Assembly (NCBI GenBank): GCA_903859815.1
Contig: CAIOOA010000223.1
Coordinates: forward strand, 1-55,852
Length of the DNA: 55,852 bases
Source: an uncultured Methylococcaceae bacterium
GTDB taxonomy: Bacteria > Pseudomonadota > Gammaproteobacteria > Methylococcales > Methylococcaceae
Direction: 5' to 3'
A model generated the notes under the pieces. The model did not search any database and was not told where the DNA came from. It worked only from the letters and a program-made list of their open reading frames with translations. A program made the position numbers and the translations under genes. Positions 1 to 55,852 of the stretch are shown here, one piece after another (the first letter of the stretch is position 1; the number at the start of each line of letters is the position of its first letter).

Positions 1-962
1 AGATTTACCGCATCGACCATTACTTAGGCAAGGAGACCGTGCAGAACATCATGGTGTCCCGCTTCGCCAACAGCATCTTCGAGCCGATTTGGAACCGTCG
101 CTATATCGACCATGTGCAAATCACCGCCGCCGAGGAAGTGGGCGTGGAACGCCGGGGCGCTTATTATGAAAACGCCGGGGCAATGCGCGACATGGTTCCT
201 AACCATCTGTTTCAAGTGCTGTCCTTGATTACCATGGAGCCGCCGATTTCATTTGAAGCCAACGCGGTGCGCGACGAGCAGACCAAAGTGTTACGGGCGG
301 TGCAAATCCCCACTCATGAGGAGGTGCTGAGCATGACCGCTCGCGGACAATATCATGAAGGCAACGTCGATGGTGTGACCTTGGCGGGTTATCGAAACGA
401 GGAAAGAGTCGCCGCCGACTCGAAAACCGAAACTTTCGTGGCGATGAAGCTGATGCTCGACAACTGGCGATGGGGCGATGTGCCGTTTTACCTGCGCACG
501 GGCAAGCGCATGGCGAAACGCACCACTGAAATCGTCATCCAATTCCGCCGCCCGCCGATGGTGTTGTTCCGCAACACTGAGATAGGCAAACAAATCAAGC
601 ACAATCGCTTGGTGATCCATTTGCAACCCAACGAAGGCATTTCCTTGGAGTTTGAAGCGAAAATTCCCGGCCCGTTAATGAACCTTGGTGTCGTCAAGAT
701 GGATTTCGACTACGAGGATTATTTCGGGTCCAGTTGCAACACCGGTTACGAGCGCTTGCTGCATGATTGCATGACCGGCGATGCGACCTTGTTCCAACGG
801 GCGGACATGGTGGAAGCCGGTTGGAGCCTGATCCAACCCATCTTGGATGTTTGGAAAGCCTTGCCGCCGCGCTCTTTCCCGAACTACCCCGCCGGGTCAT
901 GGGGACCGAAAGAAGCCGATGAATTATTGGAACGGGATGGGAGGCATTGGATTAATCGGTAG
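1..962 (+). CDS. zwf: Glucose-6-phosphate dehydrogenase, C-terminal part (5' end outside window)
   Basis: Oxidises glucose 6-phosphate to 6-phosphogluconolactone with NAD(P), the first step of the oxidative pentose phosphate and Entner-Doudoroff routes in the cytoplasm. The reading frame is open from position 3 and already contains the active-site signature RIDHYLGKE at nt 9-35, so the real start lies upstream of the window and the Met at nt 39 is internal. About 319 residues are visible, covering the C-terminal catalytic/dimerisation domain, with blocks such as [10 protein letters not shown] and [12 protein letters not shown] that are typical of the family. It ends with TAG at 960-962. The family assignment is firm; the upstream context cannot be seen. 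Confidence 0.96.
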
Positions 963-1001
963 GTTTTCGACTGCAAGCCCATGCAACAGCCATTATGCCC
1001 A

Positions 1002-1033
1002 AACCCGGATGTAGCATCCGTGAAATCCGGGTT
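1002..1033. repeat. Small REP-like palindrome after zwf
   Basis: Nine-base arms AACCCGGAT (1002-1010) and ATCCGGGTT (1025-1033) form a perfect hairpin stem 40 bases after the zwf stop. No T-run follows, so a rho-independent terminator is unlikely. A longer palindrome with the same CCCGGAT core occurs after nifX (14594-14673). Confidence 0.5.
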
Positions 1034-1178
1034 GATGACAGCAGATACCATATTCCGATTTGCCGCCCTTCATGCCGACAGAAATCCTTATGCGGGTTTG
1101 CTTGACAGTGCCATGGTCTGAGCTAAAATCAAGCTTTATTCTGGCGATAAGCTGCCACACTTGCTTGAGACAAAACGG

Positions 1179-1754
1179 ATGAAACCCGCCCAAAAACCCC
1201 AACAAAGCTTTACCTATGGCGATTACCGTCTATGGTCGGAAGACGAACGCTGGGAACTGATCGACGGCGAAGCCTTTGCGATGAGTCCCGCACCCACCCG
1301 CACTCATCAAACGATTTTGGGGGAAATATTCCGACAAGTCGCCAATTTCTTGGAAGGCAAGCCTTGCCAAGTCTTTATCGCCCCTTTTGATGTACGACTA
1401 CCCGAAAGCAACGAAACTGATGATGAAGTGGAAACCGTCGTGCAGCCTGATTTGGTGGTAGTCTGCGATGCATCGAAACTGGATGAAAAAGGCTGTCGGG
1501 GCGCACCGGACTGGGTGGTCGAAGTATTGTCGCCGTCCACCGCCAGCAAGGATCATGTGCGTAAAAAGCTGCTTTATCAACACCATGGCATCCGCGAATA
1601 TTGGCTGGTTCACCCCACCGACCATATCCTGACCCGTTACTTATTGGAAGGACAGGCATTCGGCCCAGCCCTGATTGAAGAAACCGAAGGTAGCACCGAT
1701 GTGGCTGTTTTGCCGGGTTTGGCGATAACCTGGGAGTTTATGGCGACCGGGTAG
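1179..1754 (+). CDS. Uma2-family (DUF820) PD-(D/E)XK nuclease-like protein
   Basis: A 191-residue member of the Uma2/DUF820 family, whose fold is that of restriction-endonuclease-like proteins; the physiological role of these abundant paralogs is unknown. Visible motifs are the early ERWELIDGEAFAMSP block, the acidic strand VVQPDLVVV, the catalytic-looking WVVEVLSPST and a following KKLLYQHHGIREYW helix/strand. I chose the ATG at 1179; an in-frame TTG at 1161 would add six residues. It stands alone on the plus strand and faces two related genes on the minus strand (1876-2436 and 2471-3031), from which it is clearly diverged. Confidence 0.88.
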   Translation: MKPAQKPQQSFTYGDYRLWSEDERWELIDGEAFAMSPAPTRTHQTILGEIFRQVANFLEGKPCQVFIAPFDVRLPESNETDDEVETVVQPDLVVVCDASKLDEKGCRGAPDWVVEVLSPSTASKDHVRKKLLYQHHGIREYWLVHPTDHILTRYLLEGQAFGPALIEETEGSTDVAVLPGLAITWEFMATG

Positions 1755-1803
1755 GTTGCCGGAAGTTGAGAGTTTGGACCTGCCTATTGGAGTGCTAACG
1801 TTT

Positions 1804-1873
1804 GGAGTGCAAGGCTTGCCTTGCTGGTATTTGCGAGCCGTTGCAAATCCTAGCAAGGCAAGCCTTGCACTCC
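1804..1873. repeat. Inverted repeat, 21-bp arms, family GGAGTGCAAGGCTTGCC
   Basis: The left arm at 1804-1824 and right arm at 1853-1873 are exact reverse complements separated by 28 bases. The same 21-bp arms recur at 6056-6126. The element sits between two convergent Uma2 genes and could act as a bidirectional transcription barrier, although no T-run is seen. Confidence 0.8.
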
Positions 1874-1875
1874 AT

Positions 1876-2436
1876 CTACGCCCACAAATCCGCCAAGGAA
1901 AACTCCACCGCGTCAAACGGCGGCACGGCGACCCTATCGTCTTCCTTTAAGGTGGCAATCAGCGTCCACCGGCCTTCGTGCAATTCAAAGGCTTCCAAGG
2001 TTTGCGCCACCGGGTCCACGATCCAAACATGCGCCACGCCATAATGGGCATAAAGAGGCAGTTTCACCACGCGGTCTTTCTTCGCCGTGGACGGTGATAG
2101 GATTTCGCAGAGCCAGTCGGGGACGACCTCGAAACGGTGGTCTTCCGGGACGGACGGCATCCGCTCACGCCGCCAACCCGCCAAATCCGGCACGGCGACT
2201 TCGACATCACGAATAAAATGCACCTCTGGTTCTTGGATGATCCACCAACCCCCCGGCCCACCACGGCCAAATCCATAAGGCCCACCTAAATCGGTGTTCA
2301 GGCTACTGGCGGCTAGGCCATGCCGACCCGTAGGGCGCGTCATCGTATATAACTGACCATTGAGGATTTCGCCGGTCACATGCTCCGGCAAATCCATCAG
2401 TTGTTCGTACAGGCTAGGATTCAACACTGCATTCAT
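1876..2436 (-). CDS. Uma2-family protein, tandem copy 2
   Basis: A 186-residue Uma2/DUF820 protein with VAVPDLAGW and CEILSPSTAKKD as the probable PD-(D/E)XK core. It is nearly identical to the gene at 2471-3031: I count 13 substitutions, ten of them within residues 42-55. It lies 34 bases downstream of that copy, probably in one transcript. The duplication extends into the upstream flank. Its function is unknown. Confidence 0.88.
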   Translation of the reverse strand: MNAVLNPSLYEQLMDLPEHVTGEILNGQLYTMTRPTGRHGLAASSLNTDLGGPYGFGRGGPGGWWIIQEPEVHFIRDVEVAVPDLAGWRRERMPSVPEDHRFEVVPDWLCEILSPSTAKKDRVVKLPLYAHYGVAHVWIVDPVAQTLEAFELHEGRWTLIATLKEDDRVAVPPFDAVEFSLADLWA

Positions 2437-2470
2437 GGGGTTCCTCTATGATAATTGGACATCCGATACC

Positions 2471-3031
2471 CTACGCCCACAAATCCGCCAAGGAAAACTC
2501 CACTGCGTCAAACGGCGGCACGGCAACCTGGTCGTCTTCCTTCAAGGTGGCAATCAGTGTCCACCGGCCTTCGTGCAATTCAAAGGCTTCCAAGGTTTGC
2601 GCCACCGGGTCCACGATCCAAACATGCGCCACGCCATAATGGGCATAAAGAGGCAGTTTCACAACCCGGTCTTTCTTCGCCGTGGACGGTGATAGGATTT
2701 CGCAGAGCCAATCGGGGACCACCTCGAAACGGTGGTCTTCCGGGACGGACGGCATCCGCTCGCGCCGCCAACCCGCCAAATCCGGCACGGCGACTTCGAC
2801 ATCACGAATAAAATGCACCTCCGGTTCTTGGATGATCCACCAACCCCCCGGTCCACCCCGGCCAAAATCGAAAGGCCCCACTAAATTGCCACTCAAGCCA
2901 CGCTCCACCAAACCATGGCGACCCGTGGGACGTGACATCGTATATAACTGCCCATTGAGGATTTCGCCGGTGACATGCTCCGGCAAATCCATCAGTTGTT
3001 CATACAGGCTAGGATTTAAAATGGCGTTCAT
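2471..3031 (-). CDS. Uma2-family protein, tandem copy 1
   Basis: A 186-residue Uma2/DUF820 protein and the upstream member of a recent tandem duplication (see 1876-2436). The N-terminal MNAILNPSLYEQLMDLPEH and catalytic-like CEILSPSTAKKD blocks are shared with its copy; residues 42-55 differ sharply (VERGLSGNLVGPFD here). A recent duplication followed by a local conversion or mosaic exchange would explain this. The restriction-like fold is known for the family; the role is not. Confidence 0.88.
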   Translation of the reverse strand: MNAILNPSLYEQLMDLPEHVTGEILNGQLYTMSRPTGRHGLVERGLSGNLVGPFDFGRGGPGGWWIIQEPEVHFIRDVEVAVPDLAGWRRERMPSVPEDHRFEVVPDWLCEILSPSTAKKDRVVKLPLYAHYGVAHVWIVDPVAQTLEAFELHEGRWTLIATLKEDDQVAVPPFDAVEFSLADLWA

Positions 3032-3108
3032 GGGTTTTCCTTGCTAAATCAACCTACATTGTCCGATAATCCTGCCTAATACGGCAAGCATATTAATATC
3101 CTAGGATT

Positions 3109-3212
3109 GGAGCGTCAAAGCTTGCTTTGACAGGCGAAGCAAGCTTCGCATAATCAACCCAAAGTCAAAGCAAGTGTTGACGCTCCCCTGTCAAAGCAAG
3201 CTTTGACGCTCC
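3109..3212. repeat. Inverted repeat, 25-bp arms, family GGAGCGTCAAAGCTTGC
   Basis: The left arm at 3109-3133 and right arm at 3188-3212 are exact reverse complements over 25 bases. A third partial copy lies between them (about 3164-3186). A lone half copy occurs near 48390-48416. The family resembles the GGAGTGCAAGGCTTGCC arms at 1804 and 6056 in layout but differs in sequence. Confidence 0.8.
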
Positions 3213-3256
3213 TGTCACTTGCCCCTCATGGCAACCCAAGCACAGCAACGAAACCG

Positions 3257-5347
3257 ATGAGCGAAGCAAGCCCCGCCCAAGAACCCGAAGTCTTGGAACA
3301 ACTCAACAACGTCAAGGCCGACGCGGCGGAACTGCGCAATTTCACCATCACCTTCCTGTCGCTGCTGCTGTATGTCAACCTGATTATCGCCAGCACCGAT
3401 GCCGAGCAAATCCTGCGCGTCGCGCCAGTCAACCTGCCTTTGCTGAATGTCCCCTTGCCCATCATCGGGTTTTACGGCTTTCTTCCATGGCTGATCCTGC
3501 TGTTTCATCTTTATCTGCTGGTGCAGCATTATCTGTTTTCGCAGCAATTGTACCGCTTCAACGATAAACTGGATCAAGCCCCGGACACGCTACAAGCCTA
3601 TGTGCGCAAGAACCTAGGCAATTTGCCCTTCTTGCATTGGATGGTCGGCCAGCATCGCTGGATGATGCAAAACGTGCTGACGCTGATTACCTTGGTGAGC
3701 CTGATCTTCTGGCCGCTGGCAACCCTGCTGTGGTTGCAAATGGCCATCCTGCCCTATCACAGTGCGGATTTGCTGCTTTGGCAACGGGTCGCGCTGTCGA
3801 TGGATGTCTTGCTGATTGCTTGGCTGTGGCCGAAGACCTTGGATCGCCAGGATTCCAGCCGGAACTGGTGGAAACGCGGCTTCGCTCTATTCTTCGGCTG
3901 GGGCAGGGTCTGGCAAGCCCGTCGTCATTGGGCAACGTTGAAATCAGCACTGGCTCAGCGCTGGCCCGATCTACGCGCCTTTATTCATCTGTTTCTGTTG
4001 AGTGTCGTCTTGCTGCCTGTGGTTTTACTCAGTTGGCTAGTCGCCTGTCTGCCGGATTCACCCGAAGATCGGTGGCTTGCCAGTTTTCCTGAACCTGTTT
4101 CAACCATCGTGGATGTGGACGGTCAAGGCAAGCCAACCCGCACAGCCTTTGCTTTAACCGCATATCTGCATGAGCAACATGCCAAAACGGGTTTGTCTGA
4201 GAACGAATTCAACACCTTGCAAGCCCAAGGGGCCAAACCCTGTCCACGTTCGGAACAGCCTGACAAATCCAAGGAAGCGGAACACCAGCACTGCCTGATG
4301 GTGCAGCCTTGGTTGCCGCGCAACCTGATTTTGCGGGAAAAAGTCCTGACCGCCGATCCCAATCTAAAGCCAGAAGTGGAGGCCAAATTTCAAGCAGGCA
4401 CACCAAAACCGGAAGATTTCGATCTAATTCGCGGGCTGGATTTGCAAAACCGCAATTTCGACTATGCCGATTTTACCGAATCTGCATTGCCGAAAGCCGA
4501 TTTACGCTATGCGTCGTTGAAACAGGCGGTTTTGGTTAAATCCCGGTTAGATCATGCCCAGATGCAGTATATCCAAGCTGAGAAAGCGAATTTGCCCTAT
4601 GCCATGCTGACCGGCGCGAATTTGTCCCATGCCCTGCTGACCGGCGCGAATTTGTCCAGTGCCGCGCTGGCCGGCGCGGATTTGTCCAGTGCCGCGCTGG
4701 CCGGCGCGGATTTGTCCCAAGCTGATCTGACCGGCGCGTATTTGGCCGATGCCAAGCTAACTGGCGCGTATTTGAGCTTTGCCGAGCTGACTGGCGCGGA
4801 TTTGAGCAATGCCAAGCTGACCGGCGCGAAATTGACCAATGCCGATCTGACCGGCGCGGATTTGCGGATTAATAACGCAACCCCCTCTCAGAAGGACATC
4901 AAGCAATCGGCACAAGCATTACGGGAGGCGCTGGGTTATCGATCCGAATACCAAGGCACAAAAAACCAAGCAGCATTAGATGATCGCATCCATTGGTTTG
5001 AGCAAGCTGCAACAATGCCAGCAGATTTCTTGAAGGCGGGAAGAATGAATCCCTGTTTGCGCAATCTAGATACAGAAGACAAACTCTTGTTGCGCGACTT
5101 GGAGGCGGACGAGATCATCACAGCGGAGGATCAACAAGCCTTCACGAGCATTTGGGTAGACTTGGTCTGTAAAAGCACTCCAATTGCCAAGCACATGATC
5201 CGGCGGGCAAATGAATTCAGATGGCTTACCGGCCCACTTTTAGAGGCCGCTAAAGATGGAAAAAAATGTCCCGGACTGGCGGGTTTGTCGGATGAAAACA
5301 TAAACAAGTTGCGAGAACTCGCCTCCCAAACCCCCGCCGCCCATTGA
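3257..5347 (+). CDS. Membrane protein with pentapeptide repeats
   Basis: A protein of about 696 residues with an unusual build. The N-terminal half has four to five hydrophobic segments (for example FLSLLLYVNLIIAS, PIIGFYGFLPWLILLFHLYL, LTLITLVSLIFWPLATLLWL and FIHLFLLSVVLLPVVLLSWL). A soluble linker leads into about 15-20 A(D/N)LxxA-type pentapeptides at nt 4440-4870, which should fold as a right-handed quadrilateral beta-helix. A polar C-terminal domain of about 150 residues follows and matches nothing I recognise. The repeat block is also repetitive at DNA level (GCCGGCGCGGATTTGTC units). The start was set at ATG 3257; a TTG at 3203 would lie inside the inverted repeat. Such proteins are usually of unknown function. 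Confidence 0.85.
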   Translation: MSEASPAQEPEVLEQLNNVKADAAELRNFTITFLSLLLYVNLIIASTDAEQILRVAPVNLPLLNVPLPIIGFYGFLPWLILLFHLYLLVQHYLFSQQLYRFNDKLDQAPDTLQAYVRKNLGNLPFLHWMVGQHRWMMQNVLTLITLVSLIFWPLATLLWLQMAILPYHSADLLLWQRVALSMDVLLIAWLWPKTLDRQDSSRNWWKRGFALFFGWGRVWQARRHWATLKSALAQRWPDLRAFIHLFLLSVVLLPVVLLSWLVACLPDSPEDRWLASFPEPVSTIVDVDGQGKPTRTAFALTAYLHEQHAKTGLSENEFNTLQAQGAKPCPRSEQPDKSKEAEHQHCLMVQPWLPRNLILREKVLTADPNLKPEVEAKFQAGTPKPEDFDLIRGLDLQNRNFDYADFTESALPKADLRYASLKQAVLVKSRLDHAQMQYIQAEKANLPYAMLTGANLSHALLTGANLSSAALAGADLSSAALAGADLSQADLTGAYLADAKLTGAYLSFAELTGADLSNAKLTGAKLTNADLTGADLRINNATPSQKDIKQSAQALREALGYRSEYQGTKNQAALDDRIHWFEQAATMPADFLKAGRMNPCLRNLDTEDKLLLRDLEADEIITAEDQQAFTSIWVDLVCKSTPIAKHMIRRANEFRWLTGPLLEAAKDGKKCPGLAGLSDENINKLRELASQTPAAH

Positions 5348-5903
5348 ACGTTTTTCGGGAACCGCGCCTAACCGGGCGGGCTAGGTTGCCCTGTGTTTGC
5401 TGGCGGGTAATCATGCCGTGGTGAGATGTCATCACGCCGTAGTGAGCGGTTATCATGCTGCGGTGAAAGGTTTTCACACCGTGGTAAGAAGTTTTCATGC
5501 TGTGGTGAAAGGTTTTCACGCCGTGGTAGGAGTTTTTCACGCCGTGGTAAGAAGTTTTCACGCCGTGGTAAGAAGTTTTCACGCTGTGGTGAGAGGTTTT
5601 CATACTGTGGTAAGAGGTTTTCATGCCGTGGTGGGAGGTTTTCATGCCATGGTGAGAGGTGACCACGCCGTGGTAAGAAGTTATCACGCCGTGGTGAGAG
5701 GTAATCACGCCGTGGTAACCGGTTATCTTCTCGTGAGATTCGGTTATTTTTTCGCTGATTCCCAACATCTCAAGCGTGGCCGGGTTTTTTAACCCCGCCA
5801 CTAAGGTTTTGTGCAAAGCTGATGCATCCGGGGAGATACAAAACCTTTCAGAGGGCATTGCGAATCCCGTCTGGCGTTGGGCAAAACACCCAGCAATTCT
5901 CAT
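5250..5903 (-). CDS. Hypothetical protein with 7-residue repeats
   Basis: A 217-residue frame with a non-repetitive N-terminus (PSERFCISPDASALHKTL, about 45 residues) followed by about 17 heptads of the type H-G-V-K-T-S-Y and a basic C-terminus. The heptad signature (T-x-x-H) extends into the degenerate units EKITESH and EKITGYH, which favours this strand. The opposite strand is also open (5397-5792, F-H-A-V-V-R-S heptads), and the commonest differences between units (CAY, GTR, GCY) are silent there, so the coding strand is not settled. The 3' end overlaps the pentapeptide gene by about 98 bases. An alternative start is ATG at 5858. Confidence 0.38.
   Translation of the reverse strand: MRIAGCFAQRQTGFAMPSERFCISPDASALHKTLVAGLKNPATLEMLGISEKITESHEKITGYHGVITSHHGVITSYHGVVTSHHGMKTSHHGMKTSYHSMKTSHHSVKTSYHGVKTSYHGVKNSYHGVKTFHHSMKTSYHGVKTFHRSMITAHYGVMTSHHGMITRQQTQGNLARPVRRGSRKTFNGRRGFGRRVLATCLCFHPTNPPVRDIFFHL
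5408..5758. repeat. 21-bp tandem repeat (minisatellite)
   Basis: Fifteen clear 21-base units run from 5408 to 5722 and two decayed units follow. The consensus is TTTTCAYGCCGTGGTRAGA plus two bases. The unit length is a multiple of three, so several frames stay open through the array. Units differ mainly at the Y and R positions and in the first three bases. Confidence 0.92.
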
Positions 5904-6315
5904 GTTGACCTGAACATCGCACCATTAGCTCGCCACATCCCTGTGGTTCGGGCTTCGCCCCGCACTCCGTGCGTCCAAATCCGCCCCGGTCGATTTGTCA
6001 GCATCCTTGCTGAAATGACAAAATTCCTCCCCAATCCTATATTCACTAGTCTATTGGAGTGCAAGGCTTGCCTTGCGAACTGTCATTTATGGGCTTGCCC
6101 ATTATGCAAGGCAAGCCTTGCACTCCTGACGAAATTTAAAACATCTCCATTGTTGGGTTGCCCTGCCAAAAGGGCCAGCAGATCGAGAGAGCAACGGCAA
6201 GGGCTTGTTTCTACAGATAATACACGCTTTTGTTTAATGGTTGACGGGTTCTGAAGCTTGGCGTACTCTCAAGTTCCGGGAATATTCTCGGGTCAACTAT
6301 ATTGAGGAGGACTGA
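5904..6315. other. Intergenic region without a convincing gene
   Basis: This stretch separates the heptad-repeat frame from the PEP-CTERM-like gene. It contains the inverted repeat at 6056-6126 and otherwise nothing I recognise. A plus-strand frame at 5877-6254 runs through the repeat and looks spurious. Confidence 0.6.
6056..6126. repeat. Inverted repeat, second copy of the 21-bp-arm family
   Basis: The arms at 6056-6076 and 6106-6126 are exact reverse complements and identical to those at 1804-1873; the 29-base centre differs. This makes it a dispersed element rather than a locus-specific hairpin. Confidence 0.82.
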
Positions 6316-7167
6316 ATGATGATACGCAAAACTCTGCTGACGACGGTGTTGCTGTTTTCGGTTTCCGCTGCCCATGGCGGCTTCACGGCCTACGATGCGG
6401 CGGGTGCCGATTCCGCCGCGATCACCCCGACCCGCGATGCCTTCCGCGCTGCCGTCGGCGGTGGCACGACGGTCGGCGCGAACGGTTCTTTCGGCGGGCT
6501 GCGCCGCGAGATTAATTGGGATGGTGTGCCGGACATTCGTGCCGACCCCAACCTACTGCCTGCCGACTTCTTTAACGTCAACTCGCCGCGTGGTGCTGTT
6601 TTCACCACACCCGGCACTGGCTTCATGGTCAGTGCCAACAGCGGCCAAGCCAGCCCCGTGTTGTTTGGTTTTCCCAATGATTTTCAGACTTTCAGCGCAC
6701 AACGGCTGTTCACCGCGATGAATAGCACGGTCACTGATGTGTTCTTCTTCGTACCTGGAACGAATACAGTGGCTACGACCAGTGCCTTTGGCGTGGTCTT
6801 GGTGGATGTCGAGACCGCCTTAGCATCTAAAATAGAATTTTTCGATTCAAGCAACTCGCTGATTTTCAGCCAAAATGCATCGATTTCGGCTAACCAAGGT
6901 CTATCGTTTTTGGGCGGCGTGGCCAATGCGGGGGAACGCATCAGTCGTGTCCGCATCACTTCCGGTGTCAACACCTTGGTTAGCAACGGGTCGCTCGGTA
7001 ATCAAAACGACGACATCGTGGTGATGGACGATTTTCTATACGCCGAGCCGGTTAAAGTTTCTGAACCGCCCACCTTCACGCTGCTTGCCTTTGGCTTGCT
7101 GGCGGGACTCAATTGGCGTCGGTCACGCAAGATTCCCACCCGGCTCACCTCCAAGAAGCCAACCTAG
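6316..7167 (+). CDS. Exported protein with PEP-CTERM-like sorting tail
   Basis: A 283-residue secreted protein. The N-terminus has a typical signal peptide (MMIRKTLLTTVLLFSVSAAHG). The C-terminus shows an EPPTFTLLAFGLLAGLNWRR segment: a Pro-containing motif, a hydrophobic helix and an Arg cluster, as in PEP-CTERM proteins processed by exosortase, with PP in place of the usual PEP order. A strong ribosome site GAGGAGG (6304-6310) precedes the double ATG at 6316/6319. The middle is Gly/Ser/Thr-rich, probably a beta-sandwich, and I cannot assign a function. A second PEP-CTERM protein occurs at 51294-52862. Confidence 0.8.
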   Translation: MMIRKTLLTTVLLFSVSAAHGGFTAYDAAGADSAAITPTRDAFRAAVGGGTTVGANGSFGGLRREINWDGVPDIRADPNLLPADFFNVNSPRGAVFTTPGTGFMVSANSGQASPVLFGFPNDFQTFSAQRLFTAMNSTVTDVFFFVPGTNTVATTSAFGVVLVDVETALASKIEFFDSSNSLIFSQNASISANQGLSFLGGVANAGERISRVRITSGVNTLVSNGSLGNQNDDIVVMDDFLYAEPVKVSEPPTFTLLAFGLLAGLNWRRSRKIPTRLTSKKPT

Positions 7168-7467
7168 CCCGGACAGACCAACAGAGTTTGGGGGGCATTT
7201 TTCAGGGCGGTAGCCTTGGTCATTCGGGGCATGTCGCAATGACTTGAGTTTTACTAGGCGCGCTGGTTCCCAACCTCCACGTTGGGAACCAGGTCTTGGA
7301 AGCTCAGCGTCCTTAAACCGAAAAAGTTTAGCGACTCACACACAACCAGCGATCATATTTGTCAACGCGGGAAGCTCCAAAATTTCCCTTTTTCCGTTAT
7401 CATTAATCCAATCCGCAATCCATAAGATACATTCCAAACCCGACAAGCATTCACGAGGTGTCTAGCC
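7168..7467. other. Intergenic region with one hairpin
   Basis: This region contains the GGTTCCC-family hairpin at 7263-7292; no gene is supported. Confidence 0.6.
7263..7292. repeat. GGTTCCCAA-family hairpin
   Basis: CTGGTTCCCAAC (7263-7274) and GTTGGGAACCAG (7281-7292) form a perfect 12-bp stem with a 6-base loop. Relatives bound the elements at 9588-9746 and 12269-12516 and recur at 10356-10381 and 54841-54866. Confidence 0.8.
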
Positions 7468-7935
7468 ATGGCCGAAATTCCTTATGTCCCCAAAAAATAT
7501 CTGGACGCGATTGAAAAGGCCGATAAGCTCTCCAATATGGGAAAACACGATAAAGCCTTGAGCATTCTGGATCGATTGGTGAAAGAATGCCCTGATTGGT
7601 GGGCTGTTCATTACAACCGGGGAATTGCTCTAAATGAGATGGATCGCTGGCAGGAAGCGGTGAAATCCTTGGATCGTGCGCTGGAAATAGCCACAACCCC
7701 GCCATGGGGCGATGTCTTGCCTGCGGTCATTGTTTCTTGGATACACAATAATCGAGGCAGCGCCTTGTCGAAGGGCTTCCGGTTCGCATTGGCGCGAGAG
7801 GCTTTCGAAGCGGCCTTGGCGGTGAACCCGGCCAACGACTTCGCCCGCGACAATCTGGAGATTTTGGGGGAAATCGACCGCATCCTGCTTGAAGAACAAC
7901 CTGAATACAATGGCGGCAATCGTTTGTTACATTGA
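7468..7935 (+). CDS. Tetratricopeptide-repeat protein
   Basis: A 155-residue all-helical protein with about three TPR-like units: AIEKADKLSNMGKHDKALSIL, WAVHYNRGIALNEMDRWQEA and FALAREAFEAALAVNP. No signal peptide is visible, so it is probably a cytoplasmic protein-protein interaction adaptor. The start ATG at 7468 is preceded by a CGAGGTG ribosome-site-like stretch. The partner and pathway cannot be told from the context, which is an isolated gene between repeats. Confidence 0.82.
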   Translation: MAEIPYVPKKYLDAIEKADKLSNMGKHDKALSILDRLVKECPDWWAVHYNRGIALNEMDRWQEAVKSLDRALEIATTPPWGDVLPAVIVSWIHNNRGSALSKGFRFALAREAFEAALAVNPANDFARDNLEILGEIDRILLEEQPEYNGGNRLLH

Positions 7936-7978
7936 GTGCCTTATGCTTGAACCCCATGCTTGAAACAGGGTTTGCAAT

Positions 7979-8256
7979 CAGCAATTCTCATTTTGGCGTG
8001 GAAGCCGTCATTCCGGCATGGACTGCCGGAATCCAGTGCCATGGACGGTAACGGGTCGGATGCGTAAGTGTTTGATTAAGCGCTGTGAGTTAACCCAAGT
8101 TTCACGTCCATGTGACTGGATGCATTCGGAACATCCCTGTCCCGAACCCTACGGGCGGCTGAGCAGTGCAAATCGGCTATCCTGCCGATTTGTCCTGCTT
8201 CCCGGCAGGAATGACGGGTTATACATCAACGCTTTGCCTCATAATGAGAATTGCTG
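7979..8256. repeat. Dispersed element A with 14-bp terminal inverted repeats, long copy
   Basis: Bounded by CAGCAATTCTCATT (7979-7992) and its exact reverse complement (8243-8256). The interior carries REP-like palindromes (GTCATTCCGGCATGGACTGC, later CCCGGCAGGAATGACGGG). It is the same element as 9209-9415 with about 70 extra bases near 8125-8195. No coding sequence is visible; it looks like a non-autonomous miniature element. Confidence 0.8.
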
Positions 8257-8262
8257 AACCCG

Positions 8263-9114
8263 TCAGCGATACAATGATTGCTGCAATTCCATCCCCGCCT
8301 TCTCAGCTTGGCAATCGCGTTTGGGTTTCAAGCCCTTGGCGCGAACCGCTTTCAGTTCGGCTTTGGCCGCTTCCACATCCTTGAGGAAATTCGCATCCGC
8401 ATGTAACATGGCGACGGTGTAAGCCCCCAAAAACCGGCCTTGCAGGGTGTCGCTATACCAATGCACATTGCAGACGATGCGGCTCATCCCAAACGCTTGA
8501 CCTCTCGCCAAGATCGCATTGGCCTGATCGGGTGAAACCTCGGTCAGAATCAACGCCCAAGCCATGCCTATGGCATTATGCGAGGACGGATAAGACCCGC
8601 TTTTCTCCAATCTTGGCCTATCCTCCGGGGTGCAAATCGGTTCATTATTGATTAAGAACGGACGGAGGCGGTGGTAACGTTCCTTGGCGGCTTTAGCCGA
8701 TTCTTTCGCGTCGATCACCGAGCGGCGCAACAGGGTATAAAGATGGGGAGTATCCTGTTCGGTGACCGGGGCATTCAAAGCGCAGGAAAAGGTATCTGCC
8801 CCTTGCGGAAACGAATAATCGGCATCCAATTTTGCCAGCGCCCATGCCGGGGTATCACGCAAGGCCAAGCTATTTTTGCTGAACTTTTGGTCTAGGGCGA
8901 AAGCGGCAGAATCGGCGGCTGGCGGAGGCGGCAATAGTTGGTAACTGTCTGGCAGTGCGCTGGCAGGCAGATAGCCAACCTGCGAATCTTTGCTAGACAC
9001 GGCTTGGGCTGGTTTGTCTTGCACCTTATGACCGGTGCAAGCTGTCAGCATCGCCGCTATCATCAAGGCCGGTAAAAAATTGGATACTAATGTCTGCATG
9101 GAAAATGGGATCAT
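8263..9114 (-). CDS. Class A acid phosphatase / PAP2-type lipoprotein
   Basis: A non-specific acid phosphatase of the PAP2/class A (PhoN-like) group that hydrolyses phosphomonoesters in the periplasm. The three signature blocks are present in order: K-E-R-Y-H-R-L-R-P-F, G-S-Y-P-S-S-H and SRIVCNVHWYSDTLQGR, giving the Lys/Arg, Ser-His and Arg-His-Asp catalytic residues. The N-terminus is a signal peptide with a lipobox (LTAC), so it is probably lipid-anchored. I chose ATG 9114 because AGGA lies nine bases upstream; the longer frame to 9162 lacks a better site. The stop codon lies seven bases from the end of repeat element A. Confidence 0.9.
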   Translation of the reverse strand: MIPFSMQTLVSNFLPALMIAAMLTACTGHKVQDKPAQAVSSKDSQVGYLPASALPDSYQLLPPPPAADSAAFALDQKFSKNSLALRDTPAWALAKLDADYSFPQGADTFSCALNAPVTEQDTPHLYTLLRRSVIDAKESAKAAKERYHRLRPFLINNEPICTPEDRPRLEKSGSYPSSHNAIGMAWALILTEVSPDQANAILARGQAFGMSRIVCNVHWYSDTLQGRFLGAYTVAMLHADANFLKDVEAAKAELKAVRAKGLKPKRDCQAEKAGMELQQSLYR

Positions 9115-9208
9115 GATGGTTTGTCCTAGCGATTCTTCGCTTCGATCAAGAGGATAAAGCAAATATAATCAAATGTTTACTGGTTTACTAGCTCCAACTT
9201 GGGAACCC

Positions 9209-9415
9209 CAGCAATTCTCATTTTGACGTTGAAGCCGTCATTCCGGCATGGACTGCCGGAATCCAGTGCCATGGACGGTAACGGGTCGCTTGAGTAAGTG
9301 TTTGATTAAGCGTCGTGAGTGACCCCAAGTTTCACGTCCATGTGACTGGATTCCTGCTTCCCGGCAGGAATGACGGGCCACCTGTGAACGCTTTGCTTCA
9401 TAATGAGAATTGCTG
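9209..9415. repeat. Dispersed element A with 14-bp terminal inverted repeats, short copy
   Basis: Identical 14-base ends to the copy at 7979-8256 (left 9209-9222, right 9402-9415), with closely matching interior including the REP-like palindromes, but lacking the internal extra segment. The two copies flank the acid phosphatase gene in direct orientation. Confidence 0.82.
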
Positions 9416-9587
9416 TTGGGAACCCTAACACTTGGGAATCTTATTGCTTGGAAGGCTAGATTTTAAAGCTCCAGTTTCGTTGCATATTACCAGATTCTCG
9501 CAAGCTTGATTAAGGATATGTTAGCGACTTCTGGAAATCGAGCGGATTTCGTGTTGTAAGCGGAAGAAGTAGGAGCTTCTAAGACCG

Positions 9588-9746
9588 GGTTCCCAAGCTC
9601 TAGCTCTCATCGTTATGTAAGTGTTTGATTCAAGCTATTTACCAACCCGCAGTTTCACCTCCCTGTGACTGGATTCCGGCAGTCCATGCCGGAATGACGG
9701 GCTTCAACCACTTGTGTATAACGACCAGAACTCTAGCTTGGGAACC
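9588..9746. repeat. GGTTCCC-bounded miniature element, short copy
   Basis: The ends GGTTCCCAAGCTC and its mirror AGCTTGGGAACC bound a 159-base element. The interior closely matches the right two-thirds of 12269-12516 (CCCGCAGTTTCACCTCC, GATTCCGGCAGTCCATGCCG, CCACTTGTGTATAACGA). It is an internally deleted relative. Confidence 0.75.
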
Positions 9747-9758
9747 AGCACAATCGTG

Positions 9759-10106
9759 TTAATGGGGGAAAACCAAATTGATGCCCGAAGGGGGATTCAA
9801 TGGATAAATCACAGGTGGCGGCGGGTAGTTATTACTATGGGTATGCGGGGGTTGCCGATAATCATAGTGCGGTGGATACCCGTATCGTTGATCTTGTTTA
9901 TAATGCCCCTTTGCTTTGTGCTTTCCGTTATTGCCATTGTTCCAGTTTTTATTCCCTTTATTCCCGTTTCCTTGGTGGTTGCCGTGGTTATCGGCAAAGG
10001 CTGGTGTCATTGCCATGGCACTGAACACTAAGGCCACTAGGAAAGCCAGCATGGGCAGTCTGATGATCGAAGCGTATTGCCAAACCAGAGGGTTATTTTT
10101 CTTCAT
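9759..10106 (-). CDS. Small secreted Asn/Gly/His/Lys-rich protein
   Basis: A 115-residue protein with a long N-terminal signal segment (LPMLAFLVALVFSAMAMTPAFA, residues about 17-38), then a low-complexity stretch rich in Asn, Gly, His and Lys (NHGNHQGNGNKGNKNWNNGN) and a Tyr/Pro-rich tail. GGAG is well placed upstream of the ATG at 10106. It is probably periplasmic or exported; the composition suggests metal or polymer binding but this is only a guess. The 3' end abuts the miniature element at 9588-9746. Confidence 0.72.
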   Translation of the reverse strand: MKKNNPLVWQYASIIRLPMLAFLVALVFSAMAMTPAFADNHGNHQGNGNKGNKNWNNGNNGKHKAKGHYKQDQRYGYPPHYDYRQPPHTHSNNYPPPPVIYPLNPPSGINLVFPH

Positions 10107-10242
10107 GTCATGTCTCCACAGAATTCAACTCTGCGCCCCGGACACATCGTCGGACGCATGGATTCTAGTGGTTAGAGTGGCCTATTTCCCTTGGCGTGTC
10201 TGTTTGACAGCGCACAGAGAATGTCGCGTTATAGATAAAATA

Positions 10243-10342
10243 CGTCATTCCGGCAGGGATCGCCGGAATCCAGATTGCAGGGATGCCTCGAAACTCTACC
10301 GTCCATGGAGCCTAGATTCCGGCGCTCCATGCCGAAATGACG
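10243..10342. repeat. REP-like palindrome pair
   Basis: CGTCATTCCGGC at 10243-10254 and GCCGAAATGACG at 10331-10342 are inverted with one mismatch, with smaller palindromes inside. The same GTCATTCCGGC core is found inside elements A and the GGTTCCC-bounded elements. The surrounding 10107-10541 has no supported gene. Confidence 0.7.
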
Positions 10343-10355
10343 GCGTTTTTGTGCT

Positions 10356-10381
10356 GGTTCCCAAGCTCCAGAGTGGGAACC
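10356..10381. repeat. GGTTCCCA hairpin
   Basis: GGTTCCCA (10356-10363) and TGGGAACC (10374-10381) form an 8-bp stem; family member of 7263-7292. Confidence 0.65.
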
Positions 10382-10610
10382 ACCAATTAGTTGACTTTAT
10401 TTTTGTTTAGGCGTAAATTGCCGACAAAATTTGTCAAGTCTAACGAATAGCTGTTAATAATAAACATTCTTATTTAATCTGTTTTCTTATAGTTTGACTC
10501 GATTAATGCGTTTAGAGATTTATTAGACGAATGATTTAGCAATGACTTTATGGCAAGACATCAGCACTGGTGATTATTCCCCTAGCCTTGAGGAATGCTC
10601 ATCGGTCATT

Positions 10611-10877
10611 TCATACCGCTGCTCGGCCCACGAGGAGCGAGCCTATTTGTATTCTCATTATCTCGCCGCTCTTTTTCACCGGTTCCACCGTCCGGTCTAC
10701 CTTGGTAACTTCCTTTTTCTCCAACGCAAGCCCGAACTCCATCAGTTCCTGGAACATGGGGAACGTTCCTTGGCGCTTGCGGAACACCTCCCGAACCCTG
10801 CGCAGCGCGGCCAATGCCTGCACACCATTCCGCAAGGTTTGGGAAATATTAACCATGTATCGGGCAACCGTGAACAA
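10611..10877 (-). CDS. Unrecognised 88-residue frame, possible gene remnant
   Basis: A helical, charged frame (for example REVFRKRQGTFPMFQELMEF) with no recognised family and no clear ribosome site. Two plus-strand frames overlap it (10542-10988 and 10570-10932), and none is convincing. The region may hold a decayed gene; the flanks are AT-rich. Function unknown. Confidence 0.25.
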   Translation of the reverse strand: MFTVARYMVNISQTLRNGVQALAALRRVREVFRKRQGTFPMFQELMEFGLALEKKEVTKVDRTVEPVKKSGEIMRIQIGSLLVGRAAV

Positions 10878-11010
10878 GCCCGGTGCAATGGTGAATACGC
10901 CATGCGCACTGGTAAAAAATATGCGTGGATAGTTCCATCCAGGCTGCCCGAGCCAATTTCGCCCCGGAAAGCTTTTAATTTTTGTTAACTTAACCTAAGA
11001 GGCTATTCAA

Positions 11011-12213
11011 ATGAACGTTCAAGAAAAAATGTCATTGTTGTCATTGCTTGCTTATGATAGATGCAACTATAGAGATTTGAGTGAATTACAGGATAAGATG
11101 AAAGCGATGTTGCAGGGTTATGATAAAACAAAGGAATCTTTAGCTATTTCTGAAGTTTGCTGGGGTCCTGTTGCCAAAAAACCTGATGGGATTGATCAAG
11201 ATGATGTAGTATCTTGCGCTTTGATGTATATTGTAAAGCATAAAGCTACAGAACCTGAGTATACTCTTGCAATTAGAGGAACCAATCCTGGTTCCGTATA
11301 TAGTTGGGTTAACCTAGACTTTGCTGTAGAGGACTTAAAATCGTGGTCAGATGTTTTAAAGGACTTTGGGCCAGAGCCTATGGAAACCGGGAAAAATTTG
11401 GAGAATGTGAAAATTTCTAAAGCTACTTATGACGCTTTGAAAATCCATGTAGAGTTAAAACATGAAAACAAACTAACTGTTTTGGATTGGATTAAACAGA
11501 CCATTAATCCAAGCGATCCAAAAAAGATTAAGCTGAATATTACCGGACATAGTCTAGGCGGTGTTCTGAGTACTACGTTAGCGCTTTGGTTACATGAAAA
11601 ACTAGGTAAGGATAAATTACTTCAATATGTTGACTTTCATATCCATTCCTTTGCTGGACCCACCGCAGGTAATCAAGAATTCGCGAAATATACGAATGAT
11701 ATACTTAAGGACAAATATATTTGCTACATCAATGAATTGGATACTGTAACCCATGCTTGGGTTGAAGAAAAAATGAATAAGGAAAAATTGAGTAACATTT
11801 ATGTAAAAGGAGGAGGTGCAAAGCCATTTTTTCGCTTTGAAAAAAATTTTATAGCTAAATTAGATAATAAAAGTAAGGACGGTGGATATACAAGGCTTGT
11901 ATTGGAGGAGAAGGATACTCATTATAGAAAAATTGAATCCAAGGTAAAAAGCGTACCGCTTTTTGGTTTTCCTATGAAAACTCTATATAGCGTACAGGCA
12001 CTGTATCAACATATGATGCCTTACTTCGTTTTTTCATTGTCGTATGAACAAACACTCATCGCTGTTGATGTTTTGAATGATTTGTATCAGAGTTCATTAA
12101 AATTAATTTGGAATCTTGTTTTTACAGGCAGCGAGCTTGAATTTGAAATAAGTGACGAGGATATTGAAGGTTTACGTAAATTTATTGAGGATGAATTAAA
12201 TAAGCAACCATAA
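11011..12213 (+). CDS. Class 3 lipase family protein
   Basis: A 400-residue alpha/beta-hydrolase of the lipase (class 3) family, expected to hydrolyse acyl esters. The nucleophile elbow GHSLGG (Ser about 181) is clear; AIRGTNPGS (about residues 87-95) resembles the oxyanion-side block, FAGPTAGN follows in the usual place, and NELDTVTHAW may hold the catalytic Asp. There is no signal peptide. AAGAGG lies upstream of the ATG at 11011. The gene is strikingly AT-rich with AT-ending codons compared with its neighbours, which suggests recent transfer. It has no operon partner and is followed closely by a miniature inverted-repeat element. Confidence 0.85.
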   Translation: MNVQEKMSLLSLLAYDRCNYRDLSELQDKMKAMLQGYDKTKESLAISEVCWGPVAKKPDGIDQDDVVSCALMYIVKHKATEPEYTLAIRGTNPGSVYSWVNLDFAVEDLKSWSDVLKDFGPEPMETGKNLENVKISKATYDALKIHVELKHENKLTVLDWIKQTINPSDPKKIKLNITGHSLGGVLSTTLALWLHEKLGKDKLLQYVDFHIHSFAGPTAGNQEFAKYTNDILKDKYICYINELDTVTHAWVEEKMNKEKLSNIYVKGGGAKPFFRFEKNFIAKLDNKSKDGGYTRLVLEEKDTHYRKIESKVKSVPLFGFPMKTLYSVQALYQHMMPYFVFSLSYEQTLIAVDVLNDLYQSSLKLIWNLVFTGSELEFEISDEDIEGLRKFIEDELNKQP

Positions 12214-12268
12214 ATTATAGCAAGGGAAAATGGGGCGGAGCCATGGATGGCTTCCGCCACACATTGTA

Positions 12269-12516
12269 CTGGTTCCCAAGCTCCGGCTCTCGTCGTTATA
12301 CACAAGTCCCGCCAAGCCGAAAATGCTCCGTCATTCCAGCAGGGATGCAGGAATCCAGAGCCATGGAAGGTAACTCGCCGTTATGTAAGCGTTTGATTCA
12401 AGGTACACACCAACCCGCAGATTCACCTCCCTGTGACTGGATTCCGGCAGTCCATGCCGGAATGACGGGCTTCAACCACTTGTGTATAACGACGAGAGCT
12501 GGAGCTTGGGAACCAG
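12269..12516. mobile_element. MITE-like element with about 39-bp terminal inverted repeats
   Basis: The left end 12269-12307 and right end 12478-12516 are reverse complements over 39 bases with one mismatch. The interior carries two REP-like palindromes and no coding sequence. A shorter relative is at 9588-9746. Long matched ends plus a non-coding body point to a non-autonomous element; the mobilising enzyme is not evident in the window. Confidence 0.75.
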
Positions 12517-12601
12517 CACAACTGCACCGCAATTTTTCTAACTCCCATGAACTGAAACATTGCAAACGGACGCAAACTGTCACCCGACAACCCACCCCAA
12601 T

Positions 12602-12617
12602 TGTCACAAACCTGACA
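12602..12617 (+). promoter_or_regulatory. NifA upstream activator site
   Basis: TGT (12602-12604), ten bases, ACA (12615-12617) is an exact match to the TGT-N10-ACA NifA-binding consensus. It sits about 45 bases upstream of the -24 element, closer than many NifA sites but in the correct order. Confidence 0.65.
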
Positions 12618-12660
12618 ACCCACCATCCTCCAACCCATTGAATTAGCATTAAAACGCAAT

Positions 12661-12676
12661 TGGCACAACCTCTGCT
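12661..12676 (+). promoter_or_regulatory. Sigma-54 promoter of nifN
   Basis: TGGCAC (12661-12666), five bases, CTGC (12672-12675) matches the -24/-12 consensus TGGCAC-N5-TTGC with one mismatch and keeps the essential GG-N10-GC spacing. It lies 35 bases before the nifN start codon, so nifN begins its own nitrogen-regulated transcript. Confidence 0.7.
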
Positions 12677-12710
12677 AGGGTTTAACTAAACACCAACCCA
12701 GAGGTCAATC

Positions 12711-14132
12711 ATGACAGAGATCATCCGCCGCAAGAAAGCCATGTCGGTCAATCCGCTCAAGGCCAGCCAGCCGGTGGGCGGGTCGTTGGCAACCTTGGGG
12801 TTTGACCGTGCCATGCCGATGTTGCATGGCTCGCAAGGCTGCACGGCCTTTGCCAAAGTATTCTTTGTGCGCCATTTCCGTGAGCCTATCCCTTTGCAAT
12901 CCACCGCGATGGATCAATCCAGTTCGGTCATGGGCGCGGATGATAATGTGATTGAGGGTTTAAAGACGGTTGCCGAGAAATCCAAACCTGACCTGATTAC
13001 GGTATTGACGACGGGTTTGTCTGAAACCCAAGGCACGGATGTGAAGCGCTGCGTGAAGGAGTTTCGGGCCAAGTATCCGCAATATGAAAATGTGGCCGTG
13101 GTTGCGGTGAATACGCCGGACTTTTCCGGCTGTTTGGAATCCGGTTATGCCGCGACGATTACTGAGATTATTGACGAATTGGTTCCCGAATCGAACAAAG
13201 TCGGCGAGCGCAAACGGCAAGTGAATATATTGGCCGGACCGATGTTGACACCGGGGGATTTGGAGCATCTGCGCGACATCATCGAGTGGTTTGGCCTGCG
13301 GGCGGTGTTTGTGCCAGATGTGTCGGATTCCTTGGACGGGCATTTAACCGATGCGGATTTCTCGCCTATCACCGTCGGCGGTACGCCTTTAGCGGAATTG
13401 AAAACCTTGGGCGAGGCGATTGCCACGTTGGTGGTCGGCGCATCAATGAACAAGGCCGGCGATATTCTGGAACAACGCACCCATGTTCCGACCTATCGGT
13501 TTGACCATTTATTTGGCATTAAGGCCATGGATGCTTTGATGATGGCGCTGACCACGATCAGCGGGAATAAAGTGCCTGATCGCTTGGAACGCCAACGCGC
13601 CCAGTTGCAGGATGCGATGGTGGACACGCATTTCATGCTCGGCTTTCTGCGCGTCGCCATTGCCGCCGACCCGGACCAGTTGAATGCCTTTGCGCATTTG
13701 GTTCGTGAAATGGGCGGTGAAACCGTGGCGGCGGTGGCTGCTGGCGATGGCCCGGCCTTGGCAAGCCTGCCGGTTGAATCGGTGAAAATCGGCGATTTGG
13801 AGGATATGGAACAAATGGCGAGGGAAGCCAAAGCCGAGTTGATTATTGGCAATTCCCATGCCGTGCAGACCGCCGAGCGTCTGCATCTGCCGATCTTGCG
13901 TTGCGGGTTCCCGCTGTACGATGTGGTCGGCGGCTACCAGAAGACATTTATTGGCTATGCCGGGTCTAGGCAGACTTTATTCGATCTGTCCAATCTGGCG
14001 TTGTCGAACAATCACGCTCACGAAGTGCCGGTTTATCGCTCGATCTATGGGCAGAAACCGGCCAATGAATCATTTACCCAACCGTTGGAGGCAACCGCCC
14101 ATGGCGCTTATCCGACACATGCGCATAGTTGA
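12711..14132 (+). CDS. nifN: Nitrogenase FeMo-cofactor scaffold subunit NifN
   Basis: A 473-residue NifN; together with NifE it forms the scaffold on which the NifB-cofactor is matured to FeMo-co. It is homologous to NifK: the early HGSQGCTAFAKVFFVRHFRE block carries the conserved cluster-ligand Cys, followed by TTGLSETQGTD and VNTPDFSGCLESGY, all typical of NifN/NifK. The ATG at 12711 has AGAGGT upstream. NifE is expected to be adjacent in many diazotrophs but is not present upstream here: the preceding gene is an unrelated lipase. nifX follows with overlap. Confidence 0.96.
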   Translation: MTEIIRRKKAMSVNPLKASQPVGGSLATLGFDRAMPMLHGSQGCTAFAKVFFVRHFREPIPLQSTAMDQSSSVMGADDNVIEGLKTVAEKSKPDLITVLTTGLSETQGTDVKRCVKEFRAKYPQYENVAVVAVNTPDFSGCLESGYAATITEIIDELVPESNKVGERKRQVNILAGPMLTPGDLEHLRDIIEWFGLRAVFVPDVSDSLDGHLTDADFSPITVGGTPLAELKTLGEAIATLVVGASMNKAGDILEQRTHVPTYRFDHLFGIKAMDALMMALTTISGNKVPDRLERQRAQLQDAMVDTHFMLGFLRVAIAADPDQLNAFAHLVREMGGETVAAVAAGDGPALASLPVESVKIGDLEDMEQMAREAKAELIIGNSHAVQTAERLHLPILRCGFPLYDVVGGYQKTFIGYAGSRQTLFDLSNLALSNNHAHEVPVYRSIYGQKPANESFTQPLEATAHGAYPTHAHS

Positions 14133-14583
14133 TAAAAGCGAGGAAGAATTGGCGATGGCAACCTCCCTGAAAATTGCGTTTTGCACCGATGACATGAAAA
14201 CCGTCAACCAGCATTTTGGCTCCGCCAAGACTTTCGCCATTTACGCGGTGGACTTGGAGCAAAGCACGATGTTGGAAGTGGCGGAATTCGGCAAGCTGGA
14301 TCAAGACGGGAATGAAGACAAATTATCCACCAAGATCGATTTGCTGGGTGACTGCGCGGCGGTGTATTGCGAGGCGGTAGGCGCTTCCGCCATCCGCCAG
14401 TTAATGGCCGCAGGCATTCAACCCGTCAAAGTCCATCGAGACAGCCAAATCAATGATTTGATCAGTGATTTTCAGGCTGAACTGCGCACCGGTCCTTCCG
14501 CTTGGGTCGCCAAGGCATTGGCTAGACAAGGCGGTGGATTGGAAAAATTCGCCGAGATGGAAGCGGACGGGTGGGATGAATAG
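14119..14583 (+). CDS. nifX: NifX, FeMo-cofactor carrier/accessory protein
   Basis: A 154-residue NifX that binds FeMo-co precursors in transit between NifB, NifEN and apo-dinitrogenase. The core SLKIAFCTDDMKTVNQHFGSAKTFAIY is the Dinitrogenase iron-molybdenum cofactor fold with the signature QHFG. I set the start at ATG 14119, which overlaps the nifN stop and gives an N-terminal extension like other NifX proteins; ATG 14155 has a better ribosome site (GAGGAA) and would give a 142-residue form; ATG 14101 is also in frame. Confidence 0.92.
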   Translation: MRIVDKSEEELAMATSLKIAFCTDDMKTVNQHFGSAKTFAIYAVDLEQSTMLEVAEFGKLDQDGNEDKLSTKIDLLGDCAAVYCEAVGASAIRQLMAAGIQPVKVHRDSQINDLISDFQAELRTGPSAWVAKALARQGGGLEKFAEMEADGWDE

Positions 14584-14593
14584 GTAAATGCTT

Positions 14594-14673
14594 TAGCCCG
14601 GATGTAGCGAAGCGTAATCCGGGTTTGCGGATTTCCACCCGGATTGCGCCGCAAAGCGGCTCCATCCGGGCTA
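14594..14673. repeat. TAGCCCGGATG palindrome inside the nif operon
   Basis: TAGCCCGGATG at the left and CATCCGGGCTA at the right bound an 80-base palindromic unit with an inner GCGCCGCAAAGCGGC stem. It separates nifX from the NifX-associated gene and might stabilise the upstream mRNA or attenuate downstream transcription. Confidence 0.75.
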
Positions 14674-14711
14674 CAGAAAAAGATTTGAAATGATTAACTG
14701 GAGACAACACC

Positions 14712-15188
14712 ATGCAAAACGCCGCATTAGCGATAACCGAACAAGACGAAACCGAACTGCAAGCCGAATTTGTCAAAGAGATTGCCAAACAAATCCGTGC
14801 CATCGACACCTATGACACTTATCAGGGTTGGACCGATGCGCAAGTGCTGGACCCGTTAATACTGACCAAGGAACGCAAGCGGGAAATCCCCATCATCGGC
14901 GACCCGGACGAAATCACCATCTCCCGAGTCAAGGCGTTTTACAACGCCGTCGCCAGTTTGATCGAGAAAAAGACCAAATTAATGGCCGTGCCGGTCATCA
15001 ATCTGACCCACGAAGGTTTCGGGCGGGCGTTTGTCATCGTCGGCAAGTTGATTGTCGTCGATAAGACGCTACGCGATGTTCATCGCTACGGCTTTCCGTC
15101 CTTCGCCAAACTCAACGAAGAAGGCGACAAGCAGATAAGCAAAGCCGTCGAGTTGATTGAGGCTTACGGCGAAGTGGCAAATTTGTAA
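14712..15188 (+). CDS. NifX-associated nitrogen fixation protein (DUF269)
   Basis: A 158-residue protein of the DUF269/NifX-associated family, found nearly always beside nifX and thought to help cofactor assembly. Characteristic stretches are FVKEIAKQIRAIDTYDTYQG and AVPVINLTHEGFGRAFVIVG. CTGGAGACAACACC supplies a ribosome site for the ATG at 14712. It follows a palindromic spacer after nifX. Confidence 0.92.
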   Translation: MQNAALAITEQDETELQAEFVKEIAKQIRAIDTYDTYQGWTDAQVLDPLILTKERKREIPIIGDPDEITISRVKAFYNAVASLIEKKTKLMAVPVINLTHEGFGRAFVIVGKLIVVDKTLRDVHRYGFPSFAKLNEEGDKQISKAVELIEAYGEVANL

Positions 15189-15193
15189 TGTTC

Positions 15194-15249
15194 GTAGTCC
15201 CGGCTTTAGCCGGTTCTATGAACAATTATCCGCCTAAAGGCGAAACTAC
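15194..15249. repeat. Compound hairpin between nif genes
   Basis: GTAGT/ACTAC ends (15194-15198 and 15245-15249) enclose two perfect small hairpins, CCGGCTTTAGCCGG (15200-15213) and CGCCTAAAGGCG (15231-15242). It is a REP-type unit in the 77-base gap between the DUF269 and DUF683 genes. Confidence 0.6.
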
Positions 15250-15265
15250 AAACAGGAGAGAACTA

Positions 15266-15484
15266 ATGACTCCCGAAGAATTGCAAGCACTGGAGAAAGA
15301 AGTCGCCAAAGCCAAGCGCATCGCCAGCGATTGGGCTTCGAAGATGCACGATCTAGTCGAGGACCGCTTGCCGGCGGCCTACGAAGAAATACCCGAACTT
15401 GCCCAGTCCACCCTAGAAGCCTGCAAGGCTTGGGCGGCGGCAAACGAAAAACTGAAACAAGCGAAAAAGGCGCTGGCGGCATGA
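15266..15484 (+). CDS. DUF683 / CCE_0567-family small metalloprotein
   Basis: A 72-residue, mainly helical protein of the DUF683 family, a regular companion of nifX and DUF269 genes; a homolog has been described as a metal-binding helical bundle. The pattern [20 protein letters not shown] opens it. The frame is open upstream to 15188, but AGGAG just before ATG 15266 fixes the start. Its precise role in nitrogen fixation is not established. Confidence 0.88.
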
Positions 15485-15509
15485 AGTCCGCGTCAACAAG
15501 GAGAATCCC

Positions 15510-15821
15510 ATGAGCAAACCCATCACGGGTGTCACAGCGGGCGGTGCTGTCTGGACACCGGCTTTTGTACAATCCATCGCCCAAGAACGATGCATCGGCT
15601 GTGGCCGTTGCTTCAAAGTCTGCCCACGCGATGTGTTCGATCTGGTTGATCGAGCCGATGTGCTGGATGCGGATGAAATCGACGATTTCGACGATCTGGA
15701 CGATGATAACGCCCAAGTCATGAACATCAAAAACGCCTTGGACTGCATCGGTTGCGAAGCCTGTTCCAGGGTTTGTCCGAAGGATTGTTTTACCCACACT
15801 GCGCTGCCGCAAGCCGCTTAG
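15510..15821 (+). CDS. fdxB: Nif-specific ferredoxin III (2x[4Fe-4S])
   Basis: A 103-residue ferredoxin with two cluster motifs: [12 protein letters not shown] (Cys 28, 31, 34, 38) and [12 protein letters not shown] (Cys 79, 82, 85, 89), separated by a very acidic stretch ([15 protein letters not shown]). Both size and motif spacing fit the nif-specific ferredoxin III family, a probable low-potential electron carrier for cofactor synthesis or dinitrogenase reductase. AAGGAGAATCCC precedes the ATG at 15510. Confidence 0.93.
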
Positions 15822-15832
15822 GGAGACACGCC

Positions 15833-16159
15833 ATGCCCAGACCGTTAAAACATGTTTTTGTCTGCGTCCAACGCCGTGCCGAGGGGCATCCCCGTGGTTC
15901 TTGTTCACAACACGGTTGCGACGATGTGATGAACACTTTCCTTGGCGAAATCCAAAGACGAAATCTTTTCGACAAAATCGCCATCACCAACACCGGTTGC
16001 CTCGGTCCCTGCGGCTTTGGAACCAGTGTATTGGTTTACCCGGAAGGCGTCATGTATGGCAAGGTGACCAAACAAGATGTCAACATCATCATTGATGAGC
16101 ATTTGCTCGGCGACAAACCGGTTGAGCGCTTAAAAGTCCCTGATTTCATATGGAGCTGA
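15833..16159 (+). CDS. Thioredoxin-like [2Fe-2S] ferredoxin
   Basis: A 108-residue thioredoxin-fold 2Fe-2S ferredoxin. Likely ligands are Cys 11, 24, 56 and 60 (VCVQRR, GSCSQHGC, TGCLGPCGFG), the spacing seen in the family of which nif-linked examples are common. The frame extends upstream to 15752, but AGGGAGACACGCC before ATG 15833 marks the start, 11 bases after fdxB. Role: one-electron transfer in the nif system (inferred from context). Confidence 0.92.
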   Translation: MPRPLKHVFVCVQRRAEGHPRGSCSQHGCDDVMNTFLGEIQRRNLFDKIAITNTGCLGPCGFGTSVLVYPEGVMYGKVTKQDVNIIIDEHLLGDKPVERLKVPDFIWS

Positions 16160-16160
16160 G

Positions 16161-16682
16161 ATGAATTCACTCGCCTATTCCGACGATTCGGTCTTGTTTG
16201 GCACATCTATCTTGCCAGCGACCAACCATCGCTTGCAATATGCTGTCGCCGCCCGTCATCATGACAATAGCGAGGCTGAAAATGTGCTGTGGGAAGCCCG
16301 CGCCGAAGACCCTTCTTGCTTGCCGGTTTATTTTGCGCTTTACAAGTTCTATGCAAACAGCAATAAGTTGGAACGGGCCGAGCGGGCTGCCCGCTTGGCC
16401 TTGGCCGAGTCCTCCCGGCAGGCCGGTGTTTGCACCGATTGGAAAAAGCTCAGCCGAGATCCACAGCGGAAAAAACTCTATGCGAGTGAAGCCGGATTGT
16501 TTTATCTGTTTTCGTTAAAAGCCTTGGCTTTTATCAAGCTGCGCCGCCAGCACTGGGATGAGGCCAGTGATGTTCTTCGCCATTTGGCAAAGCTGGACCC
16601 GGAGGATCGTTCCGGCGGTTCGGTAGTGATAGGTATGGCTGAATCAGTCGGTGCAATGGGTTTGGAATATGAACCCAATTGA
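16161..16682 (+). CDS. TPR-like protein of the nif operon
   Basis: A 173-residue, mostly helical protein with TPR-like helices (AENVLWEARAEDPSCLPVYF, LERAERAARLALAESSRQAG, WDEASDVLRHLAKLDPE). The ATG follows the ferredoxin stop by one base, so the two are co-transcribed and probably translationally coupled. The function is unknown; an adaptor role for the neighbouring redox proteins is an inference. Confidence 0.78.
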   Translation: MNSLAYSDDSVLFGTSILPATNHRLQYAVAARHHDNSEAENVLWEARAEDPSCLPVYFALYKFYANSNKLERAERAARLALAESSRQAGVCTDWKKLSRDPQRKKLYASEAGLFYLFSLKALAFIKLRRQHWDEASDVLRHLAKLDPEDRSGGSVVIGMAESVGAMGLEYEPN

Positions 16683-17031
16683 ATGCAAGCCGCTAGGCGA
16701 GACGATTTGCAACTGCCTCATCGAAGAGATTCACAAACTCGGTCTGTCCCCGGGCAATCTTTCGAGTTTGCCAAACTATGATGAGGCGGGTTTTACCACA
16801 GCTAAAGACCCTTATAGCGGTATAGATAGCCTGATAGGGGTTTGGAAGAACTCGAATGGCTACCGCATCGGCGAAATCAAGGTCCATGGTGACGGCAGTT
16901 TTTATGCGGAATATGACGTGGCCTTGCAACACCCAACCGATGCGCGTTGGTTTGTGGAAGCGGTGGTCGCTTGGGGAAAAGGTGACATCTTCCGATCCGA
17001 GGCTAGGATATTGGCGGCGTTGGGGCAATAA
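16669..17031 (+). CDS. Conserved hypothetical protein of the nif operon
   Basis: A 120-residue soluble protein without a motif I recognise; the second half (GEIKVHGDGSFYAEYDVAL) looks like a beta-rich domain. The ATG at 16669 overlaps the previous stop by 14 bases and is preceded by a weak GGGTTTGG. It is placed within an unbroken nif gene run, which suggests an accessory role. Confidence 0.7.
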   Translation: MNPIECKPLGETICNCLIEEIHKLGLSPGNLSSLPNYDEAGFTTAKDPYSGIDSLIGVWKNSNGYRIGEIKVHGDGSFYAEYDVALQHPTDARWFVEAVVAWGKGDIFRSEARILAALGQ

Positions 17032-17034
17032 ATC

Positions 17035-17994
17035 ATGCCCAACCCTCACGAAATCTACGATTTGCTGCAAGATTATGCGAGCGGTCAAGAAACTGTCCGC
17101 GAAGTCATTATTGGCTTAGTGTGGACGTTTTGTGAGGCTGAAGCTTGTGGTTTGTCCATGAGTCCCGGCATTGCCACTCGAACCTTGCCATGGGCTGGAT
17201 GTTTGCAAGGAAAAACCGTTGCCGAATTATCCGCTTGGGTGCGTGAATTTGAACCCTATCAAGCCACGGTCGGCATGGCGGCAGTCAATGCCGCGATCAA
17301 TCGCCGCCATGGTTTGCCGAAAGGTTTGAGCTTGGAACCCGGCAACCATGGCAACCTAGCTGTGTTTGAACATTTCCTCAGCCAAATCCAAGGCAAAAAA
17401 ACGGTCGTCATAGGCCGTTATCCAGGGCTGGATGAATTCGTCAGCCAGCATCAATTGGATCTGACGGTATTGGAACGCAATCCCGGATCGGGTGATTTGC
17501 CCGATACGGCTTGCGAATATCGCTTGCCTGAGGCGGATTGGGTGTTTATGACCGCCAGTTCGATCCCCAATAAAACCTTCCCTCGCCTTGCCGAATTGTC
17601 CCGCAATGCCACGACAGTTTTGATGGGTCCCACCACGCCATGGCTACCCGAACTGCATCACTTTGGCATTGATTTTCTAGCCGGGGTTGAGATCGCCAAT
17701 CGAGAAATGCTCAGGGCGACGGTGGCGGAAGGCGGGGGTGTACGTTTGTTTGACGAGTCTGTCCGCTACCGGGTGTGTCCCTTGGGCAATGGTGCGGCCG
17801 CCGCTTGGACGAAACAACTGATTGCCCAAACCGCCATCGAAAAAGAAACCCTGACCCGTGCCATGGGCGACTGGTATGAGCAGGGCAAAACTGCCCGTTT
17901 TCCACGTTATGCCGAATTGGAGACCGCCAACCGGAGGCTTTCCCGTCTTGACACCTGTTTTAAACGACTTTGGGATGCAAACCCGCATGAATAA
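17035..17994 (+). CDS. DUF364/DUF4213 Rossmann-like protein
   Basis: A 319-residue protein of the DUF4213 (N-terminal) plus DUF364 (C-terminal) group, described as putative heavy-metal chelatase/Rossmann-like. Visible signatures are TVGMAAVNAAINRR and a Rossmann-like GKKTVVIGRYPGLDEF, followed by TASSIPNKTFPRLAEL and VLMGPTTPWLPEL. It starts three bases after the preceding stop. In nif context it may handle molybdenum or iron delivery, but that is inference only. Confidence 0.85.
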   Translation: MPNPHEIYDLLQDYASGQETVREVIIGLVWTFCEAEACGLSMSPGIATRTLPWAGCLQGKTVAELSAWVREFEPYQATVGMAAVNAAINRRHGLPKGLSLEPGNHGNLAVFEHFLSQIQGKKTVVIGRYPGLDEFVSQHQLDLTVLERNPGSGDLPDTACEYRLPEADWVFMTASSIPNKTFPRLAELSRNATTVLMGPTTPWLPELHHFGIDFLAGVEIANREMLRATVAEGGGVRLFDESVRYRVCPLGNGAAAAWTKQLIAQTAIEKETLTRAMGDWYEQGKTARFPRYAELETANRRLSRLDTCFKRLWDANPHE

Positions 17995-18439
17995 TGCAGA
18001 ACATGGCTGGGCCGATACAGCCCGGCTGATCCTTTACCATTCACAAAGCACCAGCGCCCGCACCTTGTTCTTGCGCCATGATTCAGGCAGCGTCATTACC
18101 CCCAAGCCCTTGCCGCCCTTATCCACGATGCTCGACGAAGAGGAATTTAATCTGGCGGAGTGCGGGGTTTTCCTGCATCCTGCCACCTTGATTCGTGATT
18201 ATTGCCTAGACTTAGGGCTTCCGTCTTCACTATTGCAAGTGGAAGGCGAATTCCACGGGCAGGTGGATGCGCCGGGTGGCATTATCAGTATCTATCTTGC
18301 CCGTTTCACCTGCATAGACCCGCCACGCCAACTGTTCGCCGACCAAGGTGGGAAGTTTTGTGCGATCACCGAATTGCGCGGTGGGCATCCGGCAGAGATG
18401 GCTTTATTGCAACGAGCCTATCAAACCATTATGGGCTAA
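17987..18439 (+). CDS. Conserved hypothetical protein of the nif operon
   Basis: A 150-residue protein starting at ATG 17987, overlapping the DUF364 stop by eight bases; an in-frame ATG at 17975 is possible. No domain is recognised. Notable stretches are DEEEFNLAECGVFLHP and GGIISIYLARFTCIDPP. The tight coupling on both sides (GTG at 18442 follows) argues that it is part of the same electron-transfer or cofactor module. Confidence 0.7.
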   Translation: MNNAEHGWADTARLILYHSQSTSARTLFLRHDSGSVITPKPLPPLSTMLDEEEFNLAECGVFLHPATLIRDYCLDLGLPSSLLQVEGEFHGQVDAPGGIISIYLARFTCIDPPRQLFADQGGKFCAITELRGGHPAEMALLQRAYQTIMG

Positions 18440-18441
18440 GC

Positions 18442-19152
18442 GTGGACACCCATCCTAGCTTTCTGATTGATGGACAGGAAGTCGCTTTTCAAGCAGGCCA
18501 GACCGTCTTGCAAGCGGCTTTGGCGGCAGGGCTGAACATTCCTCATTTATGCTTCAACCCTGAATTGGAACCCATCGGCAGTTGCCGGTTATGCTTGGTG
18601 GAAGTGGCTGGCTGCAAACTTTCGGCTTGCACCCTGCTTGCCGAAGAGGGCTTGGCCGTTCAACACGACACCCCCCGCTTGCGACAATTGCGGATGGCTT
18701 TGCTGACATTTTTGCTTGAGCAAGGCAAGCATACCTGCATCCGTTGCGAGCGGACGGGGGATTGCCGTTTGCAGGACGCTGCCATTGCATTTGATGCCCG
18801 AACTGAAGCAGACTCAGCCAGTCAAGTTTTTCCGCCCAATGATGACAGCCACCCGGAGGTCAGCTTAAACCGTGACCGCTGCATTCTTTGTGGCATTTGC
18901 ATCCAAGCCAGCCGGAAATTGGACGGGAAAAACTTATTCACGTTTGCCGGCAAAGGGGGCGACATGATGCTCACGGTGGAATCCCCATCCGGCTTGTTGA
19001 AAGACTCCGCCATCTCCGCCGACGACCATGCGGTGCGCTTGTGTCCGGTGGGGGCTTTAACCCGTAAACATCACCCTGTCCAAGCCAGTTTTTCATCCTT
19101 CGATGGTTTTGAGGGCATGGATTGGGGTATGCCAACAGAATTCAGTGTGTAG
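18442..19152 (+). CDS. HoxU/NuoG-N-like iron-sulfur protein
   Basis: A 236-residue homolog of the HoxU diaphorase subunit and the NuoG N-terminus. Ligand sets in order: [2Fe-2S] Cys 37, 48, 51, 63; His97-Cys99-Cys102-Cys108 for the His-coordinated [4Fe-4S]; Cys 147, 150, 153 and Cys 201 for a further [4Fe-4S]. The start is GTG 18442, two bases after the previous stop. It is the last gene of the nif run. No HoxF, HoxY or HoxH is in the window, so the protein is probably an electron-relay module rather than part of a complete bidirectional hydrogenase here. Confidence 0.88.
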   Translation: MDTHPSFLIDGQEVAFQAGQTVLQAALAAGLNIPHLCFNPELEPIGSCRLCLVEVAGCKLSACTLLAEEGLAVQHDTPRLRQLRMALLTFLLEQGKHTCIRCERTGDCRLQDAAIAFDARTEADSASQVFPPNDDSHPEVSLNRDRCILCGICIQASRKLDGKNLFTFAGKGGDMMLTVESPSGLLKDSAISADDHAVRLCPVGALTRKHHPVQASFSSFDGFEGMDWGMPTEFSV

Positions 19153-19233
19153 GTGAAATGCGAGTACAATAAAGCCCTAATCAACACGTTAAGGAAGTGC
19201 ATCGGGACATGTTTGTGACACGCATCAAACTTT

Positions 19234-20004
19234 TTATTCTTTCACAGCCACCAAGGCCAGCATTTCCTTGGACAAAATCACGTTCTTTTCTGAGGAACAG
19301 GCCGCCCTCATGGCATCCTTAGAAATGCCCAGCTTTTCGGCCCCTTCTTCATACAACATCGTCGCTTGGAAATACTCGATGAAATCGTCCCGATCTGGAA
19401 AGGTCAGCTTGGAATTGATGACTTCTTCGACAACATTCGCAAAGATGTCTTGTACGACTGGCAGGATTTCACAGCGCAAACGGTCAGTCCGAATCAGAGT
19501 GATTTCGTCGATGGCTGTCCCGGTCAAGCGCTCGTTGAATTCATAGATTTCCATGGCATTGTTTCGCGTTGGCCCAATCAACACCAGTTCGCCACCGGGT
19601 TTCATGACCCGCTTCAACTCGCCTATCGTTTTTCTGGGGTCGGCGGCATTGTAAATGGCGAAATTGGAGAAGCACAGGTCGAAATGCCCGTCTTCAAACG
19701 GGAATCTGTCGTCCATGGAACCCACTTGCAGCGATAGATTCGTCGCTGCCGCGTAGCGAGCTTTGGCTTCTGCAATCAAGCTGGCTTCCCTGTCGATTCC
19801 GCACACGCTTCCATTCGGCCCTACGTGCTTCAGATATAGCTCCAAGTGGTTGCCGTTGCCGCAGCCCAAATCAAGGATGTTTATTCTAGGTTTGCGTTGC
19901 AGGAAGGCATCTATCCAATCAGCAATATCGAAGTTGGCGAATTCTTTATGGGCGCGGATGCGAATTGTTAATTTGTCTTGCTTTTCTTTATAGCTTAAAT
20001 CCAT
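19234..20004 (-). CDS. Class I SAM-dependent methyltransferase
   Basis: A 256-residue Rossmann methyltransferase. Motif I is ILDLGCGNGNHLELY, motif II region GSVCGIDREASLI, and the post-I/IV region FDLCFSNFAIYNAADP with a later KRVMKPGGELVLIGP loop. The C-terminal helical part may select the substrate, which cannot be named. It sits 31 bases downstream of a PIG-L deacetylase gene and is probably co-transcribed, suggesting joint modification of a glycan or amino-sugar compound. Confidence 0.88.
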   Translation of the reverse strand: MDLSYKEKQDKLTIRIRAHKEFANFDIADWIDAFLQRKPRINILDLGCGNGNHLELYLKHVGPNGSVCGIDREASLIAEAKARYAAATNLSLQVGSMDDRFPFEDGHFDLCFSNFAIYNAADPRKTIGELKRVMKPGGELVLIGPTRNNAMEIYEFNERLTGTAIDEITLIRTDRLRCEILPVVQDIFANVVEEVINSKLTFPDRDDFIEYFQATMLYEEGAEKLGISKDAMRAACSSEKNVILSKEMLALVAVKE

Positions 20005-20035
20005 GGCTGCCTCTTTTGTTCAGTCAATTAGGTTG

Positions 20036-20719
20036 TTACAAATTCAAATCACGAATCACACAAAAAGCCTCGGCCATTGCAATGCCAACTTCCGCCCCGC
20101 GCAAAGTTGCCAAAGCCTTGATGTTTTCCCGGCTCCTAGAGTGGGGGAAGGGTTTTAGTGCATTGCCGTAATAGTCCAACACCTGCATTTTAATGTCAAA
20201 GGTGGCATTGATATCGAAATAACAGTTAGGCTGGAAAGCCAAGCCTATGGAAGGTGCCCAATCCGTCGATGACAACACTTCAAATAAGAATATCTTTTTT
20301 ATCAGTGTGGGGGGGATGTCTTTGGAGTACCGTTGTGGCAGCCGGATTGCAGCCATGCTGGCTTCAAAACAGACACGATGGTCAATGTTCACATCACTGG
20401 GGTGGTGAGTGAACACCCATTCCGGTTTGAATTTGACGATGGCTGCTTCAATGGCTTTCACCATGTCCAAATGGGGGACTGTGTTGAATTGAATATTCTT
20501 GAACTCATATTTAAGGGAGTCTTTAATACCTATGTCCTTCTCAGCTTGTTGCACGACTTGTTGGAAAGTTTGCATGTCCGGGCGCTCGTGCCGGGCATCG
20601 GCGGGTGCGCACAGCACGCAAGTATAAATGTCATGCCCTTCGTCAGCCAGTTTGCGTAGTGTCCCCCCGCATCCCAGCACTTCGTCATCAGGGTGAGCAA
20701 TGATAAGCAAGATGTTCAT
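20036..20719 (-). CDS. PIG-L/LmbE-family deacetylase
   Basis: A 227-residue zinc-dependent N-acetyl-glucosamine-type deacetylase. The metal motif AHPDDE (residues 8-13) and the later second metal ligand block THHPSDVNIDHRVCFEA are intact. A GGAAGG ribosome site precedes ATG 20719, with a -10 like element at 20760-20765. It is upstream partner of the methyltransferase. The substrate is likely an N-acetylated sugar or conjugate. Confidence 0.9.
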   Translation of the reverse strand: MNILLIIAHPDDEVLGCGGTLRKLADEGHDIYTCVLCAPADARHERPDMQTFQQVVQQAEKDIGIKDSLKYEFKNIQFNTVPHLDMVKAIEAAIVKFKPEWVFTHHPSDVNIDHRVCFEASMAAIRLPQRYSKDIPPTLIKKIFLFEVLSSTDWAPSIGLAFQPNCYFDINATFDIKMQVLDYYGNALKPFPHSRSRENIKALATLRGAEVGIAMAEAFCVIRDLNL

Positions 20720-20759
20720 TGACCTTCCATATTATGATTATTGATTGGAAAATCCCAAC

Positions 20760-20765
20760 ATTATA
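20760..20765 (-). promoter_or_regulatory. -10 element for the PIG-L/methyltransferase pair
   Basis: Read on the minus strand this is TATAAT in the context GGCTATAATG, about 40 bases upstream of ATG 20719. The -35 region (TTATCG, 18-base spacer) is poor, so this is a moderate call. The remainder of 20766-21028 shows a DnaA-box-like TTATCCACA at 20941 and nothing else recognised. Confidence 0.45.
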
Positions 20766-21028
20766 GCCGATCTTTATGGGGTTCGATAAAGAGGAATTCC
20801 CAATGGGTGCGATTAAATGTGATGCAAGAGTGCAATAATTCGCTGTATTTTTTTTCAATCCAGTTAAGCTTTATGGATATAAATTGACCAATCCAACAGA
20901 GGGCAGGCAACGACTCGCTATTTGGACCTCAACCTCAAAGTTATCCACAGAAATTGGGGAAAACCTCAGCATGAAGTTCCCGCTTTCGATTTGATGATAA
21001 AATCTTCAGCCTTGTCAAATCAATTACG

Positions 21029-21406
21029 ATGAACATCATGAGTCTATTAGGCAACATTCTCTGGCTGATTTTTGGCGGTTTGATCACTGGCCTTGGTTAC
21101 ATCCTTGGCGGGTTTGCCCTATGCCTGACCATCATCGGCATACCGTTTGGATTGCAGTCGATTAAGCTAGGTTTTGCCGTGTTCGCGCCGTTTGGCAAGG
21201 AAGTGGTGGAAAAACCTCATGCGAACAATGTGTTGAACTTAGTCTTTAATGTGATCTGGATTTTGCTGTTCGGTTGGCCAATCGCCACCGCCCATATCAC
21301 CAGCGCCATTGTCATGGCAATCACCATCATCGGCATTCCGTTCAGTGTCCAGCATCTGAAGCTGATTCCGCTGTCCCTGCTGCCGTTTGGAAGGGATTTG
21401 CAATAG
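21029..21406 (+). CDS. yccF: YccF-family inner membrane protein
   Basis: A 125-residue membrane protein with two YccF (DUF307) repeats: hydrophobic segments NILWLIFGGLITGLGYILGG and VIWILLFGWPIATAHITSA, each followed by the repeated TIIGIPF motif. It is predicted to lie in the inner membrane; function unknown. It converges with the last gene of the eCIS run. Confidence 0.88.
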   Translation: MNIMSLLGNILWLIFGGLITGLGYILGGFALCLTIIGIPFGLQSIKLGFAVFAPFGKEVVEKPHANNVLNLVFNVIWILLFGWPIATAHITSAIVMAITIIGIPFSVQHLKLIPLSLLPFGRDLQ

Positions 21407-21451
21407 TTTGATTGGCCCAAGGCAAGGGCTAATGTTGTGATGCTTTAAACC

Positions 21452-22369
21452 TCAGGCCAGCACCCGCAATGCCTGTTTTTGTTGCCGCTCCAATAATGCC
21501 ATGCAGCGTTGGTAATAATGCGGAAAATCCCTAGCGACTATTTGCTCCAAGTAAATAGAAAGCTGCGGGTCGCGTTTGGACTCGGCGACTAGGTGGGTAT
21601 AGCCAATGCCGTCGGCAAGGGTGAGTGCATCCCCGTAGCTGTCAAACAAATAGGAAATCGACACATCGGTATACGGGGAGTCTTGCCGACCTTGGTGATA
21701 AGCCAGGCAGGCTGACAGCATGTGTTGCTCGAAAATGACGAAATCCTGCTCTCGTTTGGGCCGACCTTCCCAAGCGAGTTGGTTGTCGGGATGTTCGATG
21801 AAGCGAATCGCACTCTCCGCGTAATAGCGAATGAAATCGGTTCTAGTGCCGCCAATGATGCCGCAATTCTCGGCTTTCAGATCACCTCCGACCGGCATGT
21901 AACGTTCGAATTCTTCGGGCATCCAGCCCCCATGGCGGCGAATGTCGTATTCTAAGCTTTCGGGCCGGTAAAAGGATGCGCCATAAGGGGTGCATTCTGG
22001 GTGTTGGGCGAAAACTGCGGCTTGTTCTAAGGATTTGGGCAAGGGTTCCCACAAAAAAACATCGTTGTCGATATGCACGAAAGCTTCTTCCTGCGCCGCG
22101 TAGGCATAGAGCTTGCCAATCGCCCACCAGTCTGGATCGTGGTCGGAAAGTGCGTTTAAGGCAAGACTCACCGAGCCAAATGGCAAACCAAGCCCGTCAA
22201 TCAGCATTTCCGCACCTGCATCATCCGTAATCAGGCAGGTGTCAGGATAATGGCGGCTGGCCAGTTCAAATGACAACACCCAAGACAACAGGTGGTGTTT
22301 GGGGGTTAGCCATCCCTGTCGCCGTTTGGCGACCAAGGGTTTGTTCCATAGCGACCAGACCGCCTTCAT
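21452..22369 (-). CDS. DUF6734 glycosyltransferase-like protein, last gene of eCIS run
   Basis: A 305-residue protein resembling nucleotide-sugar glycosyltransferases: KLYAYAAQEEAFVHIDNDVF contains a DND motif that could be the metal-binding DXD. It fits the DUF6734 group. The start is ATG 22369 because its ATGA overlaps the stop of the DUF6519 gene, a sign of translational coupling; the open frame further upstream lies inside that gene. It might glycosylate a particle component or the cell surface, but the coupling is the only evidence. Confidence 0.72.
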   Translation of the reverse strand: MKAVWSLWNKPLVAKRRQGWLTPKHHLLSWVLSFELASRHYPDTCLITDDAGAEMLIDGLGLPFGSVSLALNALSDHDPDWWAIGKLYAYAAQEEAFVHIDNDVFLWEPLPKSLEQAAVFAQHPECTPYGASFYRPESLEYDIRRHGGWMPEEFERYMPVGGDLKAENCGIIGGTRTDFIRYYAESAIRFIEHPDNQLAWEGRPKREQDFVIFEQHMLSACLAYHQGRQDSPYTDVSISYLFDSYGDALTLADGIGYTHLVAESKRDPQLSIYLEQIVARDFPHYYQRCMALLERQQKQALRVLA

Positions 22370-25008
22370 GGCAGCTTTGCCGTTGCCGTTGACACAAGGC
22401 GGGTTGAGCCTATGCCTTGATAAGCCCCACCTTGACCGTAACTGTAACCATAGTAACCCGGGGTTGGCGGCACTAACCAAAACCAAGTTTCGAAGTCAGC
22501 TTCGGGAACCGGCGATGCAAACACGCCGTCTGGCGAAACTCCGTCAGCATCCTCCACTTGTAACAAGGATCGCTTCAACACCAGCCTAGACAACAGCTTC
22601 GACGTAAAGCCCGCGGGAATCAGTGTGACCGGAGAATCATTGCCATATACCACTTGCAAGCGGGTAAAGCGGGCCGTCCCAGTGCCACCCGTCAACACAC
22701 CCAATCGGCTTCCGGGGATAAGTTGCGGTATCCTTGGAAAATCTAGCGTTGCGACATCAACCGAGCCGTTTCCAGTAAACAATGCATTACAACCGAATAG
22801 AAGCTGATCCCTCGTCGTTTTAATATCGAAAGTGATACGCTTTGGATCGCTGAATCCGCTGATGATAGTCTGATCCTTCTGGGAGCCCGCCACGATGCTT
22901 CCTCCTTTTACTTGTACATGGGACATAACTAAGGTGGCATAAGCCCCGCTGTAACCGACCGGCACCCAGACTTCCCTGCCGACAAACAGAGAAAAATCCT
23001 TGGGTGATAGCCAATTGTAGACCAAGCCGACACTGCCGTTCAGGGAATTCTCGACGGTCAAACCAACATAGCTGGGATTTTGGTTTAATTTGTAACGATG
23101 GACCGCCATCGTCGGCAATACGCTGGCCTGCTGATTGACCGATGTGCCGGCATTCGATGCCGTTTGAATGATGACGTTACTTTGCCCAATAGCCCAATTG
23201 GAAGCCGGACCTCCGTTGTCATAAACGTCGAACTCCCGTTCAAAATTGACATTGCCCAAGCGAGGCACATCACGCTTGAGGATGTCGGTGAGGAATGAGG
23301 TGGTTTGGGGAAATGGTTCCCAATTTAAAACTCCGTCATCGGGCATGCTGACTTCCGCAGGCAACACGACTGGCTGATAGGCGACTATCGGTCCGTCCGG
23401 TCCACCACCATAAGCGGCAGACAATCGATAAGGAATTTCCGTCGTGACAAAAAATGAACCATCATTGACGCTGTTTGGATTGAGGTGTTGGCGAACCAGC
23501 ACAGCAAGGCCCTCGGCCAACAAGTTGACGGGAATTTCTTGGGCAGGTAGCAAGGGTTTTTGCCTGCCATTGGCATCGATCTGCAACACCGAACAAACTT
23601 GTACGCTGCCGGTGGCAGGAATGAAAGGGGTACGCTGATCGATCACCTCAGTCGGCAAGCGGATGATGGCGAGTGGGGCGTAATGGTGATGAATTCCTAA
23701 AGGCGGGGCATGGTCAAGCAAATCAATGCTGGCATCGACACTGCGGGCAGCGAATGTCCAGTAGTCGCCCGCCTTGAATTCGCCGACATCCAAGCTAAAT
23801 TCAACTAGGATGCCGTTTTCCAACGCGAGTATAGTGCCAACGACTGGGACGTTGATGCCATTAGAACTCGCTGAAGTATTCAGGTCTTGATAAGCCGATC
23901 CATCAGCCTTGCGTACCGTGCCGGATTGGTCCCAACGCCGGATACGGGTGTTGCGGGAGGTATCGGTGTGGCCTTGGCCATCCACCGGGAATAAACCTGC
24001 GGGTAGCACATCATCTATCAAAATGGAGCGTGTCGCCTTATCCACGCCACCGGAGCGGATGCGGCGCAACACACCCGGTCTGCCGTGCAGTTCATGCCAA
24101 TCGTCGAGAATTTCTATCCAATCGCCCGCATGGAACCCCAGTACTTCGTCGCGACCAATGCTATCCACCACCAGACGGTTGCCACTTTGTATTTCAGTCA
24201 CCCGCGTCGCAACCGTGGCATTGTCACGCGACCATTTGAAAGTGGCCGTCCCCACTGGCCCACCCCGATGGATTTCGACCCGGTAGAGTTGGTTTTCCAA
24301 TCCCCTGTAACCTGCTTGGGGGGGGATGATGCAAGGGTTGGCCTCCCCCGTCACATTACCAGTCAAGGTGGTCAAGCGTCCGCCCGAAGGACGAATGGCT
24401 GTCGGCCAGTGGCTAACATCCTCGCTTGAGGGTGTGCAAGCCGCATTGCCGATATTGCCTAAGACCCTGACTTGCCAGACCGTTTGCAAACGCCCAGTGG
24501 TGTCCACCCCCACGGCTTTTTCGACGAGTCCGGGTTCCTGCAAATAAGTCAGCTCCCGTTGCCAGACATCCAAGTAAACCAGATATGGCCCTCCTGTCAA
24601 TGGGGGGCGATTGAACGCATCGGCTGGTGCAGATTGGTTAGTTAGGTTATAGGGAAGATAGGGTTGGTCAAAGAACGGTGTGCTTCCTTTGCCAACCGAC
24701 TCGGCCAAGGTGGCGTTCCATGTCAAAGGATTGATGCCGTGGTTTTCGGCTAACAGCCCATCCACATAAATCCGACCCTTGCCTATGCTAAGTTCCCCTC
24801 CGGTAAGCCTGATGCGGAAACCGTCAGGGGTTTCCCTAGGCACGGCAGCGGAACCTAGGCTGTCCAGCGTCCCGGCTTGGATGCGCCGGGCAACTTGGGC
24901 AACCCATTCATTCCAGTCGGCATCGAGTTGCACTCGGCCTTGTTGCATGAGGACACCCCAAAAATTATTGCTGGGGTCAAAGCTGATACGGCTTAAATCA
25001 AAACTCAT
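22366..25008 (-). CDS. DUF6519 domain protein (eCIS accessory/baseplate periphery)
   Basis: An 880-residue protein opening with the DUF6519 hallmark SFDLSRISFDPSNNFWGVLM followed by QQGRVQLDADWNEW. The body is beta-rich with many Gly/Asn/Pro turns (about residues 150-480 form a conserved DUF6519-like block; the C-terminal 350 residues are more variable). Homologs occur in eCIS loci next to baseplate genes; a tail-fibre-like or particle-anchoring role is possible. It begins 15 bases after the gpI-like gene and ends inside the glycosyltransferase-like gene start. Confidence 0.85.
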   Translation of the reverse strand: MSFDLSRISFDPSNNFWGVLMQQGRVQLDADWNEWVAQVARRIQAGTLDSLGSAAVPRETPDGFRIRLTGGELSIGKGRIYVDGLLAENHGINPLTWNATLAESVGKGSTPFFDQPYLPYNLTNQSAPADAFNRPPLTGGPYLVYLDVWQRELTYLQEPGLVEKAVGVDTTGRLQTVWQVRVLGNIGNAACTPSSEDVSHWPTAIRPSGGRLTTLTGNVTGEANPCIIPPQAGYRGLENQLYRVEIHRGGPVGTATFKWSRDNATVATRVTEIQSGNRLVVDSIGRDEVLGFHAGDWIEILDDWHELHGRPGVLRRIRSGGVDKATRSILIDDVLPAGLFPVDGQGHTDTSRNTRIRRWDQSGTVRKADGSAYQDLNTSASSNGINVPVVGTILALENGILVEFSLDVGEFKAGDYWTFAARSVDASIDLLDHAPPLGIHHHYAPLAIIRLPTEVIDQRTPFIPATGSVQVCSVLQIDANGRQKPLLPAQEIPVNLLAEGLAVLVRQHLNPNSVNDGSFFVTTEIPYRLSAAYGGGPDGPIVAYQPVVLPAEVSMPDDGVLNWEPFPQTTSFLTDILKRDVPRLGNVNFEREFDVYDNGGPASNWAIGQSNVIIQTASNAGTSVNQQASVLPTMAVHRYKLNQNPSYVGLTVENSLNGSVGLVYNWLSPKDFSLFVGREVWVPVGYSGAYATLVMSHVQVKGGSIVAGSQKDQTIISGFSDPKRITFDIKTTRDQLLFGCNALFTGNGSVDVATLDFPRIPQLIPGSRLGVLTGGTGTARFTRLQVVYGNDSPVTLIPAGFTSKLLSRLVLKRSLLQVEDADGVSPDGVFASPVPEADFETWFWLVPPTPGYYGYSYGQGGAYQGIGSTRLVSTATAKLP

Positions 25009-25023
25009 GATTAGTGTGCTCCC

Positions 25024-27327
25024 TCATGATTCGTAGAAAATACCGGCTTGAAGGCCGACCCGTAAAAATTCGGCAAGCCTAAGTTGCAAATTAGTTTCAC
25101 GTTGCGCTGGAAACAACGCATGAAATGCCCCCATTTCGCTTTCGTCACTGGCTCCCCTCCGAATCGCGTCAGGCGTGGCGCGGGTGAGTTGACAATAGGA
25201 TGGCACACCATAAAGTAAGGAGGTAAACCTAGGTGTAACATCCGCCTCGGCTGCTGCTGTTTCTGGTTGGCATCGGTATCGCCTAGGTACGAGCGAGGCG
25301 TAAGGTAAAAATGAAAAACGGACACAGCCGGATTGACGACGCGCCACAACGACTGGCGGAGCCGTGTCCCCCGGCGAGGCAAGTGCAAGAATCAGGCTGT
25401 TGGAAATGTTCAACCCAGGATCAATCGCGCTTGCCCTGATTTTGCCAATCAACGTACATGCCTCTAACGCAAGGGTGCCGCCCGATGAGACACCATCCAT
25501 TGCGGCGTAGGCGGTGTTCACGGGAGCATTTGAGTCGATGATACAGTCATTGGCGACAAGCCTTGAGCCTTCAATCACGCGCACCGCCCCTAAGATGGAC
25601 CATTCCAAGCTGACCGCGACACCGGTCAATTCCACTGACAAGCTTGCCACACCGGGAGAGGTGGGATTGCCTATGGCATCCAAGGCCAAGCCCGGTGTCA
25701 AGGTGGCATGACGGATGGCAAGCCTTGCCAATTGATTAGTGACTGAAGGCAATCGCAATGACCCGCCGGCCACTCTGACTCCCTCCAAGGCAAACGCACT
25801 GTCTTTGCCTCCTCTCACGGTCATATTGCCGCCGAGGATCAAGCTGGGCCAAGTTTGTTCAGCAGCGCGAATGGTCCATTCTCCGCCGGGTGGCACATTC
25901 ACAGAGGGCGTCTCTACATAGCGCCCACTGTCGGTGATTTCGACCACACCCTTGACCGCGCCAGCGAGAGCCGTCAGCGCGGCTTGGATCGTCGGAAAGT
26001 CATTTGGAACTTGCAATACCTTGACATCCGAGGCATCGGCTTCACGCGGTCGGGAGTATTCGCCACCCCCCAAGTCGGCGGTGAATCCGTAGTGGTACGT
26101 CAAAGCGACACTGCCGGGTGCTGGCAAGTCGGAAGCCACGGCGACTCGCCCCAACTCCGGGTCTATGGCATATTTTCCTAGCGGAGGAACATGCGCCCAG
26201 CCCAAGCCGTCGTCGCCGAGATGGCAAACCACCACATTCTGCCTGGGAACTTCAGCATCGTCCACGTAAAGCACGATGCTAGGGTCGGCATTGTCCAGTG
26301 GTTCGCTTGGGGTTTCCCTTGTCCCATAATAGAGTTCTTTGCGCTCTGCCAGCAATCGACGGCCAATTGGGTCAGGCACATTAATGGGGTCCGCCAAATG
26401 AGTGATTTCGTCTTCCGCGAGCGGATTGGCATAGAGTTGTAACGGGTGACCCAGCGGACTGACAAGATAGCGGCGATTATCAACCTTGGCGGCAGGGCTT
26501 TTGCTATGCCGGTAGGCATTGACCCGCCATAGGAATATGCCGATGTTGGGAATATTGAAACGCCCTTTGCCCGTCTCTATGTTCCGTACATCCACTGTGT
26601 GCGCCACTGAATCAAAAGCGCCACCGATGCGGGTCAGCGGTTCCCAGCGCCTAAGGTCGGGGGCATAAAGGCAATGGGTTCTGCGGTGGTTCATGTGTTG
26701 GGTGGCCGCCAATAATTGGAATTCCTCCACGGCGCGAGCGTTCCAGCCCGTGACATCGCGAGCCAGTTGTTCCAGCACGGACGCAGTGCCTTTGCGCCGC
26801 CGCAAGGCTATCGTGTGGGCAACCTCGGCACGGGCCAAGCCCTTGGCTTGACCTAGCGCATGAAGGGGTTCATAACCGATCAAATCGCCGATGTAAGGGA
26901 TTGCCCATTCGGCACAAGTCTCGATGAAAAGATCATCATAGAGTTGGGCGAGATTTTCTTCAATGACCGCAAACTCGTCCGCGAAAGCCATCAATAAAGC
27001 TTTCAATGGCCCACGGGCGGCTTTTTCATGCAATTCGGCAAGACGCTGCTGCTCGCTAGGGTTTGGATTGGGCAGGGCTTCAAGGGCGGCAAGCTCATTC
27101 ACTTCGGCTGTTGTCAGCAAGCCTCGAAAGTGGGAGGCTTTTTCCCGCAATGCATTGATGCGTTGTTGTTGCGTGGCATTCGGGCCAGGCAAGGCTTCCA
27201 AGGCCGCAAGCTCGCTGGCTTCCTCGGATGTCAGTGGATTGCGCAGGGATTCGGCAAGCTCGGCATCACGGATGCGGTGTATTGCCGGTAGCAAGCGGTA
27301 AAGGTTGTCGGCATTCGAGAGGGTCAT
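25024..27327 (-). CDS. gpI-like tail protein fused to probable beta-helix
   Basis: A 767-residue protein. The gpI-like baseplate part (LYRLLPAIHRIRDAE, then FIETCAEWAIPYIGDLIGYE) is interrupted at about residues 24-105 by an insertion with two similar 39-residue units (ELAALEALPGPN... and ELAALEALPNPN...). After about residue 440 come VPNDFPTIQAALTALAGAV and repeated short strands (GGSLRL, RLAIRHATLTPG), typical of a right-handed parallel beta-helix. The fused helix could be a receptor-binding or anchoring element. Its ATG overlaps the preceding stop by four bases. Confidence 0.85.
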   Translation of the reverse strand: MTLSNADNLYRLLPAIHRIRDAELAESLRNPLTSEEASELAALEALPGPNATQQQRINALREKASHFRGLLTTAEVNELAALEALPNPNPSEQQRLAELHEKAARGPLKALLMAFADEFAVIEENLAQLYDDLFIETCAEWAIPYIGDLIGYEPLHALGQAKGLARAEVAHTIALRRRKGTASVLEQLARDVTGWNARAVEEFQLLAATQHMNHRRTHCLYAPDLRRWEPLTRIGGAFDSVAHTVDVRNIETGKGRFNIPNIGIFLWRVNAYRHSKSPAAKVDNRRYLVSPLGHPLQLYANPLAEDEITHLADPINVPDPIGRRLLAERKELYYGTRETPSEPLDNADPSIVLYVDDAEVPRQNVVVCHLGDDGLGWAHVPPLGKYAIDPELGRVAVASDLPAPGSVALTYHYGFTADLGGGEYSRPREADASDVKVLQVPNDFPTIQAALTALAGAVKGVVEITDSGRYVETPSVNVPPGGEWTIRAAEQTWPSLILGGNMTVRGGKDSAFALEGVRVAGGSLRLPSVTNQLARLAIRHATLTPGLALDAIGNPTSPGVASLSVELTGVAVSLEWSILGAVRVIEGSRLVANDCIIDSNAPVNTAYAAMDGVSSGGTLALEACTLIGKIRASAIDPGLNISNSLILALASPGDTAPPVVVARRQSGCVRFSFLPYASLVPRRYRCQPETAAAEADVTPRFTSLLYGVPSYCQLTRATPDAIRRGASDESEMGAFHALFPAQRETNLQLRLAEFLRVGLQAGIFYES

Positions 27328-30185
27328 TGCAACAACTCCACTACGAGTAAAGCGGCATCCAACGTGAGCAATTCGGCAGCCTGCGGGCTTACTGTCAGGG
27401 TAGCCATGGGTGTTTCAGCGAACAGTCGGTTGGGAAGATCGGTGGACGATGGCATCTTCCGGTACAATGCAGCCACTTGCACAGCCTCGACACCAGCAAC
27501 TGCTTGCGCAGTGGCGGCAACTTCATCCGATGAAACGCCTTGGTCGAAGCTCCTCGTGTCGAAACCGAATGATTCGATTAAGCGTTTTTCAACAGCGGGC
27601 AACACCAAGGCTTTGTCGGCATCGGCGGACACCTTGACCAAAACCCTAAGGCCAAATCGGGAATCACGATAACTAACGATCCGCAACGGTAGCAATGGGT
27701 CGCCATAACTTTGCAATGCCGCTTGAAGATAGCGGTAGGTGTCGCTGTTCGCCGTCACCTCGGCACCATTTTCACCAGCCACGGTTAGGAAGACACCTTT
27801 GGCCGGGCCATTGGGAATCCAAAGCGCATGGGCTTTGGCGATGCCTGAAAAGGCCCGGGCAAAATCTTGATAGTCACGAATGGAAACTGCTCGCTCCAAG
27901 GTCAACACGGTCAACGGGGCGTTGGCCCTCGCCTTGCTTTCCCGTTCCGGGTCTTCGCCTCCACTGGCCGACTCGGGGTTTGACACGCCTGTGACACCCA
28001 AGGGGCGTGATAGCAGATTGGTTAATTTGCCGGCGGGGACATTGCCAGCCAAGCCCAATCCCTTGCGGTAAGTGGCACGAATGTTGTGGTCACCCGAAGG
28101 AAGAAGTGCACCTTCAATGCCATTGCCCATTTGCACAGTTGTCTTCGCTTCATCGTCGATTGCCAATGCATAAACTCTGTCGTTGACACCCCGTGCATAC
28201 AAGCTGCTGGTTTCCGTCCACAACAAGTCGTTGGCGCGCAGTTCCAAGGTCGATTTGCGTCCGCTGGGCGTGTTGGCACTCACGAACGTCAGCGGTGACT
28301 GGCGCAGACTAAAGCGTTGGTTCGCCAACCGTGCATCGCCACTGCCGATGATTTCAGCCACGGTCTCACCCTGTGTGGCACGGGCTACGTTGGCATTGAT
28401 CCGAGTGCTGTCTCGGTCGTAACAATATTTCATTGGGTCAGACAACATAAAATAGGTAAGCGAGCCGATCTCCCCAACCGCTGTGGGAAGCTTGTCGATG
28501 ATGGCGATTTCTTGGACTTCCTCATCGTCTTTTTCGGCGGGAACCCATTCCAAAGTAACAGTCCGAGCGATTAGCACTCCTTCGCGCCCATCCCGGTCTA
28601 ATATGCCTAAGCGTATTTGTGTAAGGTCATAGATGATTGGCGTTGACCCAGAAGGGTTTTGACTCCCTACGCTTCCATTTGATAACAAGGCACCAAATTC
28701 GGCGGGAGGCAGAGCCAGCCATTGGTCGCCAGAAAGCAGTTCGGGCGTTGTATTGATGCGCAGCGATTGACCCTCTTGGATAATCAAGGTTTCACCGTTG
28801 GACAGTGCCACGGTTGCATCAGGCATTCCTTTCCGCAAGCGGATGCGAGCCCGTTTGCCGCTAATCGCCAACAACCGACCCGGTGCTATATCGGGTTCCA
28901 GTCGTTCAAGCCGGATCTCGTTTCCGTAAAGCGGGTAGTCGAGCGGCCTTGCTGCCACCGGCAAGGCTTCGGACTGGGCTAGGACGAGATTTTCTCGGAT
29001 GCCTTGCGTGAACGAGTAAAGAGAGTCGGTCGTATCCGGCGTGATTCGAGTCACTTTGCCGGACAACCCGAAATCCGAGCGTGAGGGGAAACTCACTTGA
29101 GTGGCTCGATAAAGCCAGACATAACCTGACAAGCCCGATGCATGGCTGAAGTTTGCATTGGACACCAACGCGAACCAGCTTCCGGGCGTGATTTTCGGAT
29201 AGGCATTGTCGAGATCGATCAGGGAATTCTGTATCTCAAAATCTTTCCATTTGAAATTGCTTTGCCCCAAAGTACCGACGGTCAACCCTGCCACCGATGG
29301 ATTGTTGGTTGAATAAATCAGCCTTGGGTCCGGTGCATTATGGCCAAAAAGTGCTGTGCGTTGCCGGAATACGAAGACTGAAGCCTTGGCATGATCCGGG
29401 TCGTTCCATGGAATCGAGCTACTCAAGGGCGCATTCCATGACAATCGCGTCAGTTGCTTATCCCTGACTTCCTCGATGCCAGTGAGGACACGGATGTCCC
29501 ATTGATAACTGCTGGAATTGGTGACACGCTCTTGGCCCAACACCAGAATGACATCGCCCACTTGCAAGCCGCTGCCCAAGCCGGTCACCCACAGTGAAGT
29601 GTCTCCTAGACGAGGTTGCCATGCGACTGAACGCTGCACCGGCAAGGCATTCCATTCCGACCGGGCTTCCACGACCTCGACCGTTTCAAAGGTTTGCGGT
29701 TGCTGGCCCGGACCCGGCACACTTTGAACCTTGCTGCCAACCGGAATATTGACTGGCTCTGCGGCAAGTGCCGGATTTCCAGGCACTTCCTGCAAGGTGA
29801 AGGCTAAATAGGTGGAAGCCGCCACACCCGGAGCCAGTTCATAACCAATCAGCCGGGACAATTCTAAAATCGAGCGGCGTTCAGTCGCAGTGCGCAGGAA
29901 GTTCTCATTGGCAATCCGCTCTTGGTAGAACGTCAACACGTCCAGCGTGGAGGCAAGCGCATCGCACAATGCGATGGTGAAATCTGCGTCATCCCGACCG
30001 CCCAAACCTGCCAAGGCTGGCAAATCAGCGCTGGACAACCGGGCCAGCAAAGACTCTTTGAAACTGGCATGGACACCTGCTCGGTAGTTGATGGAAGACT
30101 GACCGGGAGGATTGTCAATACGGGTAGGGGTTGCCACATCCACCCCCGCGCAGCAACCGCAAGAATTGGCGGTGAAATCGTCCAT
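27324..30185 (-). CDS. Putative baseplate assembly protein (wedge, gpJ-like) 1
   Basis: A 953-residue protein of the putative baseplate assembly (gpJ/Afp11-12-like) family. N-terminal CGCCAGVDVATPTRI and NRAG-type NYRAGVHASFKESLL, followed by TFYQERIANENFLRTATERRS and a C-terminal REYQDFARAF-like SIRDYQDFARAFSGIAKAHA, are standard wedge-protein signatures. Overlaps the gpI-like start by four bases; its own ATG shares one base with the stop of the second wedge gene. Confidence 0.92.
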   Translation of the reverse strand: MDDFTANSCGCCAGVDVATPTRIDNPPGQSSINYRAGVHASFKESLLARLSSADLPALAGLGGRDDADFTIALCDALASTLDVLTFYQERIANENFLRTATERRSILELSRLIGYELAPGVAASTYLAFTLQEVPGNPALAAEPVNIPVGSKVQSVPGPGQQPQTFETVEVVEARSEWNALPVQRSVAWQPRLGDTSLWVTGLGSGLQVGDVILVLGQERVTNSSSYQWDIRVLTGIEEVRDKQLTRLSWNAPLSSSIPWNDPDHAKASVFVFRQRTALFGHNAPDPRLIYSTNNPSVAGLTVGTLGQSNFKWKDFEIQNSLIDLDNAYPKITPGSWFALVSNANFSHASGLSGYVWLYRATQVSFPSRSDFGLSGKVTRITPDTTDSLYSFTQGIRENLVLAQSEALPVAARPLDYPLYGNEIRLERLEPDIAPGRLLAISGKRARIRLRKGMPDATVALSNGETLIIQEGQSLRINTTPELLSGDQWLALPPAEFGALLSNGSVGSQNPSGSTPIIYDLTQIRLGILDRDGREGVLIARTVTLEWVPAEKDDEEVQEIAIIDKLPTAVGEIGSLTYFMLSDPMKYCYDRDSTRINANVARATQGETVAEIIGSGDARLANQRFSLRQSPLTFVSANTPSGRKSTLELRANDLLWTETSSLYARGVNDRVYALAIDDEAKTTVQMGNGIEGALLPSGDHNIRATYRKGLGLAGNVPAGKLTNLLSRPLGVTGVSNPESASGGEDPERESKARANAPLTVLTLERAVSIRDYQDFARAFSGIAKAHALWIPNGPAKGVFLTVAGENGAEVTANSDTYRYLQAALQSYGDPLLPLRIVSYRDSRFGLRVLVKVSADADKALVLPAVEKRLIESFGFDTRSFDQGVSSDEVAATAQAVAGVEAVQVAALYRKMPSSTDLPNRLFAETPMATLTVSPQAAELLTLDAALLVVELLQ

Positions 30186-32779
30186 TACTTGCCTCCGAAA
30201 AGTGAAAATCTGAGCACACCGTGCTCGGGATAGTTGGGATCATTATCCAAACGTGGGATTTCCAAACGGGAAAGCCGCATGAATCCATCAGCCAAATAGA
30301 TTGAATCGTCCACGCCTTGACGCTGGAATCGAGTCGCTTGCACCGATGCCACACCTGCCACCTGGCGAGCGTTCGCATAGATTTGGCTTAAGTAGACGAC
30401 TTGAGCAAAATTTAGCCTGTCGGGATGAAAAAGCCCCAAGCGGCCATCAGGCAACACGCGGTTGCCCAGCACTTCCAGCAGGCCGTTGCGTACATCGGAA
30501 CGAAAATAACCGCCACGCACACAGACTAGCAGATCGATTTCCAAGGAAACGTACATCGGGTCGTTGAATTCGGTGTCATGACCGGCCATGCGATAAGGCT
30601 CGACAAAAGTGGTTAAATCCGTTTCGAATGCCGCATCCATGGGCGCACCCCCCAAGCGGTCAACAGTAATATAGACCGTATGCCAACTACCGGTCCAACG
30701 CAGGGTGGCCGCCGCCCGTTGTATGCCTGAATGGCTTTGCGTCACGTCGGCATAATCTTCGGGAGTGACGGCGCGGGCTTGCCGTCGAAACGCCTGCGGG
30801 GCATGGCGACGCACGGTGGCTTGGTCTTCCAAATCAATTCCTCCGGTCGCGGACAAGGGGTTGCGCACTCTCAACACATCCGCATCCGCGCTGACCACGT
30901 GGGCGATGGCATCTGCCCCCAGATTGCCGGCAGTGCCGTTGCCCACTCGGTAGTGAGCGGTGAATGCAGTCCCCGATCTGGGGCGACGACCATGAATTCC
31001 GTCACCAAAGCGCAAACGTGCGCTGCCGTCATGTTCGATTTCTACGACGAAATGATGGTCATCGGGTCCGCTATTCAACAAATCTCGCTTCGGTTCCCAA
31101 TCCCCGGTAGGTGAGCCGTCCAGCGAACTGTGCAATATAATTGCGGGTAGCGTATCCTCCATGCGCCAAACCATGGCTGAAGAGGCAGGCGCTTGGGCAT
31201 CAAAAGCCAGTCTGTCGGTGTGTGACTGGCCAGCCACCATTAACGTTTTATAAACTGTACCGGCTAGGGTCAATGGCGCGTTAGCCAACACGGGGGCAAA
31301 GCGCGGTGGAATTTCCAAGGGTTTGGCATTTTGGCAACGATTGTTATCCCGATTAGTCGGGAAAGCCAGCCTAGCTTCCGGCACTGTCCCCAACTCTTCG
31401 TCCACTGGAATTGTCAGGCCATGATCGGCCAACACCAAATTGCCGCGAGCGACACTGACATTGTCCAAATAAATGCTGCCATGCGCCTCATCAGCCACCG
31501 AGGAAATGCATAATGAAAAGGGCAGGGCATCCTCAATACGCCATGCCACTTCGGTGATTGTTTCACCCGTCAATGGGTCGGTTAGCGGCAGGGCTGGATT
31601 ATCAGGTGAAACCTTGCGCACCGAAGTCAACCTAACCACATGCCTATGGCTGGGATCGGCGTCGAATGGCTCGCCAGTGGCTGGCCCCAGCACTTCTTCG
31701 AATAACAGCACATCACCCACTTCCAGTGCGTCAAGATGGCCTGTCAAGGTGGCCGAGACAGCGCCTTTGGGCAGACAGCAACGCCGATCCCCCCATGCGT
31801 AAATGGGAATGGAATTGTGCGCCGAATATAGCATGGCATCATGCAGCGGTTCAAAGACCTCTGGTTTTGCACGCAAGGCTTCCGCATCCTCCCTTGAGTT
31901 TGGCACAATCCGTGAAGACATTCCTATCATCCGGCTGTAGAAACGTGTCCCCGCCTTAGGCAAGGACACGCCGTCTGCATTGGCCGTGACATGCAACCAA
32001 AGCCGGGCGTTGCAGCCGTCATGCACGGGATAATCGACCAGCAGGGCATGGCGACGCAAGGACGTGCGCAACCGGGCAGTTTCCAAATAAGCTTCGGTGG
32101 CGATGGCATCTTGTTGATAGGATAATTGGTCACCCGCATAGGCGATCAATTCCGCCAAAGTAACACCCAAATCGGCAGCGCTGCGTTCGCGCCAATCCGG
32201 CACGAGGTGGGTAATCCGGTCTAAGATGAGCCGCCTAAAACTAGGGTAGTCCTTGGCTAGATAATCAATCACCGGGCTTTCCGGCGTAAGCTCCGGGCAA
32301 TGGGTGGTCGTTTGGCAATCAAAATCGCTGCCGCACTCCACTTTGAATGAAAAATCGATGCTTGCCAGTCGTGGGTCGAAACCCATGGGCGGGGTGTCAT
32401 CCAGTACCGAACGCACCAGACTCAGCCGATAGGGCGAAAAATCCCCATAGCGATCGGTGCGAACCACCAACACATGATCCGGTCTGTCCAAGCCGGCAAA
32501 AAATGACTTCTCGGCAAGCGTGGCTTCGGCAGGCGGGGCGGAAGCCGCTGCCACCCACAGCGCTTCGACATTCCTGACGCGCTCACCGCCATCAATGCGG
32601 ACTTGCTGTGCTACGAAACCCGGTGGCACGGGGCGCAATAGCCTGACTAATAAGGTGCGTTGGCGTGGGCTATCGGGCGGTGCGTTATGATCGACCACTT
32701 CCAAATAGTCGATGCCGTTCAACGCGGTCTCGTTGAGTACACGGTCGCGGCGCAACTTGTCGCAGCAGTGGTAAATCAT
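30185..32779 (-). CDS. Putative baseplate assembly protein (wedge, gpJ-like) 2
   Basis: An 864-residue second wedge paralog. Signatures: DYLAKDYPSFRRLILDRI, ADLGVTLAELIAYAGDQLS, the YLETARLRTSLRRHALLVDY block, and VTPEDYADVTQ near the C-terminal third, all as in the family. Together with the 953-residue paralog it is expected to build the baseplate wedge around the spike. Coupled by ATGA to the gp25 stop and by TAATG to the next gene. Confidence 0.92.
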   Translation of the reverse strand: MIYHCCDKLRRDRVLNETALNGIDYLEVVDHNAPPDSPRQRTLLVRLLRPVPPGFVAQQVRIDGGERVRNVEALWVAAASAPPAEATLAEKSFFAGLDRPDHVLVVRTDRYGDFSPYRLSLVRSVLDDTPPMGFDPRLASIDFSFKVECGSDFDCQTTTHCPELTPESPVIDYLAKDYPSFRRLILDRITHLVPDWRERSAADLGVTLAELIAYAGDQLSYQQDAIATEAYLETARLRTSLRRHALLVDYPVHDGCNARLWLHVTANADGVSLPKAGTRFYSRMIGMSSRIVPNSREDAEALRAKPEVFEPLHDAMLYSAHNSIPIYAWGDRRCCLPKGAVSATLTGHLDALEVGDVLLFEEVLGPATGEPFDADPSHRHVVRLTSVRKVSPDNPALPLTDPLTGETITEVAWRIEDALPFSLCISSVADEAHGSIYLDNVSVARGNLVLADHGLTIPVDEELGTVPEARLAFPTNRDNNRCQNAKPLEIPPRFAPVLANAPLTLAGTVYKTLMVAGQSHTDRLAFDAQAPASSAMVWRMEDTLPAIILHSSLDGSPTGDWEPKRDLLNSGPDDHHFVVEIEHDGSARLRFGDGIHGRRPRSGTAFTAHYRVGNGTAGNLGADAIAHVVSADADVLRVRNPLSATGGIDLEDQATVRRHAPQAFRRQARAVTPEDYADVTQSHSGIQRAAATLRWTGSWHTVYITVDRLGGAPMDAAFETDLTTFVEPYRMAGHDTEFNDPMYVSLEIDLLVCVRGGYFRSDVRNGLLEVLGNRVLPDGRLGLFHPDRLNFAQVVYLSQIYANARQVAGVASVQATRFQRQGVDDSIYLADGFMRLSRLEIPRLDNDPNYPEHGVLRFSLFGGK

Positions 32780-33141
32780 GCGAACACTCCTCCCCGTTCA
32801 AAGCTCGCTTGTTGCAAGGTTTGGGTACGGCGAATCAGATAGCGCACCGTCACCCTTAGCGTCGAATCGATGGCTTCCACTTCCACAGCATCCAACACAA
32901 TCAAATTGCCTAGCCATTGTTGCAAAGCCCCTTGGACAAGAAATTGAGCGGTTGCCGCCAATTCCCCGCTGTTGGGCGCAAATAGGAGCTGCATCACCCC
33001 GCTTCCAAAATCAGGCCGCATGACCCGCTCGCCGGGGGACGTGAACAGCACTTGCTCGATCAGTCCGCGTATGTACTCTTCCTCGCTGGCGGAAGCCGTG
33101 TGTCCGCGACCATCAAATTGGTAAGGATAATTCACATTCAT
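32776..33141 (-). CDS. gp25/GpW-like baseplate protein
   Basis: A 121-residue T4 gp25-like protein (sheath-initiator/wedge component with lysozyme-like fold but no lysozyme role). Recognised by EEEYIRGLIEQVLFTSPGER and RPDFGSGVMQLLF. The frame is open to 33282, but GAGGCAACCC before ATG 33141 marks the start and removes a Gly-rich spurious N-terminus. Fits between the PAAR gene and the wedge genes, as in other eCIS. Confidence 0.92.
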   Translation of the reverse strand: MNVNYPYQFDGRGHTASASEEEYIRGLIEQVLFTSPGERVMRPDFGSGVMQLLFAPNSGELAATAQFLVQGALQQWLGNLIVLDAVEVEAIDSTLRVTVRYLIRRTQTLQQASFERGGVFA

Positions 33142-33149
33142 GGGTTGCC

Positions 33150-33470
33150 TCAGCTTCCTATCACTCGGGTTTGTGCCGCCACCGGCATTAGCGGCGTGCC
33201 ATTCGGTGCGCAAATTGCCTGGCTGTCCATCAACACCAATGGCTGGCCATTGGAGAATACGCGGGTCGCCGCCACCACCCATTGACCGGTGACACAGGGT
33301 AAGGGCGAACCGCTGACGTTGAACGGGCAGCCAGCCATCGTGTAGGGTGCAGCCATGGTCACGGTCGGTTGACCGCTGACCAGCACCCGCGGGTTAGGCA
33401 TGGTGGGCATGGCTGTCCCGCCGTGAGCGCAAAGCACAGTGGCACCGACATGGAGTAGCGGTCCTGGCAT
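33150..33470 (-). CDS. PAAR-like spike-tip protein
   Basis: A 106-residue PAAR-like tip. MPGPLLHVGATVLCAHGG and LVSGQPTVTMAAPYTMAGC, with SGSPLPCVTGQW, form beta-hairpin repeats of the conical tip; the Cys/His residues at C14, H16, C47 and C60 may bind metal. It should sit on the gpV spike and carry or seal the payload. It begins one base after the gpV stop. Confidence 0.85.
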   Translation of the reverse strand: MPGPLLHVGATVLCAHGGTAMPTMPNPRVLVSGQPTVTMAAPYTMAGCPFNVSGSPLPCVTGQWVVAATRVFSNGQPLVLMDSQAICAPNGTPLMPVAAQTRVIGS

Positions 33471-33471
33471 A

Positions 33472-33996
33472 TCAAATCACCGTCAATGCGCCGTTGTTGA
33501 TATTCACGATGGGACCGATCATGGTCATCGATGCCCCCTTGCCATTCAGTATGTAGATGCCGGTGTCATTGACAATCAACATTGCACCGGTGGTACTTTT
33601 AATCATGATGCCTCCTGTAGGTCCGGGCAAGTCCGACACGGTCAGCCCATTTTGCAAAGGCGTCTGCAAGGTGATCGCAGGCAAGCCCGGTGGCGTGGCG
33701 AGTGCCAAGGCTGGCACTTCGGCGGCACTGCCCCAAAAACAGCCCACCCAAATGGGAAAATCCGGGTTGCCTTGCTCAAATTCCACCCAAACCGCAGAAC
33801 CAATGATAGGCAGGGCAAACATGCCGTTTTGAATGCCCGCAATCGGGACACAAGGCATGGCCCATGTCGTCGGCAGCAAACCTGCCACATCCGGAACTTG
33901 CACCATCAACCGGCCTTGTTGCATGGGGTCGATGTTATTCAGCACCATGCCTCGATATTTGCCGTAGTATTTGGTAACGCCGCTGTCTTCGCTCAT
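33472..33996 (-). CDS. Baseplate assembly protein V (gpV-like spike)
   Basis: A 174-residue gpV/gp5-like spike. The OB-fold start YYGKYRGMVLNNIDPMQQGR and LMVQVPDV, then WVEFEQGNPDFPIWVGCFWG, are diagnostic; the C-terminal third (IMIKSTTGAMLIVNDTGIYI) forms the triple-stranded beta-helix needle. The ATG overlaps the gpD stop by four bases. Confidence 0.93.
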   Translation of the reverse strand: MSEDSGVTKYYGKYRGMVLNNIDPMQQGRLMVQVPDVAGLLPTTWAMPCVPIAGIQNGMFALPIIGSAVWVEFEQGNPDFPIWVGCFWGSAAEVPALALATPPGLPAITLQTPLQNGLTVSDLPGPTGGIMIKSTTGAMLIVNDTGIYILNGKGASMTMIGPIVNINNGALTVI

Positions 33997-35135
33997 ACCG
34001 GAACCCTAGGCGTGATTGAAACCAAACCGTTGCGGCTGAGTTGAAAGCTTTGATTGAACTCACCGCGTTTGAGTGTGCTGGTGACGCTTTGCACAAAATA
34101 AAGACCGTCATAGGCCACACCCACGCCCCGCACACCGACAAGCTGCCGAGCCTTAAGCGGCCTGCCATAACGCAACACATTCAAGGAACCGCTGGCCGAC
34201 ACCGAATCCTGCGATTTTTTTGCCTCAGCCAGCCCTTTTGAAATTGCCTGCATCGGATTCATCTTGGCCGTGTCCTTAAGGAATTTGATATTGGAGATGG
34301 GCGTGGACAAAACCCCTAAAGGCGGTTGCAAGGGATTGATGTTGGGGATGGGGATCGGAATAGGAATATGCGTCAATTGGTTTTGGATGAACACGACTGG
34401 CAACACACCTTTGGTGGGATCGAAGGAAAAACTAAGGTTTTCGACATTGGTGAGCGCGTCCATGTCCACGTTCAATGCCGGTTGCGGTACACCGATTTTA
34501 ATCTCCGGGCCGAAATAGGCGATGTTCGTACCGGGAGTTGGGCCCGTTTCCACATAGAACACATAGCCCACTTGTTCGGCCAGTAATTTCAGATATTGAA
34601 GGTCCGTCCCCTGTTGTGAGGGTATTTTGTCCACCGGAATGGGGATGTCGGGGAATAACACAGGGATAACCAATGGAATCAGCCCAAAGGCGGCGTATTT
34701 GGCACAAATTAGAGCCACCCTCGCCTCAATGGGCAGGGCAGGGAACGGCAGTCCGCTAAAGTCCTGCATATCCATCACTTTGGTTAAATCCTCGCCGGTG
34801 ACGGTGACCGTACCGGGTGCGCCGTTACTGCCGGCTTGGACTTCTACATGTGTCATCACTCCGTCAAATAGCGGCTGCGGTGTGCCGTTGAGGGTGACCA
34901 CCAACATCACTCGCAACGGCGGAGTGCCCACGCCCGCACCTTGTGCGGCGGCAATCAAGAAAATCGTGTTGAGATCAGATTTTGCGGTGAATTGAAAAGA
35001 CAACTGGAAACCGCTGGCAGAACCTGCCGACGTGGTGACTTGGACATTGTCGAGCGCATCCATGACCACCCTAGGCGCAGGGGCGGGGATCACTGGACCC
35101 ATCAACAAGCTAAGCTGTATGCCCTTAGCTAACAT
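33993..35135 (-). CDS. Late-control protein D-like hub (gp27-like)
   Basis: A 380-residue gpD/gp27-like hub that connects the tube to the spike. It contains FQFTAKSDLNTIFL, GTVTVTGEDLTKVMDMQDF and SQQGTDLQYLKLLAEQVGYV (the typical D-family block), ending in VTSTLKRGEFNQSFQLSR. The proline/isoleucine-rich loop IPIPIPIPNINPLQPP near residue 270 is unusual. Overlaps the LysM gene by 11 bases. Confidence 0.93.
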   Translation of the reverse strand: MLAKGIQLSLLMGPVIPAPAPRVVMDALDNVQVTTSAGSASGFQLSFQFTAKSDLNTIFLIAAAQGAGVGTPPLRVMLVVTLNGTPQPLFDGVMTHVEVQAGSNGAPGTVTVTGEDLTKVMDMQDFSGLPFPALPIEARVALICAKYAAFGLIPLVIPVLFPDIPIPVDKIPSQQGTDLQYLKLLAEQVGYVFYVETGPTPGTNIAYFGPEIKIGVPQPALNVDMDALTNVENLSFSFDPTKGVLPVVFIQNQLTHIPIPIPIPNINPLQPPLGVLSTPISNIKFLKDTAKMNPMQAISKGLAEAKKSQDSVSASGSLNVLRYGRPLKARQLVGVRGVGVAYDGLYFVQSVTSTLKRGEFNQSFQLSRNGLVSITPRVPV

Positions 35136-35487
35136 CCGTCACCCCCGGAACCCCTTCCGGCAACGTGATGAGCAGGCGACGGCCCACCGTCTCGGTCAGA
35201 TCAGCCGGATTCATCGCACGGTTGGCATCGCAAATGCGCCAATATTGCAGCGGGTCGCCCAAATACTGGGCAGCCAAATTGTCCACACGGTCGCCGCTGC
35301 TGACAGTATGTTCTTGCAAAGTCGCAAAGTTTTCCGGGGGCGGCACAAACCGCCGCTTCAAATAGGCTATCACTGTCCCATCGGGACGTGTGATTTGTGA
35401 CGTGGCAATCCCATAATACCGGCTGGTGGAAGGGTAGGTGGGTGTGATCAATGCATTGGCTTGCATGAAAGCCTGTAACGGGTCCAT
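35125..35487 (-). CDS. LysM-domain baseplate protein
   Basis: A 120-residue protein with a single LysM-like segment (HTVSSGDRVDNLAAQYLGD, then YWRICDANRAMNPADL) at the C-terminal half. Such short proteins follow the CIS-tube gene in many eCIS and bind to the hub rather than to peptidoglycan. Starts four bases after the upstream stop. Confidence 0.9.
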   Translation of the reverse strand: MDPLQAFMQANALITPTYPSTSRYYGIATSQITRPDGTVIAYLKRRFVPPPENFATLQEHTVSSGDRVDNLAAQYLGDPLQYWRICDANRAMNPADLTETVGRRLLITLPEGVPGVTDVS

Positions 35488-35491
35488 AAGC

Positions 35492-36148
35492 TTATATCCC
35501 CCCTATGCCGAGTGAAGAAAAGTTACCGCGTTGGGCTTTTGATGCCAGCTTTTCTTTGGTTTGCAGATAACTCATGAACAAACTGCCGCCCCGATGGGAG
35601 AATCCCAAATCATCCACCGACAACACGCGCAAGCCGATGCTCACCTTGGCGCGAATCGGGTTCAAAGTCGGGTCAAAGGCTTCCTCAGTAATGGAGAAAT
35701 CCGTCAATCGGACTGGCACGACTCGACTTTTCCCCCAGACAAACAACATTAATGGGGCTTCCATCGGTGAAATTTCCAAGGTTCCTGAACTGGCCTCTGA
35801 ATTCATACGCAAAAGCTGTGCGCTGGTCGGGTGGGCCAAACTTTCCAGTAGCGCAAGCTGGGGCTGGATGCCAAATTCGACCGTGGCCCGGTGTTGGTCG
35901 GGAAACTCCAATTGGTCGGCGGCATCGATATCGGCTTCCAGTTTGATGGTTTCCACCGCAGGGCCTTTAAAACGCATGGCCTCGGAACGGTTTCCACCCT
36001 CGCCGCCAGCCGCCTGGACTTGCAATGAGCGGGTCAAAGATTCCGGGTTGTATTGCAGCGAAATAATGCGTGCCACACGTCCATTTTCAGCGTCAATCAA
36101 TACGATTCCGCCTTTTAGGAGTTTGGGTGAATTGGGGAATGTGGTCAT
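35492..36148 (-). CDS. CIS-tube domain protein (tube initiator)
   Basis: A 218-residue protein of the contractile-injection-system tube family (Afp7-like N-terminal part). FRYNPESLTR-type LQYNPESLTRSLQ, KLEADIDAADQLEFPDQHR and FAITEEAFDP-like FSITEEAFDPTLNPIRAKV are diagnostic. It likely forms the adaptor between the tube and the hub. It lies 30 bases after the first DUF4157 gene. Confidence 0.92.
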   Translation of the reverse strand: MTTFPNSPKLLKGGIVLIDAENGRVARIISLQYNPESLTRSLQVQAAGGEGGNRSEAMRFKGPAVETIKLEADIDAADQLEFPDQHRATVEFGIQPQLALLESLAHPTSAQLLRMNSEASSGTLEISPMEAPLMLFVWGKSRVVPVRLTDFSITEEAFDPTLNPIRAKVSIGLRVLSVDDLGFSHRGGSLFMSYLQTKEKLASKAQRGNFSSLGIGGI

Positions 36149-36178
36149 AATTTGCCAGTCTTAAAATATCTAAATTCG

Positions 36179-37978
36179 TTAGAAATACAAGGTAATCGTA
36201 CCGCCAACATATGGGGATAGCCGTTTGGTGGGATCAGTTTCCTTCAGTGCCTCGTCAGTCTGCTTGATGGGCACCTTGACGCCAAACTCGGCTTTAACGG
36301 CTGGCGTGTCTTTGCAAGCTTTCTTAGATTTATCAACCGCATCGTACATATCCCCAATGGCGCTGGCCAAGTCCACTGCTTTTTTCAATTTATCCTCATT
36401 GGTTGTTGCGGCGTTAAACTCGGCATAGGCTTTTTTAAGATCCTCGCCTGCTTTTGTGACTTTAGCCTTCAATTCCTCAGGATTGTCTGCCTGACACACT
36501 TTGCGGCTGGACTCGATTTCGAGCCCCGCCGAACCGCTAGAACCTTTGCTGTCGTCGAAGCTGATTGAAGATTTCAGCGCGACATTGAAATGTTGGTTGC
36601 CATCCAGCGAAACTTTAAAGCTAAACGTCTTTGATGACTCGGCCTGTAACTCAAAAGTCAAGGTTTTCGCCGCCGAAATTTTAACTGGCAACTTCACAGT
36701 GGCTGACTTCGGCAATTCCACACTAAACTGTACGGGCCCCGCTTTAAAATCAAATGTCAACAGATCACTTAGCGATGGCGTTTTGCTCGACGGAGCGGCG
36801 CTTGGGGTGCTTGGGCAAGCGAGTGGGCCAACGGGCGTATTCAATGGCGGAAGTCCCGTGGCAGCGGTTGGGCCATTTGGGCAAGCAGTTTGATTGCTAG
36901 GCGGAAGCACTATCCCAAATTTCGAAGGATCGAATTTCGGCAAACTACACACGTCTTGACCAAAATACTGGAGCGGGTCGGGAAAGCAACGTTGGGCGGC
37001 GGCGCGTATCCTTTCCTTAGGGATGGCTGTTGGCAATAGCTTTTGGAAAGAACATAGGCCGCGAATATCGCAAGCCTTTTCCATTTCATCAACTTTTTGG
37101 CCTGAGTCAGGTGTAGGCGGTTTCTCCCCCCGCGCAAGCCGCATTTCGGCGCATCGTATTGGATCAAGCTTGCCTTGTGCGCAAAGGGCAAGCATTTCAG
37201 CCTCAATTTTTGGATCAAGCTTTAATTTGAAATTATCTGTTTGTGGGGCAGCATAACCGAATGATGGTTGGGCGGGCTGTCGATGAATCGAAAAAGAAGG
37301 ACTGGCCACCGAAACGGGTCCGCCCAATTGTTGGGCAACCCGATCCGCTTCCTGCTCGGCTGCATCCGATGGTCCGGCAAGGGCAAGGGATTGGCGGCTT
37401 AATCTTCCCGCTCCACCCGCTTGCTGTACCACATGGGTCAACTCATGGGCCAACAATTGCCTTCCTGTACTATTTCCCACAGCATATTGCCCTGTGTCAA
37501 ACACGACATCCCGCCCTACCGTATAGGCCAAGGCATTAACAGACCTGGCAGATTCCGCCGCTTTGGCATCATTATGCACACGCACTTGGCTGAAATCGAA
37601 ACCAAAACGCGGCTCGAAGAATGCTCGTGCGGTTGGGTCAAGAGGCTGTCCAGATGAGGAAAGCACTTCAGGGATAATGGATGGCACTTCAATGGGCTTA
37701 TTTACATTGACATCAGGCTGTTGAGACGATAACTGGCGATTAGAGGCTGGAACATGGGTTTGAGGCATGATTTGACTTCTTACCTGACCAAACTGTCCGC
37801 CGTTCCTGGACTTAGTTTGCAAGCCCGGGTTTTTCTTTTTCTTGCATTCCTCACATGCGCCAGTCATAGACGCTGTCGGCGACCCGCATGCGCACTTACG
37901 CTGCACCAGCAATCCCGTGTGAGGGGAATTGCCTAAAGACGCTGGCTTAGCCGTAGTGTTTTGCAATGGTCTTGTCAT
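36179..37978 (-). CDS. DUF4157 (eCIS-core) protein, putative cargo 1, beta-rich C-terminus
   Basis: A 599-residue protein. A Cys motif RKCACG...CEECKKKK (residues 27-49) opens it. The DUF4157/eCIS-core domain (about 103-190) contains HELTHVVQQ (His178, Glu179, His182) and EQEADRVAQ (about 208-216), the zinc-metalloprotease-like arrangement. After a linker, residues about 400-500 show alternating hydrophobic strands (VQFSVELPKSATVKLPVKIS) and the protein ends in GTITLYF, like an outer-membrane beta-barrel end. It may be loaded into the particle; the C-terminus would be the effector, but its activity is unknown. Confidence 0.85.
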   Translation of the reverse strand: MTRPLQNTTAKPASLGNSPHTGLLVQRKCACGSPTASMTGACEECKKKKNPGLQTKSRNGGQFGQVRSQIMPQTHVPASNRQLSSQQPDVNVNKPIEVPSIIPEVLSSSGQPLDPTARAFFEPRFGFDFSQVRVHNDAKAAESARSVNALAYTVGRDVVFDTGQYAVGNSTGRQLLAHELTHVVQQAGGAGRLSRQSLALAGPSDAAEQEADRVAQQLGGPVSVASPSFSIHRQPAQPSFGYAAPQTDNFKLKLDPKIEAEMLALCAQGKLDPIRCAEMRLARGEKPPTPDSGQKVDEMEKACDIRGLCSFQKLLPTAIPKERIRAAAQRCFPDPLQYFGQDVCSLPKFDPSKFGIVLPPSNQTACPNGPTAATGLPPLNTPVGPLACPSTPSAAPSSKTPSLSDLLTFDFKAGPVQFSVELPKSATVKLPVKISAAKTLTFELQAESSKTFSFKVSLDGNQHFNVALKSSISFDDSKGSSGSAGLEIESSRKVCQADNPEELKAKVTKAGEDLKKAYAEFNAATTNEDKLKKAVDLASAIGDMYDAVDKSKKACKDTPAVKAEFGVKVPIKQTDEALKETDPTKRLSPYVGGTITLYF

Positions 37979-38001
37979 TTGTTTAGATTGGATGTTTCAA
38001 A

Positions 38002-40557
38002 TTAATTGGGTGTAATTGTCACGTCGCCATTTTTGGTGGTCGAATATACGCTGCCGTTACTATCATATAATTTTGAGCCTCCATGAATCGTGATCGTCCA
38101 AATCTTCTGGTTTTGTGATTTTGGTGTCACTATCACACTGCCTACGCAAAGTGTGCCATCCCTTCCCCGTGCGGCCATATAGCCATCAAATGCTTGATTG
38201 ATTTTGAATACAGTATCTTTTTTATACAATAATGCAGCTTCCCCAGCATTTAGGAAATTATACCTACCCGAGGCAAGTGCTTTTGCATACTCCTTACCTA
38301 CGTCTTGATCTTCCTTGGTAGGTTTCGGTTTATTTTTGTTGGGGTCTTCAATTGGTGCTTTGAAAGCCCCTTGATTGCCTCCCGCATTCTGTTTTTTGTC
38401 GTCTTTGGATGCATTTTCTGGTTTTTTGGCATCATCTCCCTGACTGGCTTCGTTGGCACCTTTCGGACCATCTTTAGCAGCCGGTTGGCGAAGCGTGTTA
38501 ATTCCTTGGCTGATGGAATTAAGCACCTCATCGACTGACTTGCCTTCGGCAGAGGCGACTTTAGCGAGTAGCGCATCCACTTCGGCATCTGTCAAAGGCG
38601 GATTAACCCCGACGGCAATTTGTCGTAAACGTTCAATGCCGGCAGCATCAATCTTCGGTCCTTTCCCGTCCTTCTTCAATACACCATCCACTAACCGTTT
38701 GGCGGAAGGTGGCAACGGAGTTTCCTCCTTGGGTTTGTTGCCAGGTGGCTGGGCAGTGTCAGACCCCTCTTTTTTGACACCGCCAGCGTTGCCACCCGTG
38801 CCGCTGCCGCCGCTAGAACTATTTCCACTGCCACTTCCTGATTGACGATCCTTGGATTCCTTCAAAGCCTTCTTAATGGCTTCGACCGTCACTTTTCCAT
38901 TAGGGATGGAACCTTGGCTGCCTTCCGATAGTTTTAATATCGCTTCAAGTTCTTCGTCGCTAAACTGATCCCTGTTCTCGACTATCGTCCGGGTCAGTTG
39001 TTCACCTAACTGTCGTTGCGCATCACTGGCATCACCCGTCTGTGCTGCTTGCGTCATTATTCTTTTTAGTTCGGGATCTTTCTTGATGGCTTCCTTCAAA
39101 TCATCAGGAATGTCAATGCCTTTTGACTTCGACATCTTAATCATGGCATCTATGGCATCATCGCCCTCAAGCCCAACACTGGCTTCCGCACCGTTGGCCA
39201 CCAATATGATTGCCAACACAACCATGGCCGGTCCCAATGCCCTTGTGCCGGCTTTCTTGGCCGCCGCCGCAAGCAAAGCCGCCATTAAAGCAGTCATGAC
39301 GGCAACGGGTATCAGATCCGGTTGAATGATGGGTTTGCCCTTATCCTTGTCCTTTTCCTTTTCCTTTTCCTTGTCTTTATCTTTTTCCTTCTTTTTTTCT
39401 TTGACTTTTTCCTTTTCCTCTTCTTTCACATCTTTAGGCCGACGCAGACCCAGATTGCAATCACATTCAACAATCAATTCTTTAAAGTCAGGGATGCACC
39501 AATAGGTGTACAGGCCGTTGACGGGCGCGTCCACTAGAAGGTCTTGAAATTGTAGGCAATCCGGTGGGGCCAAGGTTGGAAAAGGCAATCCAACCAATGG
39601 CGGTGGATGCATCATGCGCTCGACGGAAAAACCCATGCGAGTTAGTTGCCTCTCGTACCAGTCTAACTTATCATTTCCAAGTTTGATGTTTTTCGGATTA
39701 TTTGGCTTAATTTCTCCAATGACAACCGTATTCAACCCTTTCTTAATGGCACCCAAGTCTGGGAGTCCCTTTGCCTTTGTTGGGTTTGGCATCAGGCCAG
39801 GGATGTAAAAGGGTGCTTGAAGCCAAGGATATTGAAACTTCATAGCAGTTGAAATAATGGCATGGGCCTCTATGCCAACCAAATTGGTTTGTCCATAACA
39901 CAAACCGCAACCCCCTGCCTTTGATCCGGGCAAGCGTTGGATCTGGGCACCGGCCTGTTTACTGATATTGATTGGGCCACGATTGGATACCACCGCTTCA
40001 CTGACGATGTCTGCCTCCTGTTCATAGGGGCTATGTTCAGAATGGTCAACCGATAAAGCGTTGAGATTCGGCCGTTGGCCGCTCTGTTGCACGACATGGG
40101 TCAGTTCATGGGCAATGATTTTTTGCCCAGTTCTTGTATCAGGGGAATATTGCCCAGACGCAAAGACAACATGATGCCCACTGGTGTAGGCCAAGGCATT
40201 GACAGACCGCGCCGACTGGGCGGCCTTTTCATCGGTATGCACTCGAACTTTACTGAAGTCATGACCGATACGGGTTTCCATCAAGTGACGGGTATCGACA
40301 TTCAGCGGTTGACCTGCCGAGTTTAGCACGTCAGTGACTACCGGTGGCACTGCCAACCCACCACCATTATGATCCTTAGCCTTGCGCTGAATAGTCAGTT
40401 TTTTTTTGGCGCACTCCTCACATTCTTCGGATAAGCCTAACGATCCGCCACATGCGCATTTACGCTGCAATAATTGTCCCCGCCCAGTTGACAATTTAGG
40501 CAAAGGTGAATTCGCGGGATTTTTTCCGCTGGTCACTGCTTTATTCATCGCTTGCAT
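38002..40557 (-). CDS. DUF4157 (eCIS-core) protein, putative cargo 2 with nuclease-like domain
   Basis: An 851-residue modular protein. RKCACGG...CEECAKKK (32-53), DUF4157 core with HELTHVVQQ (H150, E151, H154) and YEQEADIV. Residues about 215-320 show a PD-(D/E)XK-like arrangement: GLPDLG (D267), VIGEIKP (E282, K284), then YERQL (Q304). Next come a Lys/Glu/Asp-rich linker (375-410), two hydrophobic segments (about 413-433 and 441-457), helical repeats, a Ser/Gly linker, a DUF-free region and a beta-rich C-terminus. Lies 22 bases before cargo 1. The nuclease activity is inferred from motif order only. Confidence 0.82.
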   Translation of the reverse strand: MQAMNKAVTSGKNPANSPLPKLSTGRGQLLQRKCACGGSLGLSEECEECAKKKLTIQRKAKDHNGGGLAVPPVVTDVLNSAGQPLNVDTRHLMETRIGHDFSKVRVHTDEKAAQSARSVNALAYTSGHHVVFASGQYSPDTRTGQKIIAHELTHVVQQSGQRPNLNALSVDHSEHSPYEQEADIVSEAVVSNRGPINISKQAGAQIQRLPGSKAGGCGLCYGQTNLVGIEAHAIISTAMKFQYPWLQAPFYIPGLMPNPTKAKGLPDLGAIKKGLNTVVIGEIKPNNPKNIKLGNDKLDWYERQLTRMGFSVERMMHPPPLVGLPFPTLAPPDCLQFQDLLVDAPVNGLYTYWCIPDFKELIVECDCNLGLRRPKDVKEEEKEKVKEKKKEKDKDKEKEKEKDKDKGKPIIQPDLIPVAVMTALMAALLAAAAKKAGTRALGPAMVVLAIILVANGAEASVGLEGDDAIDAMIKMSKSKGIDIPDDLKEAIKKDPELKRIMTQAAQTGDASDAQRQLGEQLTRTIVENRDQFSDEELEAILKLSEGSQGSIPNGKVTVEAIKKALKESKDRQSGSGSGNSSSGGSGTGGNAGGVKKEGSDTAQPPGNKPKEETPLPPSAKRLVDGVLKKDGKGPKIDAAGIERLRQIAVGVNPPLTDAEVDALLAKVASAEGKSVDEVLNSISQGINTLRQPAAKDGPKGANEASQGDDAKKPENASKDDKKQNAGGNQGAFKAPIEDPNKNKPKPTKEDQDVGKEYAKALASGRYNFLNAGEAALLYKKDTVFKINQAFDGYMAARGRDGTLCVGSVIVTPKSQNQKIWTITIHGGSKLYDSNGSVYSTTKNGDVTITPN

Positions 40558-40617
40558 CCATAGAACCGGTTCATGGTGTCCATGCCCGGTTGTTAACTTC
40601 AGAAAAAAACATCTTAA

Positions 40618-40886
40618 GCTCGTTTGCCATGGCTTGAAATAATTTCTCTTCCAATCCCGCGAGCAACCTCGACACCAACTTGTTGCTGATTCAACTCAGG
40701 AAGCATTGAAATGTTGCCAATTTGTAAACGAGGCAAACCATTTAATTCAGCCAAATGCGGGGTGATCCCAGGCATGGCTAATTGTTTGCTCAACTGCTCT
40801 TGCAACCCTGCCGCAAACGCATGGCGGTCTTCATGGCGGAAGCCTTTCAACACCAATTGATCGATATGGACAATCACTCGTTGCAT
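40618..40886 (-). CDS. Small conserved eCIS protein (about 89 residues)
   Basis: Starts MQRVIVHIDQLVLKGFRHED, followed by AFAAGLQEQLSKQLAMP. A strong AAGGGGGTGG ribosome site six bases before ATG 40886 decides the start (GTG 40892 also possible). It overlaps the ATPase stop and sits just before the DUF4157 genes, a position suggesting a cargo chaperone or loading factor. No domain is recognised. Confidence 0.75.
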
Positions 40887-42811
40887 AACCACCCCCTTGT
40901 TTCGGCATCGGAGAGCGGCCTTTCACGCTTGCCCCCTTCGCCATGGGCCGCCTGCAACAAATGCTCCATGCCCACTGGCCGGCCATCATCAGCGGCTAGG
41001 AAAGCGGCATTCAGCGCGATGTTGCGAATATTACCCCCAGAAACATTCAATTGGGCAAGTTTGCGATAATTTAACCCATCGACTGGCGTAGTAAGGGGAA
41101 ACACATTTTGCCAAATGGCTTCGCGCTGTTCTAGGTCTGGGAATGGAAACTGCACAATGAAACGCAAACGACGTTGGAAAGCAGTATCCAACGCGTTTTT
41201 TAGGTTTGTGGTGAGTATCGCCAAGCCGCTATAGGATTCCATGCGCTGCAATAAGTAGCTGACCTCAATATTGGCATAGCGATCATGGCTGTCTTTCACT
41301 TCGCTGCGCTTGCCAAACAGGGCATCCGCCTCGTCGAACAATAAAATGGCCCCACTGTCTTCGGCGGCATCAAACACGCGGCGTAAGTTCTTTTCAGTTT
41401 CGCCGATGTATTTGTTGACGATGGCGGACAAATCAATTCGATACAGGTCCAAACCCAATTCGTTGGCAAGCACTTCCGCCGCCATGGTTTTGCCCGTGCC
41501 GCTTTCCCCAGCGAACAAGGTGCTAAGCCCCAAGCCCCGCGAACTTTTTTGGGCAAAGCCCCATTCCTCGCAGACCTTCAACCGGTGGCGGACATGGGCA
41601 GCAATTTGCGACAGGATGGCTTTTTGCGGTTCGGGCAGGATCAAGTCTTCCCAGCGTGAAACTGGCTTGACACGCTGGGCCAAATCATCCAAGCGCCGCC
41701 TACTCAAACCCCGACACGCCTTCCATAGCGCTTGGTCAGGCGTGGGGCTGGTGGCGATGTCGGCTTGAACCGCTTCGCCAACTGCCGATATGGTTTTTGC
41801 ACTTAACCTAAACTGGGACGAAACACCCTCCAATGCACCGTTGATGCGTTTAGCGGAAGCACCCAAGGCTTGTTCCCACAAGCGCCTTTGGTCCATAGCA
41901 TTGGGTTTATTGACAGTGAATCGTAGGCCGCTACTATTGATATCCATTGTTTCGCTACTGGCAATAAACAAGCATCCCCCTATGCGTTCAGCCAAGCGAA
42001 TAGCGGATGGGACGTGAGTGCGCTCAGCGCAATCAATCAACAAGCCGCTGCCTAGCACGAGTGACTCCCGTTGCCACAATAGGCAAAAAGCATCCATTTC
42101 ATGTGCGCCCGCTGGGATGTCTTCTGCCTTAAGCCCATAAAGTTTCAAGCCAATGGCATCAGCCACGCTGGCGGCGACATCTTTTTGCCCATCGGCATCG
42201 TCACCGACCAATTGAATGGGCGGATAAGGCGCTGGTTTGCCCTCCAAGGCTTGCAATATGGCCTTGACGGTAAGCGCATGGGCATCCGCCATCGCAGACC
42301 GAGCTTCATGATGGCTTAATAAGGGTTGTAGGCGTGTGTCCAGATAATTGACACCCGCCAGAAAATGCAAAACCCGCTCGTCTATGCGCAATCGCGCATG
42401 AGTCAAACTCGTTTCTTCGACCACCTCAATGAAGCGCCATCGACGCAATGGACGGGCTGGCGTAAGCGCACTCCAGTGCGCTTGTTCCAACACATTCATC
42501 GCCAAACCAAGACTCACATACTGACGCTGGGAGTTGCCGTGAATAGCGGCGCACAACCCAGCCAAGGCAGAATCCATCTCCGCACCCGCGCAAAGCAGCA
42601 ACAAATCCCTTTCAAAATGGGTCAAAACAAACCATTCAGTCAAATAATCAATATTGGAGGTAAAGTTGTGTTCCAAACTCCCGTCCGATGCCATGGCAAC
42701 TTGGGCCGGTAAATCGGCAACGCTGGCAAGCTTGGCTTTGAGGCGTTCAAACTCGGCAATCAAACATTGCTGATTAGCCTCCATCCATTGAACGGTGTCT
42801 AGTTCGCTCAT
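40874..42811 (-). CDS. AAA-family ATPase of the eCIS
   Basis: A 645-residue two-module AAA ATPase. The C-terminal module has Walker A GESGTGKT (435-442), Walker B ILLFDEADALFG (489-500) and a C-terminal lid; the N-terminal module (about 200-300) looks degenerate, with VGDDADGQ in place of a P-loop. It belongs to the ATPase seen next to DUF4255 in nearly all eCIS (Afp15-like), probably for assembly. Coupled by overlap to DUF4255 and the 89-residue protein. Confidence 0.93.
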   Translation of the reverse strand: MSELDTVQWMEANQQCLIAEFERLKAKLASVADLPAQVAMASDGSLEHNFTSNIDYLTEWFVLTHFERDLLLLCAGAEMDSALAGLCAAIHGNSQRQYVSLGLAMNVLEQAHWSALTPARPLRRWRFIEVVEETSLTHARLRIDERVLHFLAGVNYLDTRLQPLLSHHEARSAMADAHALTVKAILQALEGKPAPYPPIQLVGDDADGQKDVAASVADAIGLKLYGLKAEDIPAGAHEMDAFCLLWQRESLVLGSGLLIDCAERTHVPSAIRLAERIGGCLFIASSETMDINSSGLRFTVNKPNAMDQRRLWEQALGASAKRINGALEGVSSQFRLSAKTISAVGEAVQADIATSPTPDQALWKACRGLSRRRLDDLAQRVKPVSRWEDLILPEPQKAILSQIAAHVRHRLKVCEEWGFAQKSSRGLGLSTLFAGESGTGKTMAAEVLANELGLDLYRIDLSAIVNKYIGETEKNLRRVFDAAEDSGAILLFDEADALFGKRSEVKDSHDRYANIEVSYLLQRMESYSGLAILTTNLKNALDTAFQRRLRFIVQFPFPDLEQREAIWQNVFPLTTPVDGLNYRKLAQLNVSGGNIRNIALNAAFLAADDGRPVGMEHLLQAAHGEGGKRERPLSDAETRGWLCNE

Positions 42812-44118
42812 GTGATGTTGACCCGTTGATTGAGGAAAACTGGCGGTGTGGCGGATCGGTCGATGATGGGGCTATCAATGCCGTCAACCCGAAGTCTCGC
42901 CAAGTGATTGCCGACCGGAGCATTGGGAATGACGAAGCTGAGGGTAGAGACCGGAGCGGCAAAGCTTTGCGGTGAATATTCTTGCTGACCCAACACTAAT
43001 GCCACTTGTTGTCCGGGACGCAAAACCGGACGGAAATTGATTGAAAAACTCGCCGTTCCGACACCATCCCTCGCCACTAAAATGGGCAAACCGGTGATTT
43101 CGGGCGCGATTGTCATGGCAAGGCGGTTACTCTCCCTAGGCGTGGCCTCACCGGGGCGCAATACACTGACGCCGACATGCCAAACCCCCACTGGAAAATT
43201 GGCGGCTTGGGCAACCGGAATGATGAACTGCATGAGAGCAGCCCCCCCTGTCCCCAAAGCGGCAATGCTTTGGCGAATATCAAAGCGGTCATTGACCAAT
43301 AAAATGGTACGGCCCGTCCCGTCAAGATGATGACCGCCAAGGTTGACGGTCTGACCCAAACGCGCCACGGGTTGGCCCTCTGCGAGGGTGACTTCCTCTA
43401 TCGTAGGCAGAGGCGGCAACAGGTCAGGGATGACTTGTACGCCCCGGTCGCGGTGGGTGACCGGATCGACCGGGCCACGGGACAGCACTGGCAGCGGCGA
43501 ACGGACGGGGCGGGTCGACTCGATCAACACCACGCTTGCCATATAAGCCGCGGTGGGGCGGAGATGACTTTGGGTTGCCGTCCAAATTTTCGACATTTCC
43601 TCTATGTTCAAATATTCGGGGGTAATCTTGATTTGCTCAATTTGGTTTTCCAATCCCGAGTCAGACAAAGCCCGTAAGGCCGGCGGCAAGGTGTTCCCTA
43701 CAGCGGGCGAGGGGCTCAAGGCGGTGAGGATGGCCTGCCGAGTCAGCACCGGGTTTTCATGGAGCAATTGCATCGCGTAACCCAGCAAAATCTCGCCATG
43801 CAAATCGCCACTACTGTAAGCGGACAACAGATAATGCAAATTTAGGGCAAGCGGCGGATTGGACATTCTTTGGCGGCCCGATGGGTCACGCGAGGGCAAG
43901 CCTTCATTGCGCCAGCCTAAATTAGGGGTGACTTGATGTAAGAAAAGATTCAGTTGGGACGCTTCGTTTCCGTTGCCGGGAACCACTTGATCGGGCGGCC
44001 CGACGCTGACCCTGACCGAGGTGCCAACGACACCGGCCACATTGTGGTTGATCAGCCCATCATTGAGCAAATCGCGCAATACTGCGGTGACTCCGGCAAT
44101 GGCAAGGGCGCTACTCAT
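42808..44118 (-). CDS. DUF4255 tail terminator (cap)
   Basis: A 436-residue protein. The N-terminal about 200 residues are DUF4255 (Afp16-like: VTAVLRDLLNDGLI, LNLFLHQVTPNLGWRNEGLP, LALNLHYLLSAYSSGDLHGE). The C-terminal about 200 residues contain Ig-like strands (TVNLGGHHLDGTGRTILLV), a TIG-like addition. It terminates tube and sheath polymerisation and sets the cap. Its start overlaps the Pro/Gln-rich gene by four bases. Confidence 0.93.
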   Translation of the reverse strand: MSSALAIAGVTAVLRDLLNDGLINHNVAGVVGTSVRVSVGPPDQVVPGNGNEASQLNLFLHQVTPNLGWRNEGLPSRDPSGRQRMSNPPLALNLHYLLSAYSSGDLHGEILLGYAMQLLHENPVLTRQAILTALSPSPAVGNTLPPALRALSDSGLENQIEQIKITPEYLNIEEMSKIWTATQSHLRPTAAYMASVVLIESTRPVRSPLPVLSRGPVDPVTHRDRGVQVIPDLLPPLPTIEEVTLAEGQPVARLGQTVNLGGHHLDGTGRTILLVNDRFDIRQSIAALGTGGAALMQFIIPVAQAANFPVGVWHVGVSVLRPGEATPRESNRLAMTIAPEITGLPILVARDGVGTASFSINFRPVLRPGQQVALVLGQQEYSPQSFAAPVSTLSFVIPNAPVGNHLARLRVDGIDSPIIDRSATPPVFLNQRVNIT

Positions 44119-44900
44119 ACCGCACCTCCCTTGCGTTTGTTCAGATAATCCTCTAAAGACATGGGTTGGCGGCGAGTTGCCGGGGTGGAACGCTTAGGTG
44201 GAGGGCTGTCATGCATGGCGGTGACTTCGATCCTGCCGATATGGACATGCACTTCGTTCACGGTGGTTTCTTTGGGTTGGCTAGACCGGGAAACGCCTGC
44301 TTGATAAGCAGCGGGGCTGCCGGGTTTTTCTTCCTGTAGTTGTGGTGGGTAAGGCGTGTTTAACAAAGGCTGCGGCAAGCTTGCCTGTCCCTTATGACGA
44401 ACTTCCAAAGGTGGGTTGCCATCACCCCTCATAGTCTGTAATTGACTCACTTCCACTGGTTGTTCGCCACCCAAAGCGCCATTGCCGATTGACACAGACA
44501 CGATTGGCTTTGTAGGGTTTTGCGAAGTTTGGGTCACCGCTTGTTGATTGGCAAGGGATATGACTATAGGCTTGGTGACAGCCAAATGATCTTCCATCAC
44601 AGGCTTTGAAGGTTTGATCGGGTTATCGTTGGGTTTGCCCACATTTTCGGAAGCTTGGACAACCGATGGCTTGGCTGGTTGTTGAAACGTTGAAGCTTCG
44701 GCTAAGCGAGCAGTCACTTCGGCAATGGGTGAGGTTTGGCTAACATCCGCTTGAGGCGTGGAGGGATTCGGTGTGGAAACCACTTCACCGCTTTGCGCCC
44801 ATTCCAATGGACCAGCAAAGGGCAAACGCGCTTGGCTATGGATGGCGGAAGCTCCCCCCATCAAGGTTTGACTAGCAAGACGGTGCAACAATCCACTCAT
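44115..44900 (-). CDS. Pro/Gln/Ser-rich eCIS protein
   Basis: A 261-residue protein, low-complexity from about 40 to 200 (many Pro, Gln, Ser, Val), ending in a conserved-looking tail: VNEVHVHIGRIEVTAM then QPMSLEDYLNKRKGG. It starts at ATG 44900 within the previous stop (overlap of four bases). The tail motif is a known eCIS-cluster hallmark in my memory, but the function is unknown; a flexible tether or length-determining role is a guess. Confidence 0.75.
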   Translation of the reverse strand: MSGLLHRLASQTLMGGASAIHSQARLPFAGPLEWAQSGEVVSTPNPSTPQADVSQTSPIAEVTARLAEASTFQQPAKPSVVQASENVGKPNDNPIKPSKPVMEDHLAVTKPIVISLANQQAVTQTSQNPTKPIVSVSIGNGALGGEQPVEVSQLQTMRGDGNPPLEVRHKGQASLPQPLLNTPYPPQLQEEKPGSPAAYQAGVSRSSQPKETTVNEVHVHIGRIEVTAMHDSPPPKRSTPATRRQPMSLEDYLNKRKGGAV

Positions 44901-45616
44901 GCCAACACCCGCTCCAAATAGGCAGTCCTGCGCAGCTCTGACAGGGCCAAAATGTCTTGTTCGCGCCAACCATAGGCTTGCGCCAAGTGATGCACATCAT
45001 CCAACAAACGTGTCGCTTGCGCCTCGACCTCTTCCCACAGGTAATGAGCGATGTCGAAGGGTGCGGACCAGACATGCTTGCACATTTCGCAGGTGAAGTC
45101 GAAGGACAAGTCGGCTAATGGGTCGGCCTCTTCCAGTGCAGACTCCACGCGGTCAATCGACGGCAGCATGGCATCGTCTATCGATTGGGTATCGTCAGTG
45201 GGGATGAGGCAATGTTGCAACAGAGAACGGGCGGCGAGTTCAACATCGGGTTCGCCCACAATTTGCGCCAAATCCCGACTGTTAGGAGGGCGGAAATGGA
45301 ACCCATCCACGACAACAGGGAAACTCGCGGTTGGTTGAACATCCAGCAGATCAGAGGCATTTTGCTCAAACTCCAAACGTTCGCCGCATTGGGGGCAATC
45401 CAAATAAGCACGAAGACGGGGCCCAAACGTTTCCAAACGCAACTGTAACAAAGCCGCGTTGCGCCTTCCCAAGGGTTGGTCTGCGAGCAGGTCAGGATTT
45501 GTCTCCGGCAAGGCTAAGGCATACAACAATAGCGCCCGGTCAAGCGGATGCCGGTTGCGCCCGTATTCCCAAGCATGCAACAAGTCACTGGCCGCAGATG
45601 CAGTCATGGCGGGCAT
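44897..45616 (-). CDS. CXXC-containing eCIS baseplate-like protein
   Basis: A 239-residue protein with two Cys pairs (C74-P-Q-C77 and C176-E-M-C179) that could form a zinc ribbon, plus NRHPLDRALLLYALA at the start and YGWREQDILALSELRR at the end. Resembles the T4 gp26/gp28-type baseplate proteins reported in eCIS. It abuts the tube gene. The structural assignment is tentative; the zinc site is seen as a motif only. Confidence 0.78.
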   Translation of the reverse strand: MPAMTASAASDLLHAWEYGRNRHPLDRALLLYALALPETNPDLLADQPLGRRNAALLQLRLETFGPRLRAYLDCPQCGERLEFEQNASDLLDVQPTASFPVVVDGFHFRPPNSRDLAQIVGEPDVELAARSLLQHCLIPTDDTQSIDDAMLPSIDRVESALEEADPLADLSFDFTCEMCKHVWSAPFDIAHYLWEEVEAQATRLLDDVHHLAQAYGWREQDILALSELRRTAYLERVLA

Positions 45617-46140
45617 TACAGCGGTTCGTTGAAGCTCGGCTCGGTCGGTTCGGTGACATCATAATCACGTTCCCAACCCTCGTTTTCCAATTTGATGTGT
45701 TGGATGGCAATGGCGTTGGCATTGGCATCCAAATCGGGCATGGCTTGGAATTCCGAAACCCAGCAACGGAAAACTTTGTAGGCCAAAGCAAGCTGTCCGG
45801 CTTCGTTGTAGATTTCAATGATGATGTCCTTGCGGAAATCTTTCAGAGACACTTCCGCTCCTAAGCCAGAACCGAAATTCCAGACTTTGTTGGCCCATTT
45901 TTCAAACTCGGTGTCGTGGGTGACACCTCGTTCCAGCGTGATGGCTTCAAACTTGGTGCGTCCCGGGGATTTGCGCGACGTGGACGGGTCACCGCCCTCC
46001 CGATGTTCGACCAATTCAGTCGAACGCTTAAGTGAACCAACCTTGGAAATGCCGGCGACATAGCGGCCATCCCATTTCACCCGGAATTTAAAATTTTTAT
46101 AAGGATCAAACCGTTGTGCATTAATTGAAAACTGTGCCAT
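45616..46140 (-). CDS. Tail tube protein (gp19-like)
   Basis: A 174-residue T4 gp19-like inner-tube protein. It contains FKFRVKWDGRYVAGISKVGS, the central TLERGVTHDTEFEKWANKVW and the C-terminal FRCWVSEFQAMPDLDANANA block. Placement next to the sheath is standard. The ATG shares a base with the preceding stop of the CXXC gene in the opposite sense of reading order. Confidence 0.94.
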   Translation of the reverse strand: MAQFSINAQRFDPYKNFKFRVKWDGRYVAGISKVGSLKRSTELVEHREGGDPSTSRKSPGRTKFEAITLERGVTHDTEFEKWANKVWNFGSGLGAEVSLKDFRKDIIIEIYNEAGQLALAYKVFRCWVSEFQAMPDLDANANAIAIQHIKLENEGWERDYDVTEPTEPSFNEPL

Positions 46141-46154
46141 GGATGTTCTCCTTG

Positions 46155-47717
46155 TCAGGCCTGGATCTGGCCTGCCAATTGTTGGATTTTGATGACGACG
46201 AACTCAGCCGGTTTCAGCGGTGCAAACCCAACCACGATATTGACAATCCCTAAATTGATGTCATTTTGAGTGGTGGTTTCCCGGTCACATTTGACGAGGT
46301 AAGCCTCCCTAGGGGTTTTGCCTTGGAATGCGCCCTGACGGAAAAGATTTTGCATGAAGGCACCGATATTGAGCCTGATCTGAGCCCATAAAGGTTCGTC
46401 ATTCGGCTCGAACACGACCCATTGCGTACCTCGGTAAAGGCTTTCCTCTATATATAACGCAGTTCGCCGCACGGGTAGGTACTTCCATTCGGATGCCAGC
46501 AAATCGGCCCCTGCCAAGGTCCTGGCCCCCCATACGACATTGCCGGCCACCGGGAAACTACGCAGACAATTCAGACCTAAGGGATTGAGCCGCCCATTTT
46601 CCCCGTCGGTGAGGGTATAGGTAAACCCTTGCACCCCTGAAAATGATGCATCCAAGCCGGCTGGGGCTTTCCACACCCCTCGCTGTGCATCGGTGCGAGC
46701 GATGATGCCCGCCACCGTGCCGCAAGAGGCAAAACTGCTGAGGCGTAATTCGTTGAGAGGGTCGGGTATGCGCAGGCGTGGGAAGTAAGACACCGAGTTG
46801 CGTGCATTGTCGTTGCCAATCGCGGTGCGAATGGCATTCACTCCAGTCTCCGCCGTCGTGACCGCCGTACTCGGGTTGGCCGTCCATGAATCGGGCGGGT
46901 CGACGATCAAGACAGCCCGTCGGGTCTGACAATAAGCGGCCGCAGCGGCCCATGTCGCGTTGGCCACCTCGGTGGTCGAGGACAGGGGAGGGATGCACAG
47001 CAAATTGAATAAGTCTGACGAATCAAGGGCATAAATACCCGTCCGTGCCGCCTGATTGCCAGTGATTTCAGCATCGGTGACCGCGCTGCCATCATCGTTG
47101 GCTGTTCCCACCGCCGCCACGGTCGCATTGTTAGGTCTTTCGCCAGCAGGGGCTGAAGTCCTGACCCTCACGAAACTCGATTCCTGCGCCAGCACGGTGT
47201 TGACAAAACGAGGGTCAGATGCTTGACCCGACACGTTGCGGAATGTTTCCGAGGCGATGACCTTGGTACTGCCCGGAACTTCGAGACGCTGGATCGTCAA
47301 ATTGAATAATGATGTGTTGGCAACATCTCTGGTGGCATGGTCAACGATGGCTCTCAAAGAAGCGCCCCACGTCCCTGGACTGGAAGCCTCCAGAACCAAG
47401 TTGCCAGTGGCTGTCACCAGCGTGATGGTCGGGGTACTGGCGGCCACATTGCCATTAAATACACGCACAATAATCGCATCGGTTCCGCCATTCTGAAAAA
47501 ACTGGCTGACCGCATAACTCATTGTGCTCAATCGGCTAAGTCCGCCAAATAATTGGGTGAATTCGGCAAAACTCTGAATTCGCACCGCTTGGTTGACAGG
47601 GCCTTGTGCGGCCCGGCCAATGAAGGCAGTGATCGAGGTGGCAACTGCGGTGATCGTGCGTACCCCACTGGGTACTTCTTCTATATAAACACCTGGGTAC
47701 GACAGCGCGACAGGCAT
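46155..47717 (-). CDS. Contractile tail sheath protein
   Basis: A 520-residue sheath subunit. Diagnostic pieces: YPGVYIEEVPSGVRTITAVA at the start, ITAFIGRAAQGPVNQ, FFQNGGTDAIIVRVF, and toward the end GARTLAGADLLASEWKYLPV and RRTALYIEESLYRGTQWVVF, which place the protein in the phage tail sheath family. Only one sheath gene is seen, whereas some eCIS have several. It follows the first small gene by 57 bases. Confidence 0.97.
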   Translation of the reverse strand: MPVALSYPGVYIEEVPSGVRTITAVATSITAFIGRAAQGPVNQAVRIQSFAEFTQLFGGLSRLSTMSYAVSQFFQNGGTDAIIVRVFNGNVAASTPTITLVTATGNLVLEASSPGTWGASLRAIVDHATRDVANTSLFNLTIQRLEVPGSTKVIASETFRNVSGQASDPRFVNTVLAQESSFVRVRTSAPAGERPNNATVAAVGTANDDGSAVTDAEITGNQAARTGIYALDSSDLFNLLCIPPLSSTTEVANATWAAAAAYCQTRRAVLIVDPPDSWTANPSTAVTTAETGVNAIRTAIGNDNARNSVSYFPRLRIPDPLNELRLSSFASCGTVAGIIARTDAQRGVWKAPAGLDASFSGVQGFTYTLTDGENGRLNPLGLNCLRSFPVAGNVVWGARTLAGADLLASEWKYLPVRRTALYIEESLYRGTQWVVFEPNDEPLWAQIRLNIGAFMQNLFRQGAFQGKTPREAYLVKCDRETTTQNDINLGIVNIVVGFAPLKPAEFVVIKIQQLAGQIQA

Positions 47718-47774
47718 GATAGTCTCTCCATTTAAAATGGTTGCGAGGGTAGGGCCGGACTCATTGAGCCACCG

Positions 47775-48170
47775 CTACGGCGTGGCATCGCGGGCAACTA
47801 GAATCTGGATGTTGGCCGGCTTGTCCGTACTGGAATTACTGAATTTGAGTTGGCGGGGCGCTAAGCCGAACAAGGCCACACTGCCGCCAGAAAAGATTTG
47901 AGGACTGTCCAAAATCACCGTCGTGGCAGAATCCGCAGCGCCGTCATTTGCTTTGAAGCTAAGGTGTGGGCCATAGCTGGAAGAACTGATGGTGAGCAAG
48001 TGGATGGAATTTGCCGCCCCAGACTGAATATTGACGAGCTTGTTGGTGTCACCGGGGGCGATGGTGACATCAATACGGTCTATGCCCTCTGCTTCAATGG
48101 GCGACCTAGAAATCGACAATGCAGCACTATCAGTCACTTGCACCGTCATCGACCAGCTTAACGTAGCCAT
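47775..48170 (-). CDS. Small beta-rich unknown protein, first gene of the eCIS run
   Basis: A 131-residue protein beginning MATLSWSMTVQVTDSAALSI with beta-strand-like alternation. No signal peptide or known domain. The start is set at ATG 48170, behind AAGGAG (spacing six). It is the first gene downstream of the putative promoter and might be a shell or decoration component, but this is unsupported. Confidence 0.75.
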   Translation of the reverse strand: MATLSWSMTVQVTDSAALSISRSPIEAEGIDRIDVTIAPGDTNKLVNIQSGAANSIHLLTISSSSYGPHLSFKANDGAADSATTVILDSPQIFSGGSVALFGLAPRQLKFSNSSTDKPANIQILVARDATP

Positions 48171-48486
48171 CAGCATCTCCTTGAATATACTGTGTTTGCA
48201 TAGCATTCAATCGAACAGCACTTGCTTGCGACGTTTCCAACGCTTGGCTACATTTCAATTGGGATTATAGCCAATAACTGAATAGTCTATCAAAATGCTC
48301 AGTAATTTATAACGATTAATTTTGGGTTAGTCAAGAGGTGAAACGATAATAATTTCAAGCAAACCAAGCTTTGCCACTCCGAATTTAAGTCAAAGCAAGC
48401 ATTGACGCTCCGGTCAACGCGAAATTGCTTGCCCCAAGGCATGGAATTCCATACCTTATATCTATTCAAATCTTATGGAGTGTGCC
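48171..48486. other. Intergenic control region of eCIS and toxin-antitoxin pair
   Basis: Contains the eCIS promoter (48264-48293), a lone GTCAAAGCAAGC half-repeat (about 48390-48416) and the ribosome site of the plus-strand antitoxin gene. Confidence 0.7.
48264..48293 (-). promoter_or_regulatory. Sigma-70 promoter of the eCIS run
   Basis: On the minus strand TTGATA (48293-48288), an 18-base spacer and TATAAT (48269-48264) match five and six of the six consensus bases. The start codon of the first gene is about 95 bases downstream. No second promoter is obvious inside the 27-kb run. Confidence 0.65.
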
Positions 48487-48726
48487 ATGGCCTTGTCCAT
48501 CCAAATTGATCCCATCCTTGAAGCCCAAATCGCCCAGGAAGCCAAACGGCTCGGCATGTCCGAGGCCGATTTCGTAAAAGACACGCTGGAACGGGCTTTG
48601 GGCTTTAAAAACCCTTATCAACTTTTACAGCAAGTGCGCAGCGGCACACCGACAGGCGATCCAAATGCCTCGGAAAATACCGGAGAGAAATTCAAGGCAA
48701 AACTCCATGCGCAGCATACTTCTTGA
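48487..48726 (+). CDS. Ribbon-helix-helix antitoxin
   Basis: An about 79-residue protein starting MALSIQIDPILEAQIAQEAK, with the RHH-like AKRLGMSEADFVKDTLERAL and a disordered C-terminus, as in VapB/CopG antitoxins. GGAG lies upstream of ATG 48487. It overlaps the PIN gene by 20 bases, the usual TA arrangement. Confidence 0.78.
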   Translation: MALSIQIDPILEAQIAQEAKRLGMSEADFVKDTLERALGFKNPYQLLQQVRSGTPTGDPNASENTGEKFKAKLHAQHTS

Positions 48727-49125
48727 TACCGGCCCTTTGGTTGCCTTATTCGCCACCGACGATAAACATCATGCCCGATTCGATGCCTTGGTACTCGCCT
48801 GGCGCCAAAAGGATTGCATCTGGTCACGACTTGGCCCTGCGTTGTGGAAGCGGCCTATTTATTGCCGTCACCCCAGCGATTCGAAATGTTGCAATGGATT
48901 GGGATTGGCGGCGCGGCAGTCTATCCTTTCGATCCCCGCCACCTTGGCGATATGGTCAAATGGATGCAACGCTATACGGAGCGGAATAAGCGTGAGATGG
49001 ATTTAGCCGATGCCTCTTTGTATTGGCTTGCCGTAGAAAGTGGGATCACCGAAATAATGACCATTGATGTCAACGATTTTACCCGCTACCGGCTCCCCGA
49101 CGGCCGTGCGTTCACCTTGCTATGA
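48707..49125 (+). pseudogene. PIN-domain (VapC-like) toxin, frameshifted
   Basis: The first part MRSILLDTGPLVALFATDD is a PIN start (Asp7). The frame breaks near 48807-48810 (run AAAA): the C-terminal part WPCVVEAAYLL and NKREMDLADASLYWLA continues in another frame to 49125. One extra A would restore a continuous RQKGLHLVTTWP protein, so either a natural mutation or a sequencing error in the homopolymer is possible. Confidence 0.75.
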
Positions 49126-49240
49126 TAAATCCATGCCCAATAAACGCCTTACGAAGGAAAATGATTCACAAATTACACCGAATAGGTTGCTGAGTTTTCT
49201 AGATGAATTGGAATTACTTCCATTTTCCACCCGTAGCCCT

Positions 49241-49790
49241 CGTAGGGCGCGAGCGGCTCCACCGCGTATTGCGCCGAATGCCGAATCCTGCCGCAAGCAA
49301 GGGGTTGATAATTATTCTCATCAAACTTTATTCCCCAACACAATCCATTACCATTATCCGCGTTTCCCTAAAACAGTATCAACGGTCTGGAACGATGCCC
49401 AATCCAATGGATAAATACCCCGTTCCACATACCGATGGAAACTTGAATAAGGCCAGTCAGACACCCGCCCAACCAAGCCATGTTTAACCAAGTTGATATG
49501 GCAATAATCGACGAAAAGGCCGGCGTCTAGGGGTTTCACGCACCACGGTACGGAGACTACAACATGGCGTATCAAACAATCGTTGGGATACCTTTCCAAG
49601 AGGAAACAGAACAAAAAAAGTACCGCCAAGCACTCGATAACATCGGTAGTTTGGCATGGGCGAGCCTAAAAGATTGAGGGTTTAATCAACAATATAACAT
49701 CATAGGTGGAATAGCGGTTTAGTCAACTCCATCAATTCTTCTCATTCCCCCATACGGCGCAATACGCGGCGGAGCCGCTCGCACCCTACG
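49241..49790. mobile_element. REP-bounded remnant of a RAYT-type transposase, copy 1
   Basis: The ends 49241-49276 and 49755-49790 are inverted repeats with two mismatches over 36 bases. Inside, on the minus strand (49354-49629), is a remnant of a REP-associated tyrosine transposase: [16 protein letters not shown] joins directly to [20 protein letters not shown], so the catalytic middle is missing. A second copy with the same join is at 52999-53550. Confidence 0.8.
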
Positions 49791-49977
49791 AGTGCGCCTT
49801 ACCGCGTTGTTCATGCTGCTGCAATGGTTTTCGGGGACAAAACGAGACTACCTCTCTTCCACTTAATGCTTGTTTCTCTTGAATATCTTTACAAATTGCA
49901 TTGGTATCAAAGTTAAACTGACGAGCATAATCTTCACGGATTTGGTGAAGTTCCTCGATTATTGCGTCTTGCTTCAT
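49786..49977 (-). CDS. Antitoxin-like partner of the PIN toxin
   Basis: A 63-residue protein, MKQDAIIEELHQIREDYARQ at the start and SGREVVSF, resembling short antitoxins of VapC-type pairs. Downstream of the toxin gene by two bases. The last about six residues come from the REP repeat, so the original end appears to have been replaced. Confidence 0.7.
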   Translation of the reverse strand: MKQDAIIEELHQIREDYARQFNFDTNAICKDIQEKQALSGREVVSFCPRKPLQQHEQRGKAHS

Positions 49978-49979
49978 AA

Positions 49980-50453
49980 TTACACCTTTAGTAATTCTTG
50001 CGGGGTACAGATTATCGGCGGTTCAAAACCATTCGAGCGACATAAGGCTTCAATTCTTGGGCGAAGTTCTGCGTTGTTAATGTGGGTACAATTCCAAGTC
50101 AGCAAATACTCAATGCCGTGAACTGCGGCTACAGCAATATGGAATGCGTCAAGCTGCGCTTTCTCTGGAATTGGAATTTGCTCAATTAAGATTCGAGCAA
50201 GTAGGCCAACTTCATCGGTAACATTGAGTTCGGGAATTCCCTCAATCGCAGCCAGCCGATTGCTTGCGGCGATGGGATCACCTGCGGATGCTTCTCGCAA
50301 GACAAACTCCGATATCACTAGATAAAAGTCCTGTTTTCGGGTTTCCCACCACTCTTGGGTTAGCTCCTGGTTTGCAGTGGCTATCAAGTCCCGGCTTCTT
50401 CTCGCGGTAAGATAGCTAGGAATGGATGTTTCTATATAAATTCGTGGCTTCAT
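49980..50453 (-). CDS. PIN-domain toxin (VapC-like)
   Basis: A 157-residue PIN ribonuclease-like protein beginning MKPRIYIETSIPSYLTARRS, with LDAFHIAVAAVHGIEYLLTW as the second acidic block. It is probably a type II toxin with the protein at 49786-49977. The pair is enclosed by two direct copies of one repeat (49664-49806 and 50465-50607). Confidence 0.82.
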   Translation of the reverse strand: MKPRIYIETSIPSYLTARRSRDLIATANQELTQEWWETRKQDFYLVISEFVLREASAGDPIAASNRLAAIEGIPELNVTDEVGLLARILIEQIPIPEKAQLDAFHIAVAAVHGIEYLLTWNCTHINNAELRPRIEALCRSNGFEPPIICTPQELLKV

Positions 50454-50464
50454 ATCAAGGCCAG

Positions 50465-50620
50465 CCTAAAAGATTTAGGGTTTAATCATAAATGTAACAT
50501 CATAGGCGGAATAGCGGTTTAGTCATCTCCACCAATTGTTCTCATTCCCCCATGCGGCGCAATACGCGGCGGAGCCGCTCGCACCCTACGAGTGCGTCTT
50601 ACCGCGTTACGAATGCGACT
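50465..50620. repeat. Solo copy of the RAYT-element right end
   Basis: This sequence matches 49664-49806 and 53425-53558 closely (GCCTAAAAGATT ... GCAATACGCGGCGGAGCCGC), but no transposase remnant is attached. Confidence 0.8.
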
Positions 50621-50636
50621 TACCACGTTGCTAAGC

Positions 50637-51053
50637 TTAAAATTTATCGATGGTTAATCCAATTTCTTGCCCATACGAGACTTCCAAAATATGACCATCA
50701 GGATCATTTATGAAAGCCCAATATCCAACAGGATAACCTGAGTCTGTGGCATCTTTAGCTAATATTCCCTCCTGTTTAGCCTGTTCACATAAACGATCAA
50801 CCTCACTTTTATCCTTGCAGCCAATACCTAGATGCGCAAAAGGCCCTAGGATAGGCATAGGGTTTTCACTTTGGACTAACACTAGAACGAAAGGGCGAGT
50901 TCTATCGGATAACCAAACAACTCGTTTGTCAATCTCTTTATCTAATCGCTCATGCACGACTGACATGTTTGCATAGCGTTTGTAAAAACTAATGCTCAAG
51001 TCAATATTTTTTGCAGATAAAGCAATGTGTGTAAAACCAACATCATTTCTCAT
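50637..51053 (-). CDS. VOC-family (glyoxalase/bleomycin-resistance) protein
   Basis: A 138-residue protein with FTHIALSAKNIDLSISFYKR at the start and FINDPDGHILEVSYGQEIG at the end, giving the paired betaalphabeta fold with His and Glu metal ligands of the VOC superfamily. The substrate is unknown. The start ATG 51053 follows an open frame with a weak ribosome site. Confidence 0.85.
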   Translation of the reverse strand: MRNDVGFTHIALSAKNIDLSISFYKRYANMSVVHERLDKEIDKRVVWLSDRTRPFVLVLVQSENPMPILGPFAHLGIGCKDKSEVDRLCEQAKQEGILAKDATDSGYPVGYWAFINDPDGHILEVSYGQEIGLTIDKF

Positions 51054-51293
51054 AATTTTTAGTAGAGCCTTATTGTTGAGTTCAGGCTGCTGCCCGTCAG
51101 GGTCGTCGCGCCTAAGGTGAATGCTTAACTTCCTACCCACAAGTAACAAAGCTGGACGGTATTTGCAATCCCATCCGTAACGTTCTGTGCTATATCCTAT
51201 GCCATGACTTAGCACAAAACATTAGCGGTGGGGTTGCAAACCCCGCCGCGCTTCGGCCGGAACGCTCGTCCGGGTCCCGAGAAACCCTTCCGC

Positions 51294-52862
51294 TCAGGCC
51301 AGCCGCTTGCGGCGCAGCCCGAAACCCAAGAGCCCAGCCGACAGCAGCGCCATGGTGCCGGGCTCTGGAATACCCTGGGCTGAATTGCCACGGACGATCA
51401 GGTTAAGGTTGTATGGAAGCGGGGTGCCGTTGAGGTTGGCCGCATAGTCGACAAACTGGAGGTTGTAGGTGGCCTCGGCAAGCCCCGGATGAAGGTTCGG
51501 GTTGTACAAACTGGACGTGGCATAAAACGAACCGGCTGCGATATCTGGGACGCTGATGGGGTTTAAGCCGCAGATCGCGATGTTAAAGGAGGCCACATCA
51601 CCGGACGAGGATGTGCATCCCACGAAGCGGAGACCCACGCGGTCACCCGACAGGTTAAAGACATCGTAGGTCAAGGGTTTCGATATTCCAGTATCGATCA
51701 AGCCGAAGTCCAGAACCTTGGACCGGAGCTGGGTGGTCGCGTCGAACGAGGCATCGGCGTGGTCCTTGACCGCACCGGTGAGGTTCAGCGTGAGCATGTA
51801 ATTCCCCGCCTGCCCTGGCGTATTGTAGTCGTATACGCTGGAATTGTCGGTTGTGCCGGCGGCGTTGTCGCCGAATCCCAGGACATACTGGGCGCTGTAA
51901 TTGCCGACGCCTACAAAAGTGAAGTCCGCGTTGATCGGCGACGAAGTTCCGGCGGCCAACCCGGAGAACGGCGCCGCGTCGGTGACGAGGGCAGAAGTGT
52001 TGCCGCTGCCGGTGATGCTGAGCAGGTTCAATGACGCTTGGTCCTGACCGGTCGTGACCCGGTTCCACAGATCGACAGTCTTCGAGGTGGAAACGGTGGG
52101 GTCATCGGAGAACCAAGTGCCGAAATCCACATTCTTTGTTGCCACTTGAACCGCCCCACCGTCGAACGACGCCTGGGCGTGCCGCACATAGTCATAGGCC
52201 ACCGACACGGCACCCGTGAGGGTTGCGGTATTGGTCGCCGTGGTGCTGGTGAATTGGCCCGCGCCGGTGCTCGTCCGCTGGGTGGTGGCCGTCACGTTAA
52301 ATTGGGTTGCGACCGCGACTGTGCCGCTGCCGCCGATGAAGGGGCTCAAATTACTCGAACTGATGTTGAGCTGACCGTTCAAGCTAGCGGGAGAGTTGCT
52401 CGCGGCGTAAGCGCCAGTCCCGGTGGTGCTGGTGCTGCCAGCGACGATGTTTACCGACGTGCCCGCAGGCGCCGAGTCCTGGCCGGCAGCCCCGACGGTC
52501 ACCTGGCCGAAAGTACCAGTCCCGACGATGGTTTTGCTGACCCCGTTGGTGCCGCCGGCGCCGGCGCCGGTCACGCGCTGGCTGCGGAGTGCGTTGCCGG
52601 TTCCACCGGAACCGGTGAGGTTGGCTCTTACCGCGGTTAGAACCCCTTGATCGGGGTTGAACTTGTTAAAATTGGTGGCTTGGTTGGAGGTAACCGTATT
52701 GGTAGCTTGGTTGGTGTTATTGCCACCGGTCGCCGTGGACGCACCGATCTGGGTCAAACCCACGACTTGCGTGTCCGTTATGACCAGTGCCTGTGACAAT
52801 CCGGGCATCGCGGCCAGAGCGAGGATGGCCGACACCCCCTGGGTGATAGCTGTAAGCTTCAT
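51294..52862 (-). CDS. Large PEP-CTERM exported protein
   Basis: A 522-residue secreted protein. Signal peptide MKLTAITQGVSAILALAAMPGLSQA; C-terminal GIPEPGTMALLSAGLLGFGL followed by RRKRLA is a textbook PEP-CTERM sorting signal for exosortase. The body is rich in Gly/Ser/Thr/Asn, with a repeat of VAYDYVRHAQASFDGGAVQ and VKDHADASFDATTQLRSKVLD, like choice-of-anchor/Ig-like domains. Codon use is more GC-rich than its neighbours. Confidence 0.9.
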   Translation of the reverse strand: MKLTAITQGVSAILALAAMPGLSQALVITDTQVVGLTQIGASTATGGNNTNQATNTVTSNQATNFNKFNPDQGVLTAVRANLTGSGGTGNALRSQRVTGAGAGGTNGVSKTIVGTGTFGQVTVGAAGQDSAPAGTSVNIVAGSTSTTGTGAYAASNSPASLNGQLNISSSNLSPFIGGSGTVAVATQFNVTATTQRTSTGAGQFTSTTATNTATLTGAVSVAYDYVRHAQASFDGGAVQVATKNVDFGTWFSDDPTVSTSKTVDLWNRVTTGQDQASLNLLSITGSGNTSALVTDAAPFSGLAAGTSSPINADFTFVGVGNYSAQYVLGFGDNAAGTTDNSSVYDYNTPGQAGNYMLTLNLTGAVKDHADASFDATTQLRSKVLDFGLIDTGISKPLTYDVFNLSGDRVGLRFVGCTSSSGDVASFNIAICGLNPISVPDIAAGSFYATSSLYNPNLHPGLAEATYNLQFVDYAANLNGTPLPYNLNLIVRGNSAQGIPEPGTMALLSAGLLGFGLRRKRLA

Positions 52863-52998
52863 TTTAATGATCCGACTCTTCGTTAGTTTGTTGAAAACAC
52901 CTGCCTGTCGAACAAGCAGGTCGTTTGGGCTCGTTACCTTTAGATTATAAATAATTCGTGCCGTAACTTACAAATCAGGTCGTGAGCGGTGTAGCCCG

Positions 52999-53550
52999 CG
53001 TAGGGCGCGAGCGGCTCCGCCGCGTATTGCGCCGAATGCCGAATCCAATCGCAAGCAAGGAGTTGTAACTTTCTCTCATTAAGCTTTATTTCCCAATACA
53101 ATCCATTACGATTATTCGCGTTTCCCGAAAACAGTATCAGTGGTCGGGAACGTTGCCCAATCCAATGGATAAATGCCCCGTTCCACATATCGATGGAAGC
53201 TTGAATAAGGCCAGTCAGACACCCGCCCAACCAAGCCCTATTTAACCGGGTTGATATGGCAATAATCGATATGAAAAGGCCAGTGCTTGCGGGTTTCACG
53301 CACCACGGTACGGAGACTACAACATGGCGTATAAAACCATCGGTGGGATACCTTTCCAATAGGTTAACGGTGAAAAAATAAGTACCGCCAAACACTCGAT
53401 AACGTCGGTAGTTCGGCATGGGCGAGCCTAAAAGATTGAGGGGTTAATCATAAATGTAACATCATAGGTGGAATAGCGGTATAGTCAACTTTATCAATTG
53501 TTCTCATTCCCCCTTGCGGCGCAATACGCTGAGGAGTCGCTCGCGCCTTA
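52999..53550. mobile_element. REP-bounded remnant of a RAYT-type transposase, copy 2
   Basis: The ends at 52999-53034 and 53517-53550 are similar to copy 1 but the right end is more diverged. A minus-strand frame 52940-53419 starts PNYRRYRVFGGTYFFTVNLL, the typical RAYT N-terminus, then shows the same join [20 protein letters not shown] as in copy 1, followed by a frameshift. Confidence 0.8.
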
Positions 53551-53638
53551 CCGCGTTTCATTCTGCGGATCACATCCCTGTATCCGCCTTACGGGTTGTT
53601 TGATTCGCGTGGGCAAACGATAAAGCCGTTTGCCCACC

Positions 53639-53761
53639 CTACCCGGCTTGGTTAGTCAATAATTGTTCTAGTTTCTTCCGTAAATCGAAGAAATACAATA
53701 GAATTGCGATAAGAATACCTAAAAGGCTTAAAATAGTGTCGATTGTAATATTAATATTCAT
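53639..53761 (-). CDS. Putative 40-residue single-pass membrane protein
   Basis: ATG at 53761 gives MNINITIDTILSLLGILIAI, followed by a basic LRKKLEQLLTNQ tail: one transmembrane helix and an amphipathic end. No good ribosome site and no family; short length makes it uncertain. The flanking 53551-53638 and 53762-54022 hold nothing I can name. Confidence 0.3.
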   Translation of the reverse strand: MNINITIDTILSLLGILIAILLYFFDLRKKLEQLLTNQAG

Positions 53762-54022
53762 ATTGAAAGTTTTATTAGACTTTGCTATGAGTTATCTAAG
53801 CTATGAATTAGACACCACAATAGGCGTATTACTTTGTATCTACGAGGAGTTTAAGGTAAACTTTACAGTTTTATCTTGCTGTCTGTCAATGCCTTTTGCA
53901 AAAGAAAACACCTTAATGCAAGAAACAAACACACTACACTGACTATTTGCTGGATGCGGCTGTTAAACCCTTCTGTTACGCTCAGGATAAACCTACCGCA
54001 CCCAAACCACTAATGATACACC

Positions 54023-54376
54023 TCAAACCACAATCAAACTAATCGGGTCGGTCCACAGCCCCGGCCCTCCGCTACCCATGGCACGGACGCGGAACCAATA
54101 GGTTTGTGCGGGGGTTAAGCCTTCCAGCAGAATGTGGGAACCGGTGGCCGAGGTGGTGGCGGGTTTCCAGTTTTCCTCCACAGAAGGGTCGCCTTGGGCG
54201 ATTTGCACTTCATAGAGTCTTGCTCCTGCCACCCGTGCGACAGGCAGCACACCCTTGCCACTCTTGGGTCCGAGTACCGCCCAAAACTTGTCCGTGGCCG
54301 GCAAGGTTCCACCGTGGAGGAAGCGGGCAGGTCTATCTTGTAAACCACAGTCAGGTAGCCAGAATAAGCCCGTCAA
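54023..54376 (-). pseudogene. Truncated copy of the fibronectin-III-like gene
   Basis: Residues from GGTLPATDKFW to the end GPGLWTDPISLIVV match the C-terminal half of the gene at 54883-55527 nearly exactly, but the N-terminal 110 residues are missing and replaced by an unrelated 20-residue stretch. Probably a remnant of tandem duplication. Confidence 0.75.
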
Positions 54377-54411
54377 TTATGTTGTTGGCTTCTCCGCCAA
54401 TAACGAACGCA

Positions 54412-54807
54412 TCAATGCCCCCAAACCTCGTCCAGACTTTTGGCATCAAGGACACGCTCGCCCCACACTAGCAGAGTTTCGGCATCGGCGGAGGCGATGC
54501 GCTGACGGGCGGACTCAGGCAGTGGGTGGAACTTGCGCTCCATCTGGCGCAGCAACATCGCGGCTTCCCCTTCTGCGAACGTGTCTTGATAAAACCGGGT
54601 TGTCTTGAAATCAACATCATTTAGGCCAAACATCTTTTGTATCTCCTCGCGGGTGAATGTGGGTAGTTTATAGACCAGCACGGTTTCCAGCAATTCCAGC
54701 CAGTCGATGCTGTAACCCTCATGCTGTGGCACGTCCAACCCCGCCAGTTCAAAGGCCAGAGTCGGCTCGGCTTGCAGCAAGCGGTAGAAAAGGCTGTCGG
54801 TTTTCAT
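54412..54807 (-). pseudogene. Rpn/DUF2887 nuclease remnant with internal deletion
   Basis: A 131-residue frame: MKTDSLFYRLLQAEPTLAFE is a typical Rpn (PD-(D/E)XK transposase-like) start; it then jumps to WLELLETVLVYKLPTFTREE, a region near the end of the full protein. The catalytic core is deleted. It lies between the two FN3 copies. Confidence 0.72.
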
Positions 54808-54840
54808 TTGAGAGTCGATAGCTATAACTTTTTAGACAAT

Positions 54841-54866
54841 GGTTCCCAAACCGGAGTTTGGGAACC
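54841..54866. repeat. GGTTCCCAAAC hairpin
   Basis: GGTTCCCAAAC (54841-54851) and GTTTGGGAACC (54856-54866) are exact reverse complements with a CGGA loop. Family of 7263-7292. Confidence 0.75.
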
Positions 54867-54882
54867 AGCCAACAAAACCCCC

Positions 54883-55527
54883 TCAAACCACAATCAAACT
54901 AATCGGGTCAGTCCACAACCCCGGCCCACCGCTGCCCATGGCACGGACGCGGAACCAATAGGTTTGGGCGGGGGTCAAGCCTTCCAGCAGAATGTGGGAA
55001 CCGGTGGCCGAGGTGGTGGCGGGTTTCCAGTTTTCCTCCACAGAAGGGTCGCCTTGGGCGATTTGCACTTCATAAAGTTTTGCCCCTGCCACCCGGGCGA
55101 CATGCAACATCACCGTGCCACTCTTGGGACCATGTTCCGCCCAAAACTTGTCGGCGGCTGGCAGGGTTCCACCGTGGATGCCGCGCACGATGTCCCGACG
55201 CAGATCGAAGCCAGTGGTGGATAGTTTGTCGGTGTCATGATGCGCCACCAATTCCAAATAGCTGGCAAGATGTTTCAGCTTATCGGTCAGTGCATCCCGT
55301 GCCGCCTCACGATGCCGGATTTTCAGGCTGTCCCGCGTCAGGCTGGCATGGTAGGCATCCAAATAGACCATGAAGGCCGCATTGAGTTGGGCCAAGGACG
55401 GCACTGGCTCCGGCCAAGGTTCGGGGAAGTGGGGGTTGTTGGTCAAAGAGGCAAGGATGTGACCGACCTTGGCCTGGAATTCCGCCTCGCTGAGCGGATC
55501 AAATGCGATGACAAGCTTAGGTTGCAT
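54883..55527 (-). CDS. Fibronectin type III-like protein
   Basis: A 214-residue protein. The N-terminal 110 residues are helical (FQAKVGHILASLTNNPHFPE), and the C-terminal about 95 form an FN3-like domain with TYWFRVRAMGSGGPGLWTDP at the end. No signal peptide. A truncated duplicate is at 54023-54376. Role unknown; helical-plus-FN3 proteins of this kind are common in the same bacteria as short accessory genes. Confidence 0.8.
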   Translation of the reverse strand: MQPKLVIAFDPLSEAEFQAKVGHILASLTNNPHFPEPWPEPVPSLAQLNAAFMVYLDAYHASLTRDSLKIRHREAARDALTDKLKHLASYLELVAHHDTDKLSTTGFDLRRDIVRGIHGGTLPAADKFWAEHGPKSGTVMLHVARVAGAKLYEVQIAQGDPSVEENWKPATTSATGSHILLEGLTPAQTYWFRVRAMGSGGPGLWTDPISLIVV

Positions 55528-55672
55528 GAGGTTTCTCCCATTATTATTGTTGAGCTTTTTACTTGGCTATAACCTTGTTTGTTATGAGTTATTATTAGCA
55601 CATTCGATGGGGAAAACAAGTGAATATTACCCATTTGGGTGTTTTTTTTAGAATTTAACGGAAAGTTCATAT

Positions 55673-55852
55673 CACCTTGTTAGCAAGGTCGAGGCAGGTT
55701 GCTAACAAGGTCATGCCACCTTGTTAGCAAGGTCGGGTCAGGTTGCTAACAAGGTCATGCCACCTTGTTAGCAAGGTCGGGTCAGGTTGCTAACAAGGTC
55801 ATGCCACCTTGTTAGCAAGGTCGGGTCAGGTTGCTAACAAGGTCATGCCACC
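55673..55852. repeat. 44-bp tandem repeat, continuing past the window
   Basis: Units start at 55673, 55717, 55761 and 55805, with four bases of a fifth at 55849. Each unit contains ACCTTGTTAGCAA and its reverse complement TTGCTAACAAGGT, so every unit can fold into a hairpin. The first unit differs at two positions; the others are identical. 55528-55672 between the FN3 gene and the array holds nothing recognised. Confidence 0.93.

What the first reader, a model, noticed from the sequence alone, without database searches (positions are those of the whole stretch)
21452..48170. Complete 27-kb eCIS locus in a likely methanotroph
Seen: 21 consecutive minus-strand genes with sheath, tube, cap, ATPase, hub, spike, PAAR, gp25, wedges and two DUF4157 proteins, without head or T6SS membrane genes. 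Known: such sets form extracellular contractile particles. Inferred: a nitrogen-fixing methanotroph assembles particles to target neighbours or grazers.
Basis: partly seen in the sequence, partly recalled or inferred. Interest (0 to 1): 0.85.

Follow-up and report, generated by a model that had tools for sequence, protein, structure and literature searches.

The report
Protein-injector operon with swapped payload
A bacterium of a methane-oxidizer family carries a complete operon for a phage-tail-like syringe particle, and a sister species has almost the same particle but different payload proteins, which suggests the payload is a replaceable module.

Summary
Twenty-one minus-strand genes (21452-48170) form one tight operon for a contractile injection system (CIS): sheath, tube, cap, AAA+ ATPase, tube initiator, hub, spike, PAAR-like tip, gp25, two wedges, a Tail_I-like protein, a DUF6519 (eBAP5) fibre and two DUF4157 proteins. 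All frames are open; 18 operon genes compared with a sister species show dN/dS of 0-0.37. It is a new member of a known kind, the extracellular CIS; sheath relatives occur in many phyla.

New here: a sister-species MAG (G029) has the same operon at 96-97.5% DNA identity, fibre 93% identical, but 36150-40789 is replaced. That stretch holds both DUF4157 cargo genes and part of a 91-residue gene. The edges are sharp. A cyanobacterial pair shows a second payload change; another pair keeps one cargo, so exchange is not universal. D4157a has a PD-(D/E)XK-like nuclease region (moderate evidence) and a hydrophobic hairpin. D4157b recurs, 57% identical, on a more diverged particle.

Host: Methylococcaceae by kin; NifH-family and PQQ alcohol dehydrogenase genes are present, but no pmoA is in this assembly. 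"Extracellular" and "neighbours or grazers" remain inference; related Streptomyces CISs act on their own producer.

The parts
47775..48170 (-). g1: small protein upstream of sheath, family of unknown function
   Evidence: no Pfam/NCBIfam/PHROG hit; relatives in 17 of 102 searched stretches, window and sister included
46155..47717 (-). sheath
   Evidence: PF17482, PF04984; PDB sheaths, best 8bky_A E 3e-74
45616..46140 (-). tube protein (gp19)
   Evidence: PF06841 E 2e-45
44897..45616 (-). T4_baseplate-like protein
   Evidence: PF12322 E 5e-4, below cut-off
44115..44900 (-). Pro-rich protein, function unknown
   Evidence: no family hit; highest dN/dS of the 20 genes compared, 0.37
42808..44118 (-). 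cap protein (Pvc16_N)
   Evidence: PF14065 E 4e-49
40874..42811 (-). AAA+ ATPase with winged-helix domain (Pvc15-like)
   Evidence: PF00004, PF22977
40614..40886 (-). small92: conserved unnamed family between ATPase and cargo; the edge of DNA identity with G029 lies inside this gene
   Evidence: no Pfam/NCBIfam/PHROG/PDB hit; in 57 of 102 stretches, 55 of the 72 with an ATPase; ATPase just upstream in 51 of 56 ORFs
36150..40789 (-). replaced cargo cassette (payload module)
   Evidence: no DNA match to G029 beyond a 164-nt piece at 67%, between blocks of 97.5% and 96.0% identity
38002..40557 (-). D4157a: cargo with CxCG..CxxC leader, eCIS core with HELTH, PD-(D/E)XK-like region, hydrophobic hairpin
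   Evidence: PF13699; Tox-REase-9 E 3.5e-4, below cut-off; shared motif; fold; hydropathy
36179..37978 (-). D4157b: second eCIS-core cargo
   Evidence: PF13699; 57% identical to a cargo in L099
35492..36148 (-). CIS_tube (tube initiator-like)
   Evidence: PF19266
35125..35487 (-). LysM-like baseplate protein
   Evidence: weak Phage_tail_X, LysM, PHROG baseplate and endolysin hits over the LysM-like region
33993..35135 (-). hub (VgrG-related)
   Evidence: NF033848 E 1.5e-4, below cut-off; conserved in relatives
33472..33996 (-). spike (gp5/VgrG OB domain)
   Evidence: PF04717; PDB VgrG-type chains, best E 8e-6
33150..33470 (-). PAAR-like tip
   Evidence: DUF4280 and PAAR_motif, both below cut-off; no PDB match
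32776..33141 (-). gp25 wedge
   Evidence: PF04965
30185..32779 (-). baseplate wedge J1
   Evidence: PF04865, phrog_219
27324..30185 (-). baseplate wedge J2
   Evidence: PF04865, phrog_219
25024..27327 (-). Tail_I-like baseplate protein with long C-terminal region
   Evidence: weak TIGR02242 (E 0.09) and phrog_4017 (E 0.04); conserved in relatives; no PDB match
22366..25008 (-). tail fibre: DUF6519 (eBAP5) N-terminal part, variable C-terminal part
   Evidence: PF20129 E 1e-41; 37 of 61 differences from G029 lie at aa 641-800; no PDB match
21452..22369 (-). DUF6734 protein, function unknown, last gene
   Evidence: PF20508 E 9e-61; overlaps the fibre gene by 4 nt with the start I chose

Best explanation
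The operon makes a phage-tail-like contractile syringe that carries DUF4157 cargo proteins. Shown from sequence: the gene set, open frames, purifying selection, and a different cargo cassette in two sister species whose particles are nearly identical. Inferred: the two DUF4157 proteins are loaded into the tube with help from the ATPase and perhaps small92; the particle binds a target surface through the DUF6519 fibre; the sheath contracts; and D4157a enters the membrane by its hydrophobic hairpin and cuts nucleic acid, while D4157b has an unknown role. Payload and aim evolve separately: cargo can be replaced as a block, and the fibre diversifies at its tip. Release by lysis and use against other cells are the least certain steps.
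For: Gene set. dN/dS 0-0.37 for 20 genes (18 of the operon, 2 flanking), no internal stops. G029: 97.5% over 40790-48368, 96.0% over 19227-36149, nothing but a 164-nt, 67% piece in the cassette; G029 has only one eCIS_core match, and its frame matches the window cargos only over the core region at 45-53%. The cassette genes have the widest gaps (23-56 nt) apart from g1-sheath. D4157b is 57% identical to a cargo in L099, a particle whose cap is 31%, ATPase 44%, sheath 53% and tube 87% identical. Nostoc MG11 and Komarekiella: ATPase 95%, cap 97.5%, small92 91%, cargo alike only over about 228 aa at 53%. Motif D..IGEIKP in three cargos and restriction-endonuclease-like fold ranking. DUF4157 proteins Cgo1/Cgo2 were shown to be tube-lumen cargo in AlgoCIS (PMC8894135, passages). 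DUF6519 is reported as a fibre marker (PMC12923769).
Confidence: 0.6

Rival explanations
1. The particle works on its own cell or on kin, as in Streptomyces: it stays in the cytoplasm or docks at the producer's envelope, and its nuclease/membrane cargo drives regulated lysis, DNA release or differentiation.
For: Best-scoring solved sheath match 8bky, recalled as Streptomyces. Cargo layout resembles Tme: N-terminal DUF4157, hydrophobic helices, nuclease-like region, upstream of the tube-initiator/spike genes (PMC11126660 passages). No space for an immunity gene between the cassette genes, although many tested eCIS toxins lack one (PMC8213781, passages).
Against: A DUF6519 fibre with a varying tip is present. 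In the tree the Streptomyces/Kitasatospora pair lies outside the window's 29-row group, but that fork has support 86 and is drawn open. D4157a is not the largest ORF, as Tme is.
Confidence: 0.26
2. The particle is anchored to internal membranes, comparable to the thylakoid-anchored CIS of Anabaena, since methanotrophs also have stacked internal membranes (recalled).
For: Baseplate and fibre components are the parts that mediate anchoring in tCIS (PMC8894136, passages), and both kinds are present here.
Against: The fibre is DUF6519/eBAP5, whereas the tCIS crown is eBAP4 (PMC12923769); no anchor was identified here.
Confidence: 0.06
3. The cassette difference is a binning or assembly artefact rather than an exchange.
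For: G029 contigs C258 and C124 both end inside the cassette and, by eye, share a cargo stretch; both genomes are fragmented drafts (315 and about 540 contigs).
Against: The window contig runs through the cassette; in G029 each flank is joined to other cargo sequence for 1.8-3 kb; one edge lies 1 nt before a start codon; the Nostoc/Komarekiella pair shows a like pattern.
Confidence: 0.07

Closest known systems
Streptomyces davawensis CIS with Tme effector (PMC11126660, passages and one section read)
   Same: its sheath clade also holds Proteobacteria and Chloroflexota; DUF4157 effector with membrane and nuclease parts upstream of the tube initiator
   Different: there Tme is the largest ORF and carries an EndA-like nuclease; here D4157a is smaller than three other ORFs, its nuclease region is PD-(D/E)XK-like, and a DUF6519 fibre is present. 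Its sheath was not compared directly with the window's
AlgoCIS (PMC8894135, passages read)
   Same: two DUF4157 cargo proteins with alike N-terminal parts and differing C-terminal parts
   Different: fibre and cage parts not compared here
Streptomyces lividans SLP with Sle1/Sle2 (PMC13277306, abstract and two sections read)
   Same: modular effectors with differing C-terminal domains and a DUF4157 partner
   Different: effector genes upstream of the structural genes in the reverse direction; intracellular particle
eCIS loci with eBAP5/DUF6519 fibres (PMC12923769, passages and one section read)
   Same: N-terminal DUF6519 anchor with a changing C-terminal region
   Different: 'Methylo' does not occur in its main text; the C-terminal region here has no match in the phage collection
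Pseudomonas/Comamonadaceae loci L070-L072
   Same: sheath 68-69%, tube 91-92% identical and the same gene order up to the cargo
   Different: other cargos, though related: L070 shares D4157a's nuclease region, L071 and L072 share the D4157b C-terminal part at 25-27%; I did not search for literature on them

Membership tests
extracellular contractile injection system (eCIS) | sheath, tube, baseplate wedge, gp25, spike | tested here: met
extracellular contractile injection system (eCIS) | AAA+ ATPase and Pvc16-type cap | tested here: met
extracellular contractile injection system (eCIS) | eCIS_core (DUF4157) proteins | tested here: met
   two, both with HELTH
extracellular contractile injection system (eCIS) | no capsid, portal or terminase beside it | tested here: met
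   none in the flank ORFs scanned; not every ORF was scanned
extracellular contractile injection system (eCIS) | no T6SS trans-envelope complex in the locus | tested here: met
   none recognised in the locus; one TssM/IcmF-type domain on another contig
extracellular contractile injection system (eCIS) | fibre gene | tested here: met
   DUF6519, E 1e-41, a fibre marker in PMC12923769
extracellular contractile injection system (eCIS) | release from the cell and action from outside | not testable with these tools
   needs microscopy
S. davawensis-type CIS (Tme group) | N-terminal DUF4157 effector just upstream of baseplate genes | tested here: met
S. davawensis-type CIS (Tme group) | effector is the largest ORF of the cluster | tested here: not met
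   851 aa against 953, 880 and 864
S. davawensis-type CIS (Tme group) | remote homology to phage tape measure | not tested
   no profile search of the cargos for this was run
PD-(D/E)XK nuclease (D4157a about aa 205-390) | D...ExK motif | tested here: met
   aligned in three cargos
PD-(D/E)XK nuclease (D4157a about aa 205-390) | curated Pfam cut-off (Tox-REase-9) | tested here: not met
   21.2 bits against 27.3
PD-(D/E)XK nuclease (D4157a about aa 205-390) | restriction-endonuclease-like fold | tested here: inconclusive
thylakoid-anchored CIS | eBAP4 crown fibre and Cis12 extension | not tested
   the fibre found is DUF6519/eBAP5; Cis12 extension not compared
aerobic methanotroph (host) | pmoA | tested here: inconclusive
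   0 in this assembly, 3 of 6 congeners and 23 of 38 family genomes have it; no 16S rRNA was found in the assembly either

The most novel reading that the evidence does not exclude
This CIS lineage has a dedicated plug-in payload bay: the stretch between the ATPase/small92 genes and the tube-initiator gene is exchanged as a block across species, and the unnamed small92 family is a cargo-docking adaptor that feeds differing DUF4157 cargos to the ATPase and tube.
Probability: 0.3. Interest if true: 0.55.

Novelty: new member of a known kind. Interest (0 to 1): 0.42.

Why it matters
CISs are widespread, but what they carry and whom they strike is mostly unknown. A natural pair with nearly the same particle, a 93% identical fibre and different cargo separates payload from aim, so cargo effects could be compared on an almost constant particle. 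It also places an intact, selected CIS in a family important for methane removal, where my searches of the open-licence library listed no paper on aerobic methane-oxidizing bacteria with a CIS; large CIS surveys probably include such genomes in tables I could not read.

Tried and rejected
small92 as the PAAR protein: rejected; the PAAR-like gene is 33150-33470. Prophage remnant: no head genes in the flank ORFs scanned and strong purifying selection. DUF6734 as a glycosyltransferase: suspected from its sequence; only a chance-level PDB match, E 0.33; left open. Two plasmids carry distant DUF6734 proteins, 28-30% identical. Fibre C-terminal part against phages: no match. Nuclease region against plasmids: no match. 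D4157a C-terminal 647 aa against 369 class genomes: only the window's own. small92 fold: helical model, pLDDT 85, no solved structure stands out. Further pairs: 9 examined; only Nostoc/Komarekiella had an ATPase of 94% identity or more with cargo found on both sides. Micromonospora (95.6%) had no DUF4157 ORF in the fetched stretch; the Nitrotoga/Nitrosomonadales pair has masked sequence. In lower-identity pairs the cargo matched in part (for example 68% over 427 of 1093 aa, L083/L076; 55% over 443 aa, L071/L072) or nearly in full (67% over 644 of 652 aa, L091/L099, where the ATPase is 66%). GC contrast as proof of a foreign cassette: withdrawn, since the chromosome flanks are 0.51.
Full report
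Observation. The window is a whole contig (C223) of a 5.8-Mb draft genome, 99% complete. Between 48170 and 21452 lie 21 consecutive minus-strand genes, 26,719 bp in all, with a largest gap of 57 nt and 11 of 20 junctions overlapping. Pfam names most of them; NCBIfam and PHROGs add weak baseplate and hub hits. The PAAR-like gene is 33150-33470, below Pfam's cut-offs. Flank ORFs scanned show no capsid, portal or terminase; an fn3 protein at 54883-55527 weakly matches a PHROG minor tail protein. The genome search gave one Phage_sheath_1C match and two eCIS_core matches, all in this locus, and one TssM/IcmF-type domain elsewhere, so a T6SS or a relative of it may also be present.

Host. A sister genome in the same genus (G029) is the public MAG 'uncultured Methylococcaceae bacterium Loclat_bin-06492': contig number and length match (L073). 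PmoA is found in 23 of 38 family genomes and 3 of 6 congeners but not in this assembly; 16S rRNA was not found either, as often happens with multi-copy genes in MAGs (general knowledge). A NifH-family match (E 5e-130) and a PQQ alcohol dehydrogenase well above cut-off (709 against 480 bits) are present. 'Nitrogen-fixing methanotroph' is therefore likely but not shown in full.

Distribution. A sheath match occurs in 16 of 38 family genomes and eCIS_core in 13 of 38, from 8 of 15 genera, with none in the 6 genomes of g8. Some of the sheath matches are distant lineages and may belong to other particles. I used 79 of these 80 (L073 is the G029 contig again). In a quick tree of 95 sheaths the window, G029 and G006 group together (SH-aLRT 98), next to Pseudomonas and Comamonadaceae (99), while other Methylococcaceae sheaths fall elsewhere; this points to horizontal transfer. 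Of 92 inner branches 26 are open.

Maintenance. Between the window and G029, 20 genes (18 of the operon and 2 flanking) have dN/dS of 0 to 0.37 with no internal stop. small92 and the two cargo genes were left out: small92 is 56% identical in G029 and the cargos have no full-length counterpart.

Swapped payload. DNA identity to G029 is 97.5% over 40790-48368 and 96.0% over 19227-36149, but 36150-40789 has no match except 164 nt at 67%. One edge is 1 nt before the CIS_tube start codon (36148); the other lies inside small92. G029 has other cargo at each edge: a 900-aa eCIS_core frame ending 100 nt before its contig end, and a 507-aa frame open at the other contig's end with a SitA5-escort-like region (E 4e-19, 69 bits against a cut-off of 160). 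Each was read as a separate contig end. Cassette GC is 0.489, against 0.542 and 0.550 in the structural blocks and 0.51 in both chromosome flanks, so composition alone does not say which part is foreign. D4157b is 57% identical to a cargo in UBA4132 (L099), although that particle's cap, ATPase and sheath are only 31%, 44% and 53% identical (tube 87%). Among nine further pairs, Nostoc MG11 and Komarekiella have structural proteins about 95-100% identical and small92 91%, while the cargo matches only over its first 228 aa at 53%. Against a simple rule, L091 and L099 keep one cargo at 67% over 644 aa with an ATPase of 66%. Cargo thus can, but need not, change independently of the particle.

Aim. 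The fibre carries DUF6519, described as the fibre domain eBAP5 (PMC12923769; passages and section 11 read). Between sisters 37 of 61 fibre differences lie in aa 641-800; against G006 identity falls from 0.56-0.89 to 0.15-0.28 beyond about aa 480. Target recognition thus appears to change at the tip. The C-terminal part has no match in the phage collection.

small92. This family has no name in Pfam, NCBIfam or PHROGs. It was found in 57 of 102 stretches, and in 55 of the 72 that have an ATPase hit. Of 56 ORFs with a domain of at least 55 aa, 51 follow the ATPase closely and 42 are followed by a DUF4157 ORF within 700 nt; the other 14 may be cut off or truly different, which I did not sort out. 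Position suggests a cargo-loading role; nothing else does yet. That it changes together with the cargo in G029 but stays 91% alike in the Nostoc/Komarekiella pair leaves co-variation open.

Mechanism and rivals. DUF4157 proteins as tube-lumen cargo are known from AlgoCIS (PMC8894135, passages). Tme of S. davawensis and Sle1 of S. lividans show that related payloads can act on the producer (PMC11126660 passages and one section; PMC13277306 abstract and two sections). I therefore put 0.6 on a released particle with exchangeable payload and 0.26 on a self-acting one.

Print check. Searches for CIS with methanotroph, Methylococcaceae, Methylomonas, and eCIS with methane-oxidizing listed 4, 0, 0 and 3 papers; by title none is about aerobic methane-oxidizing bacteria (they concern archaea and their partners). 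I read only the listings of those. The single 'Methylo' in PMC11297309 is a methylotrophic methanogen. Supplementary tables of large surveys could not be read.

Noticed in passing
window 49233-49795 and 52991-53551: Two copies of a roughly 560-bp element with 45-nt inverted repeats at the ends (91% complementary), parts of it also matched in the sister genome: looks like a MITE family.
   Followed up: partly
window 55663-55838: Tandem array of alternating 22-nt units at the contig end.
   Followed up: no
window 54021-54320 and 54881-55180: 300-nt direct repeat, 92% identical.
   Followed up: no
window 11011-19152: Nitrogen-fixation-related cluster: nitrogenase component 1-type protein, DUF269, ferredoxin-type proteins, DUF364; a class-3 lipase sits beside it.
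   Followed up: partly
window 47775-48170: Unnamed small family directly upstream of the sheath, seen in 17 of 102 stretches from several phyla.
   Followed up: partly
L037:17594-19723: Cargo of G006 with weak annexin-like and DUF4347-like matches, both below cut-off; its partner cargo (L037:15178-17526) ends in an HNH-like stretch by eye.
   Followed up: no
G000 contig C34:6663-6977: TssM/IcmF C-terminal domain: the same genome may have a T6SS as well.
   Followed up: no
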